Origin: Lyngbya confervoides BDU141951
GTDB taxonomy: Bacteria; Cyanobacteriota; Cyanobacteriia; Thermosynechococcales; Thermosynechococcaceae
NCBI RefSeq assembly: GCF_000817775.3
Contig: NZ_JTHE03000104.1
Span: 1 to 64,000 of the forward strand
Length of the DNA: 64,000 bases
Direction of reading: 5' to 3'
Shown here: piece after piece, positions 1 to 64,000 of the stretch
Numbering within the stretch: position 1 is the stretch's first letter
Layout of the letters: each line of letters begins with the position of its first letter
Made by a program: the position numbers and the translations under genes
Notes under the pieces: model-generated
The model's database searches: none
What the model was told of the DNA's origin: nothing
What the model saw: only the letters and a program-made list of their open reading frames with translations

Positions 1-131
1 GTCGGCTCAGTGTCAGTTTACTGAAGCGCGAACCGTCGAAGCTTAGTCTGAAGATGAAGCGCTATACTGCCGCGATGGACAATAACTTTATGCTCAAAAT
101 CTTGGCTGCCAGTGGGATGGATGAGGCGTGA
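1..131 (+). mobile_element. 3' end of an ISAs1-family transposase gene, cut by the window edge
   Basis: Reading from base 3, 42 codons stay open from the window edge to a TGA at 129-131. The peptide contains SLLKREPSK and, 15 residues later, NNFMLKILA. This resembles the C-terminus of ISAs1 (H-repeat) transposases, which end with a 'LLK-E-s-...-KR-xAg-d-dfLLkiL' pattern. The rest of the element lies outside the window, so whether it is intact cannot be judged. It sits at the 3' end of the defence operon and could mark one boundary of the island. Family assignment is from memory of the C-terminal pattern. Confidence 0.6.
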
Positions 132-420
132 CGACCAACACGATAGTCACCCTGAGATAAAGTCAACTGCTTTCGTTAGGAGGTAATTAACCCGAATATC
201 CGATAATGACGGGGCCGTAGGCCTGAGTAAACCCGCATTAACCCGCTGATTTTATCCCTCAGCCTATCAATGTGAGCACTCGATTAAGGTGCGATTACCC
301 TGGCTCAGGAGGTGACGTGAGGAAACGGCTGGACTCAAGAATTAACTCTAAAAATTGTGCTTTGGAACAAGATAATCTAAATCAAGGGGAAGAGTAGTAT
401 ATTTTTGTACAGAAATCACC
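132..420. other. Intergenic between transposase tail and kinase gene
   Basis: No open frame of useful length on either strand. It probably holds the right end of the ISAs1-type element and the transcription end of the minus-strand defence operon. I could not identify the IS inverted repeat or a clear terminator hairpin. Confidence 0.4.
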
Positions 421-1884
421 TTATGACAATAAATGTTCAAAATAATCTCGTTTCCTCTTAGCCCATAAATCATCAGATATTAGCCTACTATAAACCCTTA
501 GAAATGAACGCGCTTTACCAATATCTCTAAGCTGCTCAAATACAAGAACTAATCTCTTAAGTATTGCTGGATCATATGGTTTCTGACAGTTGAGCTGAAT
601 TAATATTTCTGCTGCTTCATTATACTTTGCTTGAGCACCAAGAATAGAGGCCTTTTTCAAAAGTAGCTGTGGTGTTTCCCCATCTTCAGCTAAACACCAT
701 TCAAGCATAATCTCTGCTTTATGAAGCTGTCTCGTCTCTAGATACGCTTTCAGTGCAATTCTATGCAGATCTCTCGTTGCTGGAGATTGAAAACTTAGCA
801 TTTCAGGAAATCTGTCGAGATAATTCAAGCAATCGTAATACCTTTCATCCTTGAAGGCTGCTGAAACCATTAATCGGAAAGCATTGATGTCTTTATGGTT
901 CTCAAATTCAGCACTTGCAACCAACTCAGCCTGAGTATAGTCGCCTTTTTCTAGGAGACTAATTGCTTGAGAAGACCAATCTTCATAGCGAATTCGTGGA
1001 CTCGGCACAAGTCTCACCGGATGATAATCCAGTTGTGATTGTTTCACTGATTGAAACTTATTCAAGAGCGTTTCCACGGAGTCCCAGCGCTTTTCTGGAT
1101 CAAGCTCTAAGCAACGTAGAATAAAATCCTCCAATGCTGGAGAAACAGAGGTGTTGATTTCTCTAGGACGAGGAAAGGGCGTATGGCGAATGACTTGGCT
1201 TAAGGTATCATGGGGAAGTCTGGATGTTACAAGGTGATAAAGAAGTACTCCTAGACTATACATGTCTCCTTTAAAAATTCGACCAGGATCTTTTTGTTTA
1301 TGAATTGCACCTGCAAATTCCGGTGCTGAATAGAGTACAGTTCCACCATTTTCACGGGTGCGAGTATAAATTTCTTCTGGTAGCAAACTACTTCCAAAAT
1401 CAGTCAGCTTTGCTACGTCTCCAGAAACAAGAATGTTTTGTGGTTTGATATCTCCATGAGACATTCCTAAATCGTGGAGATATTTTACTCCAGCTAATAC
1501 TTGAGCATAGAGATCAAGAACCATTTTGTAGCTGGCTGTGAATCCTTGATCCCCTTCATCCAGTAACCAAGCTAAAGTATGACTAGGAAAATACTCCATC
1601 TCAATGGCATACCATTCCCGCTCTGGCGGAACACGCCCCATCCAAAACACACTTACCACGTTTGGGTGAGCGGGCTGGTTTAATAGATGTTCACCTTCAG
1701 CCAGTTCGCTATTCCTACCGCCCTGCGCTTTTGGAATTTTGACCGCGACAATCGCATCATCTTGAAGCCTTTGCGCTTTCCAAACCCATCCATAGGAACC
1801 ATCTCCCAGGCATTCTAAGAGCTCATAGCGATCGCCCAACTTGCGATCGGCACTAGGGATAAAGTAGCGATTACGAGAACTCAT
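421..1884 (-). CDS. Serine/threonine protein kinase with C-terminal TPR-like region (MADS-like operon)
   Basis: A eukaryotic-type protein kinase of about 487 aa. The kinase motifs are in order: Gly-rich loop GDGSYGWVW (about 27-35), catalytic Lys in VAVKIP (K49), catalytic loop HGDIKPQN (143-150, with HGD replacing the usual HRD), DFG (162-164) and APE (187-189). Residues after about 300 look like helical TPR-type pairs, possibly a partner-binding or sensing region. No transmembrane segment is seen, so it is cytosolic. The ATG at 1884 is preferred because it puts the kinase fold close to the N-terminus; an in-frame ATG at 1902 would add six residues. Either start overlaps the upstream 197-aa gene. 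It is the last gene of the defence operon. Kinases are part of the described MADS locus and also occur in BREX-type systems (PglW). Its substrate is unknown. Confidence 0.85.
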   Translation of the reverse strand: MSSRNRYFIPSADRKLGDRYELLECLGDGSYGWVWKAQRLQDDAIVAVKIPKAQGGRNSELAEGEHLLNQPAHPNVVSVFWMGRVPPEREWYAIEMEYFPSHTLAWLLDEGDQGFTASYKMVLDLYAQVLAGVKYLHDLGMSHGDIKPQNILVSGDVAKLTDFGSSLLPEEIYTRTRENGGTVLYSAPEFAGAIHKQKDPGRIFKGDMYSLGVLLYHLVTSRLPHDTLSQVIRHTPFPRPREINTSVSPALEDFILRCLELDPEKRWDSVETLLNKFQSVKQSQLDYHPVRLVPSPRIRYEDWSSQAISLLEKGDYTQAELVASAEFENHKDINAFRLMVSAAFKDERYYDCLNYLDRFPEMLSFQSPATRDLHRIALKAYLETRQLHKAEIMLEWCLAEDGETPQLLLKKASILGAQAKYNEAAEILIQLNCQKPYDPAILKRLVLVFEQLRDIGKARSFLRVYSRLISDDLWAKRKRDYFEHLLS

Positions 1885-2464
1885 GAGTACCTCGCTGAAC
1901 AATCTTAACTAATCGAAGCGATTGATGGGGCGTTACTTCATTGATGAACTGAAAACAAAGCAAACGGCCTTTATGACTGCCATCAACCCTCAGTCGCTCG
2001 TTTGTCTCAAAGCCTTGCCTAATAATTTGGTGAAACCGTGAATGATTGGGGAGAGAGGCCAATCCCTCTGTCCAATAGGCCAAAACTAACCACCGAGCGA
2101 AGTCTTGCAATCGATGGTGTGCTAAAAGTAAATTTTCAACCTTTCCTTCCAGCTTTCTTTGATCAGTGATACCAGAATAGCGTTCGAACTCAGCAATCAA
2201 AACAGGAGATTGGGTTTGACGGTCGAACCAGACAGAGTCACAACGAACATCATCTCCAGTCGTCGTATATCGTCCTTGCCGAGGCACGGGGAATTCGGAA
2301 ACACTTACAAAGCCTAGCGTTTGTCCCAAATGTGTCAAAAAAGAAATACCCACGCTGTGAATCGAACAGCTGATATCAGCAATTCCCCAGTCTGTCCATA
2401 TCGGTAACATCTGTTGGACCTGATCAATATTCTGAATAGCATCGGAGATTTCACGAATTACCAC
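1871..2464 (-). CDS. 197-aa protein, possible PD-(D/E)XK-like nuclease
   Basis: The family is not recognised with confidence. The central part reads RCDSVWFD, then about ten residues, then PVLIAEFERY, followed by a K-rich helix (KLEGKVENLLLAHH). An Asp in a strand followed by E-x-E in the next strand is reminiscent of restriction-endonuclease-like folds, so it may be a nuclease or an inactive relative. The GTG start at 2464 overlaps the end of the HerA gene by 14 bp, and its 3' end overlaps the kinase start, so it is translationally coupled to both. No signal peptide or membrane segment. Nuclease function is inference from the motif and the defence setting. Confidence 0.6.
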   Translation of the reverse strand: MVIREISDAIQNIDQVQQMLPIWTDWGIADISCSIHSVGISFLTHLGQTLGFVSVSEFPVPRQGRYTTTGDDVRCDSVWFDRQTQSPVLIAEFERYSGITDQRKLEGKVENLLLAHHRLQDFARWLVLAYWTEGLASLPNHSRFHQIIRQGFETNERLRVDGSHKGRLLCFQFINEVTPHQSLRLVKIVQRGTHEFS

Positions 2465-4145
2465 TCGTAAACCTCCCCCATACTTTCAAGACTTCCGGTG
2501 ACTGCCCTCCATGCAGGAGCGCTTTAGTTCCGACTTTCACTAGCAAAGGGGCTGGGATAGAACGTCCACAAATGAGCGCTTCTCCAGTCGAGAGGCTGGG
2601 CAATTCATCAATGTCTGCTTTACTCACCATATCGGAAGTCTTAGTGATAAATCGCTGATCATCCGGGTTTTTAAGGCGCATCGTGATGAGGGTATTACAT
2701 TGGGAAGTGACATCAGAATCTAATTTAGAAGGGCGTTGGCTCACCACCGCAAAACCAACCCCAAATTTACGTCCTTCACCGGCAATTTTTTTGATGATGC
2801 GGTGACTCACAGACGGTTGTCCTGCAGGCGCAAAATTATGCCCTTCTTCATAAACTAAAAAGCAGGGACGAATTGGGTCTGTTTTACTGGATGCTGCTCT
2901 TAAAATTTCACTGGAGATCAACGCCGTAACAACTTGCTTTGCGGTATCACTGAGCCCTTGCAAATCAACTACAACCAATCGGCCTCGTTTATCGCTAGGG
3001 CGTCCTATCATTTCATAGATATCGGTTGATTTGGCCAGTGCCGCAGAGTAAAAACTCTGGGCTTCATTCAGGACTCGCGAGAGTTTGAGAGAAGCCACGG
3101 CAGCACTCCGACCATTCAGAGCTGACGATTCGGCTTGGCTCAGTTCATCCCATTCCTTCAAGTCTTCCAGTCCGTCCCCCAAATAGTAACGAAGTAAATT
3201 GATATCTCGAGGATCGTTCTTTTCCATTAATCGCCAGTATCGAATGGCAACATCTAGAACCCTTTGCTGAGGCTCTGTTAATCCTGGTAGAATCTCACCG
3301 ATGTCATCCATCTCAAATCGATCAAATTGTAAAGCTAGTTCCCGATTTTTGCCAGCATATTTATCTCGAAATGACTGTTGTTGGGGGGTGTAAACTTCCA
3401 ATCCTGCCCCAGCCTCAGTGAGTCGTTTAAAGCTTGCCTGAATTTCCTGAATAGCCTGCTGATCTCGAGCATCCTCATTAGCGTTGTCTTGCCAGTTGAA
3501 CTGTAGCTGCCCTCCTTGAAAGGCTCGCCCATATTCCCCATGGGGATCAAAGACAACAACAGAGCCGTTATTCAGCGCCACTAATCGTTCGATAATCCTG
3601 CCGACGGTATAGGATTTACCTGAACCCGTCATAGCCAGAACAGCTAGGTGTTCCGTCACGAGACGGTTCACATCCAGATAGACTGGAACGGTGTTTTCAC
3701 CATGCTCGTAGCCCACTAAATTACCAATGTGCAAGCTGGTCTGCTCGTCAAACTCGTAAAACTGGCTGAGAAAGTAGTAGTCAACTGTTTCTACCTTGGC
3801 TCCAGGATCAAGGGCTCGCCGAGGAATTTTAATTTGTCCTGTAGTCAGATCTTTGTAGCCAATCAGCTCTAATTTGGCCATGACCTTTTCGCCTGTGACT
3901 TGAGCCCCTGGCAGCAGCTCCAAGTCATTCACGGATTGCCCCATTTCGGAGTTATACAGCACGTTAGAGCGCGTCACACTAACAATGCGACCCAAAACAT
4001 CGGTCTCGGGCTCATCGATGCTTTCTTTATGCCGGATGCGGACAAACTCACCTCGTCTTCCTGCAAAGGATGAGGAGAGCACCATAGTGAGATTATTAGG
4101 ATCCCCGGTGTTGCCGACTAGCTTGCCCAGTATTTGCGGTTTCAT
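2451..4145 (-). CDS. herA: HerA-type hexameric ATPase/translocase (DUF87)
   Basis: A 564-aa HerA/FtsK-superfamily ATPase. The N-terminal region of about 150 residues is a HAS-barrel-like beta domain. Walker A is MTGSGKSY (172-179), and the preceding HLAVLAMTG is typical of DUF87. Walker B is FLVYEEGHNF (about 426), where the paired Glu residues and following His are HerA hallmarks. A later VVSQRPSKLD segment resembles the HerA sensor/arginine region. HerA proteins pump duplex DNA and work with NurA nucleases; a NurA-like protein is encoded 5 bp upstream. Variants of this pair occur in archaeal end resection and in many bacterial defence systems. Cytosolic, DNA-bound role inferred. The ATPase assignment is firm; the defence role rests on context. 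Confidence 0.88.
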   Translation of the reverse strand: MKPQILGKLVGNTGDPNNLTMVLSSSFAGRRGEFVRIRHKESIDEPETDVLGRIVSVTRSNVLYNSEMGQSVNDLELLPGAQVTGEKVMAKLELIGYKDLTTGQIKIPRRALDPGAKVETVDYYFLSQFYEFDEQTSLHIGNLVGYEHGENTVPVYLDVNRLVTEHLAVLAMTGSGKSYTVGRIIERLVALNNGSVVVFDPHGEYGRAFQGGQLQFNWQDNANEDARDQQAIQEIQASFKRLTEAGAGLEVYTPQQQSFRDKYAGKNRELALQFDRFEMDDIGEILPGLTEPQQRVLDVAIRYWRLMEKNDPRDINLLRYYLGDGLEDLKEWDELSQAESSALNGRSAAVASLKLSRVLNEAQSFYSAALAKSTDIYEMIGRPSDKRGRLVVVDLQGLSDTAKQVVTALISSEILRAASSKTDPIRPCFLVYEEGHNFAPAGQPSVSHRIIKKIAGEGRKFGVGFAVVSQRPSKLDSDVTSQCNTLITMRLKNPDDQRFITKTSDMVSKADIDELPSLSTGEALICGRSIPAPLLVKVGTKALLHGGQSPEVLKVWGRFTSGNS

Positions 4146-4150
4146 GCTTG

Positions 4151-5308
4151 TTACTCCTCATCCAAACCGGATAACCAAATATCTTCGACTTCTCGCTGTT
4201 TTAGGGCTTCTACAATGCTTCTGCTGTAATAGTCCAAAAAATTGCTCAGTCCTTTTTGTTCCCGTGCGGCTAACTGAATCGGTAATGGCATTGCATCCTG
4301 TCCTCCTACCACCATCAGAGCCATGACTTGGCCACAAACACGATCTAGTAATGCCGTGTTCCAATCGGGTGCATTTCCAATTAACTGCATCAATCGGGGG
4401 GCTGTATTTTGTCCCGCTCGAAAGTGTAAGCCGAGCACCCCTAGATCAACAACATCACTAGGCTCCATACGGGGTGTCTGAATATTCATCTGAAAGGCGA
4501 CCGTACGGGTATAGCTGCCCACAATGCCATAAACAAAACGTCGCTCACCAATCCCTGCCATAGAATGGGAGATATCATCGAGTTGTTTAAGTCGATCTTG
4601 ATCAACTCGTTCAGTCGGTAAAATTTGTTGGTGCCCGACGGTCGTCCGTAAGTCTTGCTGGGCTACTTGAACAATTGCGCCATAGCGCTTTGAGGTGAGC
4701 CCTAAAACAGCTGTACCTTGAGGATTCCAAGGGATCAATTTATGGCGATGGGCTTTCCAGAATGCTGAGATAGTTTGAAAGGTTTGTTCAAAAGAATCCC
4801 CAAACTCTCCACTTCGCGCTGATCGTTGGGGAACCATACTGCGCTCAAGGGTAAGCGGACAATCCAGCAAAATCAGGTTATAGGGTTCGCCAGACTTCAA
4901 GGCTGCATCTGCTATCTCATAAGCTTGTCTAATGCCAATTAACTGTAGCCGCTTGGACTGGTCTTCAAAGTTAATGTCATCTAGTTCACAGGTACTGTCT
5001 TGACCCGTTGTAGATACAGCATTATTGTCGATCGCAACATCTAACCGAGAGGCTACCGAAACGTAGAGATATCCTCCTAGTGTTTTTTTCACCGAGGACT
5101 GGGTTGAAATCCCTGCAACTCTGAGATTGAGAGGGTTCGGTCGATCCACGGCTCGAACTAATCCTGCCTCTGCAAAGAGCGGTGCAATTTGCTCAATGCT
5201 GCGAATTTGGCTCAAGATTCGCCCTACCGTCCCCGGCAGATGAATCTGGGATTGAATAGCTAAAGACTGGGCTACGGAACGGCCTTGAGGCTGAAATGTT
5301 TTTGTCAT
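4151..5308 (-). CDS. NurA-like protein, HerA partner
   Basis: 385 aa. Weak but ordered resemblance to the NurA domain: an early strand with VAGIST in place of the usual DGS, a middle strand LILLDCPL that could be the second metal-binding motif, and a C-terminal block (PLPIQLAAREQKGLSNF) like the conserved 'P-x-l-x-lA' end. The first acidic residue (Asp of DGS) appears to be replaced, so nuclease activity is doubtful. The stop codon of the upstream gene overlaps its ATG (ATGA), and HerA starts 5 bp after its stop. That gene order is the main reason for the NurA call. It may be a structural partner of HerA rather than an active nuclease. Confidence 0.6.
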   Translation of the reverse strand: MTKTFQPQGRSVAQSLAIQSQIHLPGTVGRILSQIRSIEQIAPLFAEAGLVRAVDRPNPLNLRVAGISTQSSVKKTLGGYLYVSVASRLDVAIDNNAVSTTGQDSTCELDDINFEDQSKRLQLIGIRQAYEIADAALKSGEPYNLILLDCPLTLERSMVPQRSARSGEFGDSFEQTFQTISAFWKAHRHKLIPWNPQGTAVLGLTSKRYGAIVQVAQQDLRTTVGHQQILPTERVDQDRLKQLDDISHSMAGIGERRFVYGIVGSYTRTVAFQMNIQTPRMEPSDVVDLGVLGLHFRAGQNTAPRLMQLIGNAPDWNTALLDRVCGQVMALMVVGGQDAMPLPIQLAAREQKGLSNFLDYYSRSIVEALKQREVEDIWLSGLDEE

Positions 5309-6159
5309 AGGGATAGTGCCTCCAGTTCTTCAGCGTAGGGTGCATATTGACTTTGCCGGAGAAATTGGCGTCCAGCGTCTGTTAAATTTCCAGCACTCAC
5401 CAGACCATGCGTCTCTAGATCGTCGAGACAATGAGCTGCCTGAGAGAAATCAAGGGAAAAGATGGTCGAGTGCAGAAGGGCTTCCAGAGCTTCTATATCA
5501 GAGTTGAAATCTGCTGTTAGGAGATGAAGCAAGAGCGTGAAATGATCAACAGAAGGCGAAAAATCAGGGATCTCAGGTTCAGATTGCTTCGTCCAGTTAG
5601 AATTGCCAACGATATGAAATAAGCTGTCTAACCACTGATGAAGTGCTGATTCCCAATCTAAAATCAGCAAGGACCAAAGGGGTAGGCACGTGATCGCAAA
5701 GATACCCGAATGGGGATGCTTCCGGTAATAGGCGGTACAGAGGCTTTGATCATCCCAGGTGCCGCCTGCTGGATGGGCAATTTGCAAATCACCTCGTAGC
5801 TGATATTGCATCTCTGATGCTAAAGCATTGAGGAAAACGTCCTGTTTAGCAGTCACTGGATCCTGTCGGCGCTTCACTGTCCATGAAGTCGGCAATAAAC
5901 AATCCATAGACTTGAAAGGGGGAATCAGCAGTAGCACTCGTCCAGGTTCTTGAGACCAAGCTATCCAGGCTCGTTGTGTTTCTTCTGAGGCTTTCTGAAA
6001 GTCAGAACCAAAGAGTAGACAGATGCCGCTCCCAACGGGCATACCCTCTGCCGGTTGAGCGTGAACAACCGTCTTAAGAATTCGTCCACGACGGTGATGA
6101 GCCAGGGACTCACCCAGCCAAACTTGATATTGGGCAACTGGATTTGTTGAATTGTCCAC
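5305..6159 (-). CDS. Uncharacterised 284-aa protein of the defence operon
   Basis: Not recognised. GTG at 6159 is chosen as start because a strong GGGAGGT Shine-Dalgarno lies 7-8 nt before it and it begins one base after the ATPase stop codon. An in-frame upstream ATG at 6204 would overlap the ATPase gene. The protein is acidic and Trp/Leu-rich. The first half has alternating strands (GICLLFGSD, RVLLLIPPF). The C-terminal 80 residues are helical and end with an arrangement (LDDLETHGLVSAGNLTDAGRQFL) that looks like a winged-helix. It may therefore be a small adaptor or DNA-binding subunit. The 3' end overlaps the NurA-like start by 4 bp, so the two are made together. Confidence 0.7.
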   Translation of the reverse strand: MDNSTNPVAQYQVWLGESLAHHRRGRILKTVVHAQPAEGMPVGSGICLLFGSDFQKASEETQRAWIAWSQEPGRVLLLIPPFKSMDCLLPTSWTVKRRQDPVTAKQDVFLNALASEMQYQLRGDLQIAHPAGGTWDDQSLCTAYYRKHPHSGIFAITCLPLWSLLILDWESALHQWLDSLFHIVGNSNWTKQSEPEIPDFSPSVDHFTLLLHLLTADFNSDIEALEALLHSTIFSLDFSQAAHCLDDLETHGLVSAGNLTDAGRQFLRQSQYAPYAEELEALSL

Positions 6160-6160
6160 C

Positions 6161-9100
6161 TTACTGACCTCCCAACCGATACGTTCGCACCAGGAGACCG
6201 GCACGAATCAATTGTTCTTCTTCCTGAGGCTCGAGGGCAGGATCTGCTCCTTGCTCAATCGCTGCCACGATGCGCTGCCATCGGCCAAAGCTAACAGCCT
6301 CTGGTAAAAGTTCATGTGCTTCTTGAACCCAATCGTGCCGTCGAGCTTCGAGTTTAGCGATCGCCGCCCTTAAGCTATCGGCTTGTTCTAGCTCCAAGCG
6401 ACTTAACGGAGGTCGAGGCGGTTGCCCTTTAGCCTTCAGCAGTTGGTTAAAGCTGGTTTCAATTAACTGGATATCAGACTGATTGACCAGCCCGCCAATA
6501 TAACCACCAATCGCATTGTCAAGTGTTAAGAGCTGGGTTCTGAGCTGATTAAGCTGTTGTCGGGGAGCATTTAATAATGAGTCTGCCGCCTTCATTAGAG
6601 GCTGAAAATTTCCTTGCTTGGCAGGCCGGTCGTAGAGTGGATCGTCTCTGAGTGTGTCTACCTCATCTTCTTGGATAGCGGCTAGGCTGTCTTCAATGAA
6701 GCTGGGCCTGAGCTGCAATTGCTCAAAACGGTCAATACCAGGAGGATAGGAAAAATCCTCTGGCGCATCCTCTAATAGCTTTTCCAGCTTATTTAAGCGA
6801 GATTTAGCCTCCTCCAGTTGGCCTTGCAGGTTTTCAAAGGCTTGCTTGAATCGGCGAAAGCCGCTAACGATTTGGCCGTCAATGTCTTCAAAGGGCACAT
6901 CTATGATGCTGGCACCTTCAATACTCAGGCCTACCTCTCGGCTCAACTGCGTTAGCCGATTCATAGCATCCGCAACCCGCAGTCCTTTCAAGCATTGACC
7001 TAAGGCGCTCGCATCGGTCATTTGTTGTTGTGCGGTACTGCCCAGGGGTGTTTTTTCCCGAATGGCCCCTTCTAAAATGTGGCGAATCTTTTCCAAGGAA
7101 AGGGTGAAGAGCTGAGTGGGAAAATGGGACAGGCCAGCTGCCTCTGCATGCATCTTGGGTTGCAGATGATCGATCTGTCGGATAATTTCATCGCGAATCC
7201 TGAGGATGCGATCAGCAAATAATTCCGCTCTACGAATACGACGCCACAATGAATCTTTGTCGTTGCGTAGTTCCAGGGTTCTGACGTTTTCCTCAATCAA
7301 CAATCCATAAGCATCTTGGTTGTAGACATTTTCAATGGCTGCCATCAGCTCTAGACGTTGCTGGGAAAATTCGAGGAGCCGCGATCGCTTTTGGGATAAA
7401 TCTAGGGTGTCAGTGTAGTTGCCTTCCTCAGCGCTCAATCGGCGATAGCATTCCTTAGCCCGTTGGATGTTGGATCGAGCCTTTACAGTTTCAGTACCCT
7501 CCAATGCTCCAAAGAGATCATTGATGGCACCTTCGCCAAAGACCTCCTGAATTTTGAGGACAATGTTGGGATACTCATCCGTTAGCCAGTTTTCAGCCGC
7601 TTGGATACGACTATTTAGGGTCGAGAGTTGGAGAAAATTAAATCCTTCAGTTGGGCTAGAAACAGCAAACCCCAGATCGACTGTCAGACTCAGCCAATCA
7701 TTAAAGGTGTCTTTAGGCTTAGCGCCTTCCCAGGTATAGCCCCAGAACCAGGTCTGTTTAGCCAAGTCTTCCGTCCAAGTGGGCTTTTTTTCTGCAACAA
7801 AACGGTCCAACACTCTGACTAAAAAGGGTGGAATTTCTGCCTTGTCGTTACTCTCGTGACCGGAGAAAAGCGTGGCCCGTTCTTCATGGGAATAGCCTGC
7901 TGCCCGAATACTCCGGGATAAACCCAATTTTTCTAAGACGGCTGTAATCGCCTCAATGTTTAGGCCGCTACTTTCATCGATTTGATATAGCGAATGTTCC
8001 GAGGTTTTCAGTAACAGGTATTTCCAGGCTTGCCTGAGAAGTTCTTTCTCGTCTGCCTTCAAGGAACCACTCGGTCGCAATGGCCAAGCGATCCAGCCTC
8101 GCTGATTGAGGCTGTGTCGCCATCGCTGAACCTCTTCAAGCAGTCCCCGTTGAAAGGCGTTAATCCGCTGGGTAAAGGTCGTATTGAAGTTGGCAATCTC
8201 AATTTGAAAGCCCTGCTGATCTTGCCCTCGAAGACCTACTCGATGCAGGACATACTCTTCATTGGCTGAGAGTTGATATAGCAATAGATAGGCTTGGGCG
8301 GCTTTTAACTTCGAAGCAGCCGGATTTTTCAAACGATCTACCAATGCTCGCGATGATGTGAATGCAATGACCGGAGTTTTCCCTTCCACACCGTTTTGCC
8401 GACTGACGGCCTCACACAGACTTTCCAGTTCCGGCTCGTTTTGTACCCAGACGAGAATGGCTCGTCCCTTAGGATGGAGCTTCAAAGCGTCACAGGTCGC
8501 CAGCCCCCCTTGATCCCGTCCTCGGCTACCCCGTGGTGTGGCGATCGCCACAAAGTCTCCGGTAAAGCCAGGGGAAACGGGGTCATAGCCCCAGTTTTGA
8601 TCCAGTACTCGCATCATGCCGGTGAGCACTTCACGGGCTCGTTCGTGGGCAGGCTGCTGTTTGCGATCGCTCATCGCCTGTTCATGGGCGCTGCTCTGAT
8701 CCGGATCGCGGAAAATTAACGACGTCTGGCTCCGTTTGCGATAGCGCAGATCGAGCCGTTCCAGCATGGCAATGCTAGGGCCAATGTGGGTTGCCGTGTC
8801 CTCTGAAATATCCGTGGCCCCGAGGAAGTATTGCCATAGGGCACGGGCGGCATCTTCGGCTGAGGGATGGGGATAGAGGAAGCTGACTAACTCAATAAAG
8901 TCTGACTGGTGTAAGGGCACGAGTAGAATGCGCTTGCCATCGGCAGTACGGTTGAATGACCCATCGGTTTCTTCATTTTGATGGGCATAGATGGCATAGG
9001 TGCTGAGGTTGTCCAAAAGCTGACGCAAGTCGAGGAACTGAGAGGTCCCTGCCAGTTGCCAGCCCTCGGGTTTACGCTCAAACTTAGCGGCCCGTAATGC

Positions 9101-10489
9101 TTGGCTACATTCCAGTTCATCCCAGCTCATTTGTCGGTAGCGGAGGGCGACGGGCTCGTTATATTCGTTCTGGGCGGTCAGTAAAGCTTGCAATGGGTCT
9201 GGCTGCCACTGGCTCAATGGGACGGGCAGTTGGGCATAGAGGAGTTCTTTTGCCGCAGGCAAGTAGGCGCGCTGAATCTGCAGTTCGTTGATGGCGTTGT
9301 CGTCAAGGACATAGTCACGAATGCGGCTGGAACTTTTGACCAGTTCATCAAACAGGGTGCCAACGGTTAGGGGCTCTTCACGGCTGCGATCGCCCGGCCC
9401 TTTTCCATCTTTTTGTTTCTCAATACGCCGAATCCGGAGGCGGCCATCGACATTCGCCATGATCACGTTGAACCAACCAAAGTTACCCCCACTCATGGCA
9501 TAGGCGGCTTCCACCAGACCGGGGGGGTACTGTTCGCTCAAGCGGCCTTCTTGAGCTAGGGTTCTGACAAAATCGCTAACATCTGCAAAGGCATTTTGGG
9601 AAAGATCAACCAGTTCAAAGCGTCGAGCGGTGGACTGGATTTCCCGCAGTTCATCTCCGATCGCCGGAGAACATAGCGCCACATAACGCAACCACGGTAG
9701 CTTGCGGCGGGGGTCTTCTTCCTTGATAGCTTTGCCCAAGAGCTTAATGGCGCGACCATCCATATGCTTGATGTCGCGATCTTCCAGTCCATAGGTGCTG
9801 GTTTCGGCGACGGTTTCCAGTTCGTCCAGAGCCACAAGGATGTACTGAATGCCAAATTCCTGAAGATAATTGTACGCTGCCTGGCATAGGCGAGTGACCA
9901 AGTAGGGATCTTCATAAAGGGTGGCATCGCTGTGATTTGCATTGACCTCTAACAGCTCGGCCAAGCGGGCTTCATCAAACCCCTGGGTTAGCAATCGGTC
10001 ATACCCTTCCTGGGCAATCTGCCCCTGGATGGAACGATCGAATTCTCCCCTGGCTAAGGGCAGCAGCGCTTTATAGAGCCCATAGCCAAACCAGTTGTCG
10101 ATGTTGTGGTGCTCATTGGCAATTTGGCTGTAGCGGATATAAAGCCCTAGATACTGTTCGCGATCGCGTTCATCGTTGAACAAACTGGCGTTGACCAGTG
10201 TCCCAGCTTCATTGCGGACATACCATCCCCGAGAGGTATCGTTAATCTGGCTAATCAGTTCATAGGCCAGACGGGATTTACCAATCCCCCATTGGGCAAT
10301 GATGGCAAAGACATGGGCAAACTGCTCTGACTCTTGATCCACCACATGGATGAACTGCTTAAACGTGTTGTAAAAGGTTCCCTGCCCCACAATGGGGTGG
10401 GTCAGGGGATAGGTGGAGACTCCACCCGCAGCCCATTGATGCTGTTTAGAGTCCTGTTGAATATCCTGTAGGTCAGGTGCTTGGCTCAT
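6161..10489 (-). CDS. Giant P-loop ATPase with coiled-coil C-terminal half
   Basis: 1442 aa. The N-terminal STAND/AAA-like ATPase has Walker A QWGIGKSR (66-73) and Walker B ILVALDEL (217-224). The middle region is long and mixed. From about residue 1000 the protein is rich in charged heptad-like helices (for example QLEEAKSRLNKLEKLLEDA), suggesting an extended coiled coil. The C-terminus ends in a winged-helix-like LIRAGLLVRTYRL. Large ATPases of this build occur as core motors or sensors in BREX (BrxC) and MADS-like systems, but I cannot place it in a named family by eye. It is followed one base later by the GTG of the next gene. Likely role: ATP-driven DNA scanning or assembly of the restriction complex (inference). 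Confidence 0.85.
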   Translation of the reverse strand: MSQAPDLQDIQQDSKQHQWAAGGVSTYPLTHPIVGQGTFYNTFKQFIHVVDQESEQFAHVFAIIAQWGIGKSRLAYELISQINDTSRGWYVRNEAGTLVNASLFNDERDREQYLGLYIRYSQIANEHHNIDNWFGYGLYKALLPLARGEFDRSIQGQIAQEGYDRLLTQGFDEARLAELLEVNANHSDATLYEDPYLVTRLCQAAYNYLQEFGIQYILVALDELETVAETSTYGLEDRDIKHMDGRAIKLLGKAIKEEDPRRKLPWLRYVALCSPAIGDELREIQSTARRFELVDLSQNAFADVSDFVRTLAQEGRLSEQYPPGLVEAAYAMSGGNFGWFNVIMANVDGRLRIRRIEKQKDGKGPGDRSREEPLTVGTLFDELVKSSSRIRDYVLDDNAINELQIQRAYLPAAKELLYAQLPVPLSQWQPDPLQALLTAQNEYNEPVALRYRQMSWDELECSQALRAAKFERKPEGWQLAGTSQFLDLRQLLDNLSTYAIYAHQNEETDGSFNRTADGKRILLVPLHQSDFIELVSFLYPHPSAEDAARALWQYFLGATDISEDTATHIGPSIAMLERLDLRYRKRSQTSLIFRDPDQSSAHEQAMSDRKQQPAHERAREVLTGMMRVLDQNWGYDPVSPGFTGDFVAIATPRGSRGRDQGGLATCDALKLHPKGRAILVWVQNEPELESLCEAVSRQNGVEGKTPVIAFTSSRALVDRLKNPAASKLKAAQAYLLLYQLSANEEYVLHRVGLRGQDQQGFQIEIANFNTTFTQRINAFQRGLLEEVQRWRHSLNQRGWIAWPLRPSGSLKADEKELLRQAWKYLLLKTSEHSLYQIDESSGLNIEAITAVLEKLGLSRSIRAAGYSHEERATLFSGHESNDKAEIPPFLVRVLDRFVAEKKPTWTEDLAKQTWFWGYTWEGAKPKDTFNDWLSLTVDLGFAVSSPTEGFNFLQLSTLNSRIQAAENWLTDEYPNIVLKIQEVFGEGAINDLFGALEGTETVKARSNIQRAKECYRRLSAEEGNYTDTLDLSQKRSRLLEFSQQRLELMAAIENVYNQDAYGLLIEENVRTLELRNDKDSLWRRIRRAELFADRILRIRDEIIRQIDHLQPKMHAEAAGLSHFPTQLFTLSLEKIRHILEGAIREKTPLGSTAQQQMTDASALGQCLKGLRVADAMNRLTQLSREVGLSIEGASIIDVPFEDIDGQIVSGFRRFKQAFENLQGQLEEAKSRLNKLEKLLEDAPEDFSYPPGIDRFEQLQLRPSFIEDSLAAIQEDEVDTLRDDPLYDRPAKQGNFQPLMKAADSLLNAPRQQLNQLRTQLLTLDNAIGGYIGGLVNQSDIQLIETSFNQLLKAKGQPPRPPLSRLELEQADSLRAAIAKLEARRHDWVQEAHELLPEAVSFGRWQRIVAAIEQGADPALEPQEEEQLIRAGLLVRTYRLGGQ

Positions 10490-10544
10490 AGGTCAGTCGG
10501 TGGTTGGCTTCATCGAGAGTGTTTAGCGTCTGCTCAGGAGGGGG

Positions 10545-11771
10545 CTAGGAGGTCATCGCGAATCGGGGTGCTTGGGGAGGGTGCGCGGTCATTTGGCGCT
10601 CTTTGGCCCACTGTTCGCTGGTACTGCGAATGGTGGCGGTCACAGGACTGGCAAGCCGATTAAAGTATTTGCTGCCAAGCGCCCGGTAGCAGGTGTCTGA
10701 AAAGATGGGATGAATTGTGTAGTGGGGACGGTAGCCTCCGGCTCCAGGGTTGAACTGCCACACTTGCCGCTGAATCAAGACTTCAATCACGGGGGCTAAT
10801 TGAGCATCGATTCCCTCTACGGAAGGAGTCAGAAGCTCAACACCGAGTTGCTGCAGCACGCGCAACAGCAGTTCTCCCAGGGAACCGCAAAGAATTTCAT
10901 TTCCCTCTGGGCTGGTGATCACTACCGAGATTTGGGGCGGACGGTACGCCAGCGAGCCATTACTGGGGTCCAGCTCCAGAGCCAATTCTCCTGAAATGCG
11001 CTCTGCCGCCCAGGCTTCTTGGGTGAACACAATTTGGGCCAGCAGAAAACACCAGGGGCGAGCCAGAACCCAATACATTTCGGCGAGTTCAGGGCGTTCT
11101 TCGGTGTCTGGAGGTGTATAGTCTGCCCAACTCCCAGACAGAATCGAAGTGGTGCGCCATTGCTTTTGGGGAGCATTGCCGTCCATCTCAGCCCTGGGCG
11201 GCTGCATCAGTCGCCCTTTGAGCCAGTTTTGGGCTGGGTTTAAGGGGTCAACGTTGGGTAAGGGGGTACCGGGTTTGCCCTGGCGACCTTCGACTAACGC
11301 AGCCGTCGCCCCCAAAACCCGATAGAGCTTGGGGGTGGCGATCGCCTGCTCAGCGGGGACTTCAAACAGGTTGCGTTCGAATGCGGCAAAGGGGGTCGCG
11401 TCTAAATTTCCCTGAGGTAAGGTTTCCAGGAGCTTGGTCGCACAGAAACCCAGGGCACTAATCGCATCACAGAGCCCAGCGGCATCCCGCTGTTGGCCTA
11501 ACTCCTGTAGTCGAGCGCTGGCAATGCGCTGCCAAGCCTGGCGAATCTCAGGTTCACAACTGAGGATGGCCGCGATCGCCTCCGCTGAGGTGGGTAGGGT
11601 TCTTAATAGCCGCACCAGGGCGGGAGTGGCCACGGCTCGCTGCTGATCGGCAGATGGGGTCCACAGTCCCAGGGTGGTGCCGGTGGGCAAATCAGCCAGC
11701 TTGGCTTGGCTCACTTCACCCAGGGTGAGGAGTTGCTTGAGGGCATCGAGAACGGCAGGAGTGAACGACAT
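10545..11771 (-). CDS. Uncharacterised 408-aa protein of the defence operon
   Basis: Not recognised. It is mostly helical, Leu/Ala-rich at the N-terminus, with several Trp-containing segments in the middle and a last third around AQLAPVIEVLIQRQVWQF that may be a helical repeat or winged-helix. No catalytic motif, signal peptide or membrane span is visible. It lies 55 bp upstream of the giant ATPase gene, is co-directional with it and is close to the ATPase in composition, so it probably belongs to the core system as a structural or adaptor subunit. The cargo block (orphan antitoxin, DUF4058, PIN pair) lies just upstream. Confidence 0.7.
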   Translation of the reverse strand: MSFTPAVLDALKQLLTLGEVSQAKLADLPTGTTLGLWTPSADQQRAVATPALVRLLRTLPTSAEAIAAILSCEPEIRQAWQRIASARLQELGQQRDAAGLCDAISALGFCATKLLETLPQGNLDATPFAAFERNLFEVPAEQAIATPKLYRVLGATAALVEGRQGKPGTPLPNVDPLNPAQNWLKGRLMQPPRAEMDGNAPQKQWRTTSILSGSWADYTPPDTEERPELAEMYWVLARPWCFLLAQIVFTQEAWAAERISGELALELDPSNGSLAYRPPQISVVITSPEGNEILCGSLGELLLRVLQQLGVELLTPSVEGIDAQLAPVIEVLIQRQVWQFNPGAGGYRPHYTIHPIFSDTCYRALGSKYFNRLASPVTATIRSTSEQWAKERQMTAHPPQAPRFAMTS

Positions 11772-11782
11772 AGGAGGAAGTC

Positions 11783-11977
11783 TCAGATATCAGCAGCATT
11801 TCGAGGCGCATCCGTAACTATGCCTGCTAAGCTCAAAAGCTTATCTAAACTCTTAGGAGCCAATCGTACTTCTAAGGCTTCTTGGACAAGCTGCTCCAGA
11901 GTTTCACCCGGATGTTCGTTGAGGTATTGCTGAAGGCGATCGCTAACATCTTTGGGAAGGTCAATGGTGTATTGCAT
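11783..11977 (-). CDS. Orphan VapB/ribbon-helix-helix-type antitoxin-like protein
   Basis: 64 aa. The N-terminal strand-helix pattern (MQYTIDLPKDVSDRLQQYL) is typical of ribbon-helix-helix DNA-binding antitoxins. The tail LLSLAGIVTDAPRNAAD resembles the toxin-wrapping C-terminus of cyanobacterial antitoxins. No toxin gene adjoins it: the neighbours are the 408-aa gene (12 bp downstream) and DUF4058 (upstream). It may have lost its partner, serve as an anti-addiction copy, or regulate the neighbouring genes. Confidence 0.65.
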   Translation of the reverse strand: MQYTIDLPKDVSDRLQQYLNEHPGETLEQLVQEALEVRLAPKSLDKLLSLAGIVTDAPRNAADI

Positions 11978-12013
11978 CGGTTTCCTTATTGTTTTTCTTA
12001 AGTAGACGTGGGT

Positions 12014-12763
12014 TTATGAGGTCGAGAGTTGAGTCTGGAGCCATTCCGCATCGGAGCTGGAGAAGGCAGGCGGCGGCGGGGGCTGATCGTAATCGAGGGA
12101 GAGGTCGTAGGCGGCTTCGTCGTAGATGGTATTGAGCACGGCCTGCAAATCCAGGGGCACATCGGGGTCTGGATCTTGCAAGGGGATGGGCACGACGGGT
12201 AACGGGGTCGGCAGCTCCAGGGGCCAGAATTCGATTTGTTTGGCCTGGGCGCGGGTGAGGGCAATGCAGTAAGGCACCGCAGGCAGGCGCGGTTGAGCAA
12301 AGGGACGGGTGCCTCGTCGCAGCAGATCCATCTCTAACAGGTGAACATTGGCCTGGTAGAGTCGCTGGCGCTTTTGGCGGTAGCGGGTCAGCCCCGGTTC
12401 CCGTTTGTTGACGGGGGACAGAATTTCAATGCTGGTGACGAGTCGATTTTGAGCGGTATCGCGGATCTCGACGCGGGTAAGCCGACAGGTTGGAGGTTCC
12501 AGCACGGCAGTCCTCACCCCCCGGCCCTCTCTCCTAACCTGGGGCGAGAGGGAGTGATGGGTAACAATCTGGGCAGGATACAGAATGCCGATTTCGCCCT
12601 CTGGAAAGGGGGCTTCGGCGAGATAGACTTCCAGTCGAGCGGTGTATTTGGGACGCAGCAGGGGGGTAAGCTGTTGGCGAATTTTGTTGGCCAGGGCGCT
12701 ATGCACGTCGGGCCAGAGATAACCTTCGAGGTAGGGGTCCATTCCGGGAAAGGGAGAAGGCAT
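12014..12763 (-). CDS. DUF4058 family protein
   Basis: About 249 aa, beginning MPSPFPGMDPYLE, the diagnostic start of DUF4058. It carries the further family blocks SIEILSPVNK and LPAVPYCI. The ATG at 12763 is chosen because it starts exactly at that motif; the open frame extends five codons further. DUF4058 is common in cyanobacteria and its function is unknown. Within the gene a GC-rich palindromic repeat (12511-12554) is read in frame and adds a SLSPQVRREGRG segment that looks foreign to the family. It lies in the cargo block between the HsdS-like gene and the 408-aa gene. Confidence 0.8.
   Translation of the reverse strand: MPSPFPGMDPYLEGYLWPDVHSALANKIRQQLTPLLRPKYTARLEVYLAEAPFPEGEIGILYPAQIVTHHSLSPQVRREGRGVRTAVLEPPTCRLTRVEIRDTAQNRLVTSIEILSPVNKREPGLTRYRQKRQRLYQANVHLLEMDLLRRGTRPFAQPRLPAVPYCIALTRAQAKQIEFWPLELPTPLPVVPIPLQDPDPDVPLDLQAVLNTIYDEAAYDLSLDYDQPPPPPAFSSSDAEWLQTQLSTS
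12511..12554. repeat. GC-rich palindromic repeat element inside the DUF4058 gene
   Basis: The arms CCCTCTCTCC (12525-12534) and GGGGCGAGAGGGAG (12541-12554) form an imperfect hairpin with a 6-nt loop, preceded by TCCTCACCCCCCGG. This layout matches the dispersed 'CCCTCTCCC' palindromes found in many cyanobacterial genomes, usually between genes. Here the element is in frame and keeps the gene open. Confidence 0.6.
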
Positions 12764-12784
12764 GGCAGTTGGCCTCACAAGCAG

Positions 12785-13174
12785 TTAGGGATACGGGAGC
12801 AGATTAAGCGTTTTAATAAAGCGGAAGTCTCGCTGATTTTTACTGATGAGTGATAGGTTTCGCTGGATTGCGGTGGCGGCGATGAGTGCATCCGGCATCA
12901 GCAGACCATGACTCAGGCGATATCGTTCGATTAACCTGATCGCCTCTTTAGAAATTGATTCGCTGAGATGAACAATTTCAAAAGGTTGCAAAAATCCTTT
13001 CAACTGTCGTTGTTCTTTACGGTTACGCGCTCCAGCTAGAAGTTCGATGACCGTAATGGCACTAATCGCGAGGCTGGATTGTGTTTCTTCAGCCTCAATA
13101 AAGTTAGCTGCTTCCTCAATGCCGTGACCAAAGTCAATTAACACATCAGTGTCAACCAAAATATGGCTACTCAT
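12785..13174 (-). CDS. vapC: PIN-domain toxin, VapC-like ribonuclease
   Basis: 129 aa. PIN-domain acidic residues are in place: D8/D10 in LVDTDVLID, E44 in TVIELLAGA, D95 in LMPDALIAA and D116 in NQRDFRFI. VapC toxins cleave tRNA or rRNA in the cytosol and are held by a co-expressed antitoxin. The upstream 83-aa gene overlaps its start by 8 bp, the usual coupling for such pairs. It is part of the cargo block inside the defence operon, where a toxin/antitoxin pair could stabilise the island. Confidence 0.85.
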   Translation of the reverse strand: MSSHILVDTDVLIDFGHGIEEAANFIEAEETQSSLAISAITVIELLAGARNRKEQRQLKGFLQPFEIVHLSESISKEAIRLIERYRLSHGLLMPDALIAATAIQRNLSLISKNQRDFRFIKTLNLLPYP

Positions 13175-13418
13175 AGTTTCTCTCCCACTCCGTGCGGCGG
13201 AGATTTCGTACCCACTCCGTGCTATCTTTCATATCTTCGCGATCTTTCCACATGCCAAAGAAAGGATGCTTTTTCCAATCAACCGCCTTGGGCTTGGCAG
13301 GGGAGCTTGCTATTTCAGGGCTTTCTATTTCTTTCAGGCGTTGTTCAAACAGTTGCCTTTCCTCAAGGGGGAGGGAAAGAATGGTTTGAATTAGGGATTC
13401 AACAAGCTGGGTATTCAT
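13167..13418 (-). CDS. Antitoxin partner of the PIN toxin
   Basis: 83 aa, with an N-terminal helical part (LVESLIQTILSLPLEERQLFEQRLKE) and a polar C-terminus containing HPFFGMWKDREDM, a motif often seen in cyanobacterial antitoxins paired with PIN toxins. Its stop lies 8 bp inside the toxin gene. Likely binds and neutralises the toxin and may repress the pair. Function is assigned from gene pairing and the motif. Confidence 0.7.
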   Translation of the reverse strand: MNTQLVESLIQTILSLPLEERQLFEQRLKEIESPEIASSPAKPKAVDWKKHPFFGMWKDREDMKDSTEWVRNLRRTEWERNYE

Positions 13419-13466
13419 AGGGATCTCCTCAGGGATTCATACGCGAACACAAATCAATGCAGCGAT

Positions 13467-15164
13467 TCATCCCGGCACCTCCTCGGTGGATGCATAGGCA
13501 TCTAGGGTGGCTTCGCTGGCAAGGGGAATGGATGAACGGGTTAAGGGATAAACCTTGGCAGCCTGACCGTTGCCAGAATCGGCGGTGTCAAGGTCCTGGT
13601 TAGCGTCCAGATTGGCGAGGGCGGTGTAGAGGGCATCTAGGTCGGGGAAGAGGGGTGGCTCGTTGGAATAGTCGATGCCTTTGCGGGTGAGGCGAGCCAG
13701 GATAGCCCGGTCGAGGGTAGAGTCGCCCTGTTCTAACCCTTCCTGAGCTGCTTTCAGATCTGCTTCGCTGAGTTTGCCTTCGATCAGGGCTTCAACGAGG
13801 AGTTTTGCGGCAATGATGAGCTTGTAGGATAGAGCCTTAAATAAAAGTCGTTGCTGCCTTAATGTGGAGATCTCTTCTTGAAAGTCCTTTGGAGCAACCA
13901 CAATCAAGTTACTACCTGTCTCCGTAAGATTCATATTTAGCTGAACAGCACCATTAGCAATTCGATTACTCTGGATTTTGCCAATTTCAGTATTGAGAAA
14001 TTCAGCTAAATAGTGAGGTAATATCTCGTCTTTGCAGTCGATGGTGACAACTGCTGCATTTAAACTGGCTTCTTCAAAGTCCTCAGACTCAAAAACCGCA
14101 GCTCTTCCAATGGTTCCACGTACTGACAAAAGAACACTGCCTTTTGCTGCTCGATGCCGTATAAGTTCTTTATGTTTTTTAGGAGAGATGAAGACACAGT
14201 CTGATAAATCACATTCTCCGTCTATTAAATTAACAGCCCGGACAACTGGGATCCCATAGTTCACATAGTCTCCGGTTGACACTCCCCAGCCACCGGGACC
14301 ATCTTTAATGCGATGAGTTAGTTGAGAAAGTGGTTGATATTTCCAAGGAGTTCCCTTGATTTCTTCATCAGCCCAAAGTACAAGTGGCGTGTAAAACTCC
14401 GACTCTAAACGATTCCCTGTTAATTTATTGGAAGGAACCTTACTGAACTTATTTTGTGGTGGCTTCGGCTTTCCTCGAAAGCACTTTTGCATTTTATCCC
14501 GGAGTTCTAGCCATACCTTTTGAGATCGCTCCCTCAACCGCTCCGCCAGCCGCACCTTATTCCCAATGTACGCCTGAACTTTAGCATCAGGTATTGGCAA
14601 CTCTAGATTTAACAGGTCATCGGGAGCCAAGAACTCAACATTTGTGTTTGTTCTTAATCTAGAACGTGCAATGGCGGCATAAGGACATGATAGTGCTGTG
14701 ACTAAATATTGAGGATCTATCTTTTCTATACGAACTAAAGCCCCCCAAATAGTTCCACTAACTAGAACTCGTTTACTTGGCTCGTTTGAATTATAAGCAG
14801 TGACTTGATTTGGCCCCTTTACCTTGACCAAAATCTCATTTTCTCTCAATTCTCCCTTAGGATACTTATCGGCAAATTCAGGCGATACCCGTCTTCTTGA
14901 ATTGAGATCTATGAAAAAACCGTCAGCCCCAAAATCATCCGCCGTCAAAAAGGGCACCCAGGTATTATCTGCCTCTTCAGCCTCTAAGGTCTGAGTACTG
15001 AAATAAATCGCCCTTCGACCCTCTTTGACAAAAACTTTGAGAGGCAGAATATCGACATTTGATTGAAGGAGACGATCCTCATTTGAGAGAAAAGATGGAT
15101 GATAATAAACTGCGTCTAATCGATTTTTAAGTCGATCGGCCTCTAACCACGTAATGCTTGCCAT
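13467..15164 (-). CDS. Type I restriction specificity subunit (HsdS-like)
   Basis: 565 aa. It has two target-recognition-like halves. The first ends in a helical spacer (VQAYIGNKVRLAERLRERSQKVW, about 195-220). The second ends in EISTLRQQRLLFKALSYKLIIAAKLLVEALIEGKLSEADL. The blocks LELPIPDAKVQAYIG and GTIGRAAVF are typical of HsdS. It would give DNA sequence specificity to the methylase encoded upstream. Its start codon overlaps the TAA of a relic methylase 3' end (TAATG), which shows that the original neighbour was a methylase. The last 100 residues extend beyond the normal HsdS length and are low in conserved features. Confidence 0.85.
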   Translation of the reverse strand: MASITWLEADRLKNRLDAVYYHPSFLSNEDRLLQSNVDILPLKVFVKEGRRAIYFSTQTLEAEEADNTWVPFLTADDFGADGFFIDLNSRRRVSPEFADKYPKGELRENEILVKVKGPNQVTAYNSNEPSKRVLVSGTIWGALVRIEKIDPQYLVTALSCPYAAIARSRLRTNTNVEFLAPDDLLNLELPIPDAKVQAYIGNKVRLAERLRERSQKVWLELRDKMQKCFRGKPKPPQNKFSKVPSNKLTGNRLESEFYTPLVLWADEEIKGTPWKYQPLSQLTHRIKDGPGGWGVSTGDYVNYGIPVVRAVNLIDGECDLSDCVFISPKKHKELIRHRAAKGSVLLSVRGTIGRAAVFESEDFEEASLNAAVVTIDCKDEILPHYLAEFLNTEIGKIQSNRIANGAVQLNMNLTETGSNLIVVAPKDFQEEISTLRQQRLLFKALSYKLIIAAKLLVEALIEGKLSEADLKAAQEGLEQGDSTLDRAILARLTRKGIDYSNEPPLFPDLDALYTALANLDANQDLDTADSGNGQAAKVYPLTRSSIPLASEATLDAYASTEEVPG

Positions 15165-15205
15165 TACTCCCCCCTCACATAAGCCCCAACAATCGCCGCT
15201 AAATC
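15164..15205 (-). pseudogene. Relic of a second DNA methylase 3' end (13 codons plus stop)
   Basis: On the minus strand this segment reads DLAAIVGAYVRGE-stop, identical in protein to the C-terminus of the full methylase ending at 16815. Seven of the 13 codons differ, all synonymously. Its TAA overlaps the ATG of the HsdS-like gene. It is therefore the tail of a diverged, once functional methylase that directly preceded the HsdS-like gene. Upstream of the DLAA block the similarity stops. Confidence 0.8.
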
Positions 15206-15219
15206 AATTACACAATGGC

Positions 15220-15588
15220 TCATAGCTCTACCCCCTGCTGCTCAATCACCTCCCGCAGCCTCGGCTTGGCGTGTTCCATCTGCACCACATCCACCGCAAA
15301 CGCCGACAAATCCAGCAGTTGAGCCACCGCCTCCAGGTAGCGGTCATCTGCTAACCCCGCCACCGCTAAATCAATATCCAACTCTAGCCGCACCCGCCGC
15401 GCCTCCAGCATGGAGCCAAACAGCCACACCTGCTGCACCCCAAACTCCTGCTTCAACACCCGCGCTGCCTGCCGTGCCACCTGCCACCCTTGCCGCTGCC
15501 GTTGAACCTGCTGCTGGGCATGGGCGGTCTGTCGCCGCTGCGCCGTAGCACGATACTGCGCCAATTCGGTATGCGAAAGCTCAACCAT
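15220..15588 (-). CDS. MNT-type nucleotidyltransferase domain protein
   Basis: 122 aa. The nucleotidyltransferase signature is VWLFGSM followed about ten residues later by the acidic pair D-I-D in LELDIDLAVAG. This is the minimal nucleotidyltransferase (MNT) pattern seen in MNT-HEPN toxin/antitoxin pairs, where MNT AMPylates the HEPN toxin. No HEPN partner is adjacent. The N-terminal 40 residues are Gln/Arg-rich and helical. It overlaps the upstream duplicate gene by 8 bp. It belongs to the cargo block between methylase and specificity genes. Confidence 0.75.
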   Translation of the reverse strand: MVELSHTELAQYRATAQRRQTAHAQQQVQRQRQGWQVARQAARVLKQEFGVQQVWLFGSMLEARRVRLELDIDLAVAGLADDRYLEAVAQLLDLSAFAVDVVQMEHAKPRLREVIEQQGVEL

Positions 15589-15859
15589 CCCCCTCCTCCA
15601 CCGGAAACCGTTCCAACAACTCCTGCCGCGACAAATTCACCAGCAGGGGCATATACTCCTCAGGCGACAGCTTCAAAATGGCTGGCAATCGCACTGCTAA
15701 GGCTTCATCCAGTATTCCAAATCTTGCCTTCAGCAGGTTTTCTACAACCTGCCGTTGCCCCCGTTGAAGCCCTTCTTCTAGCGTGGCTTCGCGCCATTCC
15801 AAATAAGCCGTCGATAAGTTCATAAACACCTCTCGGTCATCCTCACTGCCCCGCCTCAT
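15581..15859 (-). pseudogene. Tandem duplicate of the 3' end of the Rpn-like gene
   Basis: A 92-codon open frame that repeats residues about 217-315 of the adjacent Rpn-like protein (DDREVFMNLSTAYLEWREATLEEG... to LLERFPVE). At DNA level 15601 onward matches 15872 onward with an offset of 271 bp, and the distal ends match with an offset of 331 bp. The 60-bp difference equals five 12-bp GLQQ units missing here. It lacks the N-terminal catalytic part, so it is probably non-functional, though still open. Confidence 0.75.
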
Positions 15860-16814
15860 TGCTTGTTTCCACCGGAAACCGTTCCAACAACTCCTGCCGC
15901 GACAAATTCACCAGCAGGGGCATATATTCCTCCGGCGACAGTTTCACGATTGCTGGCACCCGTGCTGCTAATTCTTCATCAAGTTCGCCAAACCGAGCCT
16001 TCAGCAAATTCGCCACAGTTTCTTGTCGCTCCTGCTGAAGCCCCTGTTGAAGCCCCTGTTGAAGCCCCTGCTGAAGCCCCTGCTGAAGCCCCTGCCGTTG
16101 CCCCTCTTCCAGGGTGGCTTCGCGCCATTCCAAATAGGCGGTCGATAAGTTCATAAACACCTCCCGGTCATCTTCATCTAGATCTTGGCTTGTTTCTAAG
16201 GTCAATCGCCAGTTAATCAGCAACTCTAAAGAACTGGCCCGAAACGGGGAATCCCTGGGTAACGTCACCAATTCTGCAATGGCGCGGCGTTGGGTTTCGC
16301 CCTTGCCCAAAATGCGTAACCACAGGGTTTCTGGTACCTCCGGCAACTGGTTAATCGCCACGATCGCCGTCCGTAACCAGCGAGGCAGTTGATACACCCC
16401 GGCAATCCACTCGGTTTCATCCACCTGGCCCCCAAACCCCTGCACCAGCGCCTCCGAGGCCGTAGTCGCCAGCACCCAGAGATAGGGCAGCGTGGCTTCC
16501 TCAGACCGTTCCCCCCCTCGCCGCGCCTTGCGCTGACTGTCGGCCTGCACCAAAAACAACTTCAGCAAACAACTGCGAATATCCGTTGGGGTGGGTGCAT
16601 TGCGATACGGTTCCAGCAGGCAGGGAGTTTGAGCCATTCGTCCCAGCAGTCCCAGGGCATTGGGTTCCCTCTGGGGCGAATCATCCGGTGCAAACCACAC
16701 ATCCACCTGGCGCGACTCGCCTAATACTTCCAACCCTACCCGCACCTCACCCACCGAGGTCAGCAGTTCCTCTAGATATTGCTTGGCAAACTGATCATGG
16801 GGAAATCGCGTCAT
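15843..16814 (-). CDS. Rpn-like / DUF4351-type PD-(D/E)XK family protein
   Basis: 323 aa. The N-terminus (MTRFPHDQFAKQYLEELL ... RQVDVWFAP) matches the large cyanobacterial family related to Rpn recombination-promoting nucleases and DUF4351 proteins. The C-terminus ends in a charged helix with the (GLQQ)5 repeat, then NLLKARFGELDEEL, also family-typical. Members are often mobile and multicopy. It starts directly after the methylase stop (TAG-ATG abutting). It is cargo rather than core and has spawned the tandem 3' duplicate downstream. Confidence 0.75.
   Translation of the reverse strand: MTRFPHDQFAKQYLEELLTSVGEVRVGLEVLGESRQVDVWFAPDDSPQREPNALGLLGRMAQTPCLLEPYRNAPTPTDIRSCLLKLFLVQADSQRKARRGGERSEEATLPYLWVLATTASEALVQGFGGQVDETEWIAGVYQLPRWLRTAIVAINQLPEVPETLWLRILGKGETQRRAIAELVTLPRDSPFRASSLELLINWRLTLETSQDLDEDDREVFMNLSTAYLEWREATLEEGQRQGLQQGLQQGLQQGLQQGLQQERQETVANLLKARFGELDEELAARVPAIVKLSPEEYMPLLVNLSRQELLERFPVETSNEAGQ
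16032..16091. repeat. Five 12-bp tandem repeats coding for GLQQ
   Basis: Five units of CTG(C/T)TGAAGCCC lie head to tail inside the Rpn-like gene and encode (GLQQ)5 on the minus strand. The shorter tandem copy downstream lacks them, so the array has expanded or contracted since the duplication. Confidence 0.9.
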
Positions 16815-18866
16815 CTATTCACCTCGCACATAGGCTCCCACGATCGCCGCTAAATCATTCGACACCCCTGTGCTGTAATCCTCCACATTGTTCTTCACCA
16901 CATAGCCCAGCGTATCCGCCACCGCCATAAACACCGAACCTTGCGGCTCATCCTGAAACGTCTCCGGATCATCTTGCCGCGCTTTCCGCTTCTGCAAATA
17001 CAAAATGCTCGTCTTCGCTCCCGTCCCCGACAGCTTGAACGTATCCGACGGCAAACTAATCACTGCCTTCACGATCGCCTTACCACCATGAAACTGCCCA
17101 GTGGTTTCATCCTTCTTGCCCATGATGTACTCCCGCACATAGCGGTCTCCAGAGTTGCACAGCACCCCATCCGGCACCACAATCAGCAGCCGTCCACCGG
17201 GCTTCAGCAATTGCAGGCAACGGTCAATAAACAACACCGCCGGGTCAATGCTGGTGGGCTTTACGGGCTTCCAAACCCCCTTGCTATCCGGCTTCGCTCC
17301 CATGGCCCGACCGGAGACCGATGGCTCATAGTCATAGGCCTCCCGCTTGCCGTCTCGTTCCTGCAAATCCGATCGAAACTCCGCCAGGATGCGCTCCTTA
17401 GCTTCCTCATAGGCTTTTTTCGCCTTCACCTGACTCTTGCTAAACTTGGGCGTACCAAAGGGCGGATTCGTACAAATCAAATCAAAGGAACAGGGCTGGA
17501 GTTGGGGGCTGACCAGCGAATCCTCGGTGTAGAAAATCTTGGCCTTGGGGGCTCCCAACATCGCCATATTCACCCGCGCTAGGGTGATCATCGTCGGAGC
17601 CGAGTCTGCTCCTACAAAACTGTGCTCACACATTTCCTGGAATAGGTCGCTACGACGAGCATCCGGGGCGGTTTCCTTACCCAAAATTTCCATCAAAGCC
17701 CGTTCCAGGTGTCCCATCGCCACCACCCCAAAGCCATAGCTACCGCAGGCCGGGTCACAGAATCGGAACAGCGGCAACCCCTGCGCATCCCGCGCACTCA
17801 AGAGTTCCGGCGTTTCCGTCTTGATGTCATGAAAGGCGATCGACAACATGGCCTGTTTCACCGGGGCTGGGGTCAGGTAAACCCCCAAGCCTCCCTTAGA
17901 CTCAAAATTGCCTCGGAGGAAAACGTCGAACACCCTGCCCAAGACATCTCCGGCAATATGAGACAGCGTCCCCTTGGCGTCTACAATTTTGGGCTTGTCT
18001 GCTCGATGGGAATTATGGGTGACTGGCCCCAAGTTCTGAATCAAATCCAACAGGGTTTCGTAATTCTGAGGACGGGCCAGCAACAGGTGGGTTTGCTCAT
18101 CAAAGATGGCATGGGCATCTCCAGCATCCGTGGTCACCACATAATCGGGATGGGACTTGAAATGATCAAACGCCGCCTGGATTTGCTTAACCGCTTCGTC
18201 CTGGTGCTCTTGCACGTAGCTTACTGTGAAGACCTGATCCAACTGTAAGGTTTGATTCTTGTAGGGAAACTCTAGGGCTGAAGGATCGTGATTGAGGCGA
18301 AATGACTCTAGATAAAGGATCTTCGCCACTTCCAAAATAATGTCGTTCTTACTCGACACCCGATCCTTCACGTTTTGGTAGACCTGCTCATGAAAGGCAT
18401 CAAAGCCTCGCATCAAACGGTCGTACATTCTCAGCGACCATTTATAGGTGGGGTCTGCCTTGATCCGCTTGTACTCGTTAATTTCCTGAATCGTCGGTAG
18501 CCGATCAATTTCTTCCGGCAAAGACGACGCTGAAATATCAAAGAAAGACGTGTGCTCTCCATCAATGACAACACCAAACTGAGGGTATTGATCTTCTGGG
18601 GTATCGGGAGGCGTTAAGTCCCAGGATGCAGCCTGCACTTCGTTGGCATTCGCCTTATCCCACTGCCCCGGCCCCAACGCCCAGACAAAAATGCGCGGAG
18701 TGGCAATTCCCTGATGGCTGCCCCAGGCGATCGCTGCCGCCTGATCAGGCTCACTGACCTCCAAGGGCTCAATGCGATCGAACTGCTGTGCCTTCAGCTT
18801 CTTCAAATAGGGCTCAAGCACCGATTCCTGTAGCGGGATCTCAATTTTGTCTGCCGTCTTTGCCAT
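16815..18866 (-). CDS. N6-adenine DNA methyltransferase (HsdM-like)
   Basis: 683 aa, larger than a typical HsdM. The SAM-binding motif I is FCDPACGSYGFG (about 370) and the catalytic motif IV is NPPF (about 467), the gamma-class N6-adenine arrangement. The N-terminal 250 residues include an HsdM-like helical region. It would modify host DNA at the site chosen by the specificity proteins, protecting self from the nuclease arm. The small 125-aa gene lies 23 bp upstream. Its own C-terminus (DLAAIVGAYVRGE) recurs as a relic at 15164-15205. It is the methylase of the MADS-like operon. Confidence 0.9.
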   Translation of the reverse strand: MAKTADKIEIPLQESVLEPYLKKLKAQQFDRIEPLEVSEPDQAAAIAWGSHQGIATPRIFVWALGPGQWDKANANEVQAASWDLTPPDTPEDQYPQFGVVIDGEHTSFFDISASSLPEEIDRLPTIQEINEYKRIKADPTYKWSLRMYDRLMRGFDAFHEQVYQNVKDRVSSKNDIILEVAKILYLESFRLNHDPSALEFPYKNQTLQLDQVFTVSYVQEHQDEAVKQIQAAFDHFKSHPDYVVTTDAGDAHAIFDEQTHLLLARPQNYETLLDLIQNLGPVTHNSHRADKPKIVDAKGTLSHIAGDVLGRVFDVFLRGNFESKGGLGVYLTPAPVKQAMLSIAFHDIKTETPELLSARDAQGLPLFRFCDPACGSYGFGVVAMGHLERALMEILGKETAPDARRSDLFQEMCEHSFVGADSAPTMITLARVNMAMLGAPKAKIFYTEDSLVSPQLQPCSFDLICTNPPFGTPKFSKSQVKAKKAYEEAKERILAEFRSDLQERDGKREAYDYEPSVSGRAMGAKPDSKGVWKPVKPTSIDPAVLFIDRCLQLLKPGGRLLIVVPDGVLCNSGDRYVREYIMGKKDETTGQFHGGKAIVKAVISLPSDTFKLSGTGAKTSILYLQKRKARQDDPETFQDEPQGSVFMAVADTLGYVVKNNVEDYSTGVSNDLAAIVGAYVRGE

Positions 18867-18889
18867 TTCAGTTCACCTTCCTATCAAAA

Positions 18890-19267
18890 TTACTTCAGCC
18901 GCAGCAGTCCTGGCCCAAATAGCTCTAGCTCACGACTCGTCTTTACCAACGCCTTAATCTGCGCCTCGCTGGTGGTAAATTGCCCCGGCAATAGCCGTAA
19001 TACCTGCGCCGCCGGGATAGGCTTGCCCCCTCGGGATTTCACCACATTTACCACCGCTTCCAACAGTGCTTCCTGAGGCGACTTAGCTCCCAATCGCACC
19101 TGCCCTTCAGCGGTGAGGTCTACCCCCGCCATACAGGTGAGAAAGAGCTGGAGCTGATCGACCGACCAATCACTGCCCAGTTCCTGAATTAACTCGTGCA
19201 ACTGAGATAGGGATTGGGGCGAGCGGGTCAGTTGGACTGTGACATCCTGATAAATATCTGGCGTCAT
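18890..19267 (-). CDS. Small protein of the defence operon (125 aa)
   Basis: Not recognised. Helical N-terminus (SLSQLHELIQELGSDWSVDQLQLFLTCM) and a C-terminal part (PIPAAQVLRLLPGQFTTSEAQIKALVKTSRELELFGPGLLRL) whose helix-turn-helix-strand spacing resembles a winged-helix. Its ATG overlaps the stop of the upstream specificity-like gene by 4 bp and the methylase begins 23 bp after it, so it is probably an accessory subunit of the methylase complex. Confidence 0.7.
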   Translation of the reverse strand: MTPDIYQDVTVQLTRSPQSLSQLHELIQELGSDWSVDQLQLFLTCMAGVDLTAEGQVRLGAKSPQEALLEAVVNVVKSRGGKPIPAAQVLRLLPGQFTTSEAQIKALVKTSRELELFGPGLLRLK

Positions 19268-20733
19268 GAGGGGTCTCCTGGCGAAGCGATCGCCCGATGG
19301 ATGGGATTACGGTCTTTGGAGAATGCATGAACCTCATCAAATAACTGCTGGGTTTCCTGCCAGAGCCCTTCCCACTTCTGGTGCAGTTCGCGCTTGCGCT
19401 GGTGATGGGTCAATACCACCTGCTCCCAGGCTCGGCGCTGCTCCAGAGGAACCGGCGGCAGCAGTAACTTTTGCAGGCGATCGGCGTAAATAAACTGCTG
19501 TACCGTGCCCATAGCCAGACCCTCTAGCTGCTCTCGGATCGGCTGCGAGTTCAACACTAAGGCCCAGCCCGCTGGGGTATCAGGGAACCGCAAGCGCTCC
19601 CAGTGGTCCGTGGCATAGATGGTCTCCTCTAGCCCACTATCCACAAACACCACCCTGGAATTGGCTGCAAAGGTCGAAAGTAAAACTTCGCCCGACCCTA
19701 AGGGTTGCTTAAAAACCCGCGTTGCCTGGGTCACAGGGGCAGGCTGGACGTGATCGACCATTAAGTCTTGCCCCACATCCCCCAGCCTCAGATAAGGGAT
19801 ATCTTCGGAGGTTTGATTGAGCCGTTCCCGGCTCACCCCAAAATTCTGGCTGATCTGGTTGAGCGATCGCCACTGGAGTTGTCGGCGTAGCTGTCGTCGC
19901 CAATAGGCATTCTCTACATGGTTGGGCAATAAAGAATCTTCAATCGCCTCTGCCGGAAGGAACCGACCGGTACCCAAATCTGAACGATTGAACGATCCTT
20001 CAGCCTCTAGTGTCTGAAGATTAGTTTGGATGGATGCTTCCACCCCCTCCATGCAGCGCATCATCAGCTCTTCGATTTCCAGCAACGCATCATTCAAACT
20101 CCAGAAGGTTTCTCCTAACCGCCGCATAGCTTCGGGTGGGGGCGGTAGCCGCAACTGTCGCAGTTCTCGCAGGCTCACTCGCGGTAAGAAAGCCTGTCCC
20201 TGATGCTGAGTTAAGTAGGCTTCGTAGGGTGCTTGATTGAGGCAGAAAGCCACCCAAGCACTGGTGACCCGATTTAGCCCTCGCACTAATAAACAGTTCG
20301 CATCTACCGGATGGCGATAGGTGCGATCGGTCACCAATACGGCTCGCATCGGGACTAACTTGTTAAGCACCACATCCCCCGGCTGCACACACCACGCTTC
20401 CGACGCCACTTTCACACTGGGCGACTGCCAATGTTCAGCCTCTAAACTGAAACGCATGGGCTCCAGATTTCCCTGGCGGTAAAGGGGTGTGTGCTCCACG
20501 CGATCGTCGTAGTCTGAGGCCTCTGGGTTCGTGCTGACTCGCCACCCCTCAAAGCAATGCCCCCCCAACTCTTTTAAGGTCTTGCGTAGCCCCTGACCCA
20601 AGAGGATCTGGGCGGCTGGGCCACAATATAGATCGGCACCCCATACCGCCTCCTGCTCCAACAGAGTTGGAGGAATTTGCTTGACCCGAGGGCCATCGAG
20701 TTTGGATACGGTAGAGTGCATGGTTGTCATCAT
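19264..20733 (-). CDS. Second specificity-like protein (divergent HsdS)
   Basis: 489 aa. Weak HsdS similarity in two places: LRELRQLRLPPPPEAMRRLGETFWSLNDALLEIEELM in the first half and LQKLLLPPVPLEQRRAWEQVVLTHHQRKRELHQKWEGL near the end. These are the 'lplPp-l-eQ' plus helix blocks that close each HsdS target-recognition domain. GDVVLNKL and SGEVLLSTF also fit the fold. With the 565-aa protein this gives two specificity-type subunits for one methylase. The start is at 20733, or 20721 if the later Met is used. It follows the nuclease gene by 64 bp. Confidence 0.7.
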   Translation of the reverse strand: MMTTMHSTVSKLDGPRVKQIPPTLLEQEAVWGADLYCGPAAQILLGQGLRKTLKELGGHCFEGWRVSTNPEASDYDDRVEHTPLYRQGNLEPMRFSLEAEHWQSPSVKVASEAWCVQPGDVVLNKLVPMRAVLVTDRTYRHPVDANCLLVRGLNRVTSAWVAFCLNQAPYEAYLTQHQGQAFLPRVSLRELRQLRLPPPPEAMRRLGETFWSLNDALLEIEELMMRCMEGVEASIQTNLQTLEAEGSFNRSDLGTGRFLPAEAIEDSLLPNHVENAYWRRQLRRQLQWRSLNQISQNFGVSRERLNQTSEDIPYLRLGDVGQDLMVDHVQPAPVTQATRVFKQPLGSGEVLLSTFAANSRVVFVDSGLEETIYATDHWERLRFPDTPAGWALVLNSQPIREQLEGLAMGTVQQFIYADRLQKLLLPPVPLEQRRAWEQVVLTHHQRKRELHQKWEGLWQETQQLFDEVHAFSKDRNPIHRAIASPGDPS

Positions 20734-20797
20734 CCTGAAAATAGAGGTTGGGCCTCAGCCCCGGCAGCATGGCTGGGACTGAGGCTCGACTTGACGA

Positions 20798-21457
20798 TTA
20801 CAGCCAAGCCACCATTTCCCGAGCCTCCGGTGCTTCGGTCTGGGCAAATGGGCAGATTTCCCGACACTTGCAAAAGCGACATTCACTCAGGCTCGGTTGG
20901 GGATCGGGAGCATTTTCCTGGGCCACGACTTGCATCAGCCCCCGCACTGACTGCTTGAAGGACTCGTCTACCTCAGTAGGAGGAGTCAGCTTGTCCTCAC
21001 CACTACGGTAAACCAAGCGCCCCCAGGGAACTTCCTGAATTCCGTGCAGCTTTTGAGCCGGAATTAACGCCTGGTAGAGGTTGATCTGAGCCCGGTCTTT
21101 GCCTCGCGGCTTGCCCGTTTTCACGTCAACTACCAGGCCTTGTCCGTTGCGGGCAACGATATCGGGCTTGCCTGCCAGGGTTACCCCCGCAGAGGTCTTC
21201 AAATATAAGCTGTTGGCATCTTCTTCCTCGACGTCGTAGCCGTCTTCCCGCAGGTCGTAGGCCACTTCATTGAGCAAGCTTTGATGCTGTACCAGCCAGT
21301 CAGAGGGCATATCGTTAGTGGAGGGAACTCGAAAATTACCCTGGTTCCACAAACTAAATTTGCACTGACTCTCCCCAGAGAGATACGGAGCGAGCCAGGT
21401 CACCCAGACATAGGGGCTAGGGCGTTTTTCTAAACCCAGTGGATTAGTTGAATCCAT
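20798..21457 (-). CDS. Cas4-like Fe-S PD-(D/E)XK nuclease, first gene of the operon
   Basis: 219 aa. Catalytic motifs: GKPDI (D99), VDVK (D111, K113) and a QxxxY motif (Q124-Y128), as in Cas4/RecB-type nucleases. One cysteine near the N-terminus (C32) and a C-terminal cluster CRFCKCREIC would hold a 4Fe-4S cluster, as in Cas4 and AddB. No cas1/cas2 or CRISPR repeat is nearby, so it is a defence nuclease rather than an adaptation protein. A perfect 14-bp palindrome lies 18 bp upstream of its ATG. Confidence 0.8.
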   Translation of the reverse strand: MDSTNPLGLEKRPSPYVWVTWLAPYLSGESQCKFSLWNQGNFRVPSTNDMPSDWLVQHQSLLNEVAYDLREDGYDVEEEDANSLYLKTSAGVTLAGKPDIVARNGQGLVVDVKTGKPRGKDRAQINLYQALIPAQKLHGIQEVPWGRLVYRSGEDKLTPPTEVDESFKQSVRGLMQVVAQENAPDPQPSLSECRFCKCREICPFAQTEAPEAREMVAWL

Positions 21458-21475
21458 TCAGTGTCATCCTTGTTT

Positions 21476-21489
21476 CTAATCATGATTAG
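21476..21489. promoter_or_regulatory. Perfect 14-bp palindrome upstream of the defence operon
   Basis: CTAATCATGATTAG reads the same on both strands and ends 18 bp before the ATG of the first operon gene at 21457. The site and spacing suit a repressor operator. No regulator gene is adjacent, so the binding protein is unknown. Confidence 0.5.
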
Positions 21490-21701
21490 CCTTGACATCG
21501 CCACTTCAGAGCCATGGGGAAGGCAGAGGCTTACCATGGGCTAGAAACTCAGACCCTCAAACCTCAAAGAACCCTAGCGCTGCAGCTGCCCACAAAAGAG
21601 GTAATCAGGAAAGTGCTAGGATGAGGACAAGAAATAAACACAAACGAGGCTTCGCTGATCTAAGGGTTTGCGAGTCTTTTTTTGAGTTTCATTGTTTACC
21701 C

Positions 21702-21806
21702 TACATGAAAACTCACGAAGGACAATAATACAATCTAAGGGCGATACCGCAATCTTATACCAGACCTCCATGGGTGTCAAAAAATATTTTTGTGAGTTTT
21801 CATGTA
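21702..21806. repeat. 15-bp perfect inverted repeats bounding a 105-bp segment
   Basis: TACATGAAAACTCAC at 21702-21716 is matched exactly by its reverse complement at 21792-21806. The inside is AT-rich. It could be a miniature non-autonomous element, a large hairpin or paired operator sites. Confidence 0.6.
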
Positions 21807-21956
21807 TAAAACGCTAGGGATAGTCTTTTCTAGGCCTTGAGTAACCATGGACTACATTTCATCCTGTAGACATTCATGCGAGACGTCTGAGCTCAAAGTC
21901 TCTGAATAAGCGTTTCAAAGGTGCAATAAGCTTATTTTATGGGAATTAGCAAGGTT

Positions 21957-22124
21957 TCACTCCTCTTCTCGCCATTGCTCTGTGACCTTCTCAGCAGAGG
22001 CATCCAAGCTAATTTCCTGATATCCCTTCACCACGCGCTCGTACTTTTTCCGGATCACAATTTCCCCATCCAACGCCTCGACAATTTCCTCAGCGATTTG
22101 ACCCAGAGAAGGGGCATAAGTGTT
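21957..22124 (-). pseudogene. C-terminal remnant of an unidentified protein
   Basis: From a stop codon at 22125-22127 to a TGA at 21957-21959 the minus strand reads a well-behaved charged peptide containing SLGQIAEEIVEALDGE and IRKKYERVVKGYQEI. No start codon precedes it, so it looks like the tail of a lost gene. The family is not recognised. Confidence 0.4.
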
Positions 22125-22379
22125 CTACCTATGCATTCTGGTAAATGCGAGACGCAATATAAGTTGCTATAAACAGCAACTTTGTCTCAGAGGAAAACCG
22201 GAACACCAATGAATCTTTAGATAATCCAGGCGATCGCGGGGGGGAACCCGCTAAAGCTGCAGGCACAGGCACACACTTGCTCACCGATAAAAGTTGAATC
22301 CCCTGAAATTCAGCAACTCCGACAGCAGTCTGGGTGTCTGTCTGATGATGAACAGCAACTCCTTCGATACCGCTTCGGA

Positions 22380-22550
22380 CTACACTTCCCAAGTCTGACT
22401 GAAGGCCATCAGAAGATTCAACAGCGATCGCTGGATCTGCTCTAGCTGGTTTTGAAAGTCTTCTGACTGCTGGAGCTGGTCTGCCACCATTTCCCTCTCT
22501 TTCGATTCCACTTGTTTTTGAACCCATTCATCCACCGTCTGACGCAGCAT
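22380..22550 (-). CDS. Possible small protein of 56 aa
   Basis: An ATG-started frame beginning MLRQTVDEWVQKQVESKE and ending FSQTWEV. It is strongly helical and Gln/Glu-rich, like a coiled coil. It overlaps a longer frame on the same strand that has poor protein-like composition. No family recognised; it may be real or part of a decayed gene. Confidence 0.3.
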   Translation of the reverse strand: MLRQTVDEWVQKQVESKEREMVADQLQQSEDFQNQLEQIQRSLLNLLMAFSQTWEV

Positions 22551-22710
22551 CTAGATGAGATTCTTCTGATACTTCATCAGATCCTTTATCAGACGGCTGC
22601 AGCAACCGTTCCGCTATTTCGTAGCAGGGAAACCCGTTCCGGGACTCCTTCTATGGAGAGGGACCGTCAGGATTTGGTAAACTTCGAGGGTTCTCTCATA
22701 CCGTTGTACT

Positions 22711-23817
22711 GTGGCTACCGCGTCCAATTCAGATCTCAAGATCACCCCCCTCAACGATCTTCACCAACGGCTTGGTGCCAAAATGATGCCCTTTGGCGGC
22801 TGGAGCATGCCCGTCCAGTACCAGAGCATCAAAGCAGAGCACGAGGCGGTGCGATCGCGGGCAGGCATGTTTGATATCTCCCACATGGGGAAATTTTATC
22901 TGCGGGGCAGCGACCTTCTGGACAAGCTACAGCCACTGGTACCCTCCGACCTCCGGCGCCTCAAGCCCGGTCAGGCCAAATACACGGTCTTTCTCAACGA
23001 CCAGGCCGGAATTCTCGATGATTTAATCGTGTACTACCTGGGCGCTGATCACGGCATCCAGGAGGCGATGGTGATTGTCAATGCAGCAACGACCGCCAAG
23101 GATCGTGCATGGATCACCCAGCATCTTGACGCTACCATTGAATTTCAGAACTGGTCCCAAGACCGCGTCTTAATTGCGGTGCAAGGCCCCCAGGCGATCG
23201 CCATCCTTGAATCTTTGACCTCTAGTGATCTGACCCGAATCCGCAACTATCGCCATGCCTGGGGTGAGATTGCTGGCTATACCTGCTGGTTTGCCCGCAC
23301 GGGCTACACCGGAGAAGATGGCTTTGAGCTGATGCTCTCGCCAGAGGCGGGGCTAGATCTCTGGCAAACCCTCATGGATAAAGGGGTGACGCCCTGTGGT
23401 TTAGGGGCCAGAGATACCCTGCGCTTAGAGGCGGCCATGGCCCTTTACGGACAAGATATCGATGAAACAACGACCCCGCTAGAAGCTGGACTGGACTGGT
23501 TAATTCATGCTGATCAGGGAGACTTTATCGGCAAGGATGCCTTGATCGCTCAGCAAGAACAGGGGCTTACTCGTCAACTCGTCGGCCTCAAAATGGAAGG
23601 CCGCGCGATCGCCCGTCATGGCTACCCCATTGTGGTGGATAGCAATGAAATCGGCATCGTCACGAGCGGCAGCATCTCTCCCACCCTGGGCGATGCCATT
23701 GCTCTAGCCTACATTGCCCCCCCTTACACCCAGATTGGCCAGCCAGTCAACGTGATAATTCGTGGCAAAGAAAATGCTGCACAAGTGGTAGACCGTCCTT
23801 TCTACCGCCGAGCCTGA
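22711..23817 (+). CDS. gcvT: Glycine cleavage system T protein (aminomethyltransferase)
   Basis: 368 aa, the normal length for GcvT. It transfers the aminomethyl carbon from the lipoyl H protein to tetrahydrofolate, releasing ammonia; in cyanobacteria this serves photorespiratory glycine breakdown. Family motifs: MPFGGWSMPVQY near the N-terminus, FDISHMGK, RTGYTGEDGFEL in the middle and GSISPTLG near the end. A GTG start at 22711 begins MATASNSDLKITPLNDLH, matching other cyanobacterial GcvT N-termini. It is monocistronic here, with no gcvH or gcvP adjacent. Cytosolic. Confidence 0.95.
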   Translation: MATASNSDLKITPLNDLHQRLGAKMMPFGGWSMPVQYQSIKAEHEAVRSRAGMFDISHMGKFYLRGSDLLDKLQPLVPSDLRRLKPGQAKYTVFLNDQAGILDDLIVYYLGADHGIQEAMVIVNAATTAKDRAWITQHLDATIEFQNWSQDRVLIAVQGPQAIAILESLTSSDLTRIRNYRHAWGEIAGYTCWFARTGYTGEDGFELMLSPEAGLDLWQTLMDKGVTPCGLGARDTLRLEAAMALYGQDIDETTTPLEAGLDWLIHADQGDFIGKDALIAQQEQGLTRQLVGLKMEGRAIARHGYPIVVDSNEIGIVTSGSISPTLGDAIALAYIAPPYTQIGQPVNVIIRGKENAAQVVDRPFYRRA

Positions 23818-24015
23818 GGAGATGACTCACGCAGCGATAGGCCTCCATGTCAATCCCCCTGGAAGTTCTGGACAGTCCACAGAGTAGGATTTCCTTTATA
23901 GAAGAGGATGTAAATGTATCCCCTGATACGGCAGTTCCCTCCTGCGAACGCTTAGGTTACCTTAACGAAAACAGTTTCTGTATAGAACTGTCGTAATTGC
24001 GGGGGAAATATCGTT

Positions 24016-24747
24016 TTGAAACAGTTAGCAACGGCTTTGCTGGCTTCAAGTTTGGCTGCCAGCTCACTGCAGCCAGGGCTTCAGCCACTTGCATCAACTG
24101 GCCAGTTTCAGCCAACCTCTCCAATCGGCGGTGGAGAGATGCCGGCCCATCTATCGAGCTTCAATCTATCTGCCTCAAAGCAAAATTTAGAGGCGAACGC
24201 AAATAGATTAACGCCACCCTCCCATAAATTACCGCTATTTTCCCAAAATTCAGCTCGAATAGCTATTTCGTCACCACTAGCAGGATTTTGCCATCCCACC
24301 AACGGGGCTGGCTACCTGAGCCAGGGCAATAACGGCTTGACTCACCGAGGGCGGTCGGCCTACGCCTATGATCTAGCCGTACCCATTGGAACCCCGGTTT
24401 ATGCCATGCAAAGTGGTCAGGTGGTCGGCCTACGCGATCGCTATCCCGACACCGGTGGCGACCGGTCCAAGTTTTCTAAGTTTAACTACGTCATGATCCA
24501 GCATCAAGATGGACACCGGTCAGTTTATATGCATCTCCAGCAAGATTTCAACGCCAGCGTGAATCTCCATGAAGCGAAATGGGTCACCACCGGCGAACTG
24601 ATTGGCTATAGCGGCAACTCCGGCTGGAGTCTTGGCCCCCACCTCCATATAGAAGTACAAACGCCAGGATCGGGAAATAATTTTACCAAAACAGTGCCCT
24701 TTCTAGTCTCTGGGCGGTGCAGTTCGGATACTATCGCCCAAAACTAG
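24016..24747 (+). CDS. Secreted M23-family (LytM-like) peptidase
   Basis: 243 aa from a TTG start at 24016 (MKQLATALLASSLAASSLQ is a signal-peptide-like start). The zinc-binding residues of M23 metallopeptidases are visible: H110 and D119 in LTHRGRSAYAYDLAVPIG, and H209-x-H211 in GPHLHIEV. The family cuts peptide crosslinks of peptidoglycan or regulates amidases. Periplasmic location inferred. The 198 bp upstream hold no gene. Confidence 0.85.
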   Translation: MKQLATALLASSLAASSLQPGLQPLASTGQFQPTSPIGGGEMPAHLSSFNLSASKQNLEANANRLTPPSHKLPLFSQNSARIAISSPLAGFCHPTNGAGYLSQGNNGLTHRGRSAYAYDLAVPIGTPVYAMQSGQVVGLRDRYPDTGGDRSKFSKFNYVMIQHQDGHRSVYMHLQQDFNASVNLHEAKWVTTGELIGYSGNSGWSLGPHLHIEVQTPGSGNNFTKTVPFLVSGRCSSDTIAQN

Positions 24748-24816
24748 GAGCTTGCGCCTAGAGAAAACCATAGCTGAAGCTTGCTTCGGCAGGCAGGGGG
24801 AAACGAGAGGGGGGCC

Positions 24817-25065
24817 TCAATCACAGGGCGGATACTTGCAATCTGGCGATCGCTGCTGGGTAGCGGGCGGTTCGAGATCCGCCTCGATCCATAATGAGTT
24901 TGCGCCTGATGAGTGGACAACCCAGGATTTAGCGAAGCGATCTCCCCCTGCACCCAGTACCTGTGGCCGCAGTACCCCCCCAGGGCCATGGTAGAGCCAT
25001 AACGTCGCACTGATGGCTCCGACCATAGCGAGAGTTGCAAGAGGGTTAACCCAGGTACGATTCAT
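24817..25065 (-). CDS. Small secreted or membrane-anchored hypothetical protein
   Basis: 82 aa. MNRTWVNPLATLAMVGAISATLWLYHGPG forms an N-terminal membrane segment or signal peptide. The remainder is short, with two cysteines near the end (CKYPPC). Convergent with the M23 gene. No family recognised. The coherent signal segment and ATG support it. Confidence 0.5.
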   Translation of the reverse strand: MNRTWVNPLATLAMVGAISATLWLYHGPGGVLRPQVLGAGGDRFAKSWVVHSSGANSLWIEADLEPPATQQRSPDCKYPPCD

Positions 25066-25118
25066 CGAATTTCTCCCTCACTTGCCCTGAAAGGCTAGTT
25101 GGCTTTGAAGTGAATATG

Positions 25119-25158
25119 TTTCCATGGATTTCTATAGATTTCTATGGAATTCCATGGA
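25119..25158. repeat. Four tandem 10-bp palindromic units
   Basis: TTTCCATGGA, TTTCTATAGA, TTTCTATGGA and ATTCCATGGA follow head to tail. Each has a palindromic or near-palindromic core (CCATGG or CTATAG type). The 10-bp period places the cores on one face of the helix. Confidence 0.8.
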
Positions 25159-25371
25159 TTGGAGCAGCGACAGCGCGAAACGCCCCAGACGTTTTTTGAT
25201 GTCGCTGACCCTCCCCCGCAAAAATGGATCACCATTTTTTGAGAGTGCGCTGCACAGGAGATCACTCTCTATCAACCAAGGTAGCAAGCCCCCAGGCACA
25301 TGTCAGTCCATTAAGGGCACCCTATCCCCCTCAATTAATGGAATCCCAGCTTCTATGTGCATCGAAATAAG

Positions 25372-25396
25372 TAGAAGTTTTGGCCCTAAACTTCTA
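25372..25396. promoter_or_regulatory. Perfect 9-bp-stem hairpin upstream of the AAA-ATPase pair
   Basis: TAGAAGTTT and AAACTTCTA flank a 7-nt loop, 98 bp before the ATPase start at 25494. No T-run follows, so an operator or leader structure is likelier than a terminator. Confidence 0.45.
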
Positions 25397-25493
25397 TTGT
25401 GAAGGTGATGGCTCTGGATCTTCGATAGAATTTATCTTCGATCGGATTGGAGAATTATTCCCCAATCCTTGTTAACCCTTTGGTCGTGGGAGC

Positions 25494-26855
25494 ATGAAAC
25501 TGCAGAGCTGGGATCTGTTTTTGAAGCATATTGCCGATGAATATCAGCTCAAGGGCCGTCTAAAAGAGACTTTCCTCGTGCGCTTTGCCTACGAAAACTG
25601 GCGCAAGCCCGACAAGCAGGTGTGGGACTTAGCAGAAACCGCCAGCCTAGAAACCTATAAAAAGCAGATGACCAGTATCTACGCCTGCTTCGCCAATGAT
25701 AAGCCCCAGGGCTGCCCTGATTTAGACCTGCAGGGAAAGGGTCCCGGCAAGTTCACCATCCTCAAAGAATGGCTAAAGGATCAAAAATATCCAGAATGGT
25801 GGCGCCAAAGTCAGGGGCCCGGCTCCTCTCCCTCCTTGATCCCTTGGCAGTCCCCGATTCCCATTGAATCTCGGCTTTACATTGAACGTCCGCCCATTGA
25901 AGCCGATTGCTACCGAGAACTCTTAGCTCCTGGCACCCTCATCCGCATTAAATCGCCCGAAAAAACCGGCAAAACGTCCCTGTTGAAAAATATTTTGGCC
26001 TATGCCCAAACCCATCAACATCACGCCGTTTATCTGAACTTTCAAGAGGCAGAATCTGCCGTATTCAATCACCTAGACCGATTTTTGCGCTGGTTCTGCG
26101 CCAATGTAAGTCGCGCTCTGGATATTCCCCCCCACCTCGATGAATTCTGGGCAGAGGACCTGTATGGCAGTCTCATGAGCTGTAAATCCTACTTTCAAGG
26201 GGCCATTCTGCAGCCTCTCACCCAGCCCTTGGTCCTGGGGCTGGACAATGTGGATCGAATCTTTGAATATCCCCAGATTGCCGCAGATTTTTTGCCCATG
26301 CTGAGATCCTGGAATGAAGATGCCAATATGCTTGAGATATGGCAGACCCTACGGCTGGTGTTGGCTCACTCCACAGAGGTATACGTTGAGCTAGATGTCA
26401 ATCAGTCTCCCTTTAATATTGGCTGGCCGGTCCAGCTTCCAGGCTTTACCAGCGCTCAGGTGCAGCGGTTGGGCACCGTTTTGGGACTGGACTGGTCGCG
26501 GATTGGCACAGCGGTTGCCGACCAGCTAGTCGATCTGGTCGGCGGTCATCCCTATCTCGTCAAGCTGGCCCTTGAGGCCCTTGCCACCGGTCGCCAGGAC
26601 TGGCCTCATCTCCGGGCTGAAGCCGCCACCCAAGGGGGCATCTATGGAGCCCATCTGCGCGAGCTTTGGGATAGGCTCCAGGGGCAGCCGGAACTCGCCC
26701 AGATCCTCCGAGAATTGGCGATCGCCGAGGGTTCTCTCACCCTGGCTCCCAGCCAAACCTACCGGTTAGAAAGTATGGGGTTAGTCAAGCTTAAGGGAGA
26801 TGAAGTCACCCTTAGTTGTGCACTTTATCGGCAATACTTTCAGACACAACTTTAG
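25494..26855 (+). CDS. AAA-like (AAA_35) ATPase with N-terminal helical domain
   Basis: 453 aa. The first 110 residues are a helical region that I cannot name. A P-loop follows with Walker A in SPEKTGKTSLLKN (about 160) and Walker B LVLGLDNVDRIF (about 247). The C-terminal winged-helix-like part has GGHPYLVKLALEAL, the 'GGhP-L-' signature of AAA-like STAND-type NTPases. Such proteins are abundant in filamentous and large-genome cyanobacteria and are thought to be signalling or conflict-system switches. The WD40-bearing AAA gene begins 24 bp downstream, so the two are probably co-transcribed. Confidence 0.8.
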   Translation: MKLQSWDLFLKHIADEYQLKGRLKETFLVRFAYENWRKPDKQVWDLAETASLETYKKQMTSIYACFANDKPQGCPDLDLQGKGPGKFTILKEWLKDQKYPEWWRQSQGPGSSPSLIPWQSPIPIESRLYIERPPIEADCYRELLAPGTLIRIKSPEKTGKTSLLKNILAYAQTHQHHAVYLNFQEAESAVFNHLDRFLRWFCANVSRALDIPPHLDEFWAEDLYGSLMSCKSYFQGAILQPLTQPLVLGLDNVDRIFEYPQIAADFLPMLRSWNEDANMLEIWQTLRLVLAHSTEVYVELDVNQSPFNIGWPVQLPGFTSAQVQRLGTVLGLDWSRIGTAVADQLVDLVGGHPYLVKLALEALATGRQDWPHLRAEAATQGGIYGAHLRELWDRLQGQPELAQILRELAIAEGSLTLAPSQTYRLESMGLVKLKGDEVTLSCALYRQYFQTQL

Positions 26856-26879
26856 ACCCAGGGTAGAGCACCGAATCCT

Positions 26880-29800
26880 ATGCCCACCTTCTCTTCTCAA
26901 GCCCCAGATTTTCAGACGAAATACTATAAAGTCGGCGGCTGCTTGGGCCTTGATCATCCGAGCTATGTCACCCGACAGGCAGATCACCGGCTGTTGGCGT
27001 CCCTGCTGGCGGGCCAGTTTTGCTACGTCTTTAACTGTCGGCAGATGGGAAAATCGAGCCTACGGGTTCGAGCAATGCACCAGCTCACCCAGCGAGGCAT
27101 GAGCTGTGCTTCGATCGATCTGTCAATCCTGGGCAGTCAAACGCAGCCCCAACAGTGGTACGGGGGGATCATTACCCAACTTTTTCAAGGATTTTCCCTG
27201 GTGGGCAAAACCCAGATCAAGCCATGGATCCAAGCCCATCAGCATCTGTCCCCGGTCCAACAGCTTGAACAGTTCCTGATGGATCAGGTGCTACCCCACA
27301 GCGGGGGACGCCCCCTGTACATTTTTATTGATGAAATTGACAAAATTCTAAGTCTGAACTTTTCAGCCGATGACCTGTTTGCCCTGATTCGATACTTCTA
27401 CAATCAGCGGGCCGAAACACCCGCACTGCGGCAATTAACCTTTGCCCTGTTTGGCGTGGCCACCCCCTCCGACCTGATTCAAGATAAGACTCAGACGCTG
27501 TTTAATATCGGCCAAGCCGTTGAACTTACGGGGTTTTCCCTGTCAGAGGTTGAGCCCCTGGCAATGGGTCTGGCGGCCCACTGCGAGGATACCGCCGCCG
27601 TACTTGACGCAATTCTCGACTGGACGGGAGGGCAACCCTTCTTGACCCAAAAGCTTTGCCAGCTCGTCGCCCAGCGCGTCCATCCCATTCCCCGCACTCA
27701 GTCAGCCCAGCAAATTGACACCCTGGTGCGATCGCAACTTGTCGATCACTGGGAAACCCAGGATGAACCGGTGCATCTAAAAACGATTCGCGATCGCCTA
27801 CTTTGCCACCCGTCGCGCACGGCCCGACTTCTGCGACTCTATCAGCACATCTGGCAGCAGGGGGCTTGCCCAACCGATGATAGCCCCGAGCAAAGCGAAC
27901 TGCGACTCTCGGGACTGGTGGTGCAGCATCAGGGGTCGCTACGGGTTTCCAACCGCATTTATCGCGAGATTTTCGACGATCTATGGATACGTCAGCAGCT
28001 GGCCCAGCTTCGCCCCTATGCCGAAGCCCTCAATGCCTGGGAAGAGTCTCAGCGCCAGGACAACTCCCGGCTGCTGCGGGGACAGGCACTCCAGGATGCT
28101 CTAAACTGGTCAACCTCCCAACGCCTGAGCGCTCAAGATTTCCAGTTTCTCGCGGCCAGTCAGGTCCTGGATAATCAGAGGGCCCTGGAACAGGAACGAC
28201 GCCAGCGGGAAGTGGAGCGGTTGGCCACGGCATTGATGGCGGAGCAGCACGCCAAACAGGCCCTTGCAGAGGCCTATGCTCAGGCCAAAGGACGGCTCCG
28301 CATTGCCTCCGGGGTTCTCACCCTCTCCGTTTTAGGGGCAGTGATTGCCACGGGCTGGCTGGGCTATGTTCTCCACCGGCAGCGGCAGGTGCGAGTCCAG
28401 GCACTCGAATGGGCCGGAAAAAGCGCCCTGAGCCAATTTGAGTTCAATCAGCTTGGCTCTTTAGTGACGGCCATGGAGGCTGGCGAAGCGCTACAGGCCC
28501 TGGTGCAGAAGAACCAGCCCTTGCAAACCTACCCCACGGTTGCCCCGCTCACAGCGCTCCAGGATATCTTAAGCCAGATACGAGAGCGCAACCACCTCCT
28601 GGGCCACCAGCAGCCCATCAATGGCATCAGCCTCAGTCCAGATGGAGCCTGGGTGGCCACCGCTTCACGGGATGGCACCGCGAAACTGTGGACCCTGCGC
28701 GGCCAAGAGCATAGGAGCTTAACGGGCCATCAAGGGGACGTTTACGGCGTGAGCTTTAGTCCCGACAGCCGCAGGCTGGCCACCGCCTCTAAGGATGGCA
28801 CAGTCAAGGTTTGGTCCTTGACCGGATCACTACTGTTCACCCTCTCCCCTGGCAGCGCAGTCTATAGCGTGAGCTTTAGCCCGGATGGGAAATGGATCGC
28901 CACTGCGGCCCAGGATGGGACAGCCCATCTCTGGACCAGTCAGGGGGAACACCGGGCCACCCTGCTGGGGCATCAAGGGGCAATCTATAGCATTCAGTTT
29001 CATCCCAACAGTCAGCAGATGGTCACCGCCTCTCGCGATCGCACGGTGAAGGTTTGGCGGCTGGACGGAACCCTGGTGCGATCGCGATCGGGTCTAGGGA
29101 TTCAATATAGCGCCAGCTTCAGCCCCAATGGGCAGATTCTGGCCAGCGCAGGACAAACAGGCGAGATTCAACTTTGGGCAGGCAGTCAGCTCAAAAAAAC
29201 CATTCCAGCCCACGCCGGAGAGATCTACGACGTTAGCTTCGATCCCACCGGCCAGTTTCTAGCCACGGCATCGGCAGACGAAACCGTTCGCATCTGGTCC
29301 GTGGAAGGGGAGGAAATTACTACGTTTCAGGGCTATCAAGGCGCGGTTTACGATGTCAGTTTTGATGAGCAAGGCCATTCCCTGGCCACCGCTTCCCATG
29401 AAAAGCACGCGCGGCTTTGGAATTTGCAGCATCATCCCCTCAGTCACCCTCGCACATCCGACTCAGAGGCAGCCGCCCTGCAGATTAGTCCAGACGGCCA
29501 GTATTTAATCACTGCCTTCACCCAGGGGCAACTCAGCCTGCACAACCGCCGCACCCAGCGCACCCGTCAGGTTCAAAGCGGCGTCAACCCACTCTACGAC
29601 TTGACCCTCATTCCCGGCCAGTCCCAGCTTGCGGTGGCCGGGGGAGATGGCAGCATTCGGATCTTGGACTTCCAGGGTCAGTCAATTCGCCGGTTTCAGG
29701 CCCACCAAGATCTGATCTACAGCGTCAGCGCCCATCCCCAGGAGCCAGTGCTGGCCACCAGTGGCCGCGATCGCCTGGTCAAGCTCTGGACAGCGCAGGG

Positions 29801-30398
29801 ACAGCTAAAGCAGACACTCCAGGGGCATCAGGATGCGGTCTACGACGTTAGTTTCAGCCCCGATGGTCAGTGGATTGCAACGGCCTCTGGTGACAAAACC
29901 ATTAAGCTTTGGAGCACTAGCGGCCAGATCCAGACCACCTTGAAGGGACATACGGGTCCGGTCCATCAGGTGACCTTTAGCCCCAATAGTCGCTCGTTGG
30001 CGACGGCCTCCTCCGATGGGACTGCCCGCCTTTGGACAATCCAGGGAGAGCAACGGCAAATCTTTCCCCACGACGATGGGCTGGTGTTTCGCGTGGCCTT
30101 TCATCCCCAGGGCCAGCAGTTGGTTACCGGATCGAAGGACGGGATGCTGCGACGCTGGACCTTAGACGGTACGCTTCAAGATCAAATGAAGGGCCACCCC
30201 TCCCTCGTCATGGATGTGATCTTCTCTCCCAAGCAGGAGTTAATTTCCCTGGGGCAGCAAGATCGCGCCCCCCAGATTTGGCCTCCCACGGCCTCAGCTG
30301 CATCTCGACTCCATTATCTCTTGCGGCAGGGCTGTAACTGGTTAGCAGATTATCGACTCCAACACCCGCAGCTGCGGTTCTCCAGCTGTTCCCCATGA
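26880..30398 (+). CDS. AAA-like ATPase fused to membrane segment and 14 WD40 repeats
   Basis: 1172 aa. The N-terminal AAA_35-type NTPase has Walker A NCRQMGKSSL (about 45-55), Walker B YIFIDEIDKIL (about 147) and GGQPFLTQKLC. A charged helix leads to one membrane segment at about 470-492 (IASGVLTLSVLGAVIATGWL). From about 575 to the end there are 14 WD40 repeats of the 'H-vysvsfSPdg-laTas-DgtvklW' type, enough for two seven-bladed propellers. The architecture suggests a membrane-anchored sensor in which WD40 propellers bind a ligand or partner and the ATPase reports it. Repeats 8 and 9 are the most degenerate. The substrate is unknown. Confidence 0.88.
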   Translation: MPTFSSQAPDFQTKYYKVGGCLGLDHPSYVTRQADHRLLASLLAGQFCYVFNCRQMGKSSLRVRAMHQLTQRGMSCASIDLSILGSQTQPQQWYGGIITQLFQGFSLVGKTQIKPWIQAHQHLSPVQQLEQFLMDQVLPHSGGRPLYIFIDEIDKILSLNFSADDLFALIRYFYNQRAETPALRQLTFALFGVATPSDLIQDKTQTLFNIGQAVELTGFSLSEVEPLAMGLAAHCEDTAAVLDAILDWTGGQPFLTQKLCQLVAQRVHPIPRTQSAQQIDTLVRSQLVDHWETQDEPVHLKTIRDRLLCHPSRTARLLRLYQHIWQQGACPTDDSPEQSELRLSGLVVQHQGSLRVSNRIYREIFDDLWIRQQLAQLRPYAEALNAWEESQRQDNSRLLRGQALQDALNWSTSQRLSAQDFQFLAASQVLDNQRALEQERRQREVERLATALMAEQHAKQALAEAYAQAKGRLRIASGVLTLSVLGAVIATGWLGYVLHRQRQVRVQALEWAGKSALSQFEFNQLGSLVTAMEAGEALQALVQKNQPLQTYPTVAPLTALQDILSQIRERNHLLGHQQPINGISLSPDGAWVATASRDGTAKLWTLRGQEHRSLTGHQGDVYGVSFSPDSRRLATASKDGTVKVWSLTGSLLFTLSPGSAVYSVSFSPDGKWIATAAQDGTAHLWTSQGEHRATLLGHQGAIYSIQFHPNSQQMVTASRDRTVKVWRLDGTLVRSRSGLGIQYSASFSPNGQILASAGQTGEIQLWAGSQLKKTIPAHAGEIYDVSFDPTGQFLATASADETVRIWSVEGEEITTFQGYQGAVYDVSFDEQGHSLATASHEKHARLWNLQHHPLSHPRTSDSEAAALQISPDGQYLITAFTQGQLSLHNRRTQRTRQVQSGVNPLYDLTLIPGQSQLAVAGGDGSIRILDFQGQSIRRFQAHQDLIYSVSAHPQEPVLATSGRDRLVKLWTAQGQLKQTLQGHQDAVYDVSFSPDGQWIATASGDKTIKLWSTSGQIQTTLKGHTGPVHQVTFSPNSRSLATASSDGTARLWTIQGEQRQIFPHDDGLVFRVAFHPQGQQLVTGSKDGMLRRWTLDGTLQDQMKGHPSLVMDVIFSPKQELISLGQQDRAPQIWPPTASAASRLHYLLRQGCNWLADYRLQHPQLRFSSCSP

Positions 30399-30590
30399 CC
30401 TCCCGTTTTTTCTACTTCAAAAATTTTTTATTCCACTTTAGGGGGACTGACATGCAGGGGGCAAAGGCTTAACCTATGATTGACCAATCTGTCCACTCTT
30501 TTCTGATCCCAAGAATTGGGATCAGCCTTATCCAGTGGAGGCAGGTCTGGAAAAAATCGTGTGTCGAACCATTGGGGAGGGGAATATTAC

Positions 30591-31004
30591 ATGAAACGGA
30601 TCACGAGCAAAGCCACAATCGCCCTTGGACTTGCAACCTTTATCGTTGCCTCATCAGCGCTGAGCTTAGATGCCCGTCCCAAACAGCGAGGATTCTATCG
30701 CGATTATCCCTACGGCCGTCAGTACGGGGATGATGATGATGATGACCGGGGCAAATCTCAACAAAAGCGGCGAGGATTTCAGCAAACGTGGGGCCAGTGG
30801 AACCGGCAGCAAAAAAATCCCGTCCGGCGACGGCGCTTTAGAACGGTGCGCCAGCTCCCGAGAAACTGCGTTCGCCGAACCGTACGCGGACGTGACTTCT
30901 ACTACGAGAACGATCGCTACTATCGCTATAATCCCTGGGAGAGAGCCTACGATGTGATTGATTCAAGGGATTTAGCAGCTTACCTCCTGGAAGCTCTGTT
31001 TTAG
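30591..31004 (+). CDS. Small secreted Arg/Tyr-rich protein
   Basis: About 137 aa. ATG at 30591 follows a GGGGAGGGG Shine-Dalgarno and starts a clear signal peptide (KATIALGLATFIVASSALSLDA). The mature part has a run of six Asp, is rich in Arg, and has a Tyr-rich segment (FYYENDRYYRYNPWERAYD). Probably periplasmic or exported. No family recognised. A terminator follows at 31044-31075. Confidence 0.65.
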   Translation: MKRITSKATIALGLATFIVASSALSLDARPKQRGFYRDYPYGRQYGDDDDDDRGKSQQKRRGFQQTWGQWNRQQKNPVRRRRFRTVRQLPRNCVRRTVRGRDFYYENDRYYRYNPWERAYDVIDSRDLAAYLLEALF

Positions 31005-31043
31005 GACAACCTTACTTATCCTTCTATTCAACTCACCGTTGTC

Positions 31044-31075
31044 AGAGATCAGATTCGCGTCTGGTCTCTTTTTTT
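31044..31075 (+). terminator. Rho-independent terminator
   Basis: AGAGATCAGA and TCTGGTCTCT form a 10-bp stem (one G-T pair) with a 6-nt loop, followed by seven T. It lies 40 bp after the small secreted protein gene. Confidence 0.85.
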
Positions 31076-31229
31076 AGCTCGGCGGATCTCAGAGCGCAGC
31101 GTTGCCCACAGCAGAAATATAGCCTATGACCGAGCGCCCTGTAGCGACCCACTTAGGGTTCTATATTCCTCCCTCACCGTCGCCGCCCGATTCCATCGTG
31201 AGCGGGAGTCTCTCACTCAACTCTAGTCT

Positions 31230-32228
31230 CTACCCCCACTCTTGCTCTAGCTCCTTTGCCGTTTTCAGCAGTCCCTCGTAGGCCGTTTGGCGCGTAATTT
31301 TACCGCGATACTTAATTTTGATGCTGTCAGCGACACGCTCTAGAAACTCCTTGCCCCGATCAGACTCCGATACCAGTTCTTGCAGGTAGGCCGAACGCAG
31401 TGCTGCATCCTCCGGCAGAACGCTTCGCAAGGTCGGCTTATAGCGGTTACTGACGCGCCTGCGATACCCCTTGGGCAGATCTAAACTCGAGAGCAGCGGG
31501 GAGATCGCAGGCGCACTGGCTGGTTTGTTCCTCGCCCTTGAGGTAGATCGGCGCCCTTCTGGAACGGGCGGCTGGGGCAAGGTCTCCTGTTGCTGCAATA
31601 GGATGGCAGCCTTAGATTGCAGGCCGCTGTAAATCACTTCTGGCGACAGTTTTCCAGGATATTTTTCGGCAATGATTTCAGATAGATGATTTAAAAGCTG
31701 CTGGCCTGCAGCGGTTTCATGGGCGATCGCTGTCAGAAACGGCCCCTGATCCGCTAACTCTTGGGGCATAATTCGCCTCAAGGTTGGACCGTAAAGATGA
31801 GACACCCGGTCGCGATAGCCCTCGGGCAGGGGCAACGATCCAACCTCGGCGACATTGCCCAACGGCCCTAAATCAGCGGAGGGATCTAGATCTGGTGCTT
31901 CAGAGGCCTCATTCGGCTTCCTTGCTGGGAGATCCGCAACTTGAGCAGATCGCAGCTGCGCCTTGATCTGCGCTGCCCAGTGATCCACAAGGCCTTCAAA
32001 CTCTTCAGGATCCACTAAAACCCGATTTTGAAACTGATAGGTCCGATAATCAAGCTGATCTATCTTGGCTTGAATTGAGGCCGCTGATAAACCTGTTGCG
32101 GTTGCCAGCTGCTGAATCAGACCGCTGAGATCGCGCAAGCACCGCGCGGCTCTAGTATCACTCATGGACAAAGAATCGGGGTTAACAGACAGGAAACTAT
32201 TCCAGTCTACCCTGCCCATTGGCTTCAT
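31230..32228 (-). CDS. Hypothetical protein with two internal repeats
   Basis: 332 aa, or 311 aa if the ATG at 32165 is used. Two copies of an 80-residue block lie in the C-terminal two-thirds: LPEGYRDRVSHLYGPTLRRIMP... and LPKGYRRRVSNRYKPTLRSVLP..., each ending near 'KYpGKlspe-iY-GL' (about 140-215 and 250-330). A proline-rich linker separates them. The N-terminus is helical. No catalytic motif or membrane segment. Function unknown; the duplication may create a two-headed binding protein. Confidence 0.65.
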   Translation of the reverse strand: MKPMGRVDWNSFLSVNPDSLSMSDTRAARCLRDLSGLIQQLATATGLSAASIQAKIDQLDYRTYQFQNRVLVDPEEFEGLVDHWAAQIKAQLRSAQVADLPARKPNEASEAPDLDPSADLGPLGNVAEVGSLPLPEGYRDRVSHLYGPTLRRIMPQELADQGPFLTAIAHETAAGQQLLNHLSEIIAEKYPGKLSPEVIYSGLQSKAAILLQQQETLPQPPVPEGRRSTSRARNKPASAPAISPLLSSLDLPKGYRRRVSNRYKPTLRSVLPEDAALRSAYLQELVSESDRGKEFLERVADSIKIKYRGKITRQTAYEGLLKTAKELEQEWG

Positions 32229-32316
32229 TGTTCACGTTTTCGGAAGATTCATCCCTTATCAACAGATCAGACGCCTCTAAACCCCAATCCATCTTTGTGG
32301 CTGTTCCAGGCCAGCG

Positions 32317-32601
32317 TCACCGCCGAGGACCGTACATGCGCTGCTTTTGAGTGGCACAGTGGAGGCGAGATCCAAGCTCTGGATGCCTGACAGCATGCTT
32401 GGTTTTTCGTCCAGATACCCGCTTTCGCCACATCCGAAAACTAGAGGGTTTCATTTCCCGTCGCATCAAGGCAATGACTTGCTGCTCGGAAAGCCCAAAC
32501 TGCTGAGCAATCGCCTCAAAGGGGGTTCGATCCTCCCAGGCCATTTCAATAATGCGATCTCGAACGCCCGGATCTAGATCAAGTTGTTTCGTTGCTTTCA
32601 T
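32317..32601 (-). CDS. TIGR03643/DUF2805 family protein
   Basis: 94 aa. Motifs RIIEMAWEDRTPFEAI, QFGLSEQQVIALMR and SFRMWRKRVSGRKTKH match the small TIGR03643 family, a helix-turn-helix-like protein of unknown function found in cyanobacteria and proteobacteria. The last 20 residues are a non-conserved basic tail. Confidence 0.85.
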   Translation of the reverse strand: MKATKQLDLDPGVRDRIIEMAWEDRTPFEAIAQQFGLSEQQVIALMRREMKPSSFRMWRKRVSGRKTKHAVRHPELGSRLHCATQKQRMYGPRR

Positions 32602-32767
32602 GGGTCTAAATCAAGGGCCTGATGGAATTGACTGACCACATTTTAAAGAAATTTCGGGCGTGAAGGCCAACCTCTAGAACTAGATGAAATCTCGGGTTTC
32701 GACTTACAGTCATCCTCAAGCAAGCTCTGATGAGCGAATACAGACAGGATCTGGTGCCCCCTGGATC

Positions 32768-33709
32768 CTAAAGTTGCAGGTGGTAAATTTGAGCCGAATC
32801 CCGTAACAGGGGCTCTAGCAGCGGCCAAAACTGAATCATCCAGGTATCAATGCGTTCGGGATAATCCACAATTTGCTGTAAGTAATGCATGACTTGAACC
32901 ACCGACACCTCAAGGCCCCAGGACTCAAACTCCTCCACAGCGCTCAATCCCCACTTAAATTGCAGAGGTCCGTCTCCAAGAAAGTTGGGCTGACCATGGC
33001 AGCCTCCACTACATCCCCTAAATGTCCGTTGATCTAGCGTGATCAGCCGAGGACTGACCGTATCAAACAAGAGATGGGCCTTGGGGAAAGTCTGGGCCAC
33101 AGCCTGAAATAAAGCACCAACCTGGACCGGATCCAGGTACATACAAAGGCCTTCTAAAACGATCACCATAGGCTGTCCTGGCTGTCGCTTTACCGCCTGC
33201 ATCCAGGAAAAATCGAGGGGATGATAGACCAAATCCTCCTCACGCAGGGCAATGGTGAAGTAGGTTTGACGCAAACGCATCACTGCCGGCTCATCCACGT
33301 CGTACCAGTGTTGAGGAAGGATGGGCAGTCGCCAGCGGCGGGTGCAAAGCTTGGCACCAAGATTAACCACCACCGCATCGGGATAGCGCTCTAGAAACGC
33401 AATGACCTCCTGATCAAACCAGCGAGAGCGAATGACGCTGGTGAGCTGGTTCACGGGGGCCAGAGGCGTTAAAGACCCCAGAGAGGGATAATTGGTTAAA
33501 ATTTCTGGCAATGCCCGTACTACCAGGTGATCAATTAAGATGCGATCGCTGCGATGAAATTCCTGATAGTAGGTCTGCAACCGAGCAACCCACAGTCTCA
33601 GCAAGTTCTCTTCTGGTCTGCGTAGACCACAGCGAGCAGTTAAGTTGTTTAGACCTGAATCATTCACAATTCTATTTTCCCTATATATCGTGACCCCTCT
33701 GCATTGCAA
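32768..33709 (-). CDS. SAM-dependent methyltransferase of the leucine carboxyl methyltransferase (LCMT) family
   Basis: 313 aa from ATG at 33709, or about 299 from a GTG at 33667. The SAM-binding block VVNLGAKLCTRRWRL (usual form VNLGAGLDTR) and the later VIVLEGLCMYL are diagnostic for the LCMT/Ppm1-like family. Bacterial members methylate carboxyl groups, often in specialised metabolism; the substrate here is unknown. It lies 98 bp downstream of isiA on the same strand and may or may not be co-transcribed. Confidence 0.8.
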   Translation of the reverse strand: MQCRGVTIYRENRIVNDSGLNNLTARCGLRRPEENLLRLWVARLQTYYQEFHRSDRILIDHLVVRALPEILTNYPSLGSLTPLAPVNQLTSVIRSRWFDQEVIAFLERYPDAVVVNLGAKLCTRRWRLPILPQHWYDVDEPAVMRLRQTYFTIALREEDLVYHPLDFSWMQAVKRQPGQPMVIVLEGLCMYLDPVQVGALFQAVAQTFPKAHLLFDTVSPRLITLDQRTFRGCSGGCHGQPNFLGDGPLQFKWGLSAVEEFESWGLEVSVVQVMHYLQQIVDYPERIDTWMIQFWPLLEPLLRDSAQIYHLQL

Positions 33710-33807
33710 CAGCCTGGAGCCTGTGGTGCTCTCTTGCTTGGGCTATCAAACTCGCTTCAGCCATCCAGATCGCTGAACCATCAGGCTCCAACCAGGCAAC
33801 AGACTGT

Positions 33808-34833
33808 CTAACTTCCTGCCGGATCTAAGGCCTGTTCAACTCGCTTAAAGTCAAAGCCAATCGCACGCAGAGCATGCCAAAGGTGACCTTGCAGGAAAAA
33901 GAAGGCGAGAAAGAAGTGGGCATTTGCCAGCCAGCAGCGAGCCGTATGAACACCGCTGGGAAGCACGGCGGTATCCGCAAAATAGGGGACGATTCCCAGC
34001 TTGACCTCCAACACCGGTCCGTAAAACTCCACCGGATAGGCTAGGGTATTCACGGCACAGAAGTAAGCCGCCACAAACCCTGCCAAGGCAATGCCCCCCA
34101 AGGAATAGGATAAAATTGCCTCCCCGGAAAAAATCAACGCCTTTTTCGCCCAGGGAAGAGGGGCCTGAAGGATGTGCCACAGCCCACCGGCAATCAGCAA
34201 AAGACCAACGTAGAGATGTCCCCCCACTAAATCTTCCAGGGTATTCACCTGGGCAAAGTGGGTTTGATAGGCGTAAATGACAAAGGGATCTAGGGTGGGC
34301 TTCGTCACAAGGCGTACCTGCTGCACGGTGGCATCGTACAATCCGCCCCAGTACATGGCTTTTCCCACCAGCAGCAACGCCCCCGCACCGAGAAACAGCA
34401 AATGGTGTCCAAGAATGATGCCTAACTGTTTTGGATCGTTCCACCGAAAATGAAACCGTTTCGCTGGCGCTGAGGCCTCTGATAAATCAGCCGGAGCTTT
34501 CAAAAGATGAAACAGGGATCCGGCGGCGAGGACCGCTGATGAAATCAAATGAATCGATCCAATGACAAACCAGCTGTAAGTTTCTATTGCGCCATCGGGG
34601 GTAATCCCAAAGCCTAAGGTGGCTAAATGAGGCAGTAAAATCAATCCCTGCTCTCCCATCGGAATTTCAGGGTTATAGCGCGATAACTCAAATAAGGTAA
34701 AGGCACCTGCCCAAAAAACCGTCAAGGCTGCCTGGGCCACATGGGCGGCAATAAATAAACCCGACGACTCCGCAAAACGAGCATTCCCTGCCCACCAATC
34801 ATAGGTGACCGTTGACTTTCCGTAACTTTGCAT
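33808..34833 (-). CDS. isiA: Iron-stress chlorophyll-binding protein IsiA (CP43')
   Basis: 341 aa from ATG at 34833 ([20 protein letters not shown]), the usual IsiA length and N-terminus; the frame is open further upstream but that part does not resemble the family. Six membrane helices with conserved His ligands (for example [45 protein letters not shown]). It binds chlorophyll a and forms antenna rings around photosystem I under iron limitation, in the thylakoid membrane. The large lumenal loop of PsbC is missing, which separates it from CP43. No isiB flavodoxin gene follows. A Fur-box-like palindrome lies about 300 bp upstream. Confidence 0.92.
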
Positions 34834-35501
34834 AGTGAATCTAAAACTCCTGAATAAAGCATGTAGAGGCAAACTCCGCCCCGGCCGTGGAAACCAGCTG
34901 ATTAAAAAGGATAGATTCTCAACTGAATTCCCCGATTTTCCAGGCAACAGATCGCCGCCAAACCTTAAATTAGAGGATTTGCCAGAACGCAACCTGAGGA
35001 TTACGACTTCTTGAGGCCACGCTCTGGCAAGACGTCGAACCCTTAACCAGAGAGGAGGGCTAAGGGGGTCTGACTCTCCTTGCATTAATTGACGATAGCT
35101 CTCAATTAATCGCCCCCACATCCTACCAGGATTATTGAAAATTATTTTCATTAATAATGCAAAGTTTTGTAAATCACAGCCCAGGATCAAGCAGACCAGA
35201 AACGCAGCCATCGCGCTGGGGACCGGTATCGTTTCCTGGCTGGATCCTATTTCTGGGCAATCTGGACAGACTGGGTCTTGGCACCGTCATCCACAATTTC
35301 CACAGGGACTGTGGAAAACTCTCTTTAGGAGCCATCTTTTCCTGAACTGGGCCAGGCGGCATCCGTCAGTTCGTCAATCTTCTGTAAGGGGTCTATCGAA
35401 GATCTTCGCAGTCCTCCATCCATAGCTGAAAGCTTGGCTGGTGCTGTAGCGAAGCGCGACCACAGGGAGAAATCTACACAGTTTTGTTATGTAGCGTAGG
35501 C
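34834..35501. other. Long isiA leader and promoter region
   Basis: 668 bp without a supported gene. The isiA 5' leader (minus strand) fills much of it. A Fur-box-like palindrome sits at 35136-35150. The right part adjoins the TnpB element. Open frames here are extensions of isiA or chance. Confidence 0.6.
35136..35150. promoter_or_regulatory. Fur-box-like 7-1-7 palindrome upstream of isiA
   Basis: TGAAAATTATTTTCA is a perfect 7-1-7 inverted repeat, matching the Fur consensus TGATAATNATTATCA at 12-13 of 15 positions, and an AT-rich TTAATAATG follows. It lies about 303 bp upstream of the isiA ATG. isiA is Fur-regulated in other cyanobacteria and has a long leader. Confidence 0.65.
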
Positions 35502-36530
35502 ATGCTAAACATGACCTGGGAATTCAAGTTGGAGCCGACTGCCGAGCCGGTTTCAGAGATTGAGCACATTCTGGATGTGTGCCGCAATGTCTGGAACTTT
35601 GCGCTGCGGGAACGCAAAGACTGGCTCGATTCCCGCAAGTCACCCGTGAATGCTTGTTCGATTCAGCAAGCGTTTCTCTTGCCAGCGGATGCGCCCTTCC
35701 CGAATTACCACGTTCAGGCAAAGCGGTTGACTGCGGTCAAGGCTAACTTCCCTAGGCTCAAGACCGTGAATGCTCAGGTGCTTCAGCAAGTTCTCAGGAA
35801 GCTCGATGGCGCTTGGGAGTCGTGGCGGTTGAAACGATCTGGCTTCCCTCGGTTCAAAAAGCCGAATCGGATGCGCTCCTTTGGGTTCCCTCAGATGCTC
35901 AAGACCTGCATCAGTAATGAAGGGATGAAGCTGCCGCAACTGGGTTGGGTCAAGGTTCGGTGGTCACGGCGTATCTCCGATTTGTTTGAGGTCAAACAAG
36001 CCCGAATCGTCCGTAAGGCATCGGTCCATCAACGCATTGCCGATACTCGAAAAGACTGGCATTTCAAGCTGGCGCATCACCTCTGCGACGGTGCAGGGAT
36101 GATTTTCGGGGAAGATCTGGACTTCCGGATTATGGCCAAAGGAATGCTGGGTCAGTATCCGTTGGATGCAGGATGGGGACAGTTCACTCATCAAATCCTG
36201 CCTGGGGTGTGCTTCAAGCGAGAGGTGTATTACGGCAAGGTTGACCCAAGAGGGACGAGTCAAGACTGTCCTGATTGTGGTGCCGAAGTCAAAAAAGACT
36301 TGAGTATCAGAATCTCTCACTGTCTTGAATGTGGGTCAATCAAGCCAAGCGACATGGCTGCGGCTCAAGTGGTTTGTACCCGTGGGCAACGGGGAATAGA
36401 AAATGCCTGTGGAGTCGGGGTGACGGGGAGTTCAGTCATGAATTCTAGTCCACTGGCACTGAAGCAGGAAATCTTTGGGGCGACCCCAGGAAGCTCTCTC
36501 TGTCCCTGAGAGGTCAGAGGGAGAGGATGT
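35440..36530 (+). mobile_element. IS200/IS605-family element carrying only tnpB
   Basis: A tnpB-only element: no TnpA transposase gene is present. The right end has an imperfect GC-rich hairpin at about 36494-36527 (CTCTCTCTG ... CAGAGGGAGAG), as expected for the subterminal hairpin of this family. The left boundary is estimated. Confidence 0.6.
35502..36509 (+). CDS. tnpB: TnpB-like RNA-guided nuclease with internal deletion of RuvC-I
   Basis: About 335 aa, against about 400 for complete relatives. The N-terminal part (WEFKLEPTAEP ... VWNFALRERKDWL ... RLTAVKANFP) and C-terminal part (HFKLAHHLCDGAGMIFGEDL, KVDPRGTSQDCPDCG, CLECG, SDMAAAQVV) are family-typical. Between RIVRKAS and HQRIADTRKDWHF about 80-90 residues are missing, taking the first catalytic Asp (GIDVG motif). 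The RuvC-II Glu (FGED) and RuvC-III Asp (SDMAAA) remain, as does the zinc finger. The frame stays open across the deletion. The protein should be nuclease-dead, but may still bind omega-RNA and DNA. ATG at 35502 chosen; 35511 is also possible. Confidence 0.8.
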   Translation: MLNMTWEFKLEPTAEPVSEIEHILDVCRNVWNFALRERKDWLDSRKSPVNACSIQQAFLLPADAPFPNYHVQAKRLTAVKANFPRLKTVNAQVLQQVLRKLDGAWESWRLKRSGFPRFKKPNRMRSFGFPQMLKTCISNEGMKLPQLGWVKVRWSRRISDLFEVKQARIVRKASVHQRIADTRKDWHFKLAHHLCDGAGMIFGEDLDFRIMAKGMLGQYPLDAGWGQFTHQILPGVCFKREVYYGKVDPRGTSQDCPDCGAEVKKDLSIRISHCLECGSIKPSDMAAAQVVCTRGQRGIENACGVGVTGSSVMNSSPLALKQEIFGATPGSSLCP

Positions 36531-38389
36531 CAAGACTTACGATACTGTTCAATGAGATCTAAGACCGCATCGTAGCCATCAATGCCAATGACGGCTTTAA
36601 TGTCTGCTTGGGCCTTCTGTAAATCCTGCAAAAAGTGATCGGGCTGCTTGCCCTGGATCACAGACAGCAATCCCGCAGCCTGTCGCCATTGAGGGGATTG
36701 GATCTGATTCAGAAGGGACATGCCCAAGACGGCCTGACAAACGGCAGCCTCCATCTGCCCCACCGCATAGTGAGCTTCTGCAAGCTGAGTGTAAAGCTGT
36801 CCCAATCGGGCCATATCGCCCACCTGTTTGGCTGCGTTTAGTCCCTGAGTCAGATAGCGCAGCGCGACTTCAGCCTGGCCTTGGTTAAGATAGGCCAGGC
36901 CGAGATGGAGACAGCAAAGGGCTTCACTCGGACGATCACCATCTTGCTCAGCCAATTTCAGCCCCTGTTCCAGGTAGGCCATGGCCTGATCGTACCCCTG
37001 AGATCGCTCCTGCTGCTGGGCCTGGGCGACCTCGCTGGATCCGAGATTAGCTAGGGCGTGGGCTTGGCCCTGGCGATCGCCTCGCTCCCGGCTCACCAGT
37101 AGCGCCCGCTGCGCTTGGTCTATGGCCTCAGGAAATTCCTGCTGAGCCAGGGCAACTCGACTCAGATGATTCAGATTAGCAATCTCACAGGCACTATCTT
37201 GGGTCTGTTGGGCCAGTTCTAGGGCTTGCCGATGGAACGCAATGGCCGACGGCAGTTGTCCAAGTACCTGTTGAGAAGTCCCAATCAGCGTTAAAAGCCG
37301 CGCCTTTTCCTGCACCCCTTCGACCCATTTCAACGGCAGATCTAGATAATCCAAGGTTTGTTTTAAGTAACCCCCACTAAAGGCAGCAAAGATCCCTCCA
37401 TAGAGAGGAAAGTAAGGCTGGCGTGTAAAGGCCCGAAGCAACTGCAACGAGCACAGAACACAGGCCTCGGCCAAACAATCGCGGGTACTGGGGCTCAGCA
37501 GAGTTGCCTGACGAAAGCCCTCGGCACACTCCGCCCACAGGGTCGCAAAGGTTAGGTAGACCGAAATGGAGAGCCTTGGTCCGGCTTTGGGATCGTACGC
37601 CTGGCGATCAAACCAAGCAATCAGCCCTCGCTGTAACCATTGAAACACTAACCCCATCTCCACCCAATCTGCCAGGTCAACCTTGGGCTGGGCTTCTAGC
37701 CACTCCACCAGAGATTGCTGCATACTCAGCGTTCCCAGCACCTGCTTGACCCAGGAGGGGGAGAGCCGCTTTTGCCAGTAGACCCATGGCCCCGTGGTTC
37801 CTGGGGCACCTCCAAAGCCGATTCTCCCCTGAGCCGTTTCGTAAATCCATCCCAGCAAATCCGCCTCCAGTTCACTCCAGCGCTGGAGGGCTTGGGTGAC
37901 CCCCTTGCCAATCTGGTCAAGGGTCTGGGCCTCAGGATGCGATTCCCCCCTTGCCAGGATCATCTTGGCCAGCTGCTGAAGCTGATCGCGGTTGAGCTGC
38001 GACTCTAAATTGGGATCGATCAGTATCAGAAACTGCCGCAGCATTGCCTCTGGCTCAGTGCGGATCAGCTGCCGAATAATTTGCGCCTGGAGATGATCCG
38101 CGATGAAATCTTGATGGACCTCCGACCAGGCCTCCTGGATCATCTTGAGGGCACGCCGCCGCCGAAGCGCCTTAGCCTGCTTGATCTCATCAGCAGCGGC
38201 GGTAACGGCTTGGTCCGCTTGCTGGGTCACCCCTTGCAGCGATCGCTCAAACAACTCTCCGCTGCCAGGTTCCAGACGAGTTTTCAGGGTCCGCGCCACC
38301 TGACCTTTTGAGGCAAACTTGCCGTTTAAGGTCATCTCCACAAATTCTGCAATTAGCGCTTGATATTGTTCCAGGAGCGAATCAGCCAT
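36530..38389 (-). CDS. TPR-repeat protein
   Basis: 619 aa. From about residue 360 there are six or more tetratricopeptide repeats (for example AIAFHRQALELAQQTQDSACEIANLNHLSRVALAQQEFPEAIDQAQRALLVSRERGD). The N-terminal 300 residues are helical and of unknown family, with a basic KALRRRRALKMIQEAW segment. TPRs are protein-binding scaffolds. Convergent with the tnpB element. No signal peptide; role unknown. Confidence 0.75.
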   Translation of the reverse strand: MADSLLEQYQALIAEFVEMTLNGKFASKGQVARTLKTRLEPGSGELFERSLQGVTQQADQAVTAAADEIKQAKALRRRRALKMIQEAWSEVHQDFIADHLQAQIIRQLIRTEPEAMLRQFLILIDPNLESQLNRDQLQQLAKMILARGESHPEAQTLDQIGKGVTQALQRWSELEADLLGWIYETAQGRIGFGGAPGTTGPWVYWQKRLSPSWVKQVLGTLSMQQSLVEWLEAQPKVDLADWVEMGLVFQWLQRGLIAWFDRQAYDPKAGPRLSISVYLTFATLWAECAEGFRQATLLSPSTRDCLAEACVLCSLQLLRAFTRQPYFPLYGGIFAAFSGGYLKQTLDYLDLPLKWVEGVQEKARLLTLIGTSQQVLGQLPSAIAFHRQALELAQQTQDSACEIANLNHLSRVALAQQEFPEAIDQAQRALLVSRERGDRQGQAHALANLGSSEVAQAQQQERSQGYDQAMAYLEQGLKLAEQDGDRPSEALCCLHLGLAYLNQGQAEVALRYLTQGLNAAKQVGDMARLGQLYTQLAEAHYAVGQMEAAVCQAVLGMSLLNQIQSPQWRQAAGLLSVIQGKQPDHFLQDLQKAQADIKAVIGIDGYDAVLDLIEQYRKS

Positions 38390-38461
38390 AATCCCTCAAT
38401 CGCAGGATTGCAACGGTCAAAATTTCTTTTATTATCCCATTGCGCCCCCCTGGGTCCAAGA

Positions 38462-39487
38462 CTAACCCTGGTAGCGAAACAGCAGCACCGCAAACCAGCC
38501 CTGTTGATCTTGCCAAAGGTTGACCCGTTGGAGATGATGCCGGAGCAGCGTTGCCGTCAGGGCCTCCACTTCAAACTTCCGCGAAATTTCGGTTCGAATC
38601 TGCTCACCCGGCTGAAGGGTGAGGGTGAAATCTAAGGTACGGAGCCAAACGTCCTGCTGACGCTGACTTTCTAAATACATTTCAATTTGATGCTCAAGGG
38701 GATTGTAGCGAGCGCAGTGGGTAAATTGGTCCAGATTAAACGTTCCAGCAAAGGCACGGTTGAGGTGGCGCAGAATATTCAGATTAAATTGAGCGGTGAT
38801 TCCCTGACTATCGTTGTAGGCGCGCTCTAGAACCGTGACCGGCTTCTGTAGATCAACCCCCAGCAACAAATAGTCCCCTGGATTCAGGGCTGATGTCACC
38901 TGTTGAAAAAAGACATCCTGCTCCGAGGGGGCTTGTCCCAGGCGCTGGGTATCTAGGTTCCCCAGGGTACTCCCCAAAAACATTAAGAGGCGTGGTTTTT
39001 GGTCAGGCGCAGGCAGATGCTCCAAGGCCTGGCGGTAGGTTCCCGCCAGGCCGACGACTGACAGGCTGAGATATTGCGTGAGTAGGCGATGGGCCGTCTG
39101 TTTAAGAATCCCCCGGCTTACGTCAATTGGGTAGTAGGTGGGATGAGGATCAATTTCACAATAGGCATCTAGCAACAGGCGGGTTTTGCGGGAACTGCCA
39201 CTCCCTAGCTCAATTAAATCGCAGGGGCCGGTTCTCTGAGCGATCGCGGCCGCTGAATGCTCCAAAATCTGCTGCTCCAGCCGCGTTGGATAATATTCCG
39301 GCAGCTCTGTAATTTGCTCAAACAACAGCGATCCCAAATCATCATAAAAGTATCGGCAAGGCAGGGTTTTGGGAGTTTGACTCAAGCCTTCCAAAACGTC
39401 CGCGCCCTCTCGCTCCGAGGCACCGGGGTGGGGATTTAGAACAATCCACTGCAATCGATCAGACTGCGGGGTTGACAAACTAGGCAC
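38462..39487 (-). CDS. egtD: L-histidine N-alpha-methyltransferase EgtD
   Basis: 341 aa, the normal EgtD length. The SAM-binding LIELGSGSSRKTRLLLDAY and later LLMFLGSTLGNLD and HCARYNPLEHQIEMYLES blocks are diagnostic. It trimethylates histidine to hercynine, the first step of ergothioneine synthesis. No egtB sulfoxide synthase gene is in the window, so the rest of the pathway must be elsewhere. Cytosolic. The start codon suits the conserved N-terminus. Confidence 0.9.
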   Translation of the reverse strand: MPSLSTPQSDRLQWIVLNPHPGASEREGADVLEGLSQTPKTLPCRYFYDDLGSLLFEQITELPEYYPTRLEQQILEHSAAAIAQRTGPCDLIELGSGSSRKTRLLLDAYCEIDPHPTYYPIDVSRGILKQTAHRLLTQYLSLSVVGLAGTYRQALEHLPAPDQKPRLLMFLGSTLGNLDTQRLGQAPSEQDVFFQQVTSALNPGDYLLLGVDLQKPVTVLERAYNDSQGITAQFNLNILRHLNRAFAGTFNLDQFTHCARYNPLEHQIEMYLESQRQQDVWLRTLDFTLTLQPGEQIRTEISRKFEVEALTATLLRHHLQRVNLWQDQQGWFAVLLFRYQG

Positions 39488-39571
39488 AGTACAGCTCCTC
39501 AGTATAGTGAAAATTCATCTCTCCGCCGAAACAGGACGGCCTTCATCGCCTTCATCATTATGGAGCGCGAG

Positions 39572-40312
39572 TTAGACCGCAAGCTGTCCCCGCCACTGGT
39601 CCCACACCATCCAAACCCCCGTCACCGCCATGAGAACAAATACCGCCCTTGTAAAGTGCTCAGCACTCATTTGGGCTAGCACTTTTTTGGCTAACCAGTT
39701 TGCGGGAAAGCTAGCGACTCCAATGACCATACCGTAATAAAAGTAGTCTGGCTGCAGCAGCCCCAGAAGCAGGTAGGACAAAATTTTGGCCAAATGGAGA
39801 ACGGACGTATGCAAAGACTTGGTGGCCAAAAATTCTTCCTTCTGAAGACCAAACTGGAGGTACACCGGATTCGTGAGCGGTCCCGTGCTACCTATCAGAC
39901 TTGATCCAACTCCATTCACCAGCGCCATCGGCAAAAACAACCAGGCTTGGACAGCCCAAGACGGCTGTAATCTTCCCCACCAATGGTAAAGCGCCATGCC
40001 CACGAGAACCAGCCCCAAGATAATCTGCAATCCATCCCAATGAATCTGCTTCAGCACATAGGCACCAATCCCAGCACCGGCGATCGCTCCTGGCATGTAC
40101 CAATAGGTACTCTCCCAGTTAATCTCCTCCTGAAATAAGTAAATTCGCTGCAGGTGTCCAATGAGTAACCCAACGGTAATCACCGGTGCCACCGCTTGCA
40201 GCCCCAACAGAAAAGAAACGAGGGGAATCAATAACAGGGGGCTACCGCCACCGGCCAATAAACTGACAAACCAGGAAACAAAGCTGACGCTGGCAAGGAG
40301 AAGGACAGTCAT
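39572..40312 (-). CDS. TSUP-family (TauE/SafE) membrane permease
   Basis: 246 aa, about eight membrane segments. The first one, MTVLLLASVSFVSWFVSLLAGGGSPLLLIPLV, carries the GGGS/L loop typical of TauE/SafE permeases, and a second similar loop (VNGVGSSLIGSTGPLTNPV) marks the internal repeat. The family exports sulfite, sulfoacetate or similar anions; the substrate is unknown. Confidence 0.85.
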   Translation of the reverse strand: MTVLLLASVSFVSWFVSLLAGGGSPLLLIPLVSFLLGLQAVAPVITVGLLIGHLQRIYLFQEEINWESTYWYMPGAIAGAGIGAYVLKQIHWDGLQIILGLVLVGMALYHWWGRLQPSWAVQAWLFLPMALVNGVGSSLIGSTGPLTNPVYLQFGLQKEEFLATKSLHTSVLHLAKILSYLLLGLLQPDYFYYGMVIGVASFPANWLAKKVLAQMSAEHFTRAVFVLMAVTGVWMVWDQWRGQLAV

Positions 40313-40406
40313 GTCAGCTATTGTAACGGAATATGAATCTATTCCCGCCCGGAAAACACGGAGGAAGGGATTGCAGGTCTCGCTCCCATTTCTGGATTAG
40401 ACTCCC

Positions 40407-40781
40407 TCAGGACGCCTTGCCAGGTCCCTGGAGCACCTGATGGATAGTGCGCAAAACCAGATCGGATTCAAAGGGTTTGCAAATATAGGCATCGCATCCT
40501 TGCTTATGCCCCCAATGCCGATCAAAGGCCTCTCCCTTCACCGAGCAAAAAATTACGGGAAGCAGGGCCGCGTGCTGCTTAATCCAACGACAAAGCTCAT
40601 ATCCATTCATTTCAGGCATCACCACATCGGTCATCACCAAATCAAGGCGATTGGCTTCAATGAGCTGCTTGGCCTCTCTACCGTCACAGGCTTCTACAAC
40701 CTGAAAGTTGCTGGAACGTAGCAGAGCAATCAGAATTTCTCGGGCGGCCCGACTATCATCGGCAACGAGTACGGTAGTCAT
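40407..40781 (-). CDS. CheY-like single-domain response regulator
   Basis: 124 aa from ATG at 40781 (MTTVLVADDSRAAREIL). The phospho-acceptor Asp is in LVMTDVVMPEMNGYE, with the acidic pair VADD and the conserved Lys in YICKPFE. No output domain, so it acts through protein contacts. The open frame extends upstream but without family similarity. The neighbour ABC1 kinase gene is upstream on the same strand; no sensor kinase is adjacent. Confidence 0.88.
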   Translation of the reverse strand: MTTVLVADDSRAAREILIALLRSSNFQVVEACDGREAKQLIEANRLDLVMTDVVMPEMNGYELCRWIKQHAALLPVIFCSVKGEAFDRHWGHKQGCDAYICKPFESDLVLRTIHQVLQGPGKAS

Positions 40782-40925
40782 TGAAGGGGATAAATCAACA
40801 CAATGCTCAGGCAACTGTATTATGCTGTGGCCTGATTTACCCCTGCGTCCGTACATTCACGGATATTCCGCCTCGCCACCGTCAACAACCCTGGCAATCT
40901 GGCGCCAGAGGGAGGTTAGCCCAAT

Positions 40926-42551
40926 CTACTTCAGCTGCCCCGAGCGTAAAATCGTCACCACCAACCACATTCCCAGGAAACTCGCGGCACCAAATAAAAT
41001 ATTGCTCAAGATTTGAAACTGCGGCGCTGTGGCATTGGTGGACACAATGGCAGCACCAATCACCAAGGCCCCCACAACAGTGCTAAAGGATCGGCGGTTT
41101 GCGGAGCTATCTAGGCTGCGGCGTAACCCATTGATATCCTCAATATTGAGGTTAAATTTTAGGGTTTCAGAACTCAGTCGATTAAGCAAAAAACTAAGCT
41201 GACGCGGCGACTGGAGCGATAAATTTTTAAATTCCAGCCCCGTTCGCAACACAGATTGCAGGGGATCATCACCAACCAGCTGCCGCCAAAACATGTCGTT
41301 CATCAAGGGACGCACTTCTGCAACCACATTAATTTCGGGATAAAATAACCGACCTGTTCCCTCTAGATTGGTCAAAGACTTGGCAAATAGGCCAATATTG
41401 CTGGGCCAGCGTAGGTGATTACGACGGGCTGCCTGAAGAATTTCGTAAAAGGCCTGACTCGTATTCACCTGCGTCAAGCTTAAGTTGACATATTTTCGTA
41501 GCAGTCGATGGTATTCCCATTCAAGGGATGCCAAGTTGGCAGGCTCCATTGGCTCAGCCAGATCCAGGGTGATCTGCATGCATCGCTGGGCATCCAGGTT
41601 AATGATTGCAAGCACCATCTCCACCAGCGCCGCCTGGGTTCGACTGTCCAAACGCCCCATCATGCCGCAATCTAGAATTGCCAGGCGGCCATCACGCAGC
41701 AGCAATAAATTGCCTGGATGGGGGTCTGCGTGGAAAAAGCCATCCACCAGATACTGTTGGAAAAACGCCCGCACCAGCAGGGTCGAAATTTGTGCCCGTT
41801 GCTCAGGCTCAAGCGCCCCCTTGTCTCCCGCTGTCAACAGGGACGTTCCTTCTAACCACTCTAGTGTCAAAATCCTGGGGGTCGTGAGGTTCCAATAGAC
41901 CTTGGGCGTTGTAATTTTATTGGGGTCAAACCATTTGCCCGATCGCAGGTTCTGGCCCAGTTGTTCTGTGTAGGTCGCTTCCAAGGTAAAGTTGAGTTCA
42001 GCCCGCAGCGCTGAGCTAAATTCTGCCGCTAGGGCCACCACGTCATATTGCCGCCCAAAGTCAGTCCCTGAGAGAAGCTGGGCCACCTGCGTGATCAAGG
42101 CAATGTCGCGTTCCACTAAGGCCGTCAAGCCTGGGCGCTGAATCTTAATCGCCACCGTGCTGCCATCGAGGAGCGTTCCTTGATGAATTTGGGCAATAGA
42201 GCCTGCAGCGATCGCCTGGGTCTGAATAGTCTTAAAAATTGTCTCCAGGGGGTGACCCAGTTCGGTCTGGAGTAGAGTTTCCACCTCAGACCAATGGGAG
42301 GGCGGAACGTTAGCCTGAAGCTGGCTGAGCGTTTCGATGTAATCTGGGGAAAGCAAGTCTGGCCGGGTACTTAAAAGCTGCCCGAGTTTGACGTACACCG
42401 GACCTAGGTCCGTGAGGATATTTCGCAGCACAGTCGGCGTTGGCAGCTCTGGCTGGTCGGTTTTACCAAGGGACAACACTTGCTGCATATAGCTCCAGCC
42501 ATGGCGCAGCAGAACATCAAAAATTTCTTTTTGTCGGGAGGGTGGGGACAC
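40926..42551 (-). CDS. ABC1/AarF/UbiB-family atypical kinase
   Basis: 541 aa. Motifs: YVKLGQLLSTRPDLL (KxGQ), VAIKIQRPGL (nucleotide Lys), HADPHPGNLLLL and LAILDCGMMG (metal Asp), and a hydrophobic pair of segments at the C-terminus. UbiB-type proteins support quinone (in cyanobacteria probably plastoquinone or tocopherol) biosynthesis at membranes. Cyanobacteria often carry several paralogues, so a specific name is not given. Confidence 0.88.
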   Translation of the reverse strand: MSPPSRQKEIFDVLLRHGWSYMQQVLSLGKTDQPELPTPTVLRNILTDLGPVYVKLGQLLSTRPDLLSPDYIETLSQLQANVPPSHWSEVETLLQTELGHPLETIFKTIQTQAIAAGSIAQIHQGTLLDGSTVAIKIQRPGLTALVERDIALITQVAQLLSGTDFGRQYDVVALAAEFSSALRAELNFTLEATYTEQLGQNLRSGKWFDPNKITTPKVYWNLTTPRILTLEWLEGTSLLTAGDKGALEPEQRAQISTLLVRAFFQQYLVDGFFHADPHPGNLLLLRDGRLAILDCGMMGRLDSRTQAALVEMVLAIINLDAQRCMQITLDLAEPMEPANLASLEWEYHRLLRKYVNLSLTQVNTSQAFYEILQAARRNHLRWPSNIGLFAKSLTNLEGTGRLFYPEINVVAEVRPLMNDMFWRQLVGDDPLQSVLRTGLEFKNLSLQSPRQLSFLLNRLSSETLKFNLNIEDINGLRRSLDSSANRRSFSTVVGALVIGAAIVSTNATAPQFQILSNILFGAASFLGMWLVVTILRSGQLK

Positions 42552-42619
42552 GATATTTTTTTCTAGTCTGAGGCAACTATAATCAATTTCGCCGGGACAC
42601 GACCTCAGGCCTGCGCTCC

Positions 42620-43660
42620 TTGCGGAACCGGAGGACGTTGTTTTCTTTCTTTCCGACGCCGATCCGTCTGGCCCCCCTGAAATCTCCTGTGGCTCCCCTA
42701 ACCTATTCCATTGTTATTCCCATCTATAACGAAGCCGATAATCTCCTTGCGCTTCATCAGCAACTTCAAGCCGTCCTCGGGCCAAGGCCAGACGCCTACG
42801 AGATTATCTTTGTCGATGACGGCAGCCGCGATCGCTCCCTGGCAATCCTCCGACAGCTTCAGCACCACAACCCAAACCTGCGCTATCTGAGCTTCGCCCG
42901 TAACTTTGGGCACCAAATTGCCGTCACTGCAGGTCTACAGTTTGCTCAAGGTCAGGCCGTCATTGTAATGGACGGGGATTTACAAGATCCACCAACGCTC
43001 ATTCCCGTCCTCATTGATCACTGGCGCCAGGGCTACAAGGTCGTCTACGCACAACGGCGACGCAGAGACGACTCCTGGATCAAACAGGGCACAGCCTTCT
43101 TATTTTATAGACTTCTGCGCCAGCTCACTGAGGTGGACATTCCCACAGATACCGGTGATTTTTGCCTCATGGACCGCGATGTAGTGCAGCTGCTCAACCA
43201 AATGCCGGAAAAACATCGCTATATTCGCGGTCTACGGGCCTGGGTTGGCTTTCCCCAAACAGCCGTTCCCTTTGATCGACCCAATCGTTTCGCAGGAACA
43301 GCCAAATACACCCTGCGCAAATCGCTTTCCCTAGCCATCAGCAGCATCCTAGCGTTCTCCACCCTGCCCCTACGCCTATCGACCTATCTCGGGCTGTTTG
43401 CGGCGGGAGCAGCCATAGTGATGGCGGCCCTAACGCTATACTGGCGCATTGTTCAGCAATCGGATCGGCTCATCGGCTTTACCTTAATCACCATTGCAAT
43501 TTTCTTCATCGGCGCGGTCCAGCTCATTTGCATTGGCATTCTTGGAGCCTACATTGGCCGCATCTATGAAGAAGTTCAGGGCCGTCCCCTTTATACTCTA
43601 AAAGAACTCAACGGCTTTCCTAATCAACCGACCCACCTACCCCCACAATCCGCTCATTGA
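42620..43660 (+). CDS. GT2 glycosyltransferase, dolichyl-phosphate-mannose-synthase type
   Basis: 346 aa from TTG 42620; a GTG at 42689 would give about 323 aa and start right before [15 protein letters not shown], which fits the family better. Catalytic motifs: FVDDGSRD and MDGDLQDPP (DxD-type). Two or more C-terminal membrane segments ([48 protein letters not shown]) as in GtrB/ArnC-like enzymes that load sugar on polyprenyl phosphate. Likely inner membrane. Overlaps the next convergent gene by 24 bp. Confidence 0.88.
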
Positions 43661-43969
43661 GGAGCAAGAGGTGCGATTATCGGGCGTGTAACAATCATCG
43701 GAGGGCGGAACATCTGCCAACACGGTAGACCTTTGTGGGGTGGAGGACCTTTGTGGGGTGGACTGTAGGGGCGACGTTTGAAGTTTAGAGAAATTCCCGG
43801 TGGCGTTTACTCCCCTCTGGGAGGAAGTGCCCTCTGACCACAGATTATTGACTAGCACAGGAGAGTGAACCTGAGCCGGAAGCAGGCCACTGAATCCGAA
43901 GAGAGCAATGCTAATACCAAGGAGTTTGAGCATCATGGTGAGGGGAATCATACCAGTTGCCGCTGGCAC
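43637..43969 (-). CDS. Small secreted Ser/Thr-rich hypothetical protein
   Basis: 110 aa with an N-terminal signal-like segment ([23 protein letters not shown]). The rest is Ser/Thr/Pro-rich, with the STPQRS repeat made by an 18-bp tandem repeat (about 43728-43762). No family recognised. Its 3' end overlaps the glycosyltransferase gene by 24 bp. Confidence 0.5.
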
Positions 43970-44129
43970 CTAGATCATGAGTAAGGGTGGGGGAAAGATC
44001 AGCTTTTTTTCAACATCCCTAATCACTATCTTACCCAATGGAACCCGCAGGCCCAAGCAAAGGTCATGAATATCAACATGCGGCCATCTCCTGCAGCAAT
44101 GGAGGGCAGGCCCCATTAGCAGAAGAGGA

Positions 44130-45248
44130 CTAGCTGCGAATTTGAATCGGCATAATCAAATAGGTCATTTTAGGGCCAGATAAGGGTGTCAAAACGGCCG
44201 GCATGGTCTCAGAGTTCATTTGAACCTGAATCTCTGTACTATTCATCGCTTTCAGACCATCACTGAGATATTTTGCATTGAACGCAATTTCTAAGGGATC
44301 CCCTGTGATCTGAGCGGGAATGTATTCTTCGCCACTACCAAACTCTGGCGCTTCCGCTGAAATCGCCAGACGATCATGTACAGGATCTAACTTAAGACGA
44401 ATGATGTTGTTTTTACGAGCAGCCAGTACAGCAATACGGTCAACGCTACTAATCAAAAGTTGCCGTTCTACGCTCATGGCACGAATAAACTCACGAGGAA
44501 CCAGCTGCTCGTAGGCGGGGTATTGGCCCTCCAGAAGGCGACAGCTGAGACGTTCAACGCCCTGCTCCGTCGCGCAGTCAAACACCACTTGAGCGCTATC
44601 GGAGCGCATGGTCACAGTGGTGGGATGGCGAGTGAGCATGCGCTCCAGCTCACGCAGCGCCTTAGCCGGGATGGTGATGCAAATTTCGGATGAGACGGGG
44701 GTATCAACGCAGCGGGTAATGGCCAGTCGGTGACCATCCGTTGTGGCAAACTCTAAATCTCGCTCCCTTGCCTTAAAATGCAGTCCCGTTAAAATCTGCT
44801 TGCTCTCATCCGTACTGGCCGCAAACAAAGTCGTCTGTAGACCATCCAGCAGCGTTGCAGCCTCAAGCTGAACCGGTCCTGCCTCTTCCAAATTCGGCAG
44901 CGCCGGAAACTCATCCGCCGGCAGCCCCTGCATCTGATACTGCCCTGTGCCGCAGGCCAGCGTTACGCTGCTATCAGTTGTTTCAATTTCAACCTCTTGG
45001 TTGGGTAATCGAGACACAATGTCGTTCAAAAATCGAGCAGGGACAGTCAGGGATCCTTCACCTTCCACCTGAGCAGACATCCACACCTGCATTCCCACAC
45101 TCAGGTCAAACACCGTGAGTCCTAAACGCCCCTCCATCGCCTGCAGGAGCACATTCGCAAGGACAGGATGGGAAGGATTGCTCGGGACGATTCGACTCAA
45201 CAGAGCGAGCTTTGCACTCAGCGCATCTTGGGCGCAGACCAGTTTCAT
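44130..45248 (-). CDS. dnaN: DNA polymerase III beta subunit (sliding clamp)
   Basis: 372 aa, normal DnaN length. Three clamp domains start at MKLVCAQDALSAKLALLSRIV, the middle FKARERDLEFATTDGHRLAI, and SVERQLLISSVDRIAVLA. The end, PVLTPLSGPKMTYLIMPIQI, is close to the DnaN consensus. It forms the ring that tethers the replicase. It lies directly beside oriC, and its 5' end faces the origin. No recF follows on this strand within the window. Confidence 0.95.
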   Translation of the reverse strand: MKLVCAQDALSAKLALLSRIVPSNPSHPVLANVLLQAMEGRLGLTVFDLSVGMQVWMSAQVEGEGSLTVPARFLNDIVSRLPNQEVEIETTDSSVTLACGTGQYQMQGLPADEFPALPNLEEAGPVQLEAATLLDGLQTTLFAASTDESKQILTGLHFKARERDLEFATTDGHRLAITRCVDTPVSSEICITIPAKALRELERMLTRHPTTVTMRSDSAQVVFDCATEQGVERLSCRLLEGQYPAYEQLVPREFIRAMSVERQLLISSVDRIAVLAARKNNIIRLKLDPVHDRLAISAEAPEFGSGEEYIPAQITGDPLEIAFNAKYLSDGLKAMNSTEIQVQMNSETMPAVLTPLSGPKMTYLIMPIQIRS

Positions 45249-45764
45249 TACGAAGCGAAGAGGATTAAGCGGTTTTGGGAACTCCTACAGTAGCATCATC
45301 ACCGTCCCACAGCAAGCGAAACCTGTGGAAAATTCAACCGCCGCGCCGGGGAACGGTTTGATCTTTTTCAGAGTTGATGTCGGTTTTTCCCTATGGGTTT
45401 TGAAATTTTGCGGCTCTTCCCGAGAGCTGAGCTTGGGCAGAAGCGTTTTTAACCCCACCTCACCCCTTTAAACTAAGAATCCGATTTTTAAATTTAAAAG
45501 ATAGTAGTAGTAGTAGGTCCTGTGGAAAATGTGGAAAAAGATCTGAACTTCAATAAAATCAATGCTTTGAACCGCTGACCCCCTGTGGAAAACCTGTGGA
45601 AAAACAGGCCAGGTTTTCCACAGGCTGTGAATAAAGTTTAATTTTTCCACAGGCATCCTCAGTTTTCCACAGGTTTTCCACAGAGTTTTCCACAGAGTTT
45701 TCCACAGTTCTCCTGTACTAGTTTACAGCGCCAAGTCAGTACAGGAGAACTGTGGTCATGCCGG
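45249..45764. other. oriC: Chromosomal replication origin (oriC) region between dnaA and dnaN
   Basis: 516-bp gap with 11 perfect copies of the DnaA box TTTTCCACA or its complement TGTGGAAAA: one outlier at 45324 and ten in 45521-45706. The five copies at the dnaN side, including the outlier, read TGTGGAAAA; the six at the dnaA side read TTTTCCACA. An AT-rich tract (45483-45501) and (TAG)5 at 45502-45516 lie next to the first box pair (45521, 45530), as in a bacterial basal unwinding element. A perfect 18-bp inverted repeat (45702-45755) closes the dnaA side. The dnaN promoter must also lie here. Confidence 0.9.
45702..45755. repeat. Perfect 18-bp inverted repeat beside the DnaA boxes
   Basis: CCACAGTTCTCCTGTACT (45702-45719) and its exact complement (45738-45755) flank an 18-nt spacer. 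The left arm overlaps the last DnaA box. It begins 9 bp after the dnaA stop codon. No T-run follows on the minus strand, so it is not a classical terminator. Confidence 0.8.
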
Positions 45765-47198
45765 TCATGCCGGGTCGGCTGAGCTAGCCAGGTTAATGCG
45801 ATCGCTGAGCTGCCTGAGCGTTTGAGCCAGCTCGGTATCTTTGCTTTGCTGTTCGGACACCTTTTCGCAGCTGTAGATAACAGTGGAGTGATCCTTGCCC
45901 CCAAACTCATCCCCAATCTTGGGCAGGCTCAGGTCTGTGTGTTGCCGCATCAGGTACATGCCCACCTGTCTGGCAAGACTGATTTCCCGACGACGAGAAT
46001 TCCCCTTTAAATCCTCGACGGCAATGCCAAAGGTATCGGCGACCGCATGGATGATAGTGTCGGGAGAAGCCGTAATTTTGGCGGTGTTTGGCGCCAACAT
46101 CGGCTTAATATTGTCAACGGTCATGGGTAAGCCAGAAATTGAGATGTAAGCCACGGCTCGAATTAATGCTCCCTCTAGTTCTCGAATGTTAGAGGTGTAA
46201 TTGGCCGCAATATATTCAATCACCTCCCGAGGCAGCCGGATGTTTTCGTATTCCGCCTTTTTTTGGAGGATGGCCATGCGGGTTTCGAGATCCGGGGGTT
46301 GAATGTCTGCGATGAGTCCCATGGAAAACCGAGAACACAATCGTTCTTGAAGGCGGGGGATCTGACTGGGCGGACGATCCGACGCTAACACAACCTGTTT
46401 TCCGGCCTCGTGCAGGGTGTTAAAGGTGTGGAAAAACTCCTCCTGGGTATATTCTTTGCCCTCAATAAACTGAATGTCATCGACCAGGATGACATCCACG
46501 GCACGATAGTGTTCTCGGAAGGCCTGCATACTGTCTTTGCGAATGGCAGAAATTAAGTCATTGGTAAACTGCTCGGTTGAAACGTAAAAAATATTGGAGG
46601 TGGGGCAAATTTCCAAGCGATAGTGTCCAATCGCCTGCATTAAATGCGTTTTTCCCAATCCAACACCCCCGCATAGAAAAAGCGGATTAAACTCGCGTCC
46701 TGGAGATTCGGCTACCGCTAAACAGGCTGCATGGGCCATGCGGTTGTTGGGACCCACCACATAGCGAGAAAAAACATACCGGGGATTGAGGGCTTGGGGC
46801 TTAGCCGGCTTGGCTGGGGTGGCTGTGGCTGGGAGACTGGAGGGAGAATCCCCTGGCTGAGTCAATTCGCTGGCCTCCACCTGAGGGGAACGAATCGGGG
46901 TGGGAATCGTGGTCAAGGCCTCCGCCTGTTCCGGGAGAGTCTCGGCCTCTTGGGCAATATCAATTTGAATGTCTACCCCATAGCCTAAAATTTCCTGCAC
47001 AGCGTCGGAAATGGTTTTGACATAGTATTTCTGAATCCAGTTTCTAGCAAAGGGATTGGGTGTTTTCAGCGTCAGACGCTGATCCTCTAGCTGCTCCGCC
47101 GTTGCGGTTTTGATCCAGGTTTCAAAGGTGGGACGACTAAGCTGACCTTGAAGCCTGTCTAGCACCTGATTCCAAAGATCTTCCAGAGAAATATCCAC
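45765..47198 (-). CDS. dnaA: Chromosomal replication initiator DnaA
   Basis: 477 aa. Domain I at the N-terminus ([29 protein letters not shown]); a Pro/Thr-rich domain II; AAA+ domain III with Walker [12 protein letters not shown] and Walker [13 protein letters not shown]; domain IV with the DNA-binding signature [23 protein letters not shown]. It opens the origin encoded immediately downstream. Transcribed away from rpmH, with dnaN beyond oriC on the same strand: the ancestral bacterial order. Possible autoregulation through DnaA boxes is not seen upstream of the start. Confidence 0.97.
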
Positions 47199-47517
47199 AA
47201 TTTACCTCAATGACCAAGCGTGAAAATGAGTCCGGTGGGTGCTCTTGTATCCCCATAGACCAGAATTCCATACAGAACCTCGGTCAAGGGGGCATCCTGA
47301 CTCGGGAGCCTTAAAAACCGTATTGCTATCCTAATGGAGGACTCTGGACTGAGTACGGAAAGTCATGGCTTATTTTTCGATTCTCAAACCATTTCATTCT
47401 GCCTTTGAATGAACTCCGGACTTGTCCTACAATGTAAATTTGGGCAAATTTTAGCCACCATTTCTTGTCTCCGGGGGGCGTAAAGCACCGGAGACGGCAC
47501 AGTATCACAGAAGGACT
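47199..47517. other. Divergent promoter region between dnaA and rpmH
   Basis: 319 bp. Holds the rpmH promoter (47405-47433) and an 8-bp-stem hairpin GTCTCCGG/CCGGAGAC (47467-47495) in the rpmH leader, 22 bp before the ATG. The dnaA promoter must be in the left part; I could not place it. No gene. Confidence 0.6.
47405..47433 (+). promoter_or_regulatory. Sigma-70-type promoter for rpmH-rnpA operon
   Basis: TTGAAT (47405-47410) and TACAAT (47428-47433) are 17 bp apart, each matching the consensus at five of six (TTGACA/TATAAT). They point at rpmH 85 bp downstream. Confidence 0.65.
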
Positions 47518-47655
47518 ATGACTCAACGTACGCTTGGCGGTACCAACCGTAAACGCAAAAGAACCTCCGGTTTTCGGGCTAGGATGCGCACAAAAACTGG
47601 TCAACGGGTGATTCGAACTCGACGTCGAAAGGGGCGGGCTCGCTTGGCCGTGTAA
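47518..47655 (+). CDS. rpmH: Ribosomal protein bL34
   Basis: 45 aa, beginning [23 protein letters not shown] and ending [11 protein letters not shown], the standard highly basic L34. Too short for a typical ORF cutoff. It starts the plus-strand operon with rnpA 25 bp downstream. Confidence 0.97.
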
Positions 47656-47680
47656 TTTTTCCCCTTAACCGGCAACGTTC

Positions 47681-48034
47681 GTGTTGGCAAAGGCAAATCG
47701 GCTTCGAAGGTTTCGCGATTTTTCCCATGTTTACAAGCATGGAAAGCGCTTCCGGGCAGACGGCTTAGCACTCTGTACCTGTGAGCGGGCGGACGGCGCA
47801 CAGCCCACTCGCATTGGCATTGCCGTGGGGGCTAAGGTGAGTAAACGTGCGGTTGTCCGAAATCGCATCAAGCGCCGGCTCCGGTCTGCCTGTCGATCTT
47901 ATTTACCCTCTCTCTCTCCGGGGCAAGATTTGGTGATTGTGGCAAGGTCGGCTGCCACCCAATGCGACTATTCAGAATTTCTGCGACAATTGAAACAGTT
48001 GTTTACAAATGCGGAGCTGCTGCATGGGGATTAA
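47681..48034 (+). CDS. rnpA: Ribonuclease P protein component
   Basis: 117 aa from GTG 47681 (then TTG; either could be used). Motifs LAKANRLRRFRDFSHVYKHGKRF and the RNA-binding SKRAVVRNRIKRRLRSA (the RNR motif) are diagnostic. It binds RNase P RNA for tRNA 5' processing. Standard partner of rpmH. Its 3' end overlaps the PH-domain gene by 11 bp. Confidence 0.95.
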   Translation: MLAKANRLRRFRDFSHVYKHGKRFRADGLALCTCERADGAQPTRIGIAVGAKVSKRAVVRNRIKRRLRSACRSYLPSLSPGQDLVIVARSAATQCDYSEFLRQLKQLFTNAELLHGD

Positions 48035-48410
48035 GGAAGAGGTTTACTTCGAGGGGCCGCCTCACTGGGGCGATTTAATCGTCAATATTTTGCTCGGGTT
48101 CACCGTTATCTGCCTGCCGCTAACGGTGGGGGCAATTGTCCGAGCCCTTTGGCTTCGCTACCGCATTACAAATCGACGGGTTACGATTACAGGGGGATGG
48201 CTCGGACGCGATCGCTCCGATGTTATTTACTCTGAGATCGTCAAGATTGTGACCGTACCGCGGGGAATTGGCCTGTGGGGAGATATGGTATTGACCTTAA
48301 AGGATGGGAATCGCCTGGAACTGAAGGCCTTACCCAAGTTTCGAGAGGTGGCCGCCTACATTCAAGACAAAATCAAGTCTCCCAGTAAAGCAGCGGGTGC
48401 AGCGGCCTAG
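48024..48410 (+). CDS. PH-domain (bPH2) protein of the rnpA-yidC operon
   Basis: 128 aa from ATG at 48024 (MGIKEEVYFEGPPHWGDL). A membrane segment (LIVNILLGFTVICLPLTVGAIVRALWL) precedes the bacterial PH-like (YdbT/bPH2) domain: YRITNRRVTITGGWLGRDRSDVIYSEIVKI ... GDMVLTLKDGNRLELKALPKF. This gene is conserved between rnpA and yidC in cyanobacteria and may help membrane insertion or lipid sensing; exact function unknown. Confidence 0.85.
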   Translation: MGIKEEVYFEGPPHWGDLIVNILLGFTVICLPLTVGAIVRALWLRYRITNRRVTITGGWLGRDRSDVIYSEIVKIVTVPRGIGLWGDMVLTLKDGNRLELKALPKFREVAAYIQDKIKSPSKAAGAAA

Positions 48411-48465
48411 ATGACCGAGCAGTGATTAAATAATGTTGTTGAAGGCAGGGGTATTGTAAAAGCGC

Positions 48466-49962
48466 ATGGATTTTGGAGTTGGATTTCTTTCTAACAACGT
48501 CATGCTGCCTATTCTGGACTTTTGCTATGGAATTATTCCTAGCTATGGTCTAGCGATTGTGGCGCTGACGTTTGTGATTCGCTTTGCCCTTTATCCGGTT
48601 AGCGCGGGTCAAATTCGCAACATGCGGCGCATGCGCGTGGCTCAGCCCGTGATGCAAAAGCGTCAGCAAGAGATCCGTGAGCGTTACAAAAGCGACCCGG
48701 TGAAGTTGCAAGAGGAGCAGGCAAAGCTGATTCAGGAATTTGGAAATCCCCTGGCTGGCTGCTTTCCCCTGTTGATTCAAATGCCCGTCTTGTTTGCGCT
48801 GTTTGCAACCTTGCGGGGATCGCCCTTTGCAGCCTCGACCTACAGTATCAATTTGCAAATTTTGCCGCCGGAGAAGGTGGCTCAAATCGAAGCGCAGCCA
48901 TTTTCGACGAAGCCCCAGAGTATCTATGTGGCCGACGGGGAACATTATCCGGTGGCGGCTGTGTTAGATAAGGGCAATCGCTTAGCGGTGGGCCAGGCTG
49001 CTACCCTGGACTATCAAACGGTGTCTGGTAAGCCGCTGTCGGCGCTTTTGGCTGAGCATCCCGATGTCAACATTCAGCCTACCTGGACTGTACAGAAAGG
49101 CCAAGATCGAGTCTCTCTAGATGAATCAGGTCATCTTCAAACGCTTCAGCCTGGAGATGTCACGATCCAGGGAAAAATTCCCGGTATTGCTGCCGAAAAC
49201 GGCTTTCTGTTCATCAAAGCTCTGGGTCGCGTCGGTGCCATTGATGGAGAATTAATCACCCAGACCGAGGCGGGACCGAAGCTCAATGTGGATGCCATCC
49301 ATTGGGATATTCTGCTCATGGTTTTGGGTTTCGGGATTTCCCTGTACATTAACCAGCTTCTGACCGGGCAGCAGCAGGCTGCTAACAATGCACAGCAGCA
49401 AGCGGTTAATCAGTATTTGCCCATTATCTTCTCGGGAATGTTTTTATTTTTCCCCCTGCCCTCGGGTGTGCTTCTCTACATGCTGATTGGGAATATTTTC
49501 CAAACGGTTCAGTCTGCGATTCTTGCCCGCGAGCCCTTGCCGGAAAATTTGCAAAAAATTCTGGATGAAGAGGAGCGAAAGGCCAAGACTAAAACAATTT
49601 CCAAAGAGAACGAAATTTTTGCCTTAGAAACCGGATCCAGTGTTCCGAAAGCTTCTGATGCGAAGCCTTCTGGTTTTAGGACTGCCGCCGCCGATGCGGC
49701 TCGCCCTAGTGAGGAAGGGGGGGGACTATTTGGATCGGTTAAGGCACGATTTCAGGAAGCCTTGGCCGAGGTCCAAGCCGCAGAGCAGGCAAAGCGACAG
49801 GGGTCTTCGGAGGCTGCGCATCAAACCATTGACGTAAAAGCTCAAGAAGTGTCTGCCAATACACCTCCTTCCGCCTCCAAGGGACCTGCTCCTAAAAAAG
49901 TGGCCCCCAAGTCAGCCTCTAAGAAAAAGCGTAAAAATCGTGCGAAGCGTCGTTCATCATGA
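48466..49962 (+). CDS. yidC: Membrane protein insertase YidC (Oxa1/Alb3 family)
   Basis: 498 aa. It starts [32 protein letters not shown], as in cyanobacterial YidC, with the cytoplasmic hairpin [25 protein letters not shown] and [21 protein letters not shown] soluble insert (about 120-270), present in other cyanobacterial YidC, precedes the remaining helices. The last 110 residues are a long tail ending [13 protein letters not shown], which would bind ribosomes. It inserts membrane and thylakoid proteins. Its stop overlaps the jag start by 4 bp. Confidence 0.95.
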
Positions 49963-50471
49963 CCTCTGATTCGTCCACTATCGAAGCAGCCCAGAGCTGG
50001 CTAGAGTCTGTGCTATCCCGTCTGGGGATTGAAGCAAGCGTGGTGCAAGAGAAACCCAAAGTTTGCCAAGAACACTTTCAAGATTTTGGGGGAACTTGGT
50101 TTAAGATTTCCACCGATCATCTGTCGCCTGAGATTGTGGAGCAGTTGATTGGCGATCGCGGTCAGCATTTGGAGGCGCTACAGGTGTTGATGAATGCCAC
50201 CTTTAATCCTGATCCGGAGTCTCCCGAGCACATTTTTACCTTGGATGCCCACCAGTATCGCGCGAACCGCTATGAACAGCTTTTGGAGATGGCCCATCAA
50301 GCGGCTGAGCAGGTCCGCGAGACTCAGCAGGAGGTGGTGATGCCCATGCTGTCCTCCGTGGAGCGCAAGCTGGTACACACGCTCTTTGTTGAAGATCAAG
50401 ATTTAGAAACGGTCAGTCGGGGGCAAGATCGCGATCGCCGCCTCGTGCTTTGTCCAGTGCAATTATCCTGA
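49959..50471 (+). CDS. jag: Jag/KhpB RNA-binding protein (KH and R3H domains)
   Basis: 170 aa. KH-II-type domain with [15 protein letters not shown] (about 65-80) and R3H domain with [14 protein letters not shown] (about 127-140). No N-terminal Jag domain. KhpB-type proteins bind small and messenger RNA. ATGA overlap with yidC and a 1-bp overlap with the next gene show tight coupling. Confidence 0.9.
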
Positions 50472-50974
50472 TGGATTACTCAATTTATCTTCCCCGCCTT
50501 CTGCAAGCTCCCGATCAGACAGAATCGGTTACCGTTGAGACCTTTTTTCCCGATCTGGAAACCTTAACGCCTGTGAAAGGGTGGGTGAAGGTGACCCATG
50601 GCGGTACCTTTTTGGAGGTGGTAACCCAGGCTAGCACCATTGTGACCTTGACCTGCGATCGCTGTCTACAGCAGTACAATCATCGTCTCAAGGTTGAGAC
50701 CTCCGAATTGATTTGGCTAGAATCAACCGCTGCGAAGGCTGTCCCTGGGGTAGAGGTCGAAGTGCCCCTGGAAGATTTAGTGGAGACCTTAGACCCAGCC
50801 GGATTTTTTAAGCCTGACCTCTGGCTCTACGAGCAGCTCTGTTTAGAGTTGCCCTTCCAGAAGCTCTGTGATGGTAACTGTGAAGGGTTGAGCAGCCCCA
50901 CGCCTTCTACCGGAAGCAATAGCCCCGTGGATCAGCGCTGGGCTGCCTTGAACGCTCTCAAGCATGAGCTATGA
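50471..50974 (+). CDS. YceD/DUF177 family protein
   Basis: 167 aa from ATG at 50471 ([16 protein letters not shown]). Motifs VTLTCDRCLQQYNHRLKVETSELIWL and the C-terminal LPFQKLCDGNCEGL carry the cysteine pairs of DUF177. Relatives act in 23S rRNA metabolism in bacteria and plants. Coupled to jag upstream and ferredoxin downstream (ATGA overlap). Confidence 0.88.
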   Translation: MDYSIYLPRLLQAPDQTESVTVETFFPDLETLTPVKGWVKVTHGGTFLEVVTQASTIVTLTCDRCLQQYNHRLKVETSELIWLESTAAKAVPGVEVEVPLEDLVETLDPAGFFKPDLWLYEQLCLELPFQKLCDGNCEGLSSPTPSTGSNSPVDQRWAALNALKHEL

Positions 50975-51210
50975 CAGTTACGGTTTGTTTTTTACCTGAC
51001 AATGTTCAAGTGGAAGCGGAGGTAGGAGAGCCGCTGCTGGAGGTTGCGGCACGGGCCGACATTGCAATTCCGACGGGCTGTCTTATGGGATCTTGTCATG
51101 CTTGTGAGGTGGAACTAACCGAGATTGGTGAAGTCTGTGCCTGTATTACCGCGGTTCCGGCGGGGCACAAAAAAGTGACGGTACAGCTGTTTTCCGATCC
51201 CACCTGGTAG
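50971..51210 (+). CDS. Small [2Fe-2S] ferredoxin-like protein
   Basis: 79 aa. The cluster cysteines follow the plant-type pattern with CLMGSCHACEVEL and a fourth Cys in CACITAV. Slightly shorter than photosynthetic ferredoxin. Possible electron donor to an unknown enzyme. Last gene of the rpmH operon; the downstream 441 bp have no gene. Confidence 0.88.
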   Translation: MTVTVCFLPDNVQVEAEVGEPLLEVAARADIAIPTGCLMGSCHACEVELTEIGEVCACITAVPAGHKKVTVQLFSDPTW

Positions 51211-51651
51211 GAAGTGTATCTCCAGCGCAGCCACAAGGACAAGCTCAGGAACCAGCCCACAGAAATTATTTTTTCCTGGAAAATAATTCAGGCTTGCCGT
51301 AAATCTGCGGTTTCAGCATAAATAAATCTAAAGAAATGCCGCTTTGGTAAAAGTTTCGCGTAAAGTTGCTTTATTAAAAATTGGCGAAAATCGCAAGTCG
51401 GCTGAGGAGCGTTTGGACTTTGGCTGCAAGAGCTTAAAAGCCTGGGATTTTTGCCCTTGAGGAGTGACCTAAAAGTTTGGTTTGGCACTGCCCTTTGGCT
51501 GACGGAAACGGGATGACAGCAGGGGCAAGGCGTGGAGTATGGGGTTTAGCCCGATGGTCCCCATCGTTCCCATGAGTCGTGGTGCCTGAATCAAGCGTCT
51601 TCTAGCTAGAAGACGCTTACAACGTAAAGGTTATGTTAGCGCCTAGGGGGT
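51211..51651. other. Gene-free region with 26-bp perfect palindrome
   Basis: No supported gene. A 9-bp-stem hairpin AATTATTTT/AAAATAATT (51264-51288) may end the upstream operon. A perfect 26-bp palindrome (51593-51618) lies 33 bp before the DUF2949 start. Confidence 0.6.
51593..51618. promoter_or_regulatory. Perfect 26-bp palindrome upstream of the DUF2949 gene
   Basis: The half-site AAGCGTCTTCTAG is followed at once by its exact complement, with no spacer. No T-run follows. Its place just before the gene suggests an operator, though a recombination or cruciform site is possible. Confidence 0.6.
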
Positions 51652-51849
51652 ATGGTTATGGAAACAGGTAAGCAAAAGCAACTCTTGCAATTTTTAACAA
51701 CCCATCTCCAGGTTTCCCACGCCTCAATCAGTCTTGCGCTTAAACATCGGGAGCAAGATCCTGGACCCCTTCCCATTGTGTTATGGAACTATGGGTTTTT
51801 GACCCTCGATCAGCTCAGTCAAATTTACGATTGGCTCGAAACCTCCTGA
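51652..51849 (+). CDS. DUF2949 family protein
   Basis: 65 aa. Motifs KQKQLLQFLTTHLQVSHASISLALKHRE and LPIVLWNYGFLTLDQLSQIYDWLE match this small cyanobacteria-specific family of unknown function. A terminator follows. Confidence 0.88.
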   Translation: MVMETGKQKQLLQFLTTHLQVSHASISLALKHREQDPGPLPIVLWNYGFLTLDQLSQIYDWLETS

Positions 51850-51917
51850 AGAGAGGTCCAGGGATAGAGAGGACTGGGCAAGGCCGGGGTAAGGTTTGGT
51901 CTGCGGCAGAGAATGAG

Positions 51918-51955
51918 TTAAAAAAAGAACGGTGACTCACCGCTCTTTTTTTAAC
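51918..51955. terminator. Bidirectional terminator between DUF2949 and gap2
   Basis: A-rich arm, stem CGGTGA/TCACCG with flanking AGA/TCT pairs, and a T-run on both strands. It serves the two convergent genes. Confidence 0.85.
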
Positions 51956-52011
51956 CATAAGGTTTTCTGCTTAAGTGGATTGAACTTCCGAACTTTCGAG
52001 AAAAACTGATC

Positions 52012-53019
52012 CTAGGACCACTTTTGAGCAACCAGCTCCGCTAGATCCAGAACACGCTGACTGTAGCCCCACTCGTTATCGTACCAGGCTACAACCTTCA
52101 CCATATTGCTGCCCATAACGAGGGTCAAGTCCGCATCCACAATGGAGGAGGCATCGTGCCCGCGATAGTCACTGGATACCAGGGGAATATCGCTGTAATG
52201 AATAATGCCTTTCATATTGCCTTCCGCCGCAATCTTGAGTGCCTCGTTGACTTGCTCAGCAATTACGGGTTTTTCGACTTGAGCAACAAAGTCCACAACG
52301 GACACGTTGGGGGTGGGAACGCGCAGGGCAATGCCGTTGAGTTTGCCCTGAAGGGCAGGAATCACAGCCCCCACTGCTTTAGCGGCTCCCGTCGAGGTTG
52401 GCACAATGTTAATCGCTGCTGCGCGGGCGCGACGCAGATCTCGATGGCTGGCATCTAAGATCCGCTGATCCCCTGTATAGCTGTGAGTTGTGGTCATCAT
52501 GCCCTGAATAATCCCAAATTGTTCATGGAGCACTTTCACCACAGGTGCTAGGCAGTTCGTGGTACAGCTGGCATTACTAATGATGGCTTCACTGGGGTCG
52601 TAGGCTTCGTGGTTGACGCCATAGACATACATGGGCACCCCGTTTTTACCCGGAGCGGTGATCAACACTTTTTTGGCACCTGCTTCCAGGTGTTTACTGG
52701 CACCTTCTTTGGTAACAAACACACCCGTGGACTCAATCACTAGGTCAATGTCCCACTCTTTCCAGGGAAGATTGGCCGGATTACGGTCGGAAACGCACTT
52801 GACAACATGACCGTTCGCGGTGATGGTATCTTGTCCAGCAACAATGTCGGCATCTAACTTGCCCAGCATGGAGTCGTACTGCAGCAAGTGAGCATTGGTC
52901 TTTGGATCTGAAGTGTCATTGATACCCACCACTTCTAGGTTGCTATTCTCCCGCAGCAACCAGCACCGCATAAAGTTTCGTCCAATTCGCCCAAAACCGT
53001 TGATTGCTACTCTAACCAC
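52012..53019 (-). CDS. gap2: Glyceraldehyde-3-phosphate dehydrogenase, Gap2-type
   Basis: 335 aa. NAD(P)-binding GFGRIGRNF at the N-terminus, catalytic Cys152 in [12 protein letters not shown], and substrate-binding [10 protein letters not shown]. The class A/B GAPDH used in the Calvin cycle in cyanobacteria is Gap2; the GINDTSDP segment lacks the Asp that gives NAD specificity, which suits dual NADPH/NADH use. Cytosolic. Monocistronic, behind a 437-bp upstream region. Confidence 0.93.
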
Positions 53020-53456
53020 TGCGTCCTATCCTCTTTAATTCTTCAAATTAAAACGACAAAGCCAAACCTAGCCCCAATCATCATATCGTAATCAGGTTAC
53101 AGATTCGGGCAGAGCTGGAATCGACAATCAACAAAGGTTGAATTAAGGGATTGGGGAGCGGACTATGCGTGGCTAGGAGTGAGAGGCACACAATGTTGAG
53201 TTATCCAGGACTAGCCAATTTTATTGAAGTGGTTGGAGAGTAGATGGAGAATAAAAGGGGATTTTCTGGAAGAATTGATAGTAAGGAGGGCTTTTTCACG
53301 GGTTCAGATCGGACTTCTCCTGGGAAGGGCTTGAGATTTTCAGGAGAGAGGGGTGGGGTTAGATACAAAAAAATATTGAAATAACGCCGTTTGAATAAAG
53401 AAAATCTATCAGGGGCTTTAGATTTGGGCCGGATCTATTTTTTGAACCGCGTTGAC
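53020..53456. other. Gene-free region upstream of gap2
   Basis: No supported gene. A near-palindrome GTAATCAGGTTAC lies at 53088-53100, 68 bp before the gap2 ATG. It resembles, but is one base short of, the NtcA site GTA-N8-TAC. Confidence 0.45.
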
Positions 53457-54209
53457 CTAGACGTTGCCGAAGACAGGAACTGCTGCGCCGCGAATATCCC
53501 GGGCCGCTTCAGAGGCAAGGAAGCAAATCACTTGTCCCAGGGATTGAGGGGTGACCCACTGATCTGCCTGCGCTTGCCCCAGAGCCTCTCGGTTGGCAGC
53601 GGTGTCAATGACGCTGGGCAACACCGTGTTGGCGGTGATGTTAGTGCCTTTTGTCTCGGCGGCGATCGCCTGGGTAAATGCCACAACCCCTGCCTTCGCT
53701 GCGCTGTAGGCCGCCATCTGAGCGGGGGGAGACTGGGCAGCGCCCGATCCCACGGTCACAATCCGGCCATAGCCGTGACTCTGCATGCGCCGCAGGCTGT
53801 GCTTACACAGTAAAAAGGTGGTGGTGAGGTTGATCTGAAGGTTGGCATGCCATTGGTCCAGGCCATACTCAGTTGTGCTGCCCATGGAAAACCCGCCCAC
53901 GAGGTGAACGAGGACGTCCAGATGGGACATTGAATCGACAAGCTGTTGTACTTGTCCCTCATGGCTGAGGTCTGCTTCGACAAAGCGAATGCGAGCTAGC
54001 TCCGCGGGAGCTAGCAATTGCCGGAGCTGATCCACTTCCGTTTGATTGATGTAGGGCAAGGTAATCAGGGCACCCTGGGCCAGCAAAAGCGGGGTGACGC
54101 CTTGGCCCAGGCCACCGGAGCCGCCAGTGAGCAGGACATGTCTGTTGCGCATAAGCTTGAGAGATCGTGGGGAAGGAGATTGAGCCATGGGGCTAAGGCC
54201 TAGGCCCAC
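53457..54209 (-). CDS. Short-chain dehydrogenase/reductase
   Basis: 250 aa from ATG 54209; ATGs at 54188 and 54152 are also possible, and 54152 (MRNRHVLLTGGSGGLGQG) fits the family best. Motifs: TGGSGGLGQG cofactor loop, HLVGG (NAG-like), catalytic Ser in TVGSGAAQS, and YSAAKAG (Tyr-x3-Lys). Substrate unknown. Confidence 0.88.
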   Translation of the reverse strand: MGLGLSPMAQSPSPRSLKLMRNRHVLLTGGSGGLGQGVTPLLLAQGALITLPYINQTEVDQLRQLLAPAELARIRFVEADLSHEGQVQQLVDSMSHLDVLVHLVGGFSMGSTTEYGLDQWHANLQINLTTTFLLCKHSLRRMQSHGYGRIVTVGSGAAQSPPAQMAAYSAAKAGVVAFTQAIAAETKGTNITANTVLPSVIDTAANREALGQAQADQWVTPQSLGQVICFLASEAARDIRGAAVPVFGNV

Positions 54210-54293
54210 AGGGGGGGGACCCTACGCTTTCCCTGGTCTCGTTCATCCCTCATAATCATAGGAGTTTGGCCGGGTGGCGGGAGACCTTTAGGG

Positions 54294-54854
54294 ATGAAGT
54301 TTAACAATCGGCAAAATCGCTGCATTGCGGTTGGGGGAGAGCAGCTGTGGATTAGTCGCAGCGTAACGGTACTGCCTGCCCTGTTCTTGGTCCAAGGTGA
54401 ACAGACCTATGTCCCTCTGGGATTAAGGGGATATGGGTTACCCGACGAATGTGGAAAATGGGCCTTGCCGGGTGGCTATCTGGACTATGACGAAACGGCG
54501 GGAGAGGCAGTGATTCGGGAGATTTGGGAAGAGATGGGCCTGAATATTCCAGATTTGCAATCGAAGTATCGCTTTGAAGGATCCCTCGATCAGCCCTACT
54601 ACGTTTTGACCCTACCGCGCAATCGTCAAAATGTGACCCTGAGATTCCCGCTGATGTTTTTTCTCCCAGAAACTCAGGATCTGCCGGCGCTCAATCCGCA
54701 GGTGGGTGTGGATGAGGTGATTGAGGCAAAATGGTTCCAACTCTCCGAGGCCTTGGCGATGCCCCTGGCCTTTTATCATCATGAGGTGATCCGCCATTGC
54801 CTTGCCCATTACTATAAGGACATCTGGCCGGGAAGTCTGGCGGATATAGGATAA
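54294..54854 (+). CDS. Nudix hydrolase
   Basis: 186 aa. A perfect Nudix box at 61-83: GYLDYDETAGEAVIREIW-EEMGL (G61, E67, R75, E76, E79, E80). It cleaves nucleoside diphosphates linked to another moiety; the exact substrate cannot be read. The XPB-type helicase gene starts 22 bp downstream, suggesting co-transcription. Confidence 0.88.
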   Translation: MKFNNRQNRCIAVGGEQLWISRSVTVLPALFLVQGEQTYVPLGLRGYGLPDECGKWALPGGYLDYDETAGEAVIREIWEEMGLNIPDLQSKYRFEGSLDQPYYVLTLPRNRQNVTLRFPLMFFLPETQDLPALNPQVGVDEVIEAKWFQLSEALAMPLAFYHHEVIRHCLAHYYKDIWPGSLADIG

Positions 54855-54875
54855 TGGCGCAGCGCTACTGAAGCT

Positions 54876-56384
54876 ATGGCTCGCACTCCCCTGCTTTCCT
54901 TTGATCGAGGCACACTCATTTTGCATCCTCCCCCCCGTGGCAAGGAGTGGATTGATTTTGCGACCTGGGATGATCGCATTGAAAAGTTTCGGGTTCCGGC
55001 CCTTCAATATCGCGGGTTGATTCAGGCGCTCAATCAGGGGCAGGTGGCCTATCAAGATCAGGCGCGGGCCTATCAAGTGCTGACCCTGGCCCAAACTCAA
55101 TCCCACCGCCCCTATCCCCATCAACTAGAAGCTTTGAGTGCCTGGCAGCGTCAGGGGGGGCAAGGTGTTGTGGTCCTGCCCACAGCGGCGGGAAAAACCT
55201 ATCTGGCCCAAATGGTGATGCAGGCCACGCAGCGAAGCACGCTGATTATGGTGCCGACCCTCGATCTGATGCACCAATGGTATGCGAATCTGTTGGATGC
55301 CTTTCCTGGGGTGGAGGTGGGACTGTTGGGGGGCGGATCCCATGATCGCGCACCGGTTTTGGTGGCGACCTACGATAGCGCGGCAATCCATGCGGAGTCC
55401 CTGGGCAACCGCTACGGCCTGTTGGTGTTTGATGAGTGTCATCACCTGCCCAGTGACTTTAATCGGGTGATTGCGGAATATGCCATTGCTCCCTTCCGTC
55501 TAGGGCTAACGGCAACGCCTGAGCGAGGCGACGGTCGACATCAAGATCTAGATTGGTTGATTGGTCCTCAGGTGTATCGCAGAACCCCAGAGGAGCTGTC
55601 GGGGCAAGTTCTGGCAGAGCATCGCCATATTAAGCTTGCGGTGACTCTATCCTCCCAGGAGCGCGATCGCTACGATCAGCTCATTGAACTCCGTAATACC
55701 TTCTTGCGAGACAAGGGGATTTTCTTGGGGAGTTTGCAGGGGTGGCAAAACTTTGTGCGTCAGAGCGCAAGGTCCCCAGCTGGCCGACGTGCAATGCTAG
55801 CCCACCGGGAGGCGCGGGCCATCGCCTTTGGAACCGCTGGTAAGCTACGCATCCTGGCAGATTTGCTCCATCAGCATTACCCTGCGCAAACGCTGATTTT
55901 TACCGATGACAATGCCACCGTTTACCGCATTTCCCAGGAATTTCTGATTCCGGCCATTACCCACCAAACCCCAGTCAAGGAGCGTCATCGGATTCTAGAG
56001 TCCTTTAAGCAGGGCGACTATCCCACGATTGTCACCTCGAGGGTGCTCAATGAAGGGGTGGATGTGCCGGAGGCTCGCGTGGCCATTGTTCTTTCGGGAA
56101 CAGGGTCAAAACGTGAAGCGGTGCAGCGTTTGGGACGTGTGCTGCGGAAAGGTCAGCAGGACAGCAAGCTGGCCCTGCTGTATGAAGTGATTGCCCAGGG
56201 CACGACTGAAGAAAATGTTTCCAAACGGCGCAATCGGAAACCCGGAGAGGCGCCTCAGCGTCAACTCGAGCTGGTGCCGTCGCCTTACCCAGAGACTCCA
56301 GCAATTCAGCCGCGGGCTGCGGAATCGGAGTCAATCTGGCAAAATCAAACGGAATCAGGGGGGCTTAGCCCCTTGGATTTTTAA
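54876..56384 (+). CDS. XPB-like superfamily 2 DNA helicase
   Basis: 502 aa. Motif I PTAAGKT (102-108), motif II DECH (186-189), motif III LTATPERGDG, motif VI EAVQRLGRVLRK. An N-terminal 70-residue segment precedes it, as in bacterial XPB-type helicases, and the C-terminal 60 residues are disordered. Bacterial XPB relatives are 3'-5' helicases with repair or plasmid-defence links; no nuclease partner is adjacent. Confidence 0.88.
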   Translation: MARTPLLSFDRGTLILHPPPRGKEWIDFATWDDRIEKFRVPALQYRGLIQALNQGQVAYQDQARAYQVLTLAQTQSHRPYPHQLEALSAWQRQGGQGVVVLPTAAGKTYLAQMVMQATQRSTLIMVPTLDLMHQWYANLLDAFPGVEVGLLGGGSHDRAPVLVATYDSAAIHAESLGNRYGLLVFDECHHLPSDFNRVIAEYAIAPFRLGLTATPERGDGRHQDLDWLIGPQVYRRTPEELSGQVLAEHRHIKLAVTLSSQERDRYDQLIELRNTFLRDKGIFLGSLQGWQNFVRQSARSPAGRRAMLAHREARAIAFGTAGKLRILADLLHQHYPAQTLIFTDDNATVYRISQEFLIPAITHQTPVKERHRILESFKQGDYPTIVTSRVLNEGVDVPEARVAIVLSGTGSKREAVQRLGRVLRKGQQDSKLALLYEVIAQGTTEENVSKRRNRKPGEAPQRQLELVPSPYPETPAIQPRAAESESIWQNQTESGGLSPLDF

Positions 56385-56422
56385 GTGTGGTAGGGTATTT
56401 CCATTTAATCGGGTCAATTTGC

Positions 56423-57328
56423 ATGAAAAAGAGCTTGCTCCTGGGTCTGAGCCTTAGCGTATGCGCTCTCATTCTTTTCAGCCCTTGGCGTCATCCCCTC
56501 CGGGTTACGGAGCCGGTGTTGGCCCAGCATCCTCCAACCCTCGTTGCCAGTGCTGGACAGTGGTACACTCCACCAGGGATTCCAGCCCCAGGCTGTGCGG
56601 CTCAGCCCAATCCCGACCCTGATCCCGATATTCGCTTTCAGCCTGGAACCTTGTCCTTAGATCGGTTCCGATCTGCGCTACAGCCCGTATCCTGGCCTCA
56701 GTACACTCCGGATTGGGTCAAAACCTATCAACCGCCAGAACAGGTGGCTCTGGCCCATCCCACCAATTTTGGGGAGAGATTCCTTTTAGATGCTCAGGGC
56801 CGATCCGCTGCCCGTCCGCCGCTGATTGTGCTCCACGAAACCGTGGTGTCAGGCTGGCAAACGGTGCGGTTTTTTCAGACCGCTCACTACAATGATGCGG
56901 ATCAAGCCAGCTACCATGCCCTCATCAAGCGAGATGGATCCATTTTTTATCTGGTGCCGCCCGATAAGCGCGCCTTTGGTGCGGGAAATTCTGTATTTAA
57001 CAGTCCCAACGGGCCAGAAACCACGCAAACCAATCCCAAGTTTTCCGCCTCTGTCAATAATTTTGCCTACCATATTTCCTTTGAAACGCCGCCGGATGGC
57101 AACCACAATGGTCGCACCCACAGCGGCTATACGGACCGCCAGTATGCATCTCTGGCTTGGCTGATTGCTAAGACTGGGGTGTCGGACGATCGAATTACAA
57201 CCCATCAGGCGGTGGATCGGTCCGGATCGCGACTCGATCCGCGCAGCTTTGATCGCCGCAAGTTTGCTCTATATTTACAACAGTTTCCGAAAACCAATGA
57301 AATTTCTATTGGTTGCTGGCAGCCGTAG
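56423..57328 (+). CDS. Secreted N-acetylmuramoyl-L-alanine amidase
   Basis: 301 aa from ATG 56423 (MKKSLLLGLSLSVCALILFSPW, a signal peptide or anchor). The amidase_2/PGRP-like domain starts near RPPLIVLHETVVSGWQ (zinc His) and continues through ASYHALIKRDGSIFYLVPPDKRAFGAG to ITTHQAVDRSGSRLDPRSFD (second His and Asp). It cuts peptidoglycan stems in the periplasm. Its 3' end overlaps the catalase-like gene by 23 bp, convergent. Confidence 0.88.
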   Translation: MKKSLLLGLSLSVCALILFSPWRHPLRVTEPVLAQHPPTLVASAGQWYTPPGIPAPGCAAQPNPDPDPDIRFQPGTLSLDRFRSALQPVSWPQYTPDWVKTYQPPEQVALAHPTNFGERFLLDAQGRSAARPPLIVLHETVVSGWQTVRFFQTAHYNDADQASYHALIKRDGSIFYLVPPDKRAFGAGNSVFNSPNGPETTQTNPKFSASVNNFAYHISFETPPDGNHNGRTHSGYTDRQYASLAWLIAKTGVSDDRITTHQAVDRSGSRLDPRSFDRRKFALYLQQFPKTNEISIGCWQP

Positions 57329-58427
57329 CAGGGCTGTCCAAGGAGAGAAGGGTGGGTGAAAAGGTGTCAGGTCCAGGTTCTTCCAGGGGAGCCTGGTTGA
57401 GCTGGTGTCGAACCTCGGCTGTCTGTTGATAAACCTGACGACGAGCGCGGTTCATGCTGCCCAGGGGACGTTGTTCCAGTAGCGCATGCCAGGGTGTGAA
57501 GGAGAGGTTCTCACAAAAGCTCATCTGAGCTGGGCTATCAAAGGTCTGGGGTGGAATGTCCACCGTTGCGACTTTAATTGGAGGCGATCGCCAAAGGATG
57601 GTGGAATCCTCCACGGGCATGGTGAGGGGGTTGGTTTGCACCTGCAAAAAGAAGTCAAAGCCTGCGGCACGCTGGCTCAGGGTTTTAATCATGGCCTGGC
57701 GCAAATAATCAGGGGTCGATTGATCCACGCCATCGGGTCGATTGTTGGCGTGGGGCTTGACCAAAAATTTAACGGCTTTGCCTGCGCCGAGTTGATAGGG
57801 CGTGACGCTGAAGTATGAACAGTTGAGAGGACTGGCCGGTTTAATGATTTTTTTGAGGCCCCCCAGGACGAGGAAGCGTCTGAGTTCCTGCAGGCGCCAT
57901 CCTCCCGGCCACAAACTGGGAAAGAAAAAGGGGAAAAATGCCTGCAGGCGACTGCCGGGGGAGGCACTGGTCCGGTTCATTTGACCCGATCGCTCGAACA
58001 GATCCACGTAGTCGGGAATCGTGCGGATAAAGAAAACAGGGTGATCAATCATCACCAAGTCATGGGTCTGGCTGTCATCCTCAAGGGCTTTGGTCCCCTC
58101 TACCGCCATAAGCTTTATGGCCATGCCGTGGGATCCCCCTTGGCGATCGTCCATGGCTTGACCGTTTGAGTAGCGGATCCAGGCCGGAAAGCACTTTCCC
58201 GGCTGTTTGAAAAGACCGACGCGTAACGCTGCCGGGAGATCGGGGTCAATGGTGAAGTTGGCCCACACGACCCCATGGTTTTTAGGATGCTGGTCCCGTC
58301 TGGCGGGGGAACCCTCTTGGCTGTACTGATCTTGAATTTGCTGAGCACTGATTTCCGTAATCCGCTGAATATCTGCAGCTTCATTGGGCAGTGGATATTC
58401 CTGACCCAGTTCTGGTTTGTTGCTCAT
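57306..58427 (-). CDS. Catalase-related heme-binding family protein
   Basis: 373 aa. Similar in build to the short catalase-like family: HGVVWANFTIDPDLPAALRVGLF near the N-terminus (the HG-V-a-F strand that carries the distal His in catalases), RYSNGQAMDDRQGGSHGMAIKLM, and DLVMIDHPVFFIRTIPDYVDLF. Probably binds heme; some members act as peroxidases or allene-oxide-like enzymes. Enzyme activity unproven. Convergent with the amidase. Confidence 0.78.
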   Translation of the reverse strand: MSNKPELGQEYPLPNEAADIQRITEISAQQIQDQYSQEGSPARRDQHPKNHGVVWANFTIDPDLPAALRVGLFKQPGKCFPAWIRYSNGQAMDDRQGGSHGMAIKLMAVEGTKALEDDSQTHDLVMIDHPVFFIRTIPDYVDLFERSGQMNRTSASPGSRLQAFFPFFFPSLWPGGWRLQELRRFLVLGGLKKIIKPASPLNCSYFSVTPYQLGAGKAVKFLVKPHANNRPDGVDQSTPDYLRQAMIKTLSQRAAGFDFFLQVQTNPLTMPVEDSTILWRSPPIKVATVDIPPQTFDSPAQMSFCENLSFTPWHALLEQRPLGSMNRARRQVYQQTAEVRHQLNQAPLEEPGPDTFSPTLLSLDSPATAASNQ

Positions 58428-58934
58428 TGGCTCTTATAGAAGATAGGCTACCGTCAAGGACTGGGTCAGTTTTGGGGGAGGACAAGAAACCCAGTGGCCT
58501 ACTCCATCATTATTCACGGATTTGTTGAGCCGATCTGGTTTTTAAATAAGAACTTTGGTTTTCCTAGAACGGCGGTGAGGCCTTTTTGGGGGCAGATCCG
58601 GCCAGGGAGTTCTTTGCTCGCTTTATCTGGTGCTCGCTTTATCTGGTGCTTGCTTTATCCAGTGGTTGCGGCAATGATTGCACGACACCTGGGAATTTCG
58701 TGGGGAGGGAGGCGCCGAGATTGATTTTATTTTTTGGAAAAAATTAAGTTTAATGTCAAGTTGAGAGGGAAGCCTAGGGAGAAGTTTGCCAGGATGGGGC
58801 TGATTATTGGAAATGTTCCGCAATTTAAGGAACGAATCTGGAGACTTTCCGGGAAGGTGACGCTGGGCTGCGGCGATGGAAATGTGGACAATAGGAGTAC
58901 AAACTGTGGGGAACCTTAACTTAAATAGATGTGC
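58428..58934. other. Gene-free region with 16-bp tandem repeats
   Basis: About 507 bp. A short plus-strand frame (58494-58724) exists but is made partly of three 16-bp tandem repeats and has no family, so it is not called. A terminator closes the right end. Confidence 0.55.
58616..58663. repeat. Three 16-bp tandem repeats
   Basis: GCTCGCTTTATCTGGT occurs twice in a row, followed by GCTTGCTTTATCCAGT with three changes. Confidence 0.85.
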
Positions 58935-58969
58935 TAAAAAACGCTCTGCCTCAGCAGAGTGTTTTTTTC
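58935..58969. terminator. Bidirectional terminator downstream of psbP
   Basis: A-run, stem CGCTCTGC/GCAGAGTG with a 4-nt loop, then a seven-T run. It lies 42 bp past the psbP stop on the minus strand and would also work on the plus strand. Confidence 0.8.
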
Positions 58970-59011
58970 TAACCAGTTGGAGAGGGAAGAGTTGCTTTCC
59001 CGAGTCAATGG

Positions 59012-59557
59012 CTAGTAAACGGCGAAGGAGTTGGCAACATTTTTGAAGGTGGCTTCCAGTTTTGACCAGTCTGATTCAGGGGCAGAGACACTCAGGGTAA
59101 AGAGCTTGCCCCGACTGATGGCAACGCTGGCTAAGTTGTGTCGCTCAGCGTTCGGTAGGTCAATATAGTATTCCAAATTGTAGTAAGTGCGATCGCCCAG
59201 TACCCGTTCACTGGAGGAAAGGAGCTGGGCTTGTCGGTTAGATCCGGGAGGGGCTAAGACAGAGGTTGCCAGTCGCAGGCCAACCTCATTGGGGGTTCCC
59301 AGGTCGCTGAGTTTTGTTTGATTACCCGTGAGATTGCTGACTACCACGCTCACCAGTTCCGATTCTTCAATGAGATCTCGGAAGACCACATCAGGTCCAT
59401 TGTTGACCTGGATTTGTACCCAGCCGTTGGGATAGACGAATTCATAGCCGTTGCGCTCATTGACGTAGGCTTTGAGACCACCGCCTGCCGCCACGCAGCC
59501 CTGAAGGGTGAGGCTGACACACACCAGCGCGATCGCCACAATCCTTTTCCACATCAT
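59012..59557 (-). CDS. psbP: CyanoP, PsbP-like photosystem II lipoprotein
   Basis: 181 aa. Lipobox LQGC after an N-terminal hydrophobic segment (IVAIALVCVSLTLQGC), so it is a lumenal lipoprotein. The PsbP fold is shown by GYEFVYPNGWVQIQV, VVFRDLIEESELVSVVVS and YYNLEYYIDLPNAERHNLASVAISRGKLFTLSVSAPESDW. It associates with photosystem II assembly intermediates. Terminator at 58935-58969. A divergent ABC-2 permease gene starts 79 bp from its start. Confidence 0.92.
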   Translation of the reverse strand: MMWKRIVAIALVCVSLTLQGCVAAGGGLKAYVNERNGYEFVYPNGWVQIQVNNGPDVVFRDLIEESELVSVVVSNLTGNQTKLSDLGTPNEVGLRLATSVLAPPGSNRQAQLLSSSERVLGDRTYYNLEYYIDLPNAERHNLASVAISRGKLFTLSVSAPESDWSKLEATFKNVANSFAVY

Positions 59558-59635
59558 GAGTCTTGCCTAAATCCATCGTCTGATTACACTGCTCACACTG
59601 TAACCTGTTAAGGAACCGAAGGAAACGGGGGCGGC

Positions 59636-60418
59636 GTGGAGCGATATTTACAATTGTTGCGGCTGTTCTGGAGTACCGCAATTGCGGCGGAAATGGAATA
59701 CCGCGCAAATTTTGTTCTGGCGGCAATCAGCAGCTTGGGGAACTTAATGGGGAGCCTATTTGGCCTGTTTTTGTTCTATCGAACTGGCTATCGGTTTGCG
59801 GGCTGGAACTGGGAAGAGGCGCTGATTGTGCTGGGCATTTTTACGCTGCTGCAAGGGTTTTCAGCTACCTTTTTGGTGCCCAATCTCAATCGAATTGTGA
59901 ATCATGTGCAGCAGGGAACCCTGGATTTTATTCTGCTTAAACCCATTAGCAGTCAATTTTGGCTCTCAACCTATACCATTTCTCCCTGGGGGCTGCCGGA
60001 CTTGCTATTTGGCGGGATGATGGTGGGCTACGCGGGACAGCAGCTGCAGCTAGACTGGTATCAATATCTCTGGAGCTTGGTGCCCTTGACCTTCGGCTTG
60101 ATCAGTCTCTACAGCCTTTGGTTTATCCTGGGGGCGACCAGTATCTGGTTTGTAAAAATCTACAACGTGACCGAGGTGTTGCGCGGTCTGGTGGAGGCGG
60201 GCCGCTATCCAGTGGTGGCTTACCCGGAGGCCTACCGCGTATTTTTTACCTTTGTGGTGCCCGTGGCATTTTTAACCACCGTACCGGCCCAAGTGATGCT
60301 GAATCGATCCCAATGGCCCTGGCTGGCTGGGTCTGGGCTGCTGGCAGTGGCGCTACTGTGGATTTCCCATGGGTTTTGGCAATTTGCGCTGCGGTTCTAC
60401 ACCAGTGCCTCTAGCTAA
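59636..60418 (+). CDS. ABC-2-type transporter permease (DUF990-like)
   Basis: 260 aa from GTG 59636. Six membrane segments, with the conserved GTLDFILLKPISSQFWLS and WGLPDLLFGGMMVGYA blocks and a PVAFLTTVPAQ end segment typical of this exporter permease family. The ATP-binding partner is not in the window. Its 3' end overlaps the convergent cobQ gene by 66 bp. Confidence 0.85.
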   Translation: MERYLQLLRLFWSTAIAAEMEYRANFVLAAISSLGNLMGSLFGLFLFYRTGYRFAGWNWEEALIVLGIFTLLQGFSATFLVPNLNRIVNHVQQGTLDFILLKPISSQFWLSTYTISPWGLPDLLFGGMMVGYAGQQLQLDWYQYLWSLVPLTFGLISLYSLWFILGATSIWFVKIYNVTEVLRGLVEAGRYPVVAYPEAYRVFFTFVVPVAFLTTVPAQVMLNRSQWPWLAGSGLLAVALLWISHGFWQFALRFYTSASS

Positions 60419-61921
60419 CGCCATTGCCTTTGCCAGGATTGGTTCTAAATCTAGATGGGGAGCGATTGCGTCGGTGATGGCATCTAGGTGCTGGTGCCGC
60501 TGCTGCTCGTAATCTGGAATATCTGTGGGCAGGGGGGGGAATCCTTTCGCCGTTCGGAGCAGGTTTAACCAGCTGCGCCGCCAGGGTCCATTGTTGAACA
60601 CTCCGTGGAGGTAGGTCCCGAGGACCCGGCGATCGCGGCTGGCCCAGCCTAAGCTCCCATCACAAAAGAGCGCGACCACCGCTTCGTCTTGGGTGAGGTG
60701 AGTTCGCCCTTGATGGATTTCATAGCCGCGCACCGATCGATCTGGAGGCATGGACCACCCCCAGGACTGGGGAAATTCCTGGGCCTGAACCTCTCGTTGG
60801 CACGTCACTTTCTCGGAATGCATTTGGGTGGTCAGGGGGAGCAAGCCCAAGCCCGGAATCTGGGGAATGCTGCCTTCGAGCCCTTCAGGGTCAGTGACCT
60901 GATCGCCCAGCATTTGCAGACCTCCACAGATACCGAAAACCATGCCCCCAGCGGCGCTATAGGCCTGGATTTGAGCTGCTAAACCAGAGTGATGCAGATC
61001 CTGGAGATCCGCGAGGGTGGTTTTCGATCCCGGTAGGATCACCGCATCGGGTTGGCCCAGGAATTGCCCTGGCTGCACGTAGCGTAGATCAATTCCAGGC
61101 TCGGCCTCGAGGGGCTCAAAATCCGTAAAGTTGGCAATTCGAGAAAAGCGCACGACGGCAATGGTTAACTCTGATCGGGATTGGGAAGATCGGCGCTCAA
61201 ACAAACTCAGGGAATCTTCGGCGGAAAAGGCCTGAGACAGATAGGGAATCACCCCAATGACGGGAATCTGAGTATGCTCCTCCAGCCAGTTCAGGCCCGA
61301 TTCCAGCAGGGATCGCTGACCGCGAAACTTATTAATCACAAAGCCTTTGATCAGCGATCGCTCCTCAGGATCCAGCAGTTGTAGGGTGCCAACGATATGG
61401 GCAAACACGCCGCCGCGATCGATATCTGCGACTAAAATTGTTGCGGCATTGAGGTGTTGAGCCACCCGCATATTGGTTAAATCGCGGTGCTTGAGATTAA
61501 TTTCAGCGGGACTGCCAGCTCCCTCACACACAATCCAGTCATAGGTTTGCTGGAGGCGATATAAGCTCTGGGTGATGGCCCCCCAGCCGCGATCAAAATA
61601 ATCGCGGTAGTAGTGAGCCGCATTGACGCGGCCTACCGCTTCCCCTTGCAGAATAACCTGGGAGGTCATGTCTCCCTGGGGCTTGAGTAAAATAGGGTTC
61701 ATCTCCACCTGGGGGTCAACCCCAGCAGCCCAGGCTTGAACGGCTTGGGCGTAGCCCATTTCGTGCCCGGACTGGGTCACGTAGGCATTAAGGGCCATGT
61801 TCTGTCCTTTAAACGGCGCCACTCGATGACCCTGACGGGACAGCAGGCGGCAGAGGACAGCCGTGAGCAGAGATTTGCCAGCGTGGGAGGTGGTTCCCAC
61901 CACCATGAGGGATCCTTTCAA
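60353..61921 (-). CDS. cobQ: Cobyric acid synthase CobQ
   Basis: 522 aa. N-terminal P-loop-like MKGSLMVVGTTSHAGKSLLTAVLCRLL and FKGQNMALNAYVTQSG; C-terminal glutamine amidotransferase domain with catalytic Cys in VFGICGGLQMLG and His in GTYLHGVFNN. It amidates four carboxyl groups of adenosylcobyrinate diamide in cobalamin synthesis. No other cob gene is in the window. No B12 riboswitch was seen upstream. Confidence 0.95.
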   Translation of the reverse strand: MKGSLMVVGTTSHAGKSLLTAVLCRLLSRQGHRVAPFKGQNMALNAYVTQSGHEMGYAQAVQAWAAGVDPQVEMNPILLKPQGDMTSQVILQGEAVGRVNAAHYYRDYFDRGWGAITQSLYRLQQTYDWIVCEGAGSPAEINLKHRDLTNMRVAQHLNAATILVADIDRGGVFAHIVGTLQLLDPEERSLIKGFVINKFRGQRSLLESGLNWLEEHTQIPVIGVIPYLSQAFSAEDSLSLFERRSSQSRSELTIAVVRFSRIANFTDFEPLEAEPGIDLRYVQPGQFLGQPDAVILPGSKTTLADLQDLHHSGLAAQIQAYSAAGGMVFGICGGLQMLGDQVTDPEGLEGSIPQIPGLGLLPLTTQMHSEKVTCQREVQAQEFPQSWGWSMPPDRSVRGYEIHQGRTHLTQDEAVVALFCDGSLGWASRDRRVLGTYLHGVFNNGPWRRSWLNLLRTAKGFPPLPTDIPDYEQQRHQHLDAITDAIAPHLDLEPILAKAMALARGTGVEPQRKLPKPMGNPQ

Positions 61922-62002
61922 GGGGAGATCAAGCTAATAGGGGATATCAAATCAGGTCTAAATTCAGGTCTCTGTTCAGCCGGGCATGAATTAACCAGGA
62001 GA

Positions 62003-62377
62003 TTAAAAGGCCAGGTGAACTGCTTGGGTCCATAAATTGCGCAGGCGATCGCTCCAGGTGGGCCGGGGAACTGCTGGGGAACCGCGCCAGAGATCCAGGA
62101 CTTGGCGGCCTAGGGGCGTGAGTCGAAAGCTGTCAGTCAATCCTTGACCATCCACCTCGCGGCGCAGCACGCCTACCCGGATCAGCCAGAGCAGAGATTG
62201 CTCGGCTTTCAGTTCCGGGATGGGGGCGCGGGTGTACTGATTAAAGTAACCGCAGTCACCGGAAATTTCGGCCAGGGAAACGCTGCTCCGGCGCATTTGG
62301 GTAAACAGCTTTAGCTCAAAGGGGCTACAGGCAATCGCTCGTTTGGCTCGAGTTAGGGTCTTACGGGGGAATTCCAT
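62003..62377 (-). CDS. Npun_F0494-type conserved cyanobacterial protein
   Basis: 124 aa from ATG 62377 (MEFPRKTLTRAKRAIACSPFELKLFTQMRRSSVSLAEISG). The conserved start and the later SLLWLIRVGVLRREVDGQGLTDSFRLTPLGRQVLDLW resemble a winged-helix. The family is restricted to cyanobacteria and uncharacterised. The open frame extends upstream, but that part has poor composition. Confidence 0.75.
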   Translation of the reverse strand: MEFPRKTLTRAKRAIACSPFELKLFTQMRRSSVSLAEISGDCGYFNQYTRAPIPELKAEQSLLWLIRVGVLRREVDGQGLTDSFRLTPLGRQVLDLWRGSPAVPRPTWSDRLRNLWTQAVHLAF

Positions 62378-62868
62378 GCGAACGCTTGAAGGACAGAACG
62401 ACGGCCATCCGTGGGGCCTTTTATTGTAAAGCCATTGTAACGCTTGCACCGATCCTTGGTAGAAACCAGCGCTTGGCCCAAGCGTGCTGCCTAGGTCATC
62501 ATCGGTGGGCGATTGCCCTGACCCGCCCTCTGCGATCGGGGGAGTGCATGGGCGCGCGGGCAGTGGATATGGGCAAGCCACCGATCAAACCGGGGGCATC
62601 CGCATAAATACGGTTATGGGGTCGCCGTTTCGTTTAAATACAGGTCTGGGGTTGCGTGAAAATACTGGAAGAGTGGGGAAGACTTAAACATTCAAAGAAT
62701 AAAAATCCGTAATTCTCCCCTAGGGTCCTGGCGGCGAATTCTCAATAATAGGACAAGGAGGGTCTCCAATCTCAACGGATTGGGGGAGTCCTCGATTTGA
62801 AAGATGGTTTTACAAAATGGGTCTGATATTTAGGCCAGATTCAAAGATTAACTTTTAGGAACACCTGT
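62378..62868. other. Gene-free region upstream of the FHA-PAS gene
   Basis: 491 bp with no convincing gene. It probably holds promoters of the FHA-PAS gene and, on the other strand, of the Npun_F0494-type gene. I see no strong palindrome or promoter match. Confidence 0.5.
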
Positions 62869-64000
62869 ATGGCGGATTGGTCTTCTCGGGAGCCAGATCA
62901 TGGGATTGATCGGTTGGACATGAGTGAGTTATTCACCCTGGGACGACCGGCCAACTCAGAACGTGAGGATCTCCCCCGTGGGGCAAAGACCTCCTCCTCC
63001 ATGCGTCATTTGCTGGTTCTGCGCGAGGGAGACCAGGAGCGCGTCATTACTCTGGATGCAGCCACCTACTCCCTGGGACGACATCCTGCTAATTCGATTG
63101 TGGTTGAGGATAAATTGGTTTCTCGCCAACATGCAATTTTGTTGCGAATTCCCAAACCCCAAAGTGGGGACTGTTTTTTTAGGATCATTGACGGAAACCT
63201 TCAGGGACGACGCAGCCAAAATGGCATTTGGGTCAATGGTAAACGTCTTTATTCTCGAGATCTCCGTGATCGCGATGTGATTGCAATTAGCAACTCCATC
63301 CATGCGACCTATCATCAGATTCAGGCAACCGACACCGACTTGAACGCTTTGCCGTCTGATGAGTCACCTTCTGCGGCGCAAGGACGCATAGACAGTACCT
63401 TTTTAGACTCTGCTGAACAAGAGCAGTACAGTGAGGCGGTGCTGGTGCGCCTGTCTTCATTTCCGGAAATGGCACCCCATCCCATTGTAGAAATGGATTT
63501 GCATGGGGGGATTACCTATCTAAATCCGGCGGCAGACCAGGAGTTTTCAGGCATTCGAGACCAGCCCGATCATCCGGCGCGGGTGGGGGTTCGACAGCTG
63601 ATGCTCCAAAACGCTAACTACTGTGGAACTCGGGAAATTGAGGTGGCCGGGCGTATCTATGAACAGTCCATTCAGGGAATTCCCCAAAGTCAATTGATTC
63701 GCTGCTATCTCATTGACATTACCCAACGGCGGCAGATGGAAAGGGCTGTCCGCAAAAGCGAAGAGCGCTATGCGCTAGCCGCACGCGGGGCCAATGACGG
63801 ACTGTGGGATTGGGATTTAAACCAGAATGCCGTTTATCTGTCTCCGCGCTGGAAGGCCATGATTGGCTATGCTGAGGACGAAATCTCAACTCAGATTCAG
63901 GAATGGCTAGGGCGGATCCACTCCGAGGATCAAAGTCGAGTGCAAACCGAAATTGAACGCCACCTGACCGGGCAAAAGCCGTACTTTGAATGCGAATTTC
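62869..64000 (+). CDS. FHA-PAS signalling protein, runs off the right edge
   Basis: 377 codons from ATG 62869, open to the window end. An FHA domain occupies about residues 45-150 (the strand YSLGRHPANSIVVEDKLVSRQHAIL is the phosphothreonine-binding GR-x-S-x-N/H core, then NGIWVNGKRL). A first PAS domain (HPIVEMDLHGGITYLNPAADQEF, about 203-290) is followed by a second (RYALAARGANDGLWDWDLNQNAVYLSPRWKAMIGY, about 300 onward). Cyanobacterial relatives usually end in a GGDEF/EAL or histidine kinase domain; the missing part will decide. Confidence 0.88.
   Translation, partial: MADWSSREPDHGIDRLDMSELFTLGRPANSEREDLPRGAKTSSSMRHLLVLREGDQERVITLDAATYSLGRHPANSIVVEDKLVSRQHAILLRIPKPQSGDCFFRIIDGNLQGRRSQNGIWVNGKRLYSRDLRDRDVIAISNSIHATYHQIQATDTDLNALPSDESPSAAQGRIDSTFLDSAEQEQYSEAVLVRLSSFPEMAPHPIVEMDLHGGITYLNPAADQEFSGIRDQPDHPARVGVRQLMLQNANYCGTREIEVAGRIYEQSIQGIPQSQLIRCYLIDITQRRQMERAVRKSEERYALAARGANDGLWDWDLNQNAVYLSPRWKAMIGYAEDEISTQIQEWLGRIHSEDQSRVQTEIERHLTGQKPYFECEF

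Follow-up and report, generated by a model that had tools for sequence, protein, structure and literature searches.

A conserved operon of Lyngbya confervoides and distant bacteria combines type I-like methylation genes with a HerA-based module: a candidate defence system outside MADS

What kind of system is encoded by the intact, tightly packed gene array on the minus strand of a 64,000-nucleotide stretch of Lyngbya confervoides BDU141951 DNA (the window), at positions 421–21457, which an original prediction had assigned to MADS or a close variant with about 12 core genes? All of the predicted open reading frames were present at their minus-strand positions. In the direction of transcription they run from a Cas4/RecB-like gene through S1, U125, M, a DUF4351 gene with its partial duplicate, a minimal nucleotidyltransferase gene and S2 to an antitoxin-like 83-aa ORF, a PIN gene, a DUF4058 gene, U408, a large ATPase gene, U299, U385, HerA, U197 and a kinase gene, with start/stop overlaps, also anticipated, at five junctions (S1/U125, ATPase/U299, U299/U385, HerA/U197 and U197/kinase). 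Profile matches bore out the families that had been named, namely a Cas4/RecB-family nuclease (20798–21457, PDDEXK_1 E 3.4e-11), an N6-adenine methyltransferase of the type I M subfamily (M, 16815–18866, N6_Mtase E 7.4e-23), the hexameric DNA translocase HerA (2451–4145, DUF87 E 1.2e-43 together with a HAS-barrel) and a Ser/Thr kinase with an N-terminal catalytic domain and a TPR-like C-terminus (421–1902, Pkinase E 2.7e-36). None of U125, U408, U299, U385 and U197 had a match above cut-off in Pfam or NCBIfam.

Relatives of the array were collected by a scan of genome contigs seeded with the 1442-aa ATPase, which recovered 45 loci from cyanobacteria (Calothrix, Xenococcus, Nodosilinea), planctomycetes, acidobacteria, Verrucomicrobia (Chthoniobacter), several classes of proteobacteria and Clostridia. 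Once genes had been called and assigned by profile, nearly all of these loci proved to share the order S1-U125-M-S2-U408-ATPase-U299-U385-HerA-U197-kinase, and its recurrence in phyla so far apart shows that the genes did not come together by chance. Each of the 37 loci with enough upstream flank has one or more S-like genes upstream; where the upstream side is intact, U408 (10545–11771) is found in 36 of 37 loci and U125 in 35 of 37, and U299 is found in 40 of the 42 with an intact downstream side. An optional 351-aa gene, X351, sits directly upstream of the ATPase gene in 17 loci. Two further loci carrying both halves of the system, L099 and L100, were found in IMG/VR viral contigs with U385 as the seed; the DNA of these contigs begins inside M, so that they cover the system from M onward, with S1 and U125 outside, and the two copies may have a proviral or mobile-element context. 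U385 is single-copy within 18 host genomes. No match to U385 or the ATPase was found in a plasmid collection, and none to U385 in a phage collection. Of 386 cyanobacterial genomes, only that of Lyngbya itself has the ATPase, and the same is true of U385 and of this M subfamily, which marks the system as rare. A patchy distribution of this sort is typical of defence genes, and some loci have defence-type neighbours (PsyrT-like, NsnA/NERD-like and MkoA-domain proteins).

The array as a whole is thus real, but its predicted core has to be trimmed. The Cas4-like gene has a homologue in just one other locus (L012) and was rejected as a core component, being classed as a recurrent accessory. The inserts at 15220–16814 (the DUF4351 protein, its 92-aa partial duplicate and the minimal nucleotidyltransferase) and at 12014–13418 (the antitoxin-like ORF, the PIN toxin and the DUF4058 gene) were likewise set aside as passengers, because PIN, DUF4351, the nucleotidyltransferase and DUF4058 are missing in relatives save for independent PIN inserts, which lie at different points in L017, L028 and L033. 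These last three loci are gammaproteobacterial, and in each a 313-aa candidate WYL-domain regulator (of BrxR/CapW type, recognised by eye) stands directly before the operon, upstream of U125. In four other loci (L013, L015, L025 and L026), the place that the Cas4-like gene takes in cyanobacteria is held by a protein of ~900 aa that has a RecB-like PD-(D/E)XK C-terminus and is divergent from S1. The gap between S2 and U408 is a recurrent cargo site; two candidates resembling DUF1016/YhcG nucleases, 30% identical to each other, lie there (L002:7613-8782 and L042:6848-7879). Within the Lyngbya insert between M and S2, the DUF4351 region (15843–16814 and 15581–15859) contains in-frame tandem repeats of GLQQ type at 16031–16105 and a partial duplicate of its tail, and adjoins the minimal nucleotidyltransferase gene. 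Elsewhere in the window, an IsrR antisense RNA (Rfam RF01419, 108.8 bits) lies at 34266–34443 on the plus strand, opposite an ORF at 33808–35211, as fits a cyanobacterial host, and four tandem copies of AGTTTTCCACAG occupy 45661–45707, similar to DnaA-box-like TTTTCCACA motifs.

Do the genes form one system, or two independent neighbours, namely a type I-like methylase, acting as an orphan or to mark the host, beside an abortive or repair module of HerA, NurA and kinase that is blind to methylation? The original prediction had allowed that its two halves might never co-occur in other genomes. All nine non-S core families, and with them both halves in fixed order, were found together in 34 of the 36 loci with full flanks on both sides, a count whose value as a test of independence is limited by the use of the ATPase as seed. 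Pairwise identities of M track those of the ATPase (Spearman 0.92), U408 (0.90), the kinase (0.90), HerA (0.89) and U385 (0.89) closely, and those of S2 (0.72) and S1 (0.61) less so; the pairs are not independent, and the correlations are descriptive. In addition, this M subfamily was never found without the rest of the system among the 386 cyanobacteria, and the halves were never seen apart in that sample. The one locus that speaks for two separate systems is the outlier L045, represented by one draft contig, which keeps M, S-like genes, the ATPase and U385 and lacks HerA, U197 and the kinase; at L045:14907-20001, an S-like gene and then a 738-aa SF2 helicase, recognised by eye, come after U385. 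This arrangement suggests a system that keeps its sensing and marking half but can exchange the motor module. We consider two independent neighbours distinctly improbable; from the sequence comparisons, the marking and effector halves of a single system appear to be inherited together.

Membership in MADS was not upheld. It is true that PADLOC models mad6, mad8, mad5 and mad2 match the kinase, HerA, S2 and M, and that the NCBIfam models for MAD2 and MAD6 match as well, but the curated cut-offs were missed widely: M scored 119 bits against MAD2 (cut-off 720) and the kinase 120 bits against MAD6 (cut-off 460). Two reference MADS loci (L058 and L059), fetched with the MAD6 model at 730 and 726 bits, carry a different gene set, in which a methyltransferase is followed by genes for proteins of 449 aa and 235 aa, an S protein, a 1383-aa PglW-like kinase and proteins of 557 aa and 1871 aa. 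In profile comparisons with these proteins by hhalign, the kinase domain (99.7%), the methyltransferase (99.8%) and the P-loop of HerA (88%) were recovered and all others stayed below 3%, although the MADS alignments hold two to three sequences and are of limited sensitivity; the S proteins, compared by BLAST only, showed generic S-type similarity. U125, U408, the ATPase, U299, U385 and U197, along with the optional X351, had no MADS counterpart by BLAST or hhalign. The two systems thus have in common an N6-methyltransferase, a type I-like S subunit, a Ser/Thr kinase domain, a HerA-class P-loop and a compact operon. They differ in that the Lyngbya-type kinase is small with a TPR-like tail whereas MAD6 is PglW-like, and in that the Lyngbya-type HerA is canonical with a HAS-barrel whereas MAD8 is a giant of 1771–1871 aa. 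That the array is MADS or a close variant of it is therefore, to us, scarcely credible; what survives of the original prediction is a methylation-based, probably anti-phage, multi-gene system in which a methyltransferase and S-type proteins are accompanied by a large ATPase, a kinase, HerA and a protein of NurA fold.

The same prediction had seen no BREX, DISARM or type I restriction genes (PglZ/BrxL, DrmA/B, HsdR), and the PADLOC and Pfam matches of the array agree with this. They include no PglZ, BrxC, BrxL, BrxA/B, GNAT or TGT; no array gene had a PADLOC Drm match (DrmA helicase, DrmB with DUF1998, DrmC); and HsdR was absent from the array, whose conserved core genes match no helicase family at all. 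The combination of a large ATPase, an N6-methyltransferase and HerA is nevertheless a theme of BREX-related and HerA/FtsK capture systems (PMC12839542, PMC10853773), which raises the possibility that a BREX system, a BREX-related one (DUF499/Hma) or a BREX-related-capture system has diverged in its components. Against this, the gene sets described for those systems do not fit the array (PMC12839542, PMC10853773). BREX-related capture systems (PMC12839542) share with it a HerA alongside a large ATPase and winged-helix proteins, but have PglZ, DUF6079, DUF4007, GNAT and TGT, of which none was found in the array. The ATPase itself (6161–10489) is a P-loop NTPase with a long helical C-terminal part, in which the Walker A (GxGKS) and Walker B (DExE) motifs are invariant across 27 members; its KAP/AAA-like signal is weak, with a weak KAP_NTPase match in 15 of the 27. 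Neither DUF499 nor DUF6079 Pfam models matched any of these 27 members, and a relation to BrxC was rejected at a profile probability of 0.3%, measured against a shallow BrxC alignment. Matches of the ATPase to haemagglutinin HA2 in the PDB were dismissed as coiled-coil artefacts. No recognisable relative was found for most of the ATPase or most of U299 (5305–6204), which has weak evidence of a C-terminal winged helix (wHTH E 0.019), and U408 had no Pfam or PDB relative. A BREX or BREX-related system with diverged components we regard as very unlikely.

The modification half resembles type I restriction-modification. An HsdM-type methyltransferase is present in M, which scores 827 bits (E 2.7e-249) against PADLOC MTase_I and whose motif residues, NPPF included, are invariant among relatives. 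The firmest result of the analysis concerns S2. In five clostridial and two Legionella systems, most other genes are 85–99% identical, but S2 (13467–15164) is just 28–39% identical, and S1 (19264–20733), an S-like protein with weak Specificity_I matches that is core in most lineages, stays at 89–97%; U125 is 69% identical in the Legionella pair. The variation within S2 falls in two domains of ~25% and ~17% identity around a spacer that is 94% identical, followed by a constant tail, indicating a type I S subunit with two exchangeable target-recognition domains. Judged by these alignments, S2 behaves as a genuine specificity subunit of type I: in systems otherwise near-identical, it alone diverges, by as much as 70%. 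The second target-recognition domain of the Lyngbya protein (approximately 13845–14327) is ~66–80% identical to its counterpart in Legionella bononiensis (L026), against ~20% for the first, which points to exchange of target-recognition domains across phyla, between a cyanobacterium and Legionella. As hypervariability is limited to S2, S2 alone should set the methylated motif and S1 should not. U125 (18890–19267) carries a possible C-terminal winged helix like those of HARE and RNAP delta (weak, E 0.03 to RNAP delta). Type I HsdMSR systems have the M subfamily in common with the array, as well as an S subunit whose two target-recognition domains are hypervariable; the array lacks HsdR and has an extra S-like protein and eight more conserved genes.

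The proposed effector half includes HerA, U385, U197 and the kinase. HerA is the most conserved protein of the system (mean pairwise identity 72%), and among solved structures it is closest to HerA from the HerA-NurA complex of T. kodakarensis (E 8.9e-58); HerA structures of defence type match less well (E 6.6e-42 to 8e-22). A NurA fold adjoins it: for the AF2 model of U385 (4151–5308, 385 aa; pLDDT 85), each of the ten best PDB fold matches was to NurA or to a HerA-NurA complex (best E 9.3e-11). This assignment rests on fold, as sequence profiles miss the relation: a cyanobacterial NurA profile gave no significant match to U385, and PDB sequence profiles gave none for U385, U197 or U408. One reading of this pair is that U385 is the active nuclease and U197 a structural or DNA-binding subunit, the whole being a HerA-NurA machine for end resection that was co-opted for restriction. 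The NurA fold, a HerA of HerA-NurA type and the conserved residues E108, D110, D149 and H295 are in its favour. However, the position of the motif-I Asp, located by sequence alignment and predicted strands, holds Asp in 1 of 32 U385 sequences; with this residue missing from the other 31, U385 is possibly a non-catalytic or altered NurA, and its active site is, from the alignment, probably degenerate. In U197 (1871–2464), by comparison, a putative catalytic set, E57, D76, E92-x-E94, R95 and K108, is invariant in 31 of 31 sequences, in an E-D-ExE arrangement that we take to recall BamHI. Its AF2 model is of high confidence (pLDDT 94.9), and the top Foldseek matches were restriction-endonuclease-like folds, all weak (best E 2.9e-3, TM ~0.3). 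An active U385 accordingly seems unlikely to us, and we favour U197 as the candidate DNA nuclease of the system. The catalytic residues of the kinase are all invariant in 26 relatives.

The array also departs from other systems built on these parts. It shares with the HerA-NurA end-resection complex a HerA nearest to the archaeal protein and a NurA-fold neighbour, but its version lacks the motif-I Asp in U385 and is linked to a separate protein of restriction-endonuclease fold as well as to genes for a methylase, S proteins and a kinase. With SIR2-HerA/Nezha and HerA-DUF4297 it has in common a HerA hexamer, here a putative defence motor; it has neither a SIR2 nor a DUF4297 partner, and a methylation module is added. 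No 11-gene system of this kind, with HerA, kinase, M and S, was found described in the open-access papers searched or in PADLOC (2023).

From these sequence and model data, we think it fairly probable that the array encodes a restriction-modification-like defence system against invaders, presumably acting on phages; a purely epigenetic or regulatory role may be an alternative. In the mechanism that we propose, M and S2, probably with S1 and U125, would methylate adenine, the two target-recognition domains of S2 determining the motif. Together with U408 and U299, the large NTPase would probably form a sensor or assembly platform for unmethylated target sites on incoming DNA, and would then load HerA as a hexamer that bears U385, its NurA-fold partner. 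HerA-U385 would pump DNA and U197 would cut it, while the kinase, which is translated last and overlaps U197, would probably switch the effector on or off by phosphorylating a component.

On balance, we lean towards a distinct, hitherto unnamed defence system, widespread but rare, that unites type I-style methylation and a swappable S subunit with an effector of HerA, NurA-fold and REase-fold proteins under kinase control. Because defence-finding libraries report its fragments as pieces of type I RM or MADS, the system is probably mis-annotated in many genomes. The model predicts that the motif is set by S2 alone, that cutting is done by U197 and that the kinase provides gating. If it is correct, the operon would represent a new multi-gene, methylation-gated immunity whose restriction engine resembles neither HsdR nor PglZ nor DISARM, and would show how the DNA-repair motor HerA-NurA can be put to use in restriction, with a protein kinase as part of the circuit.
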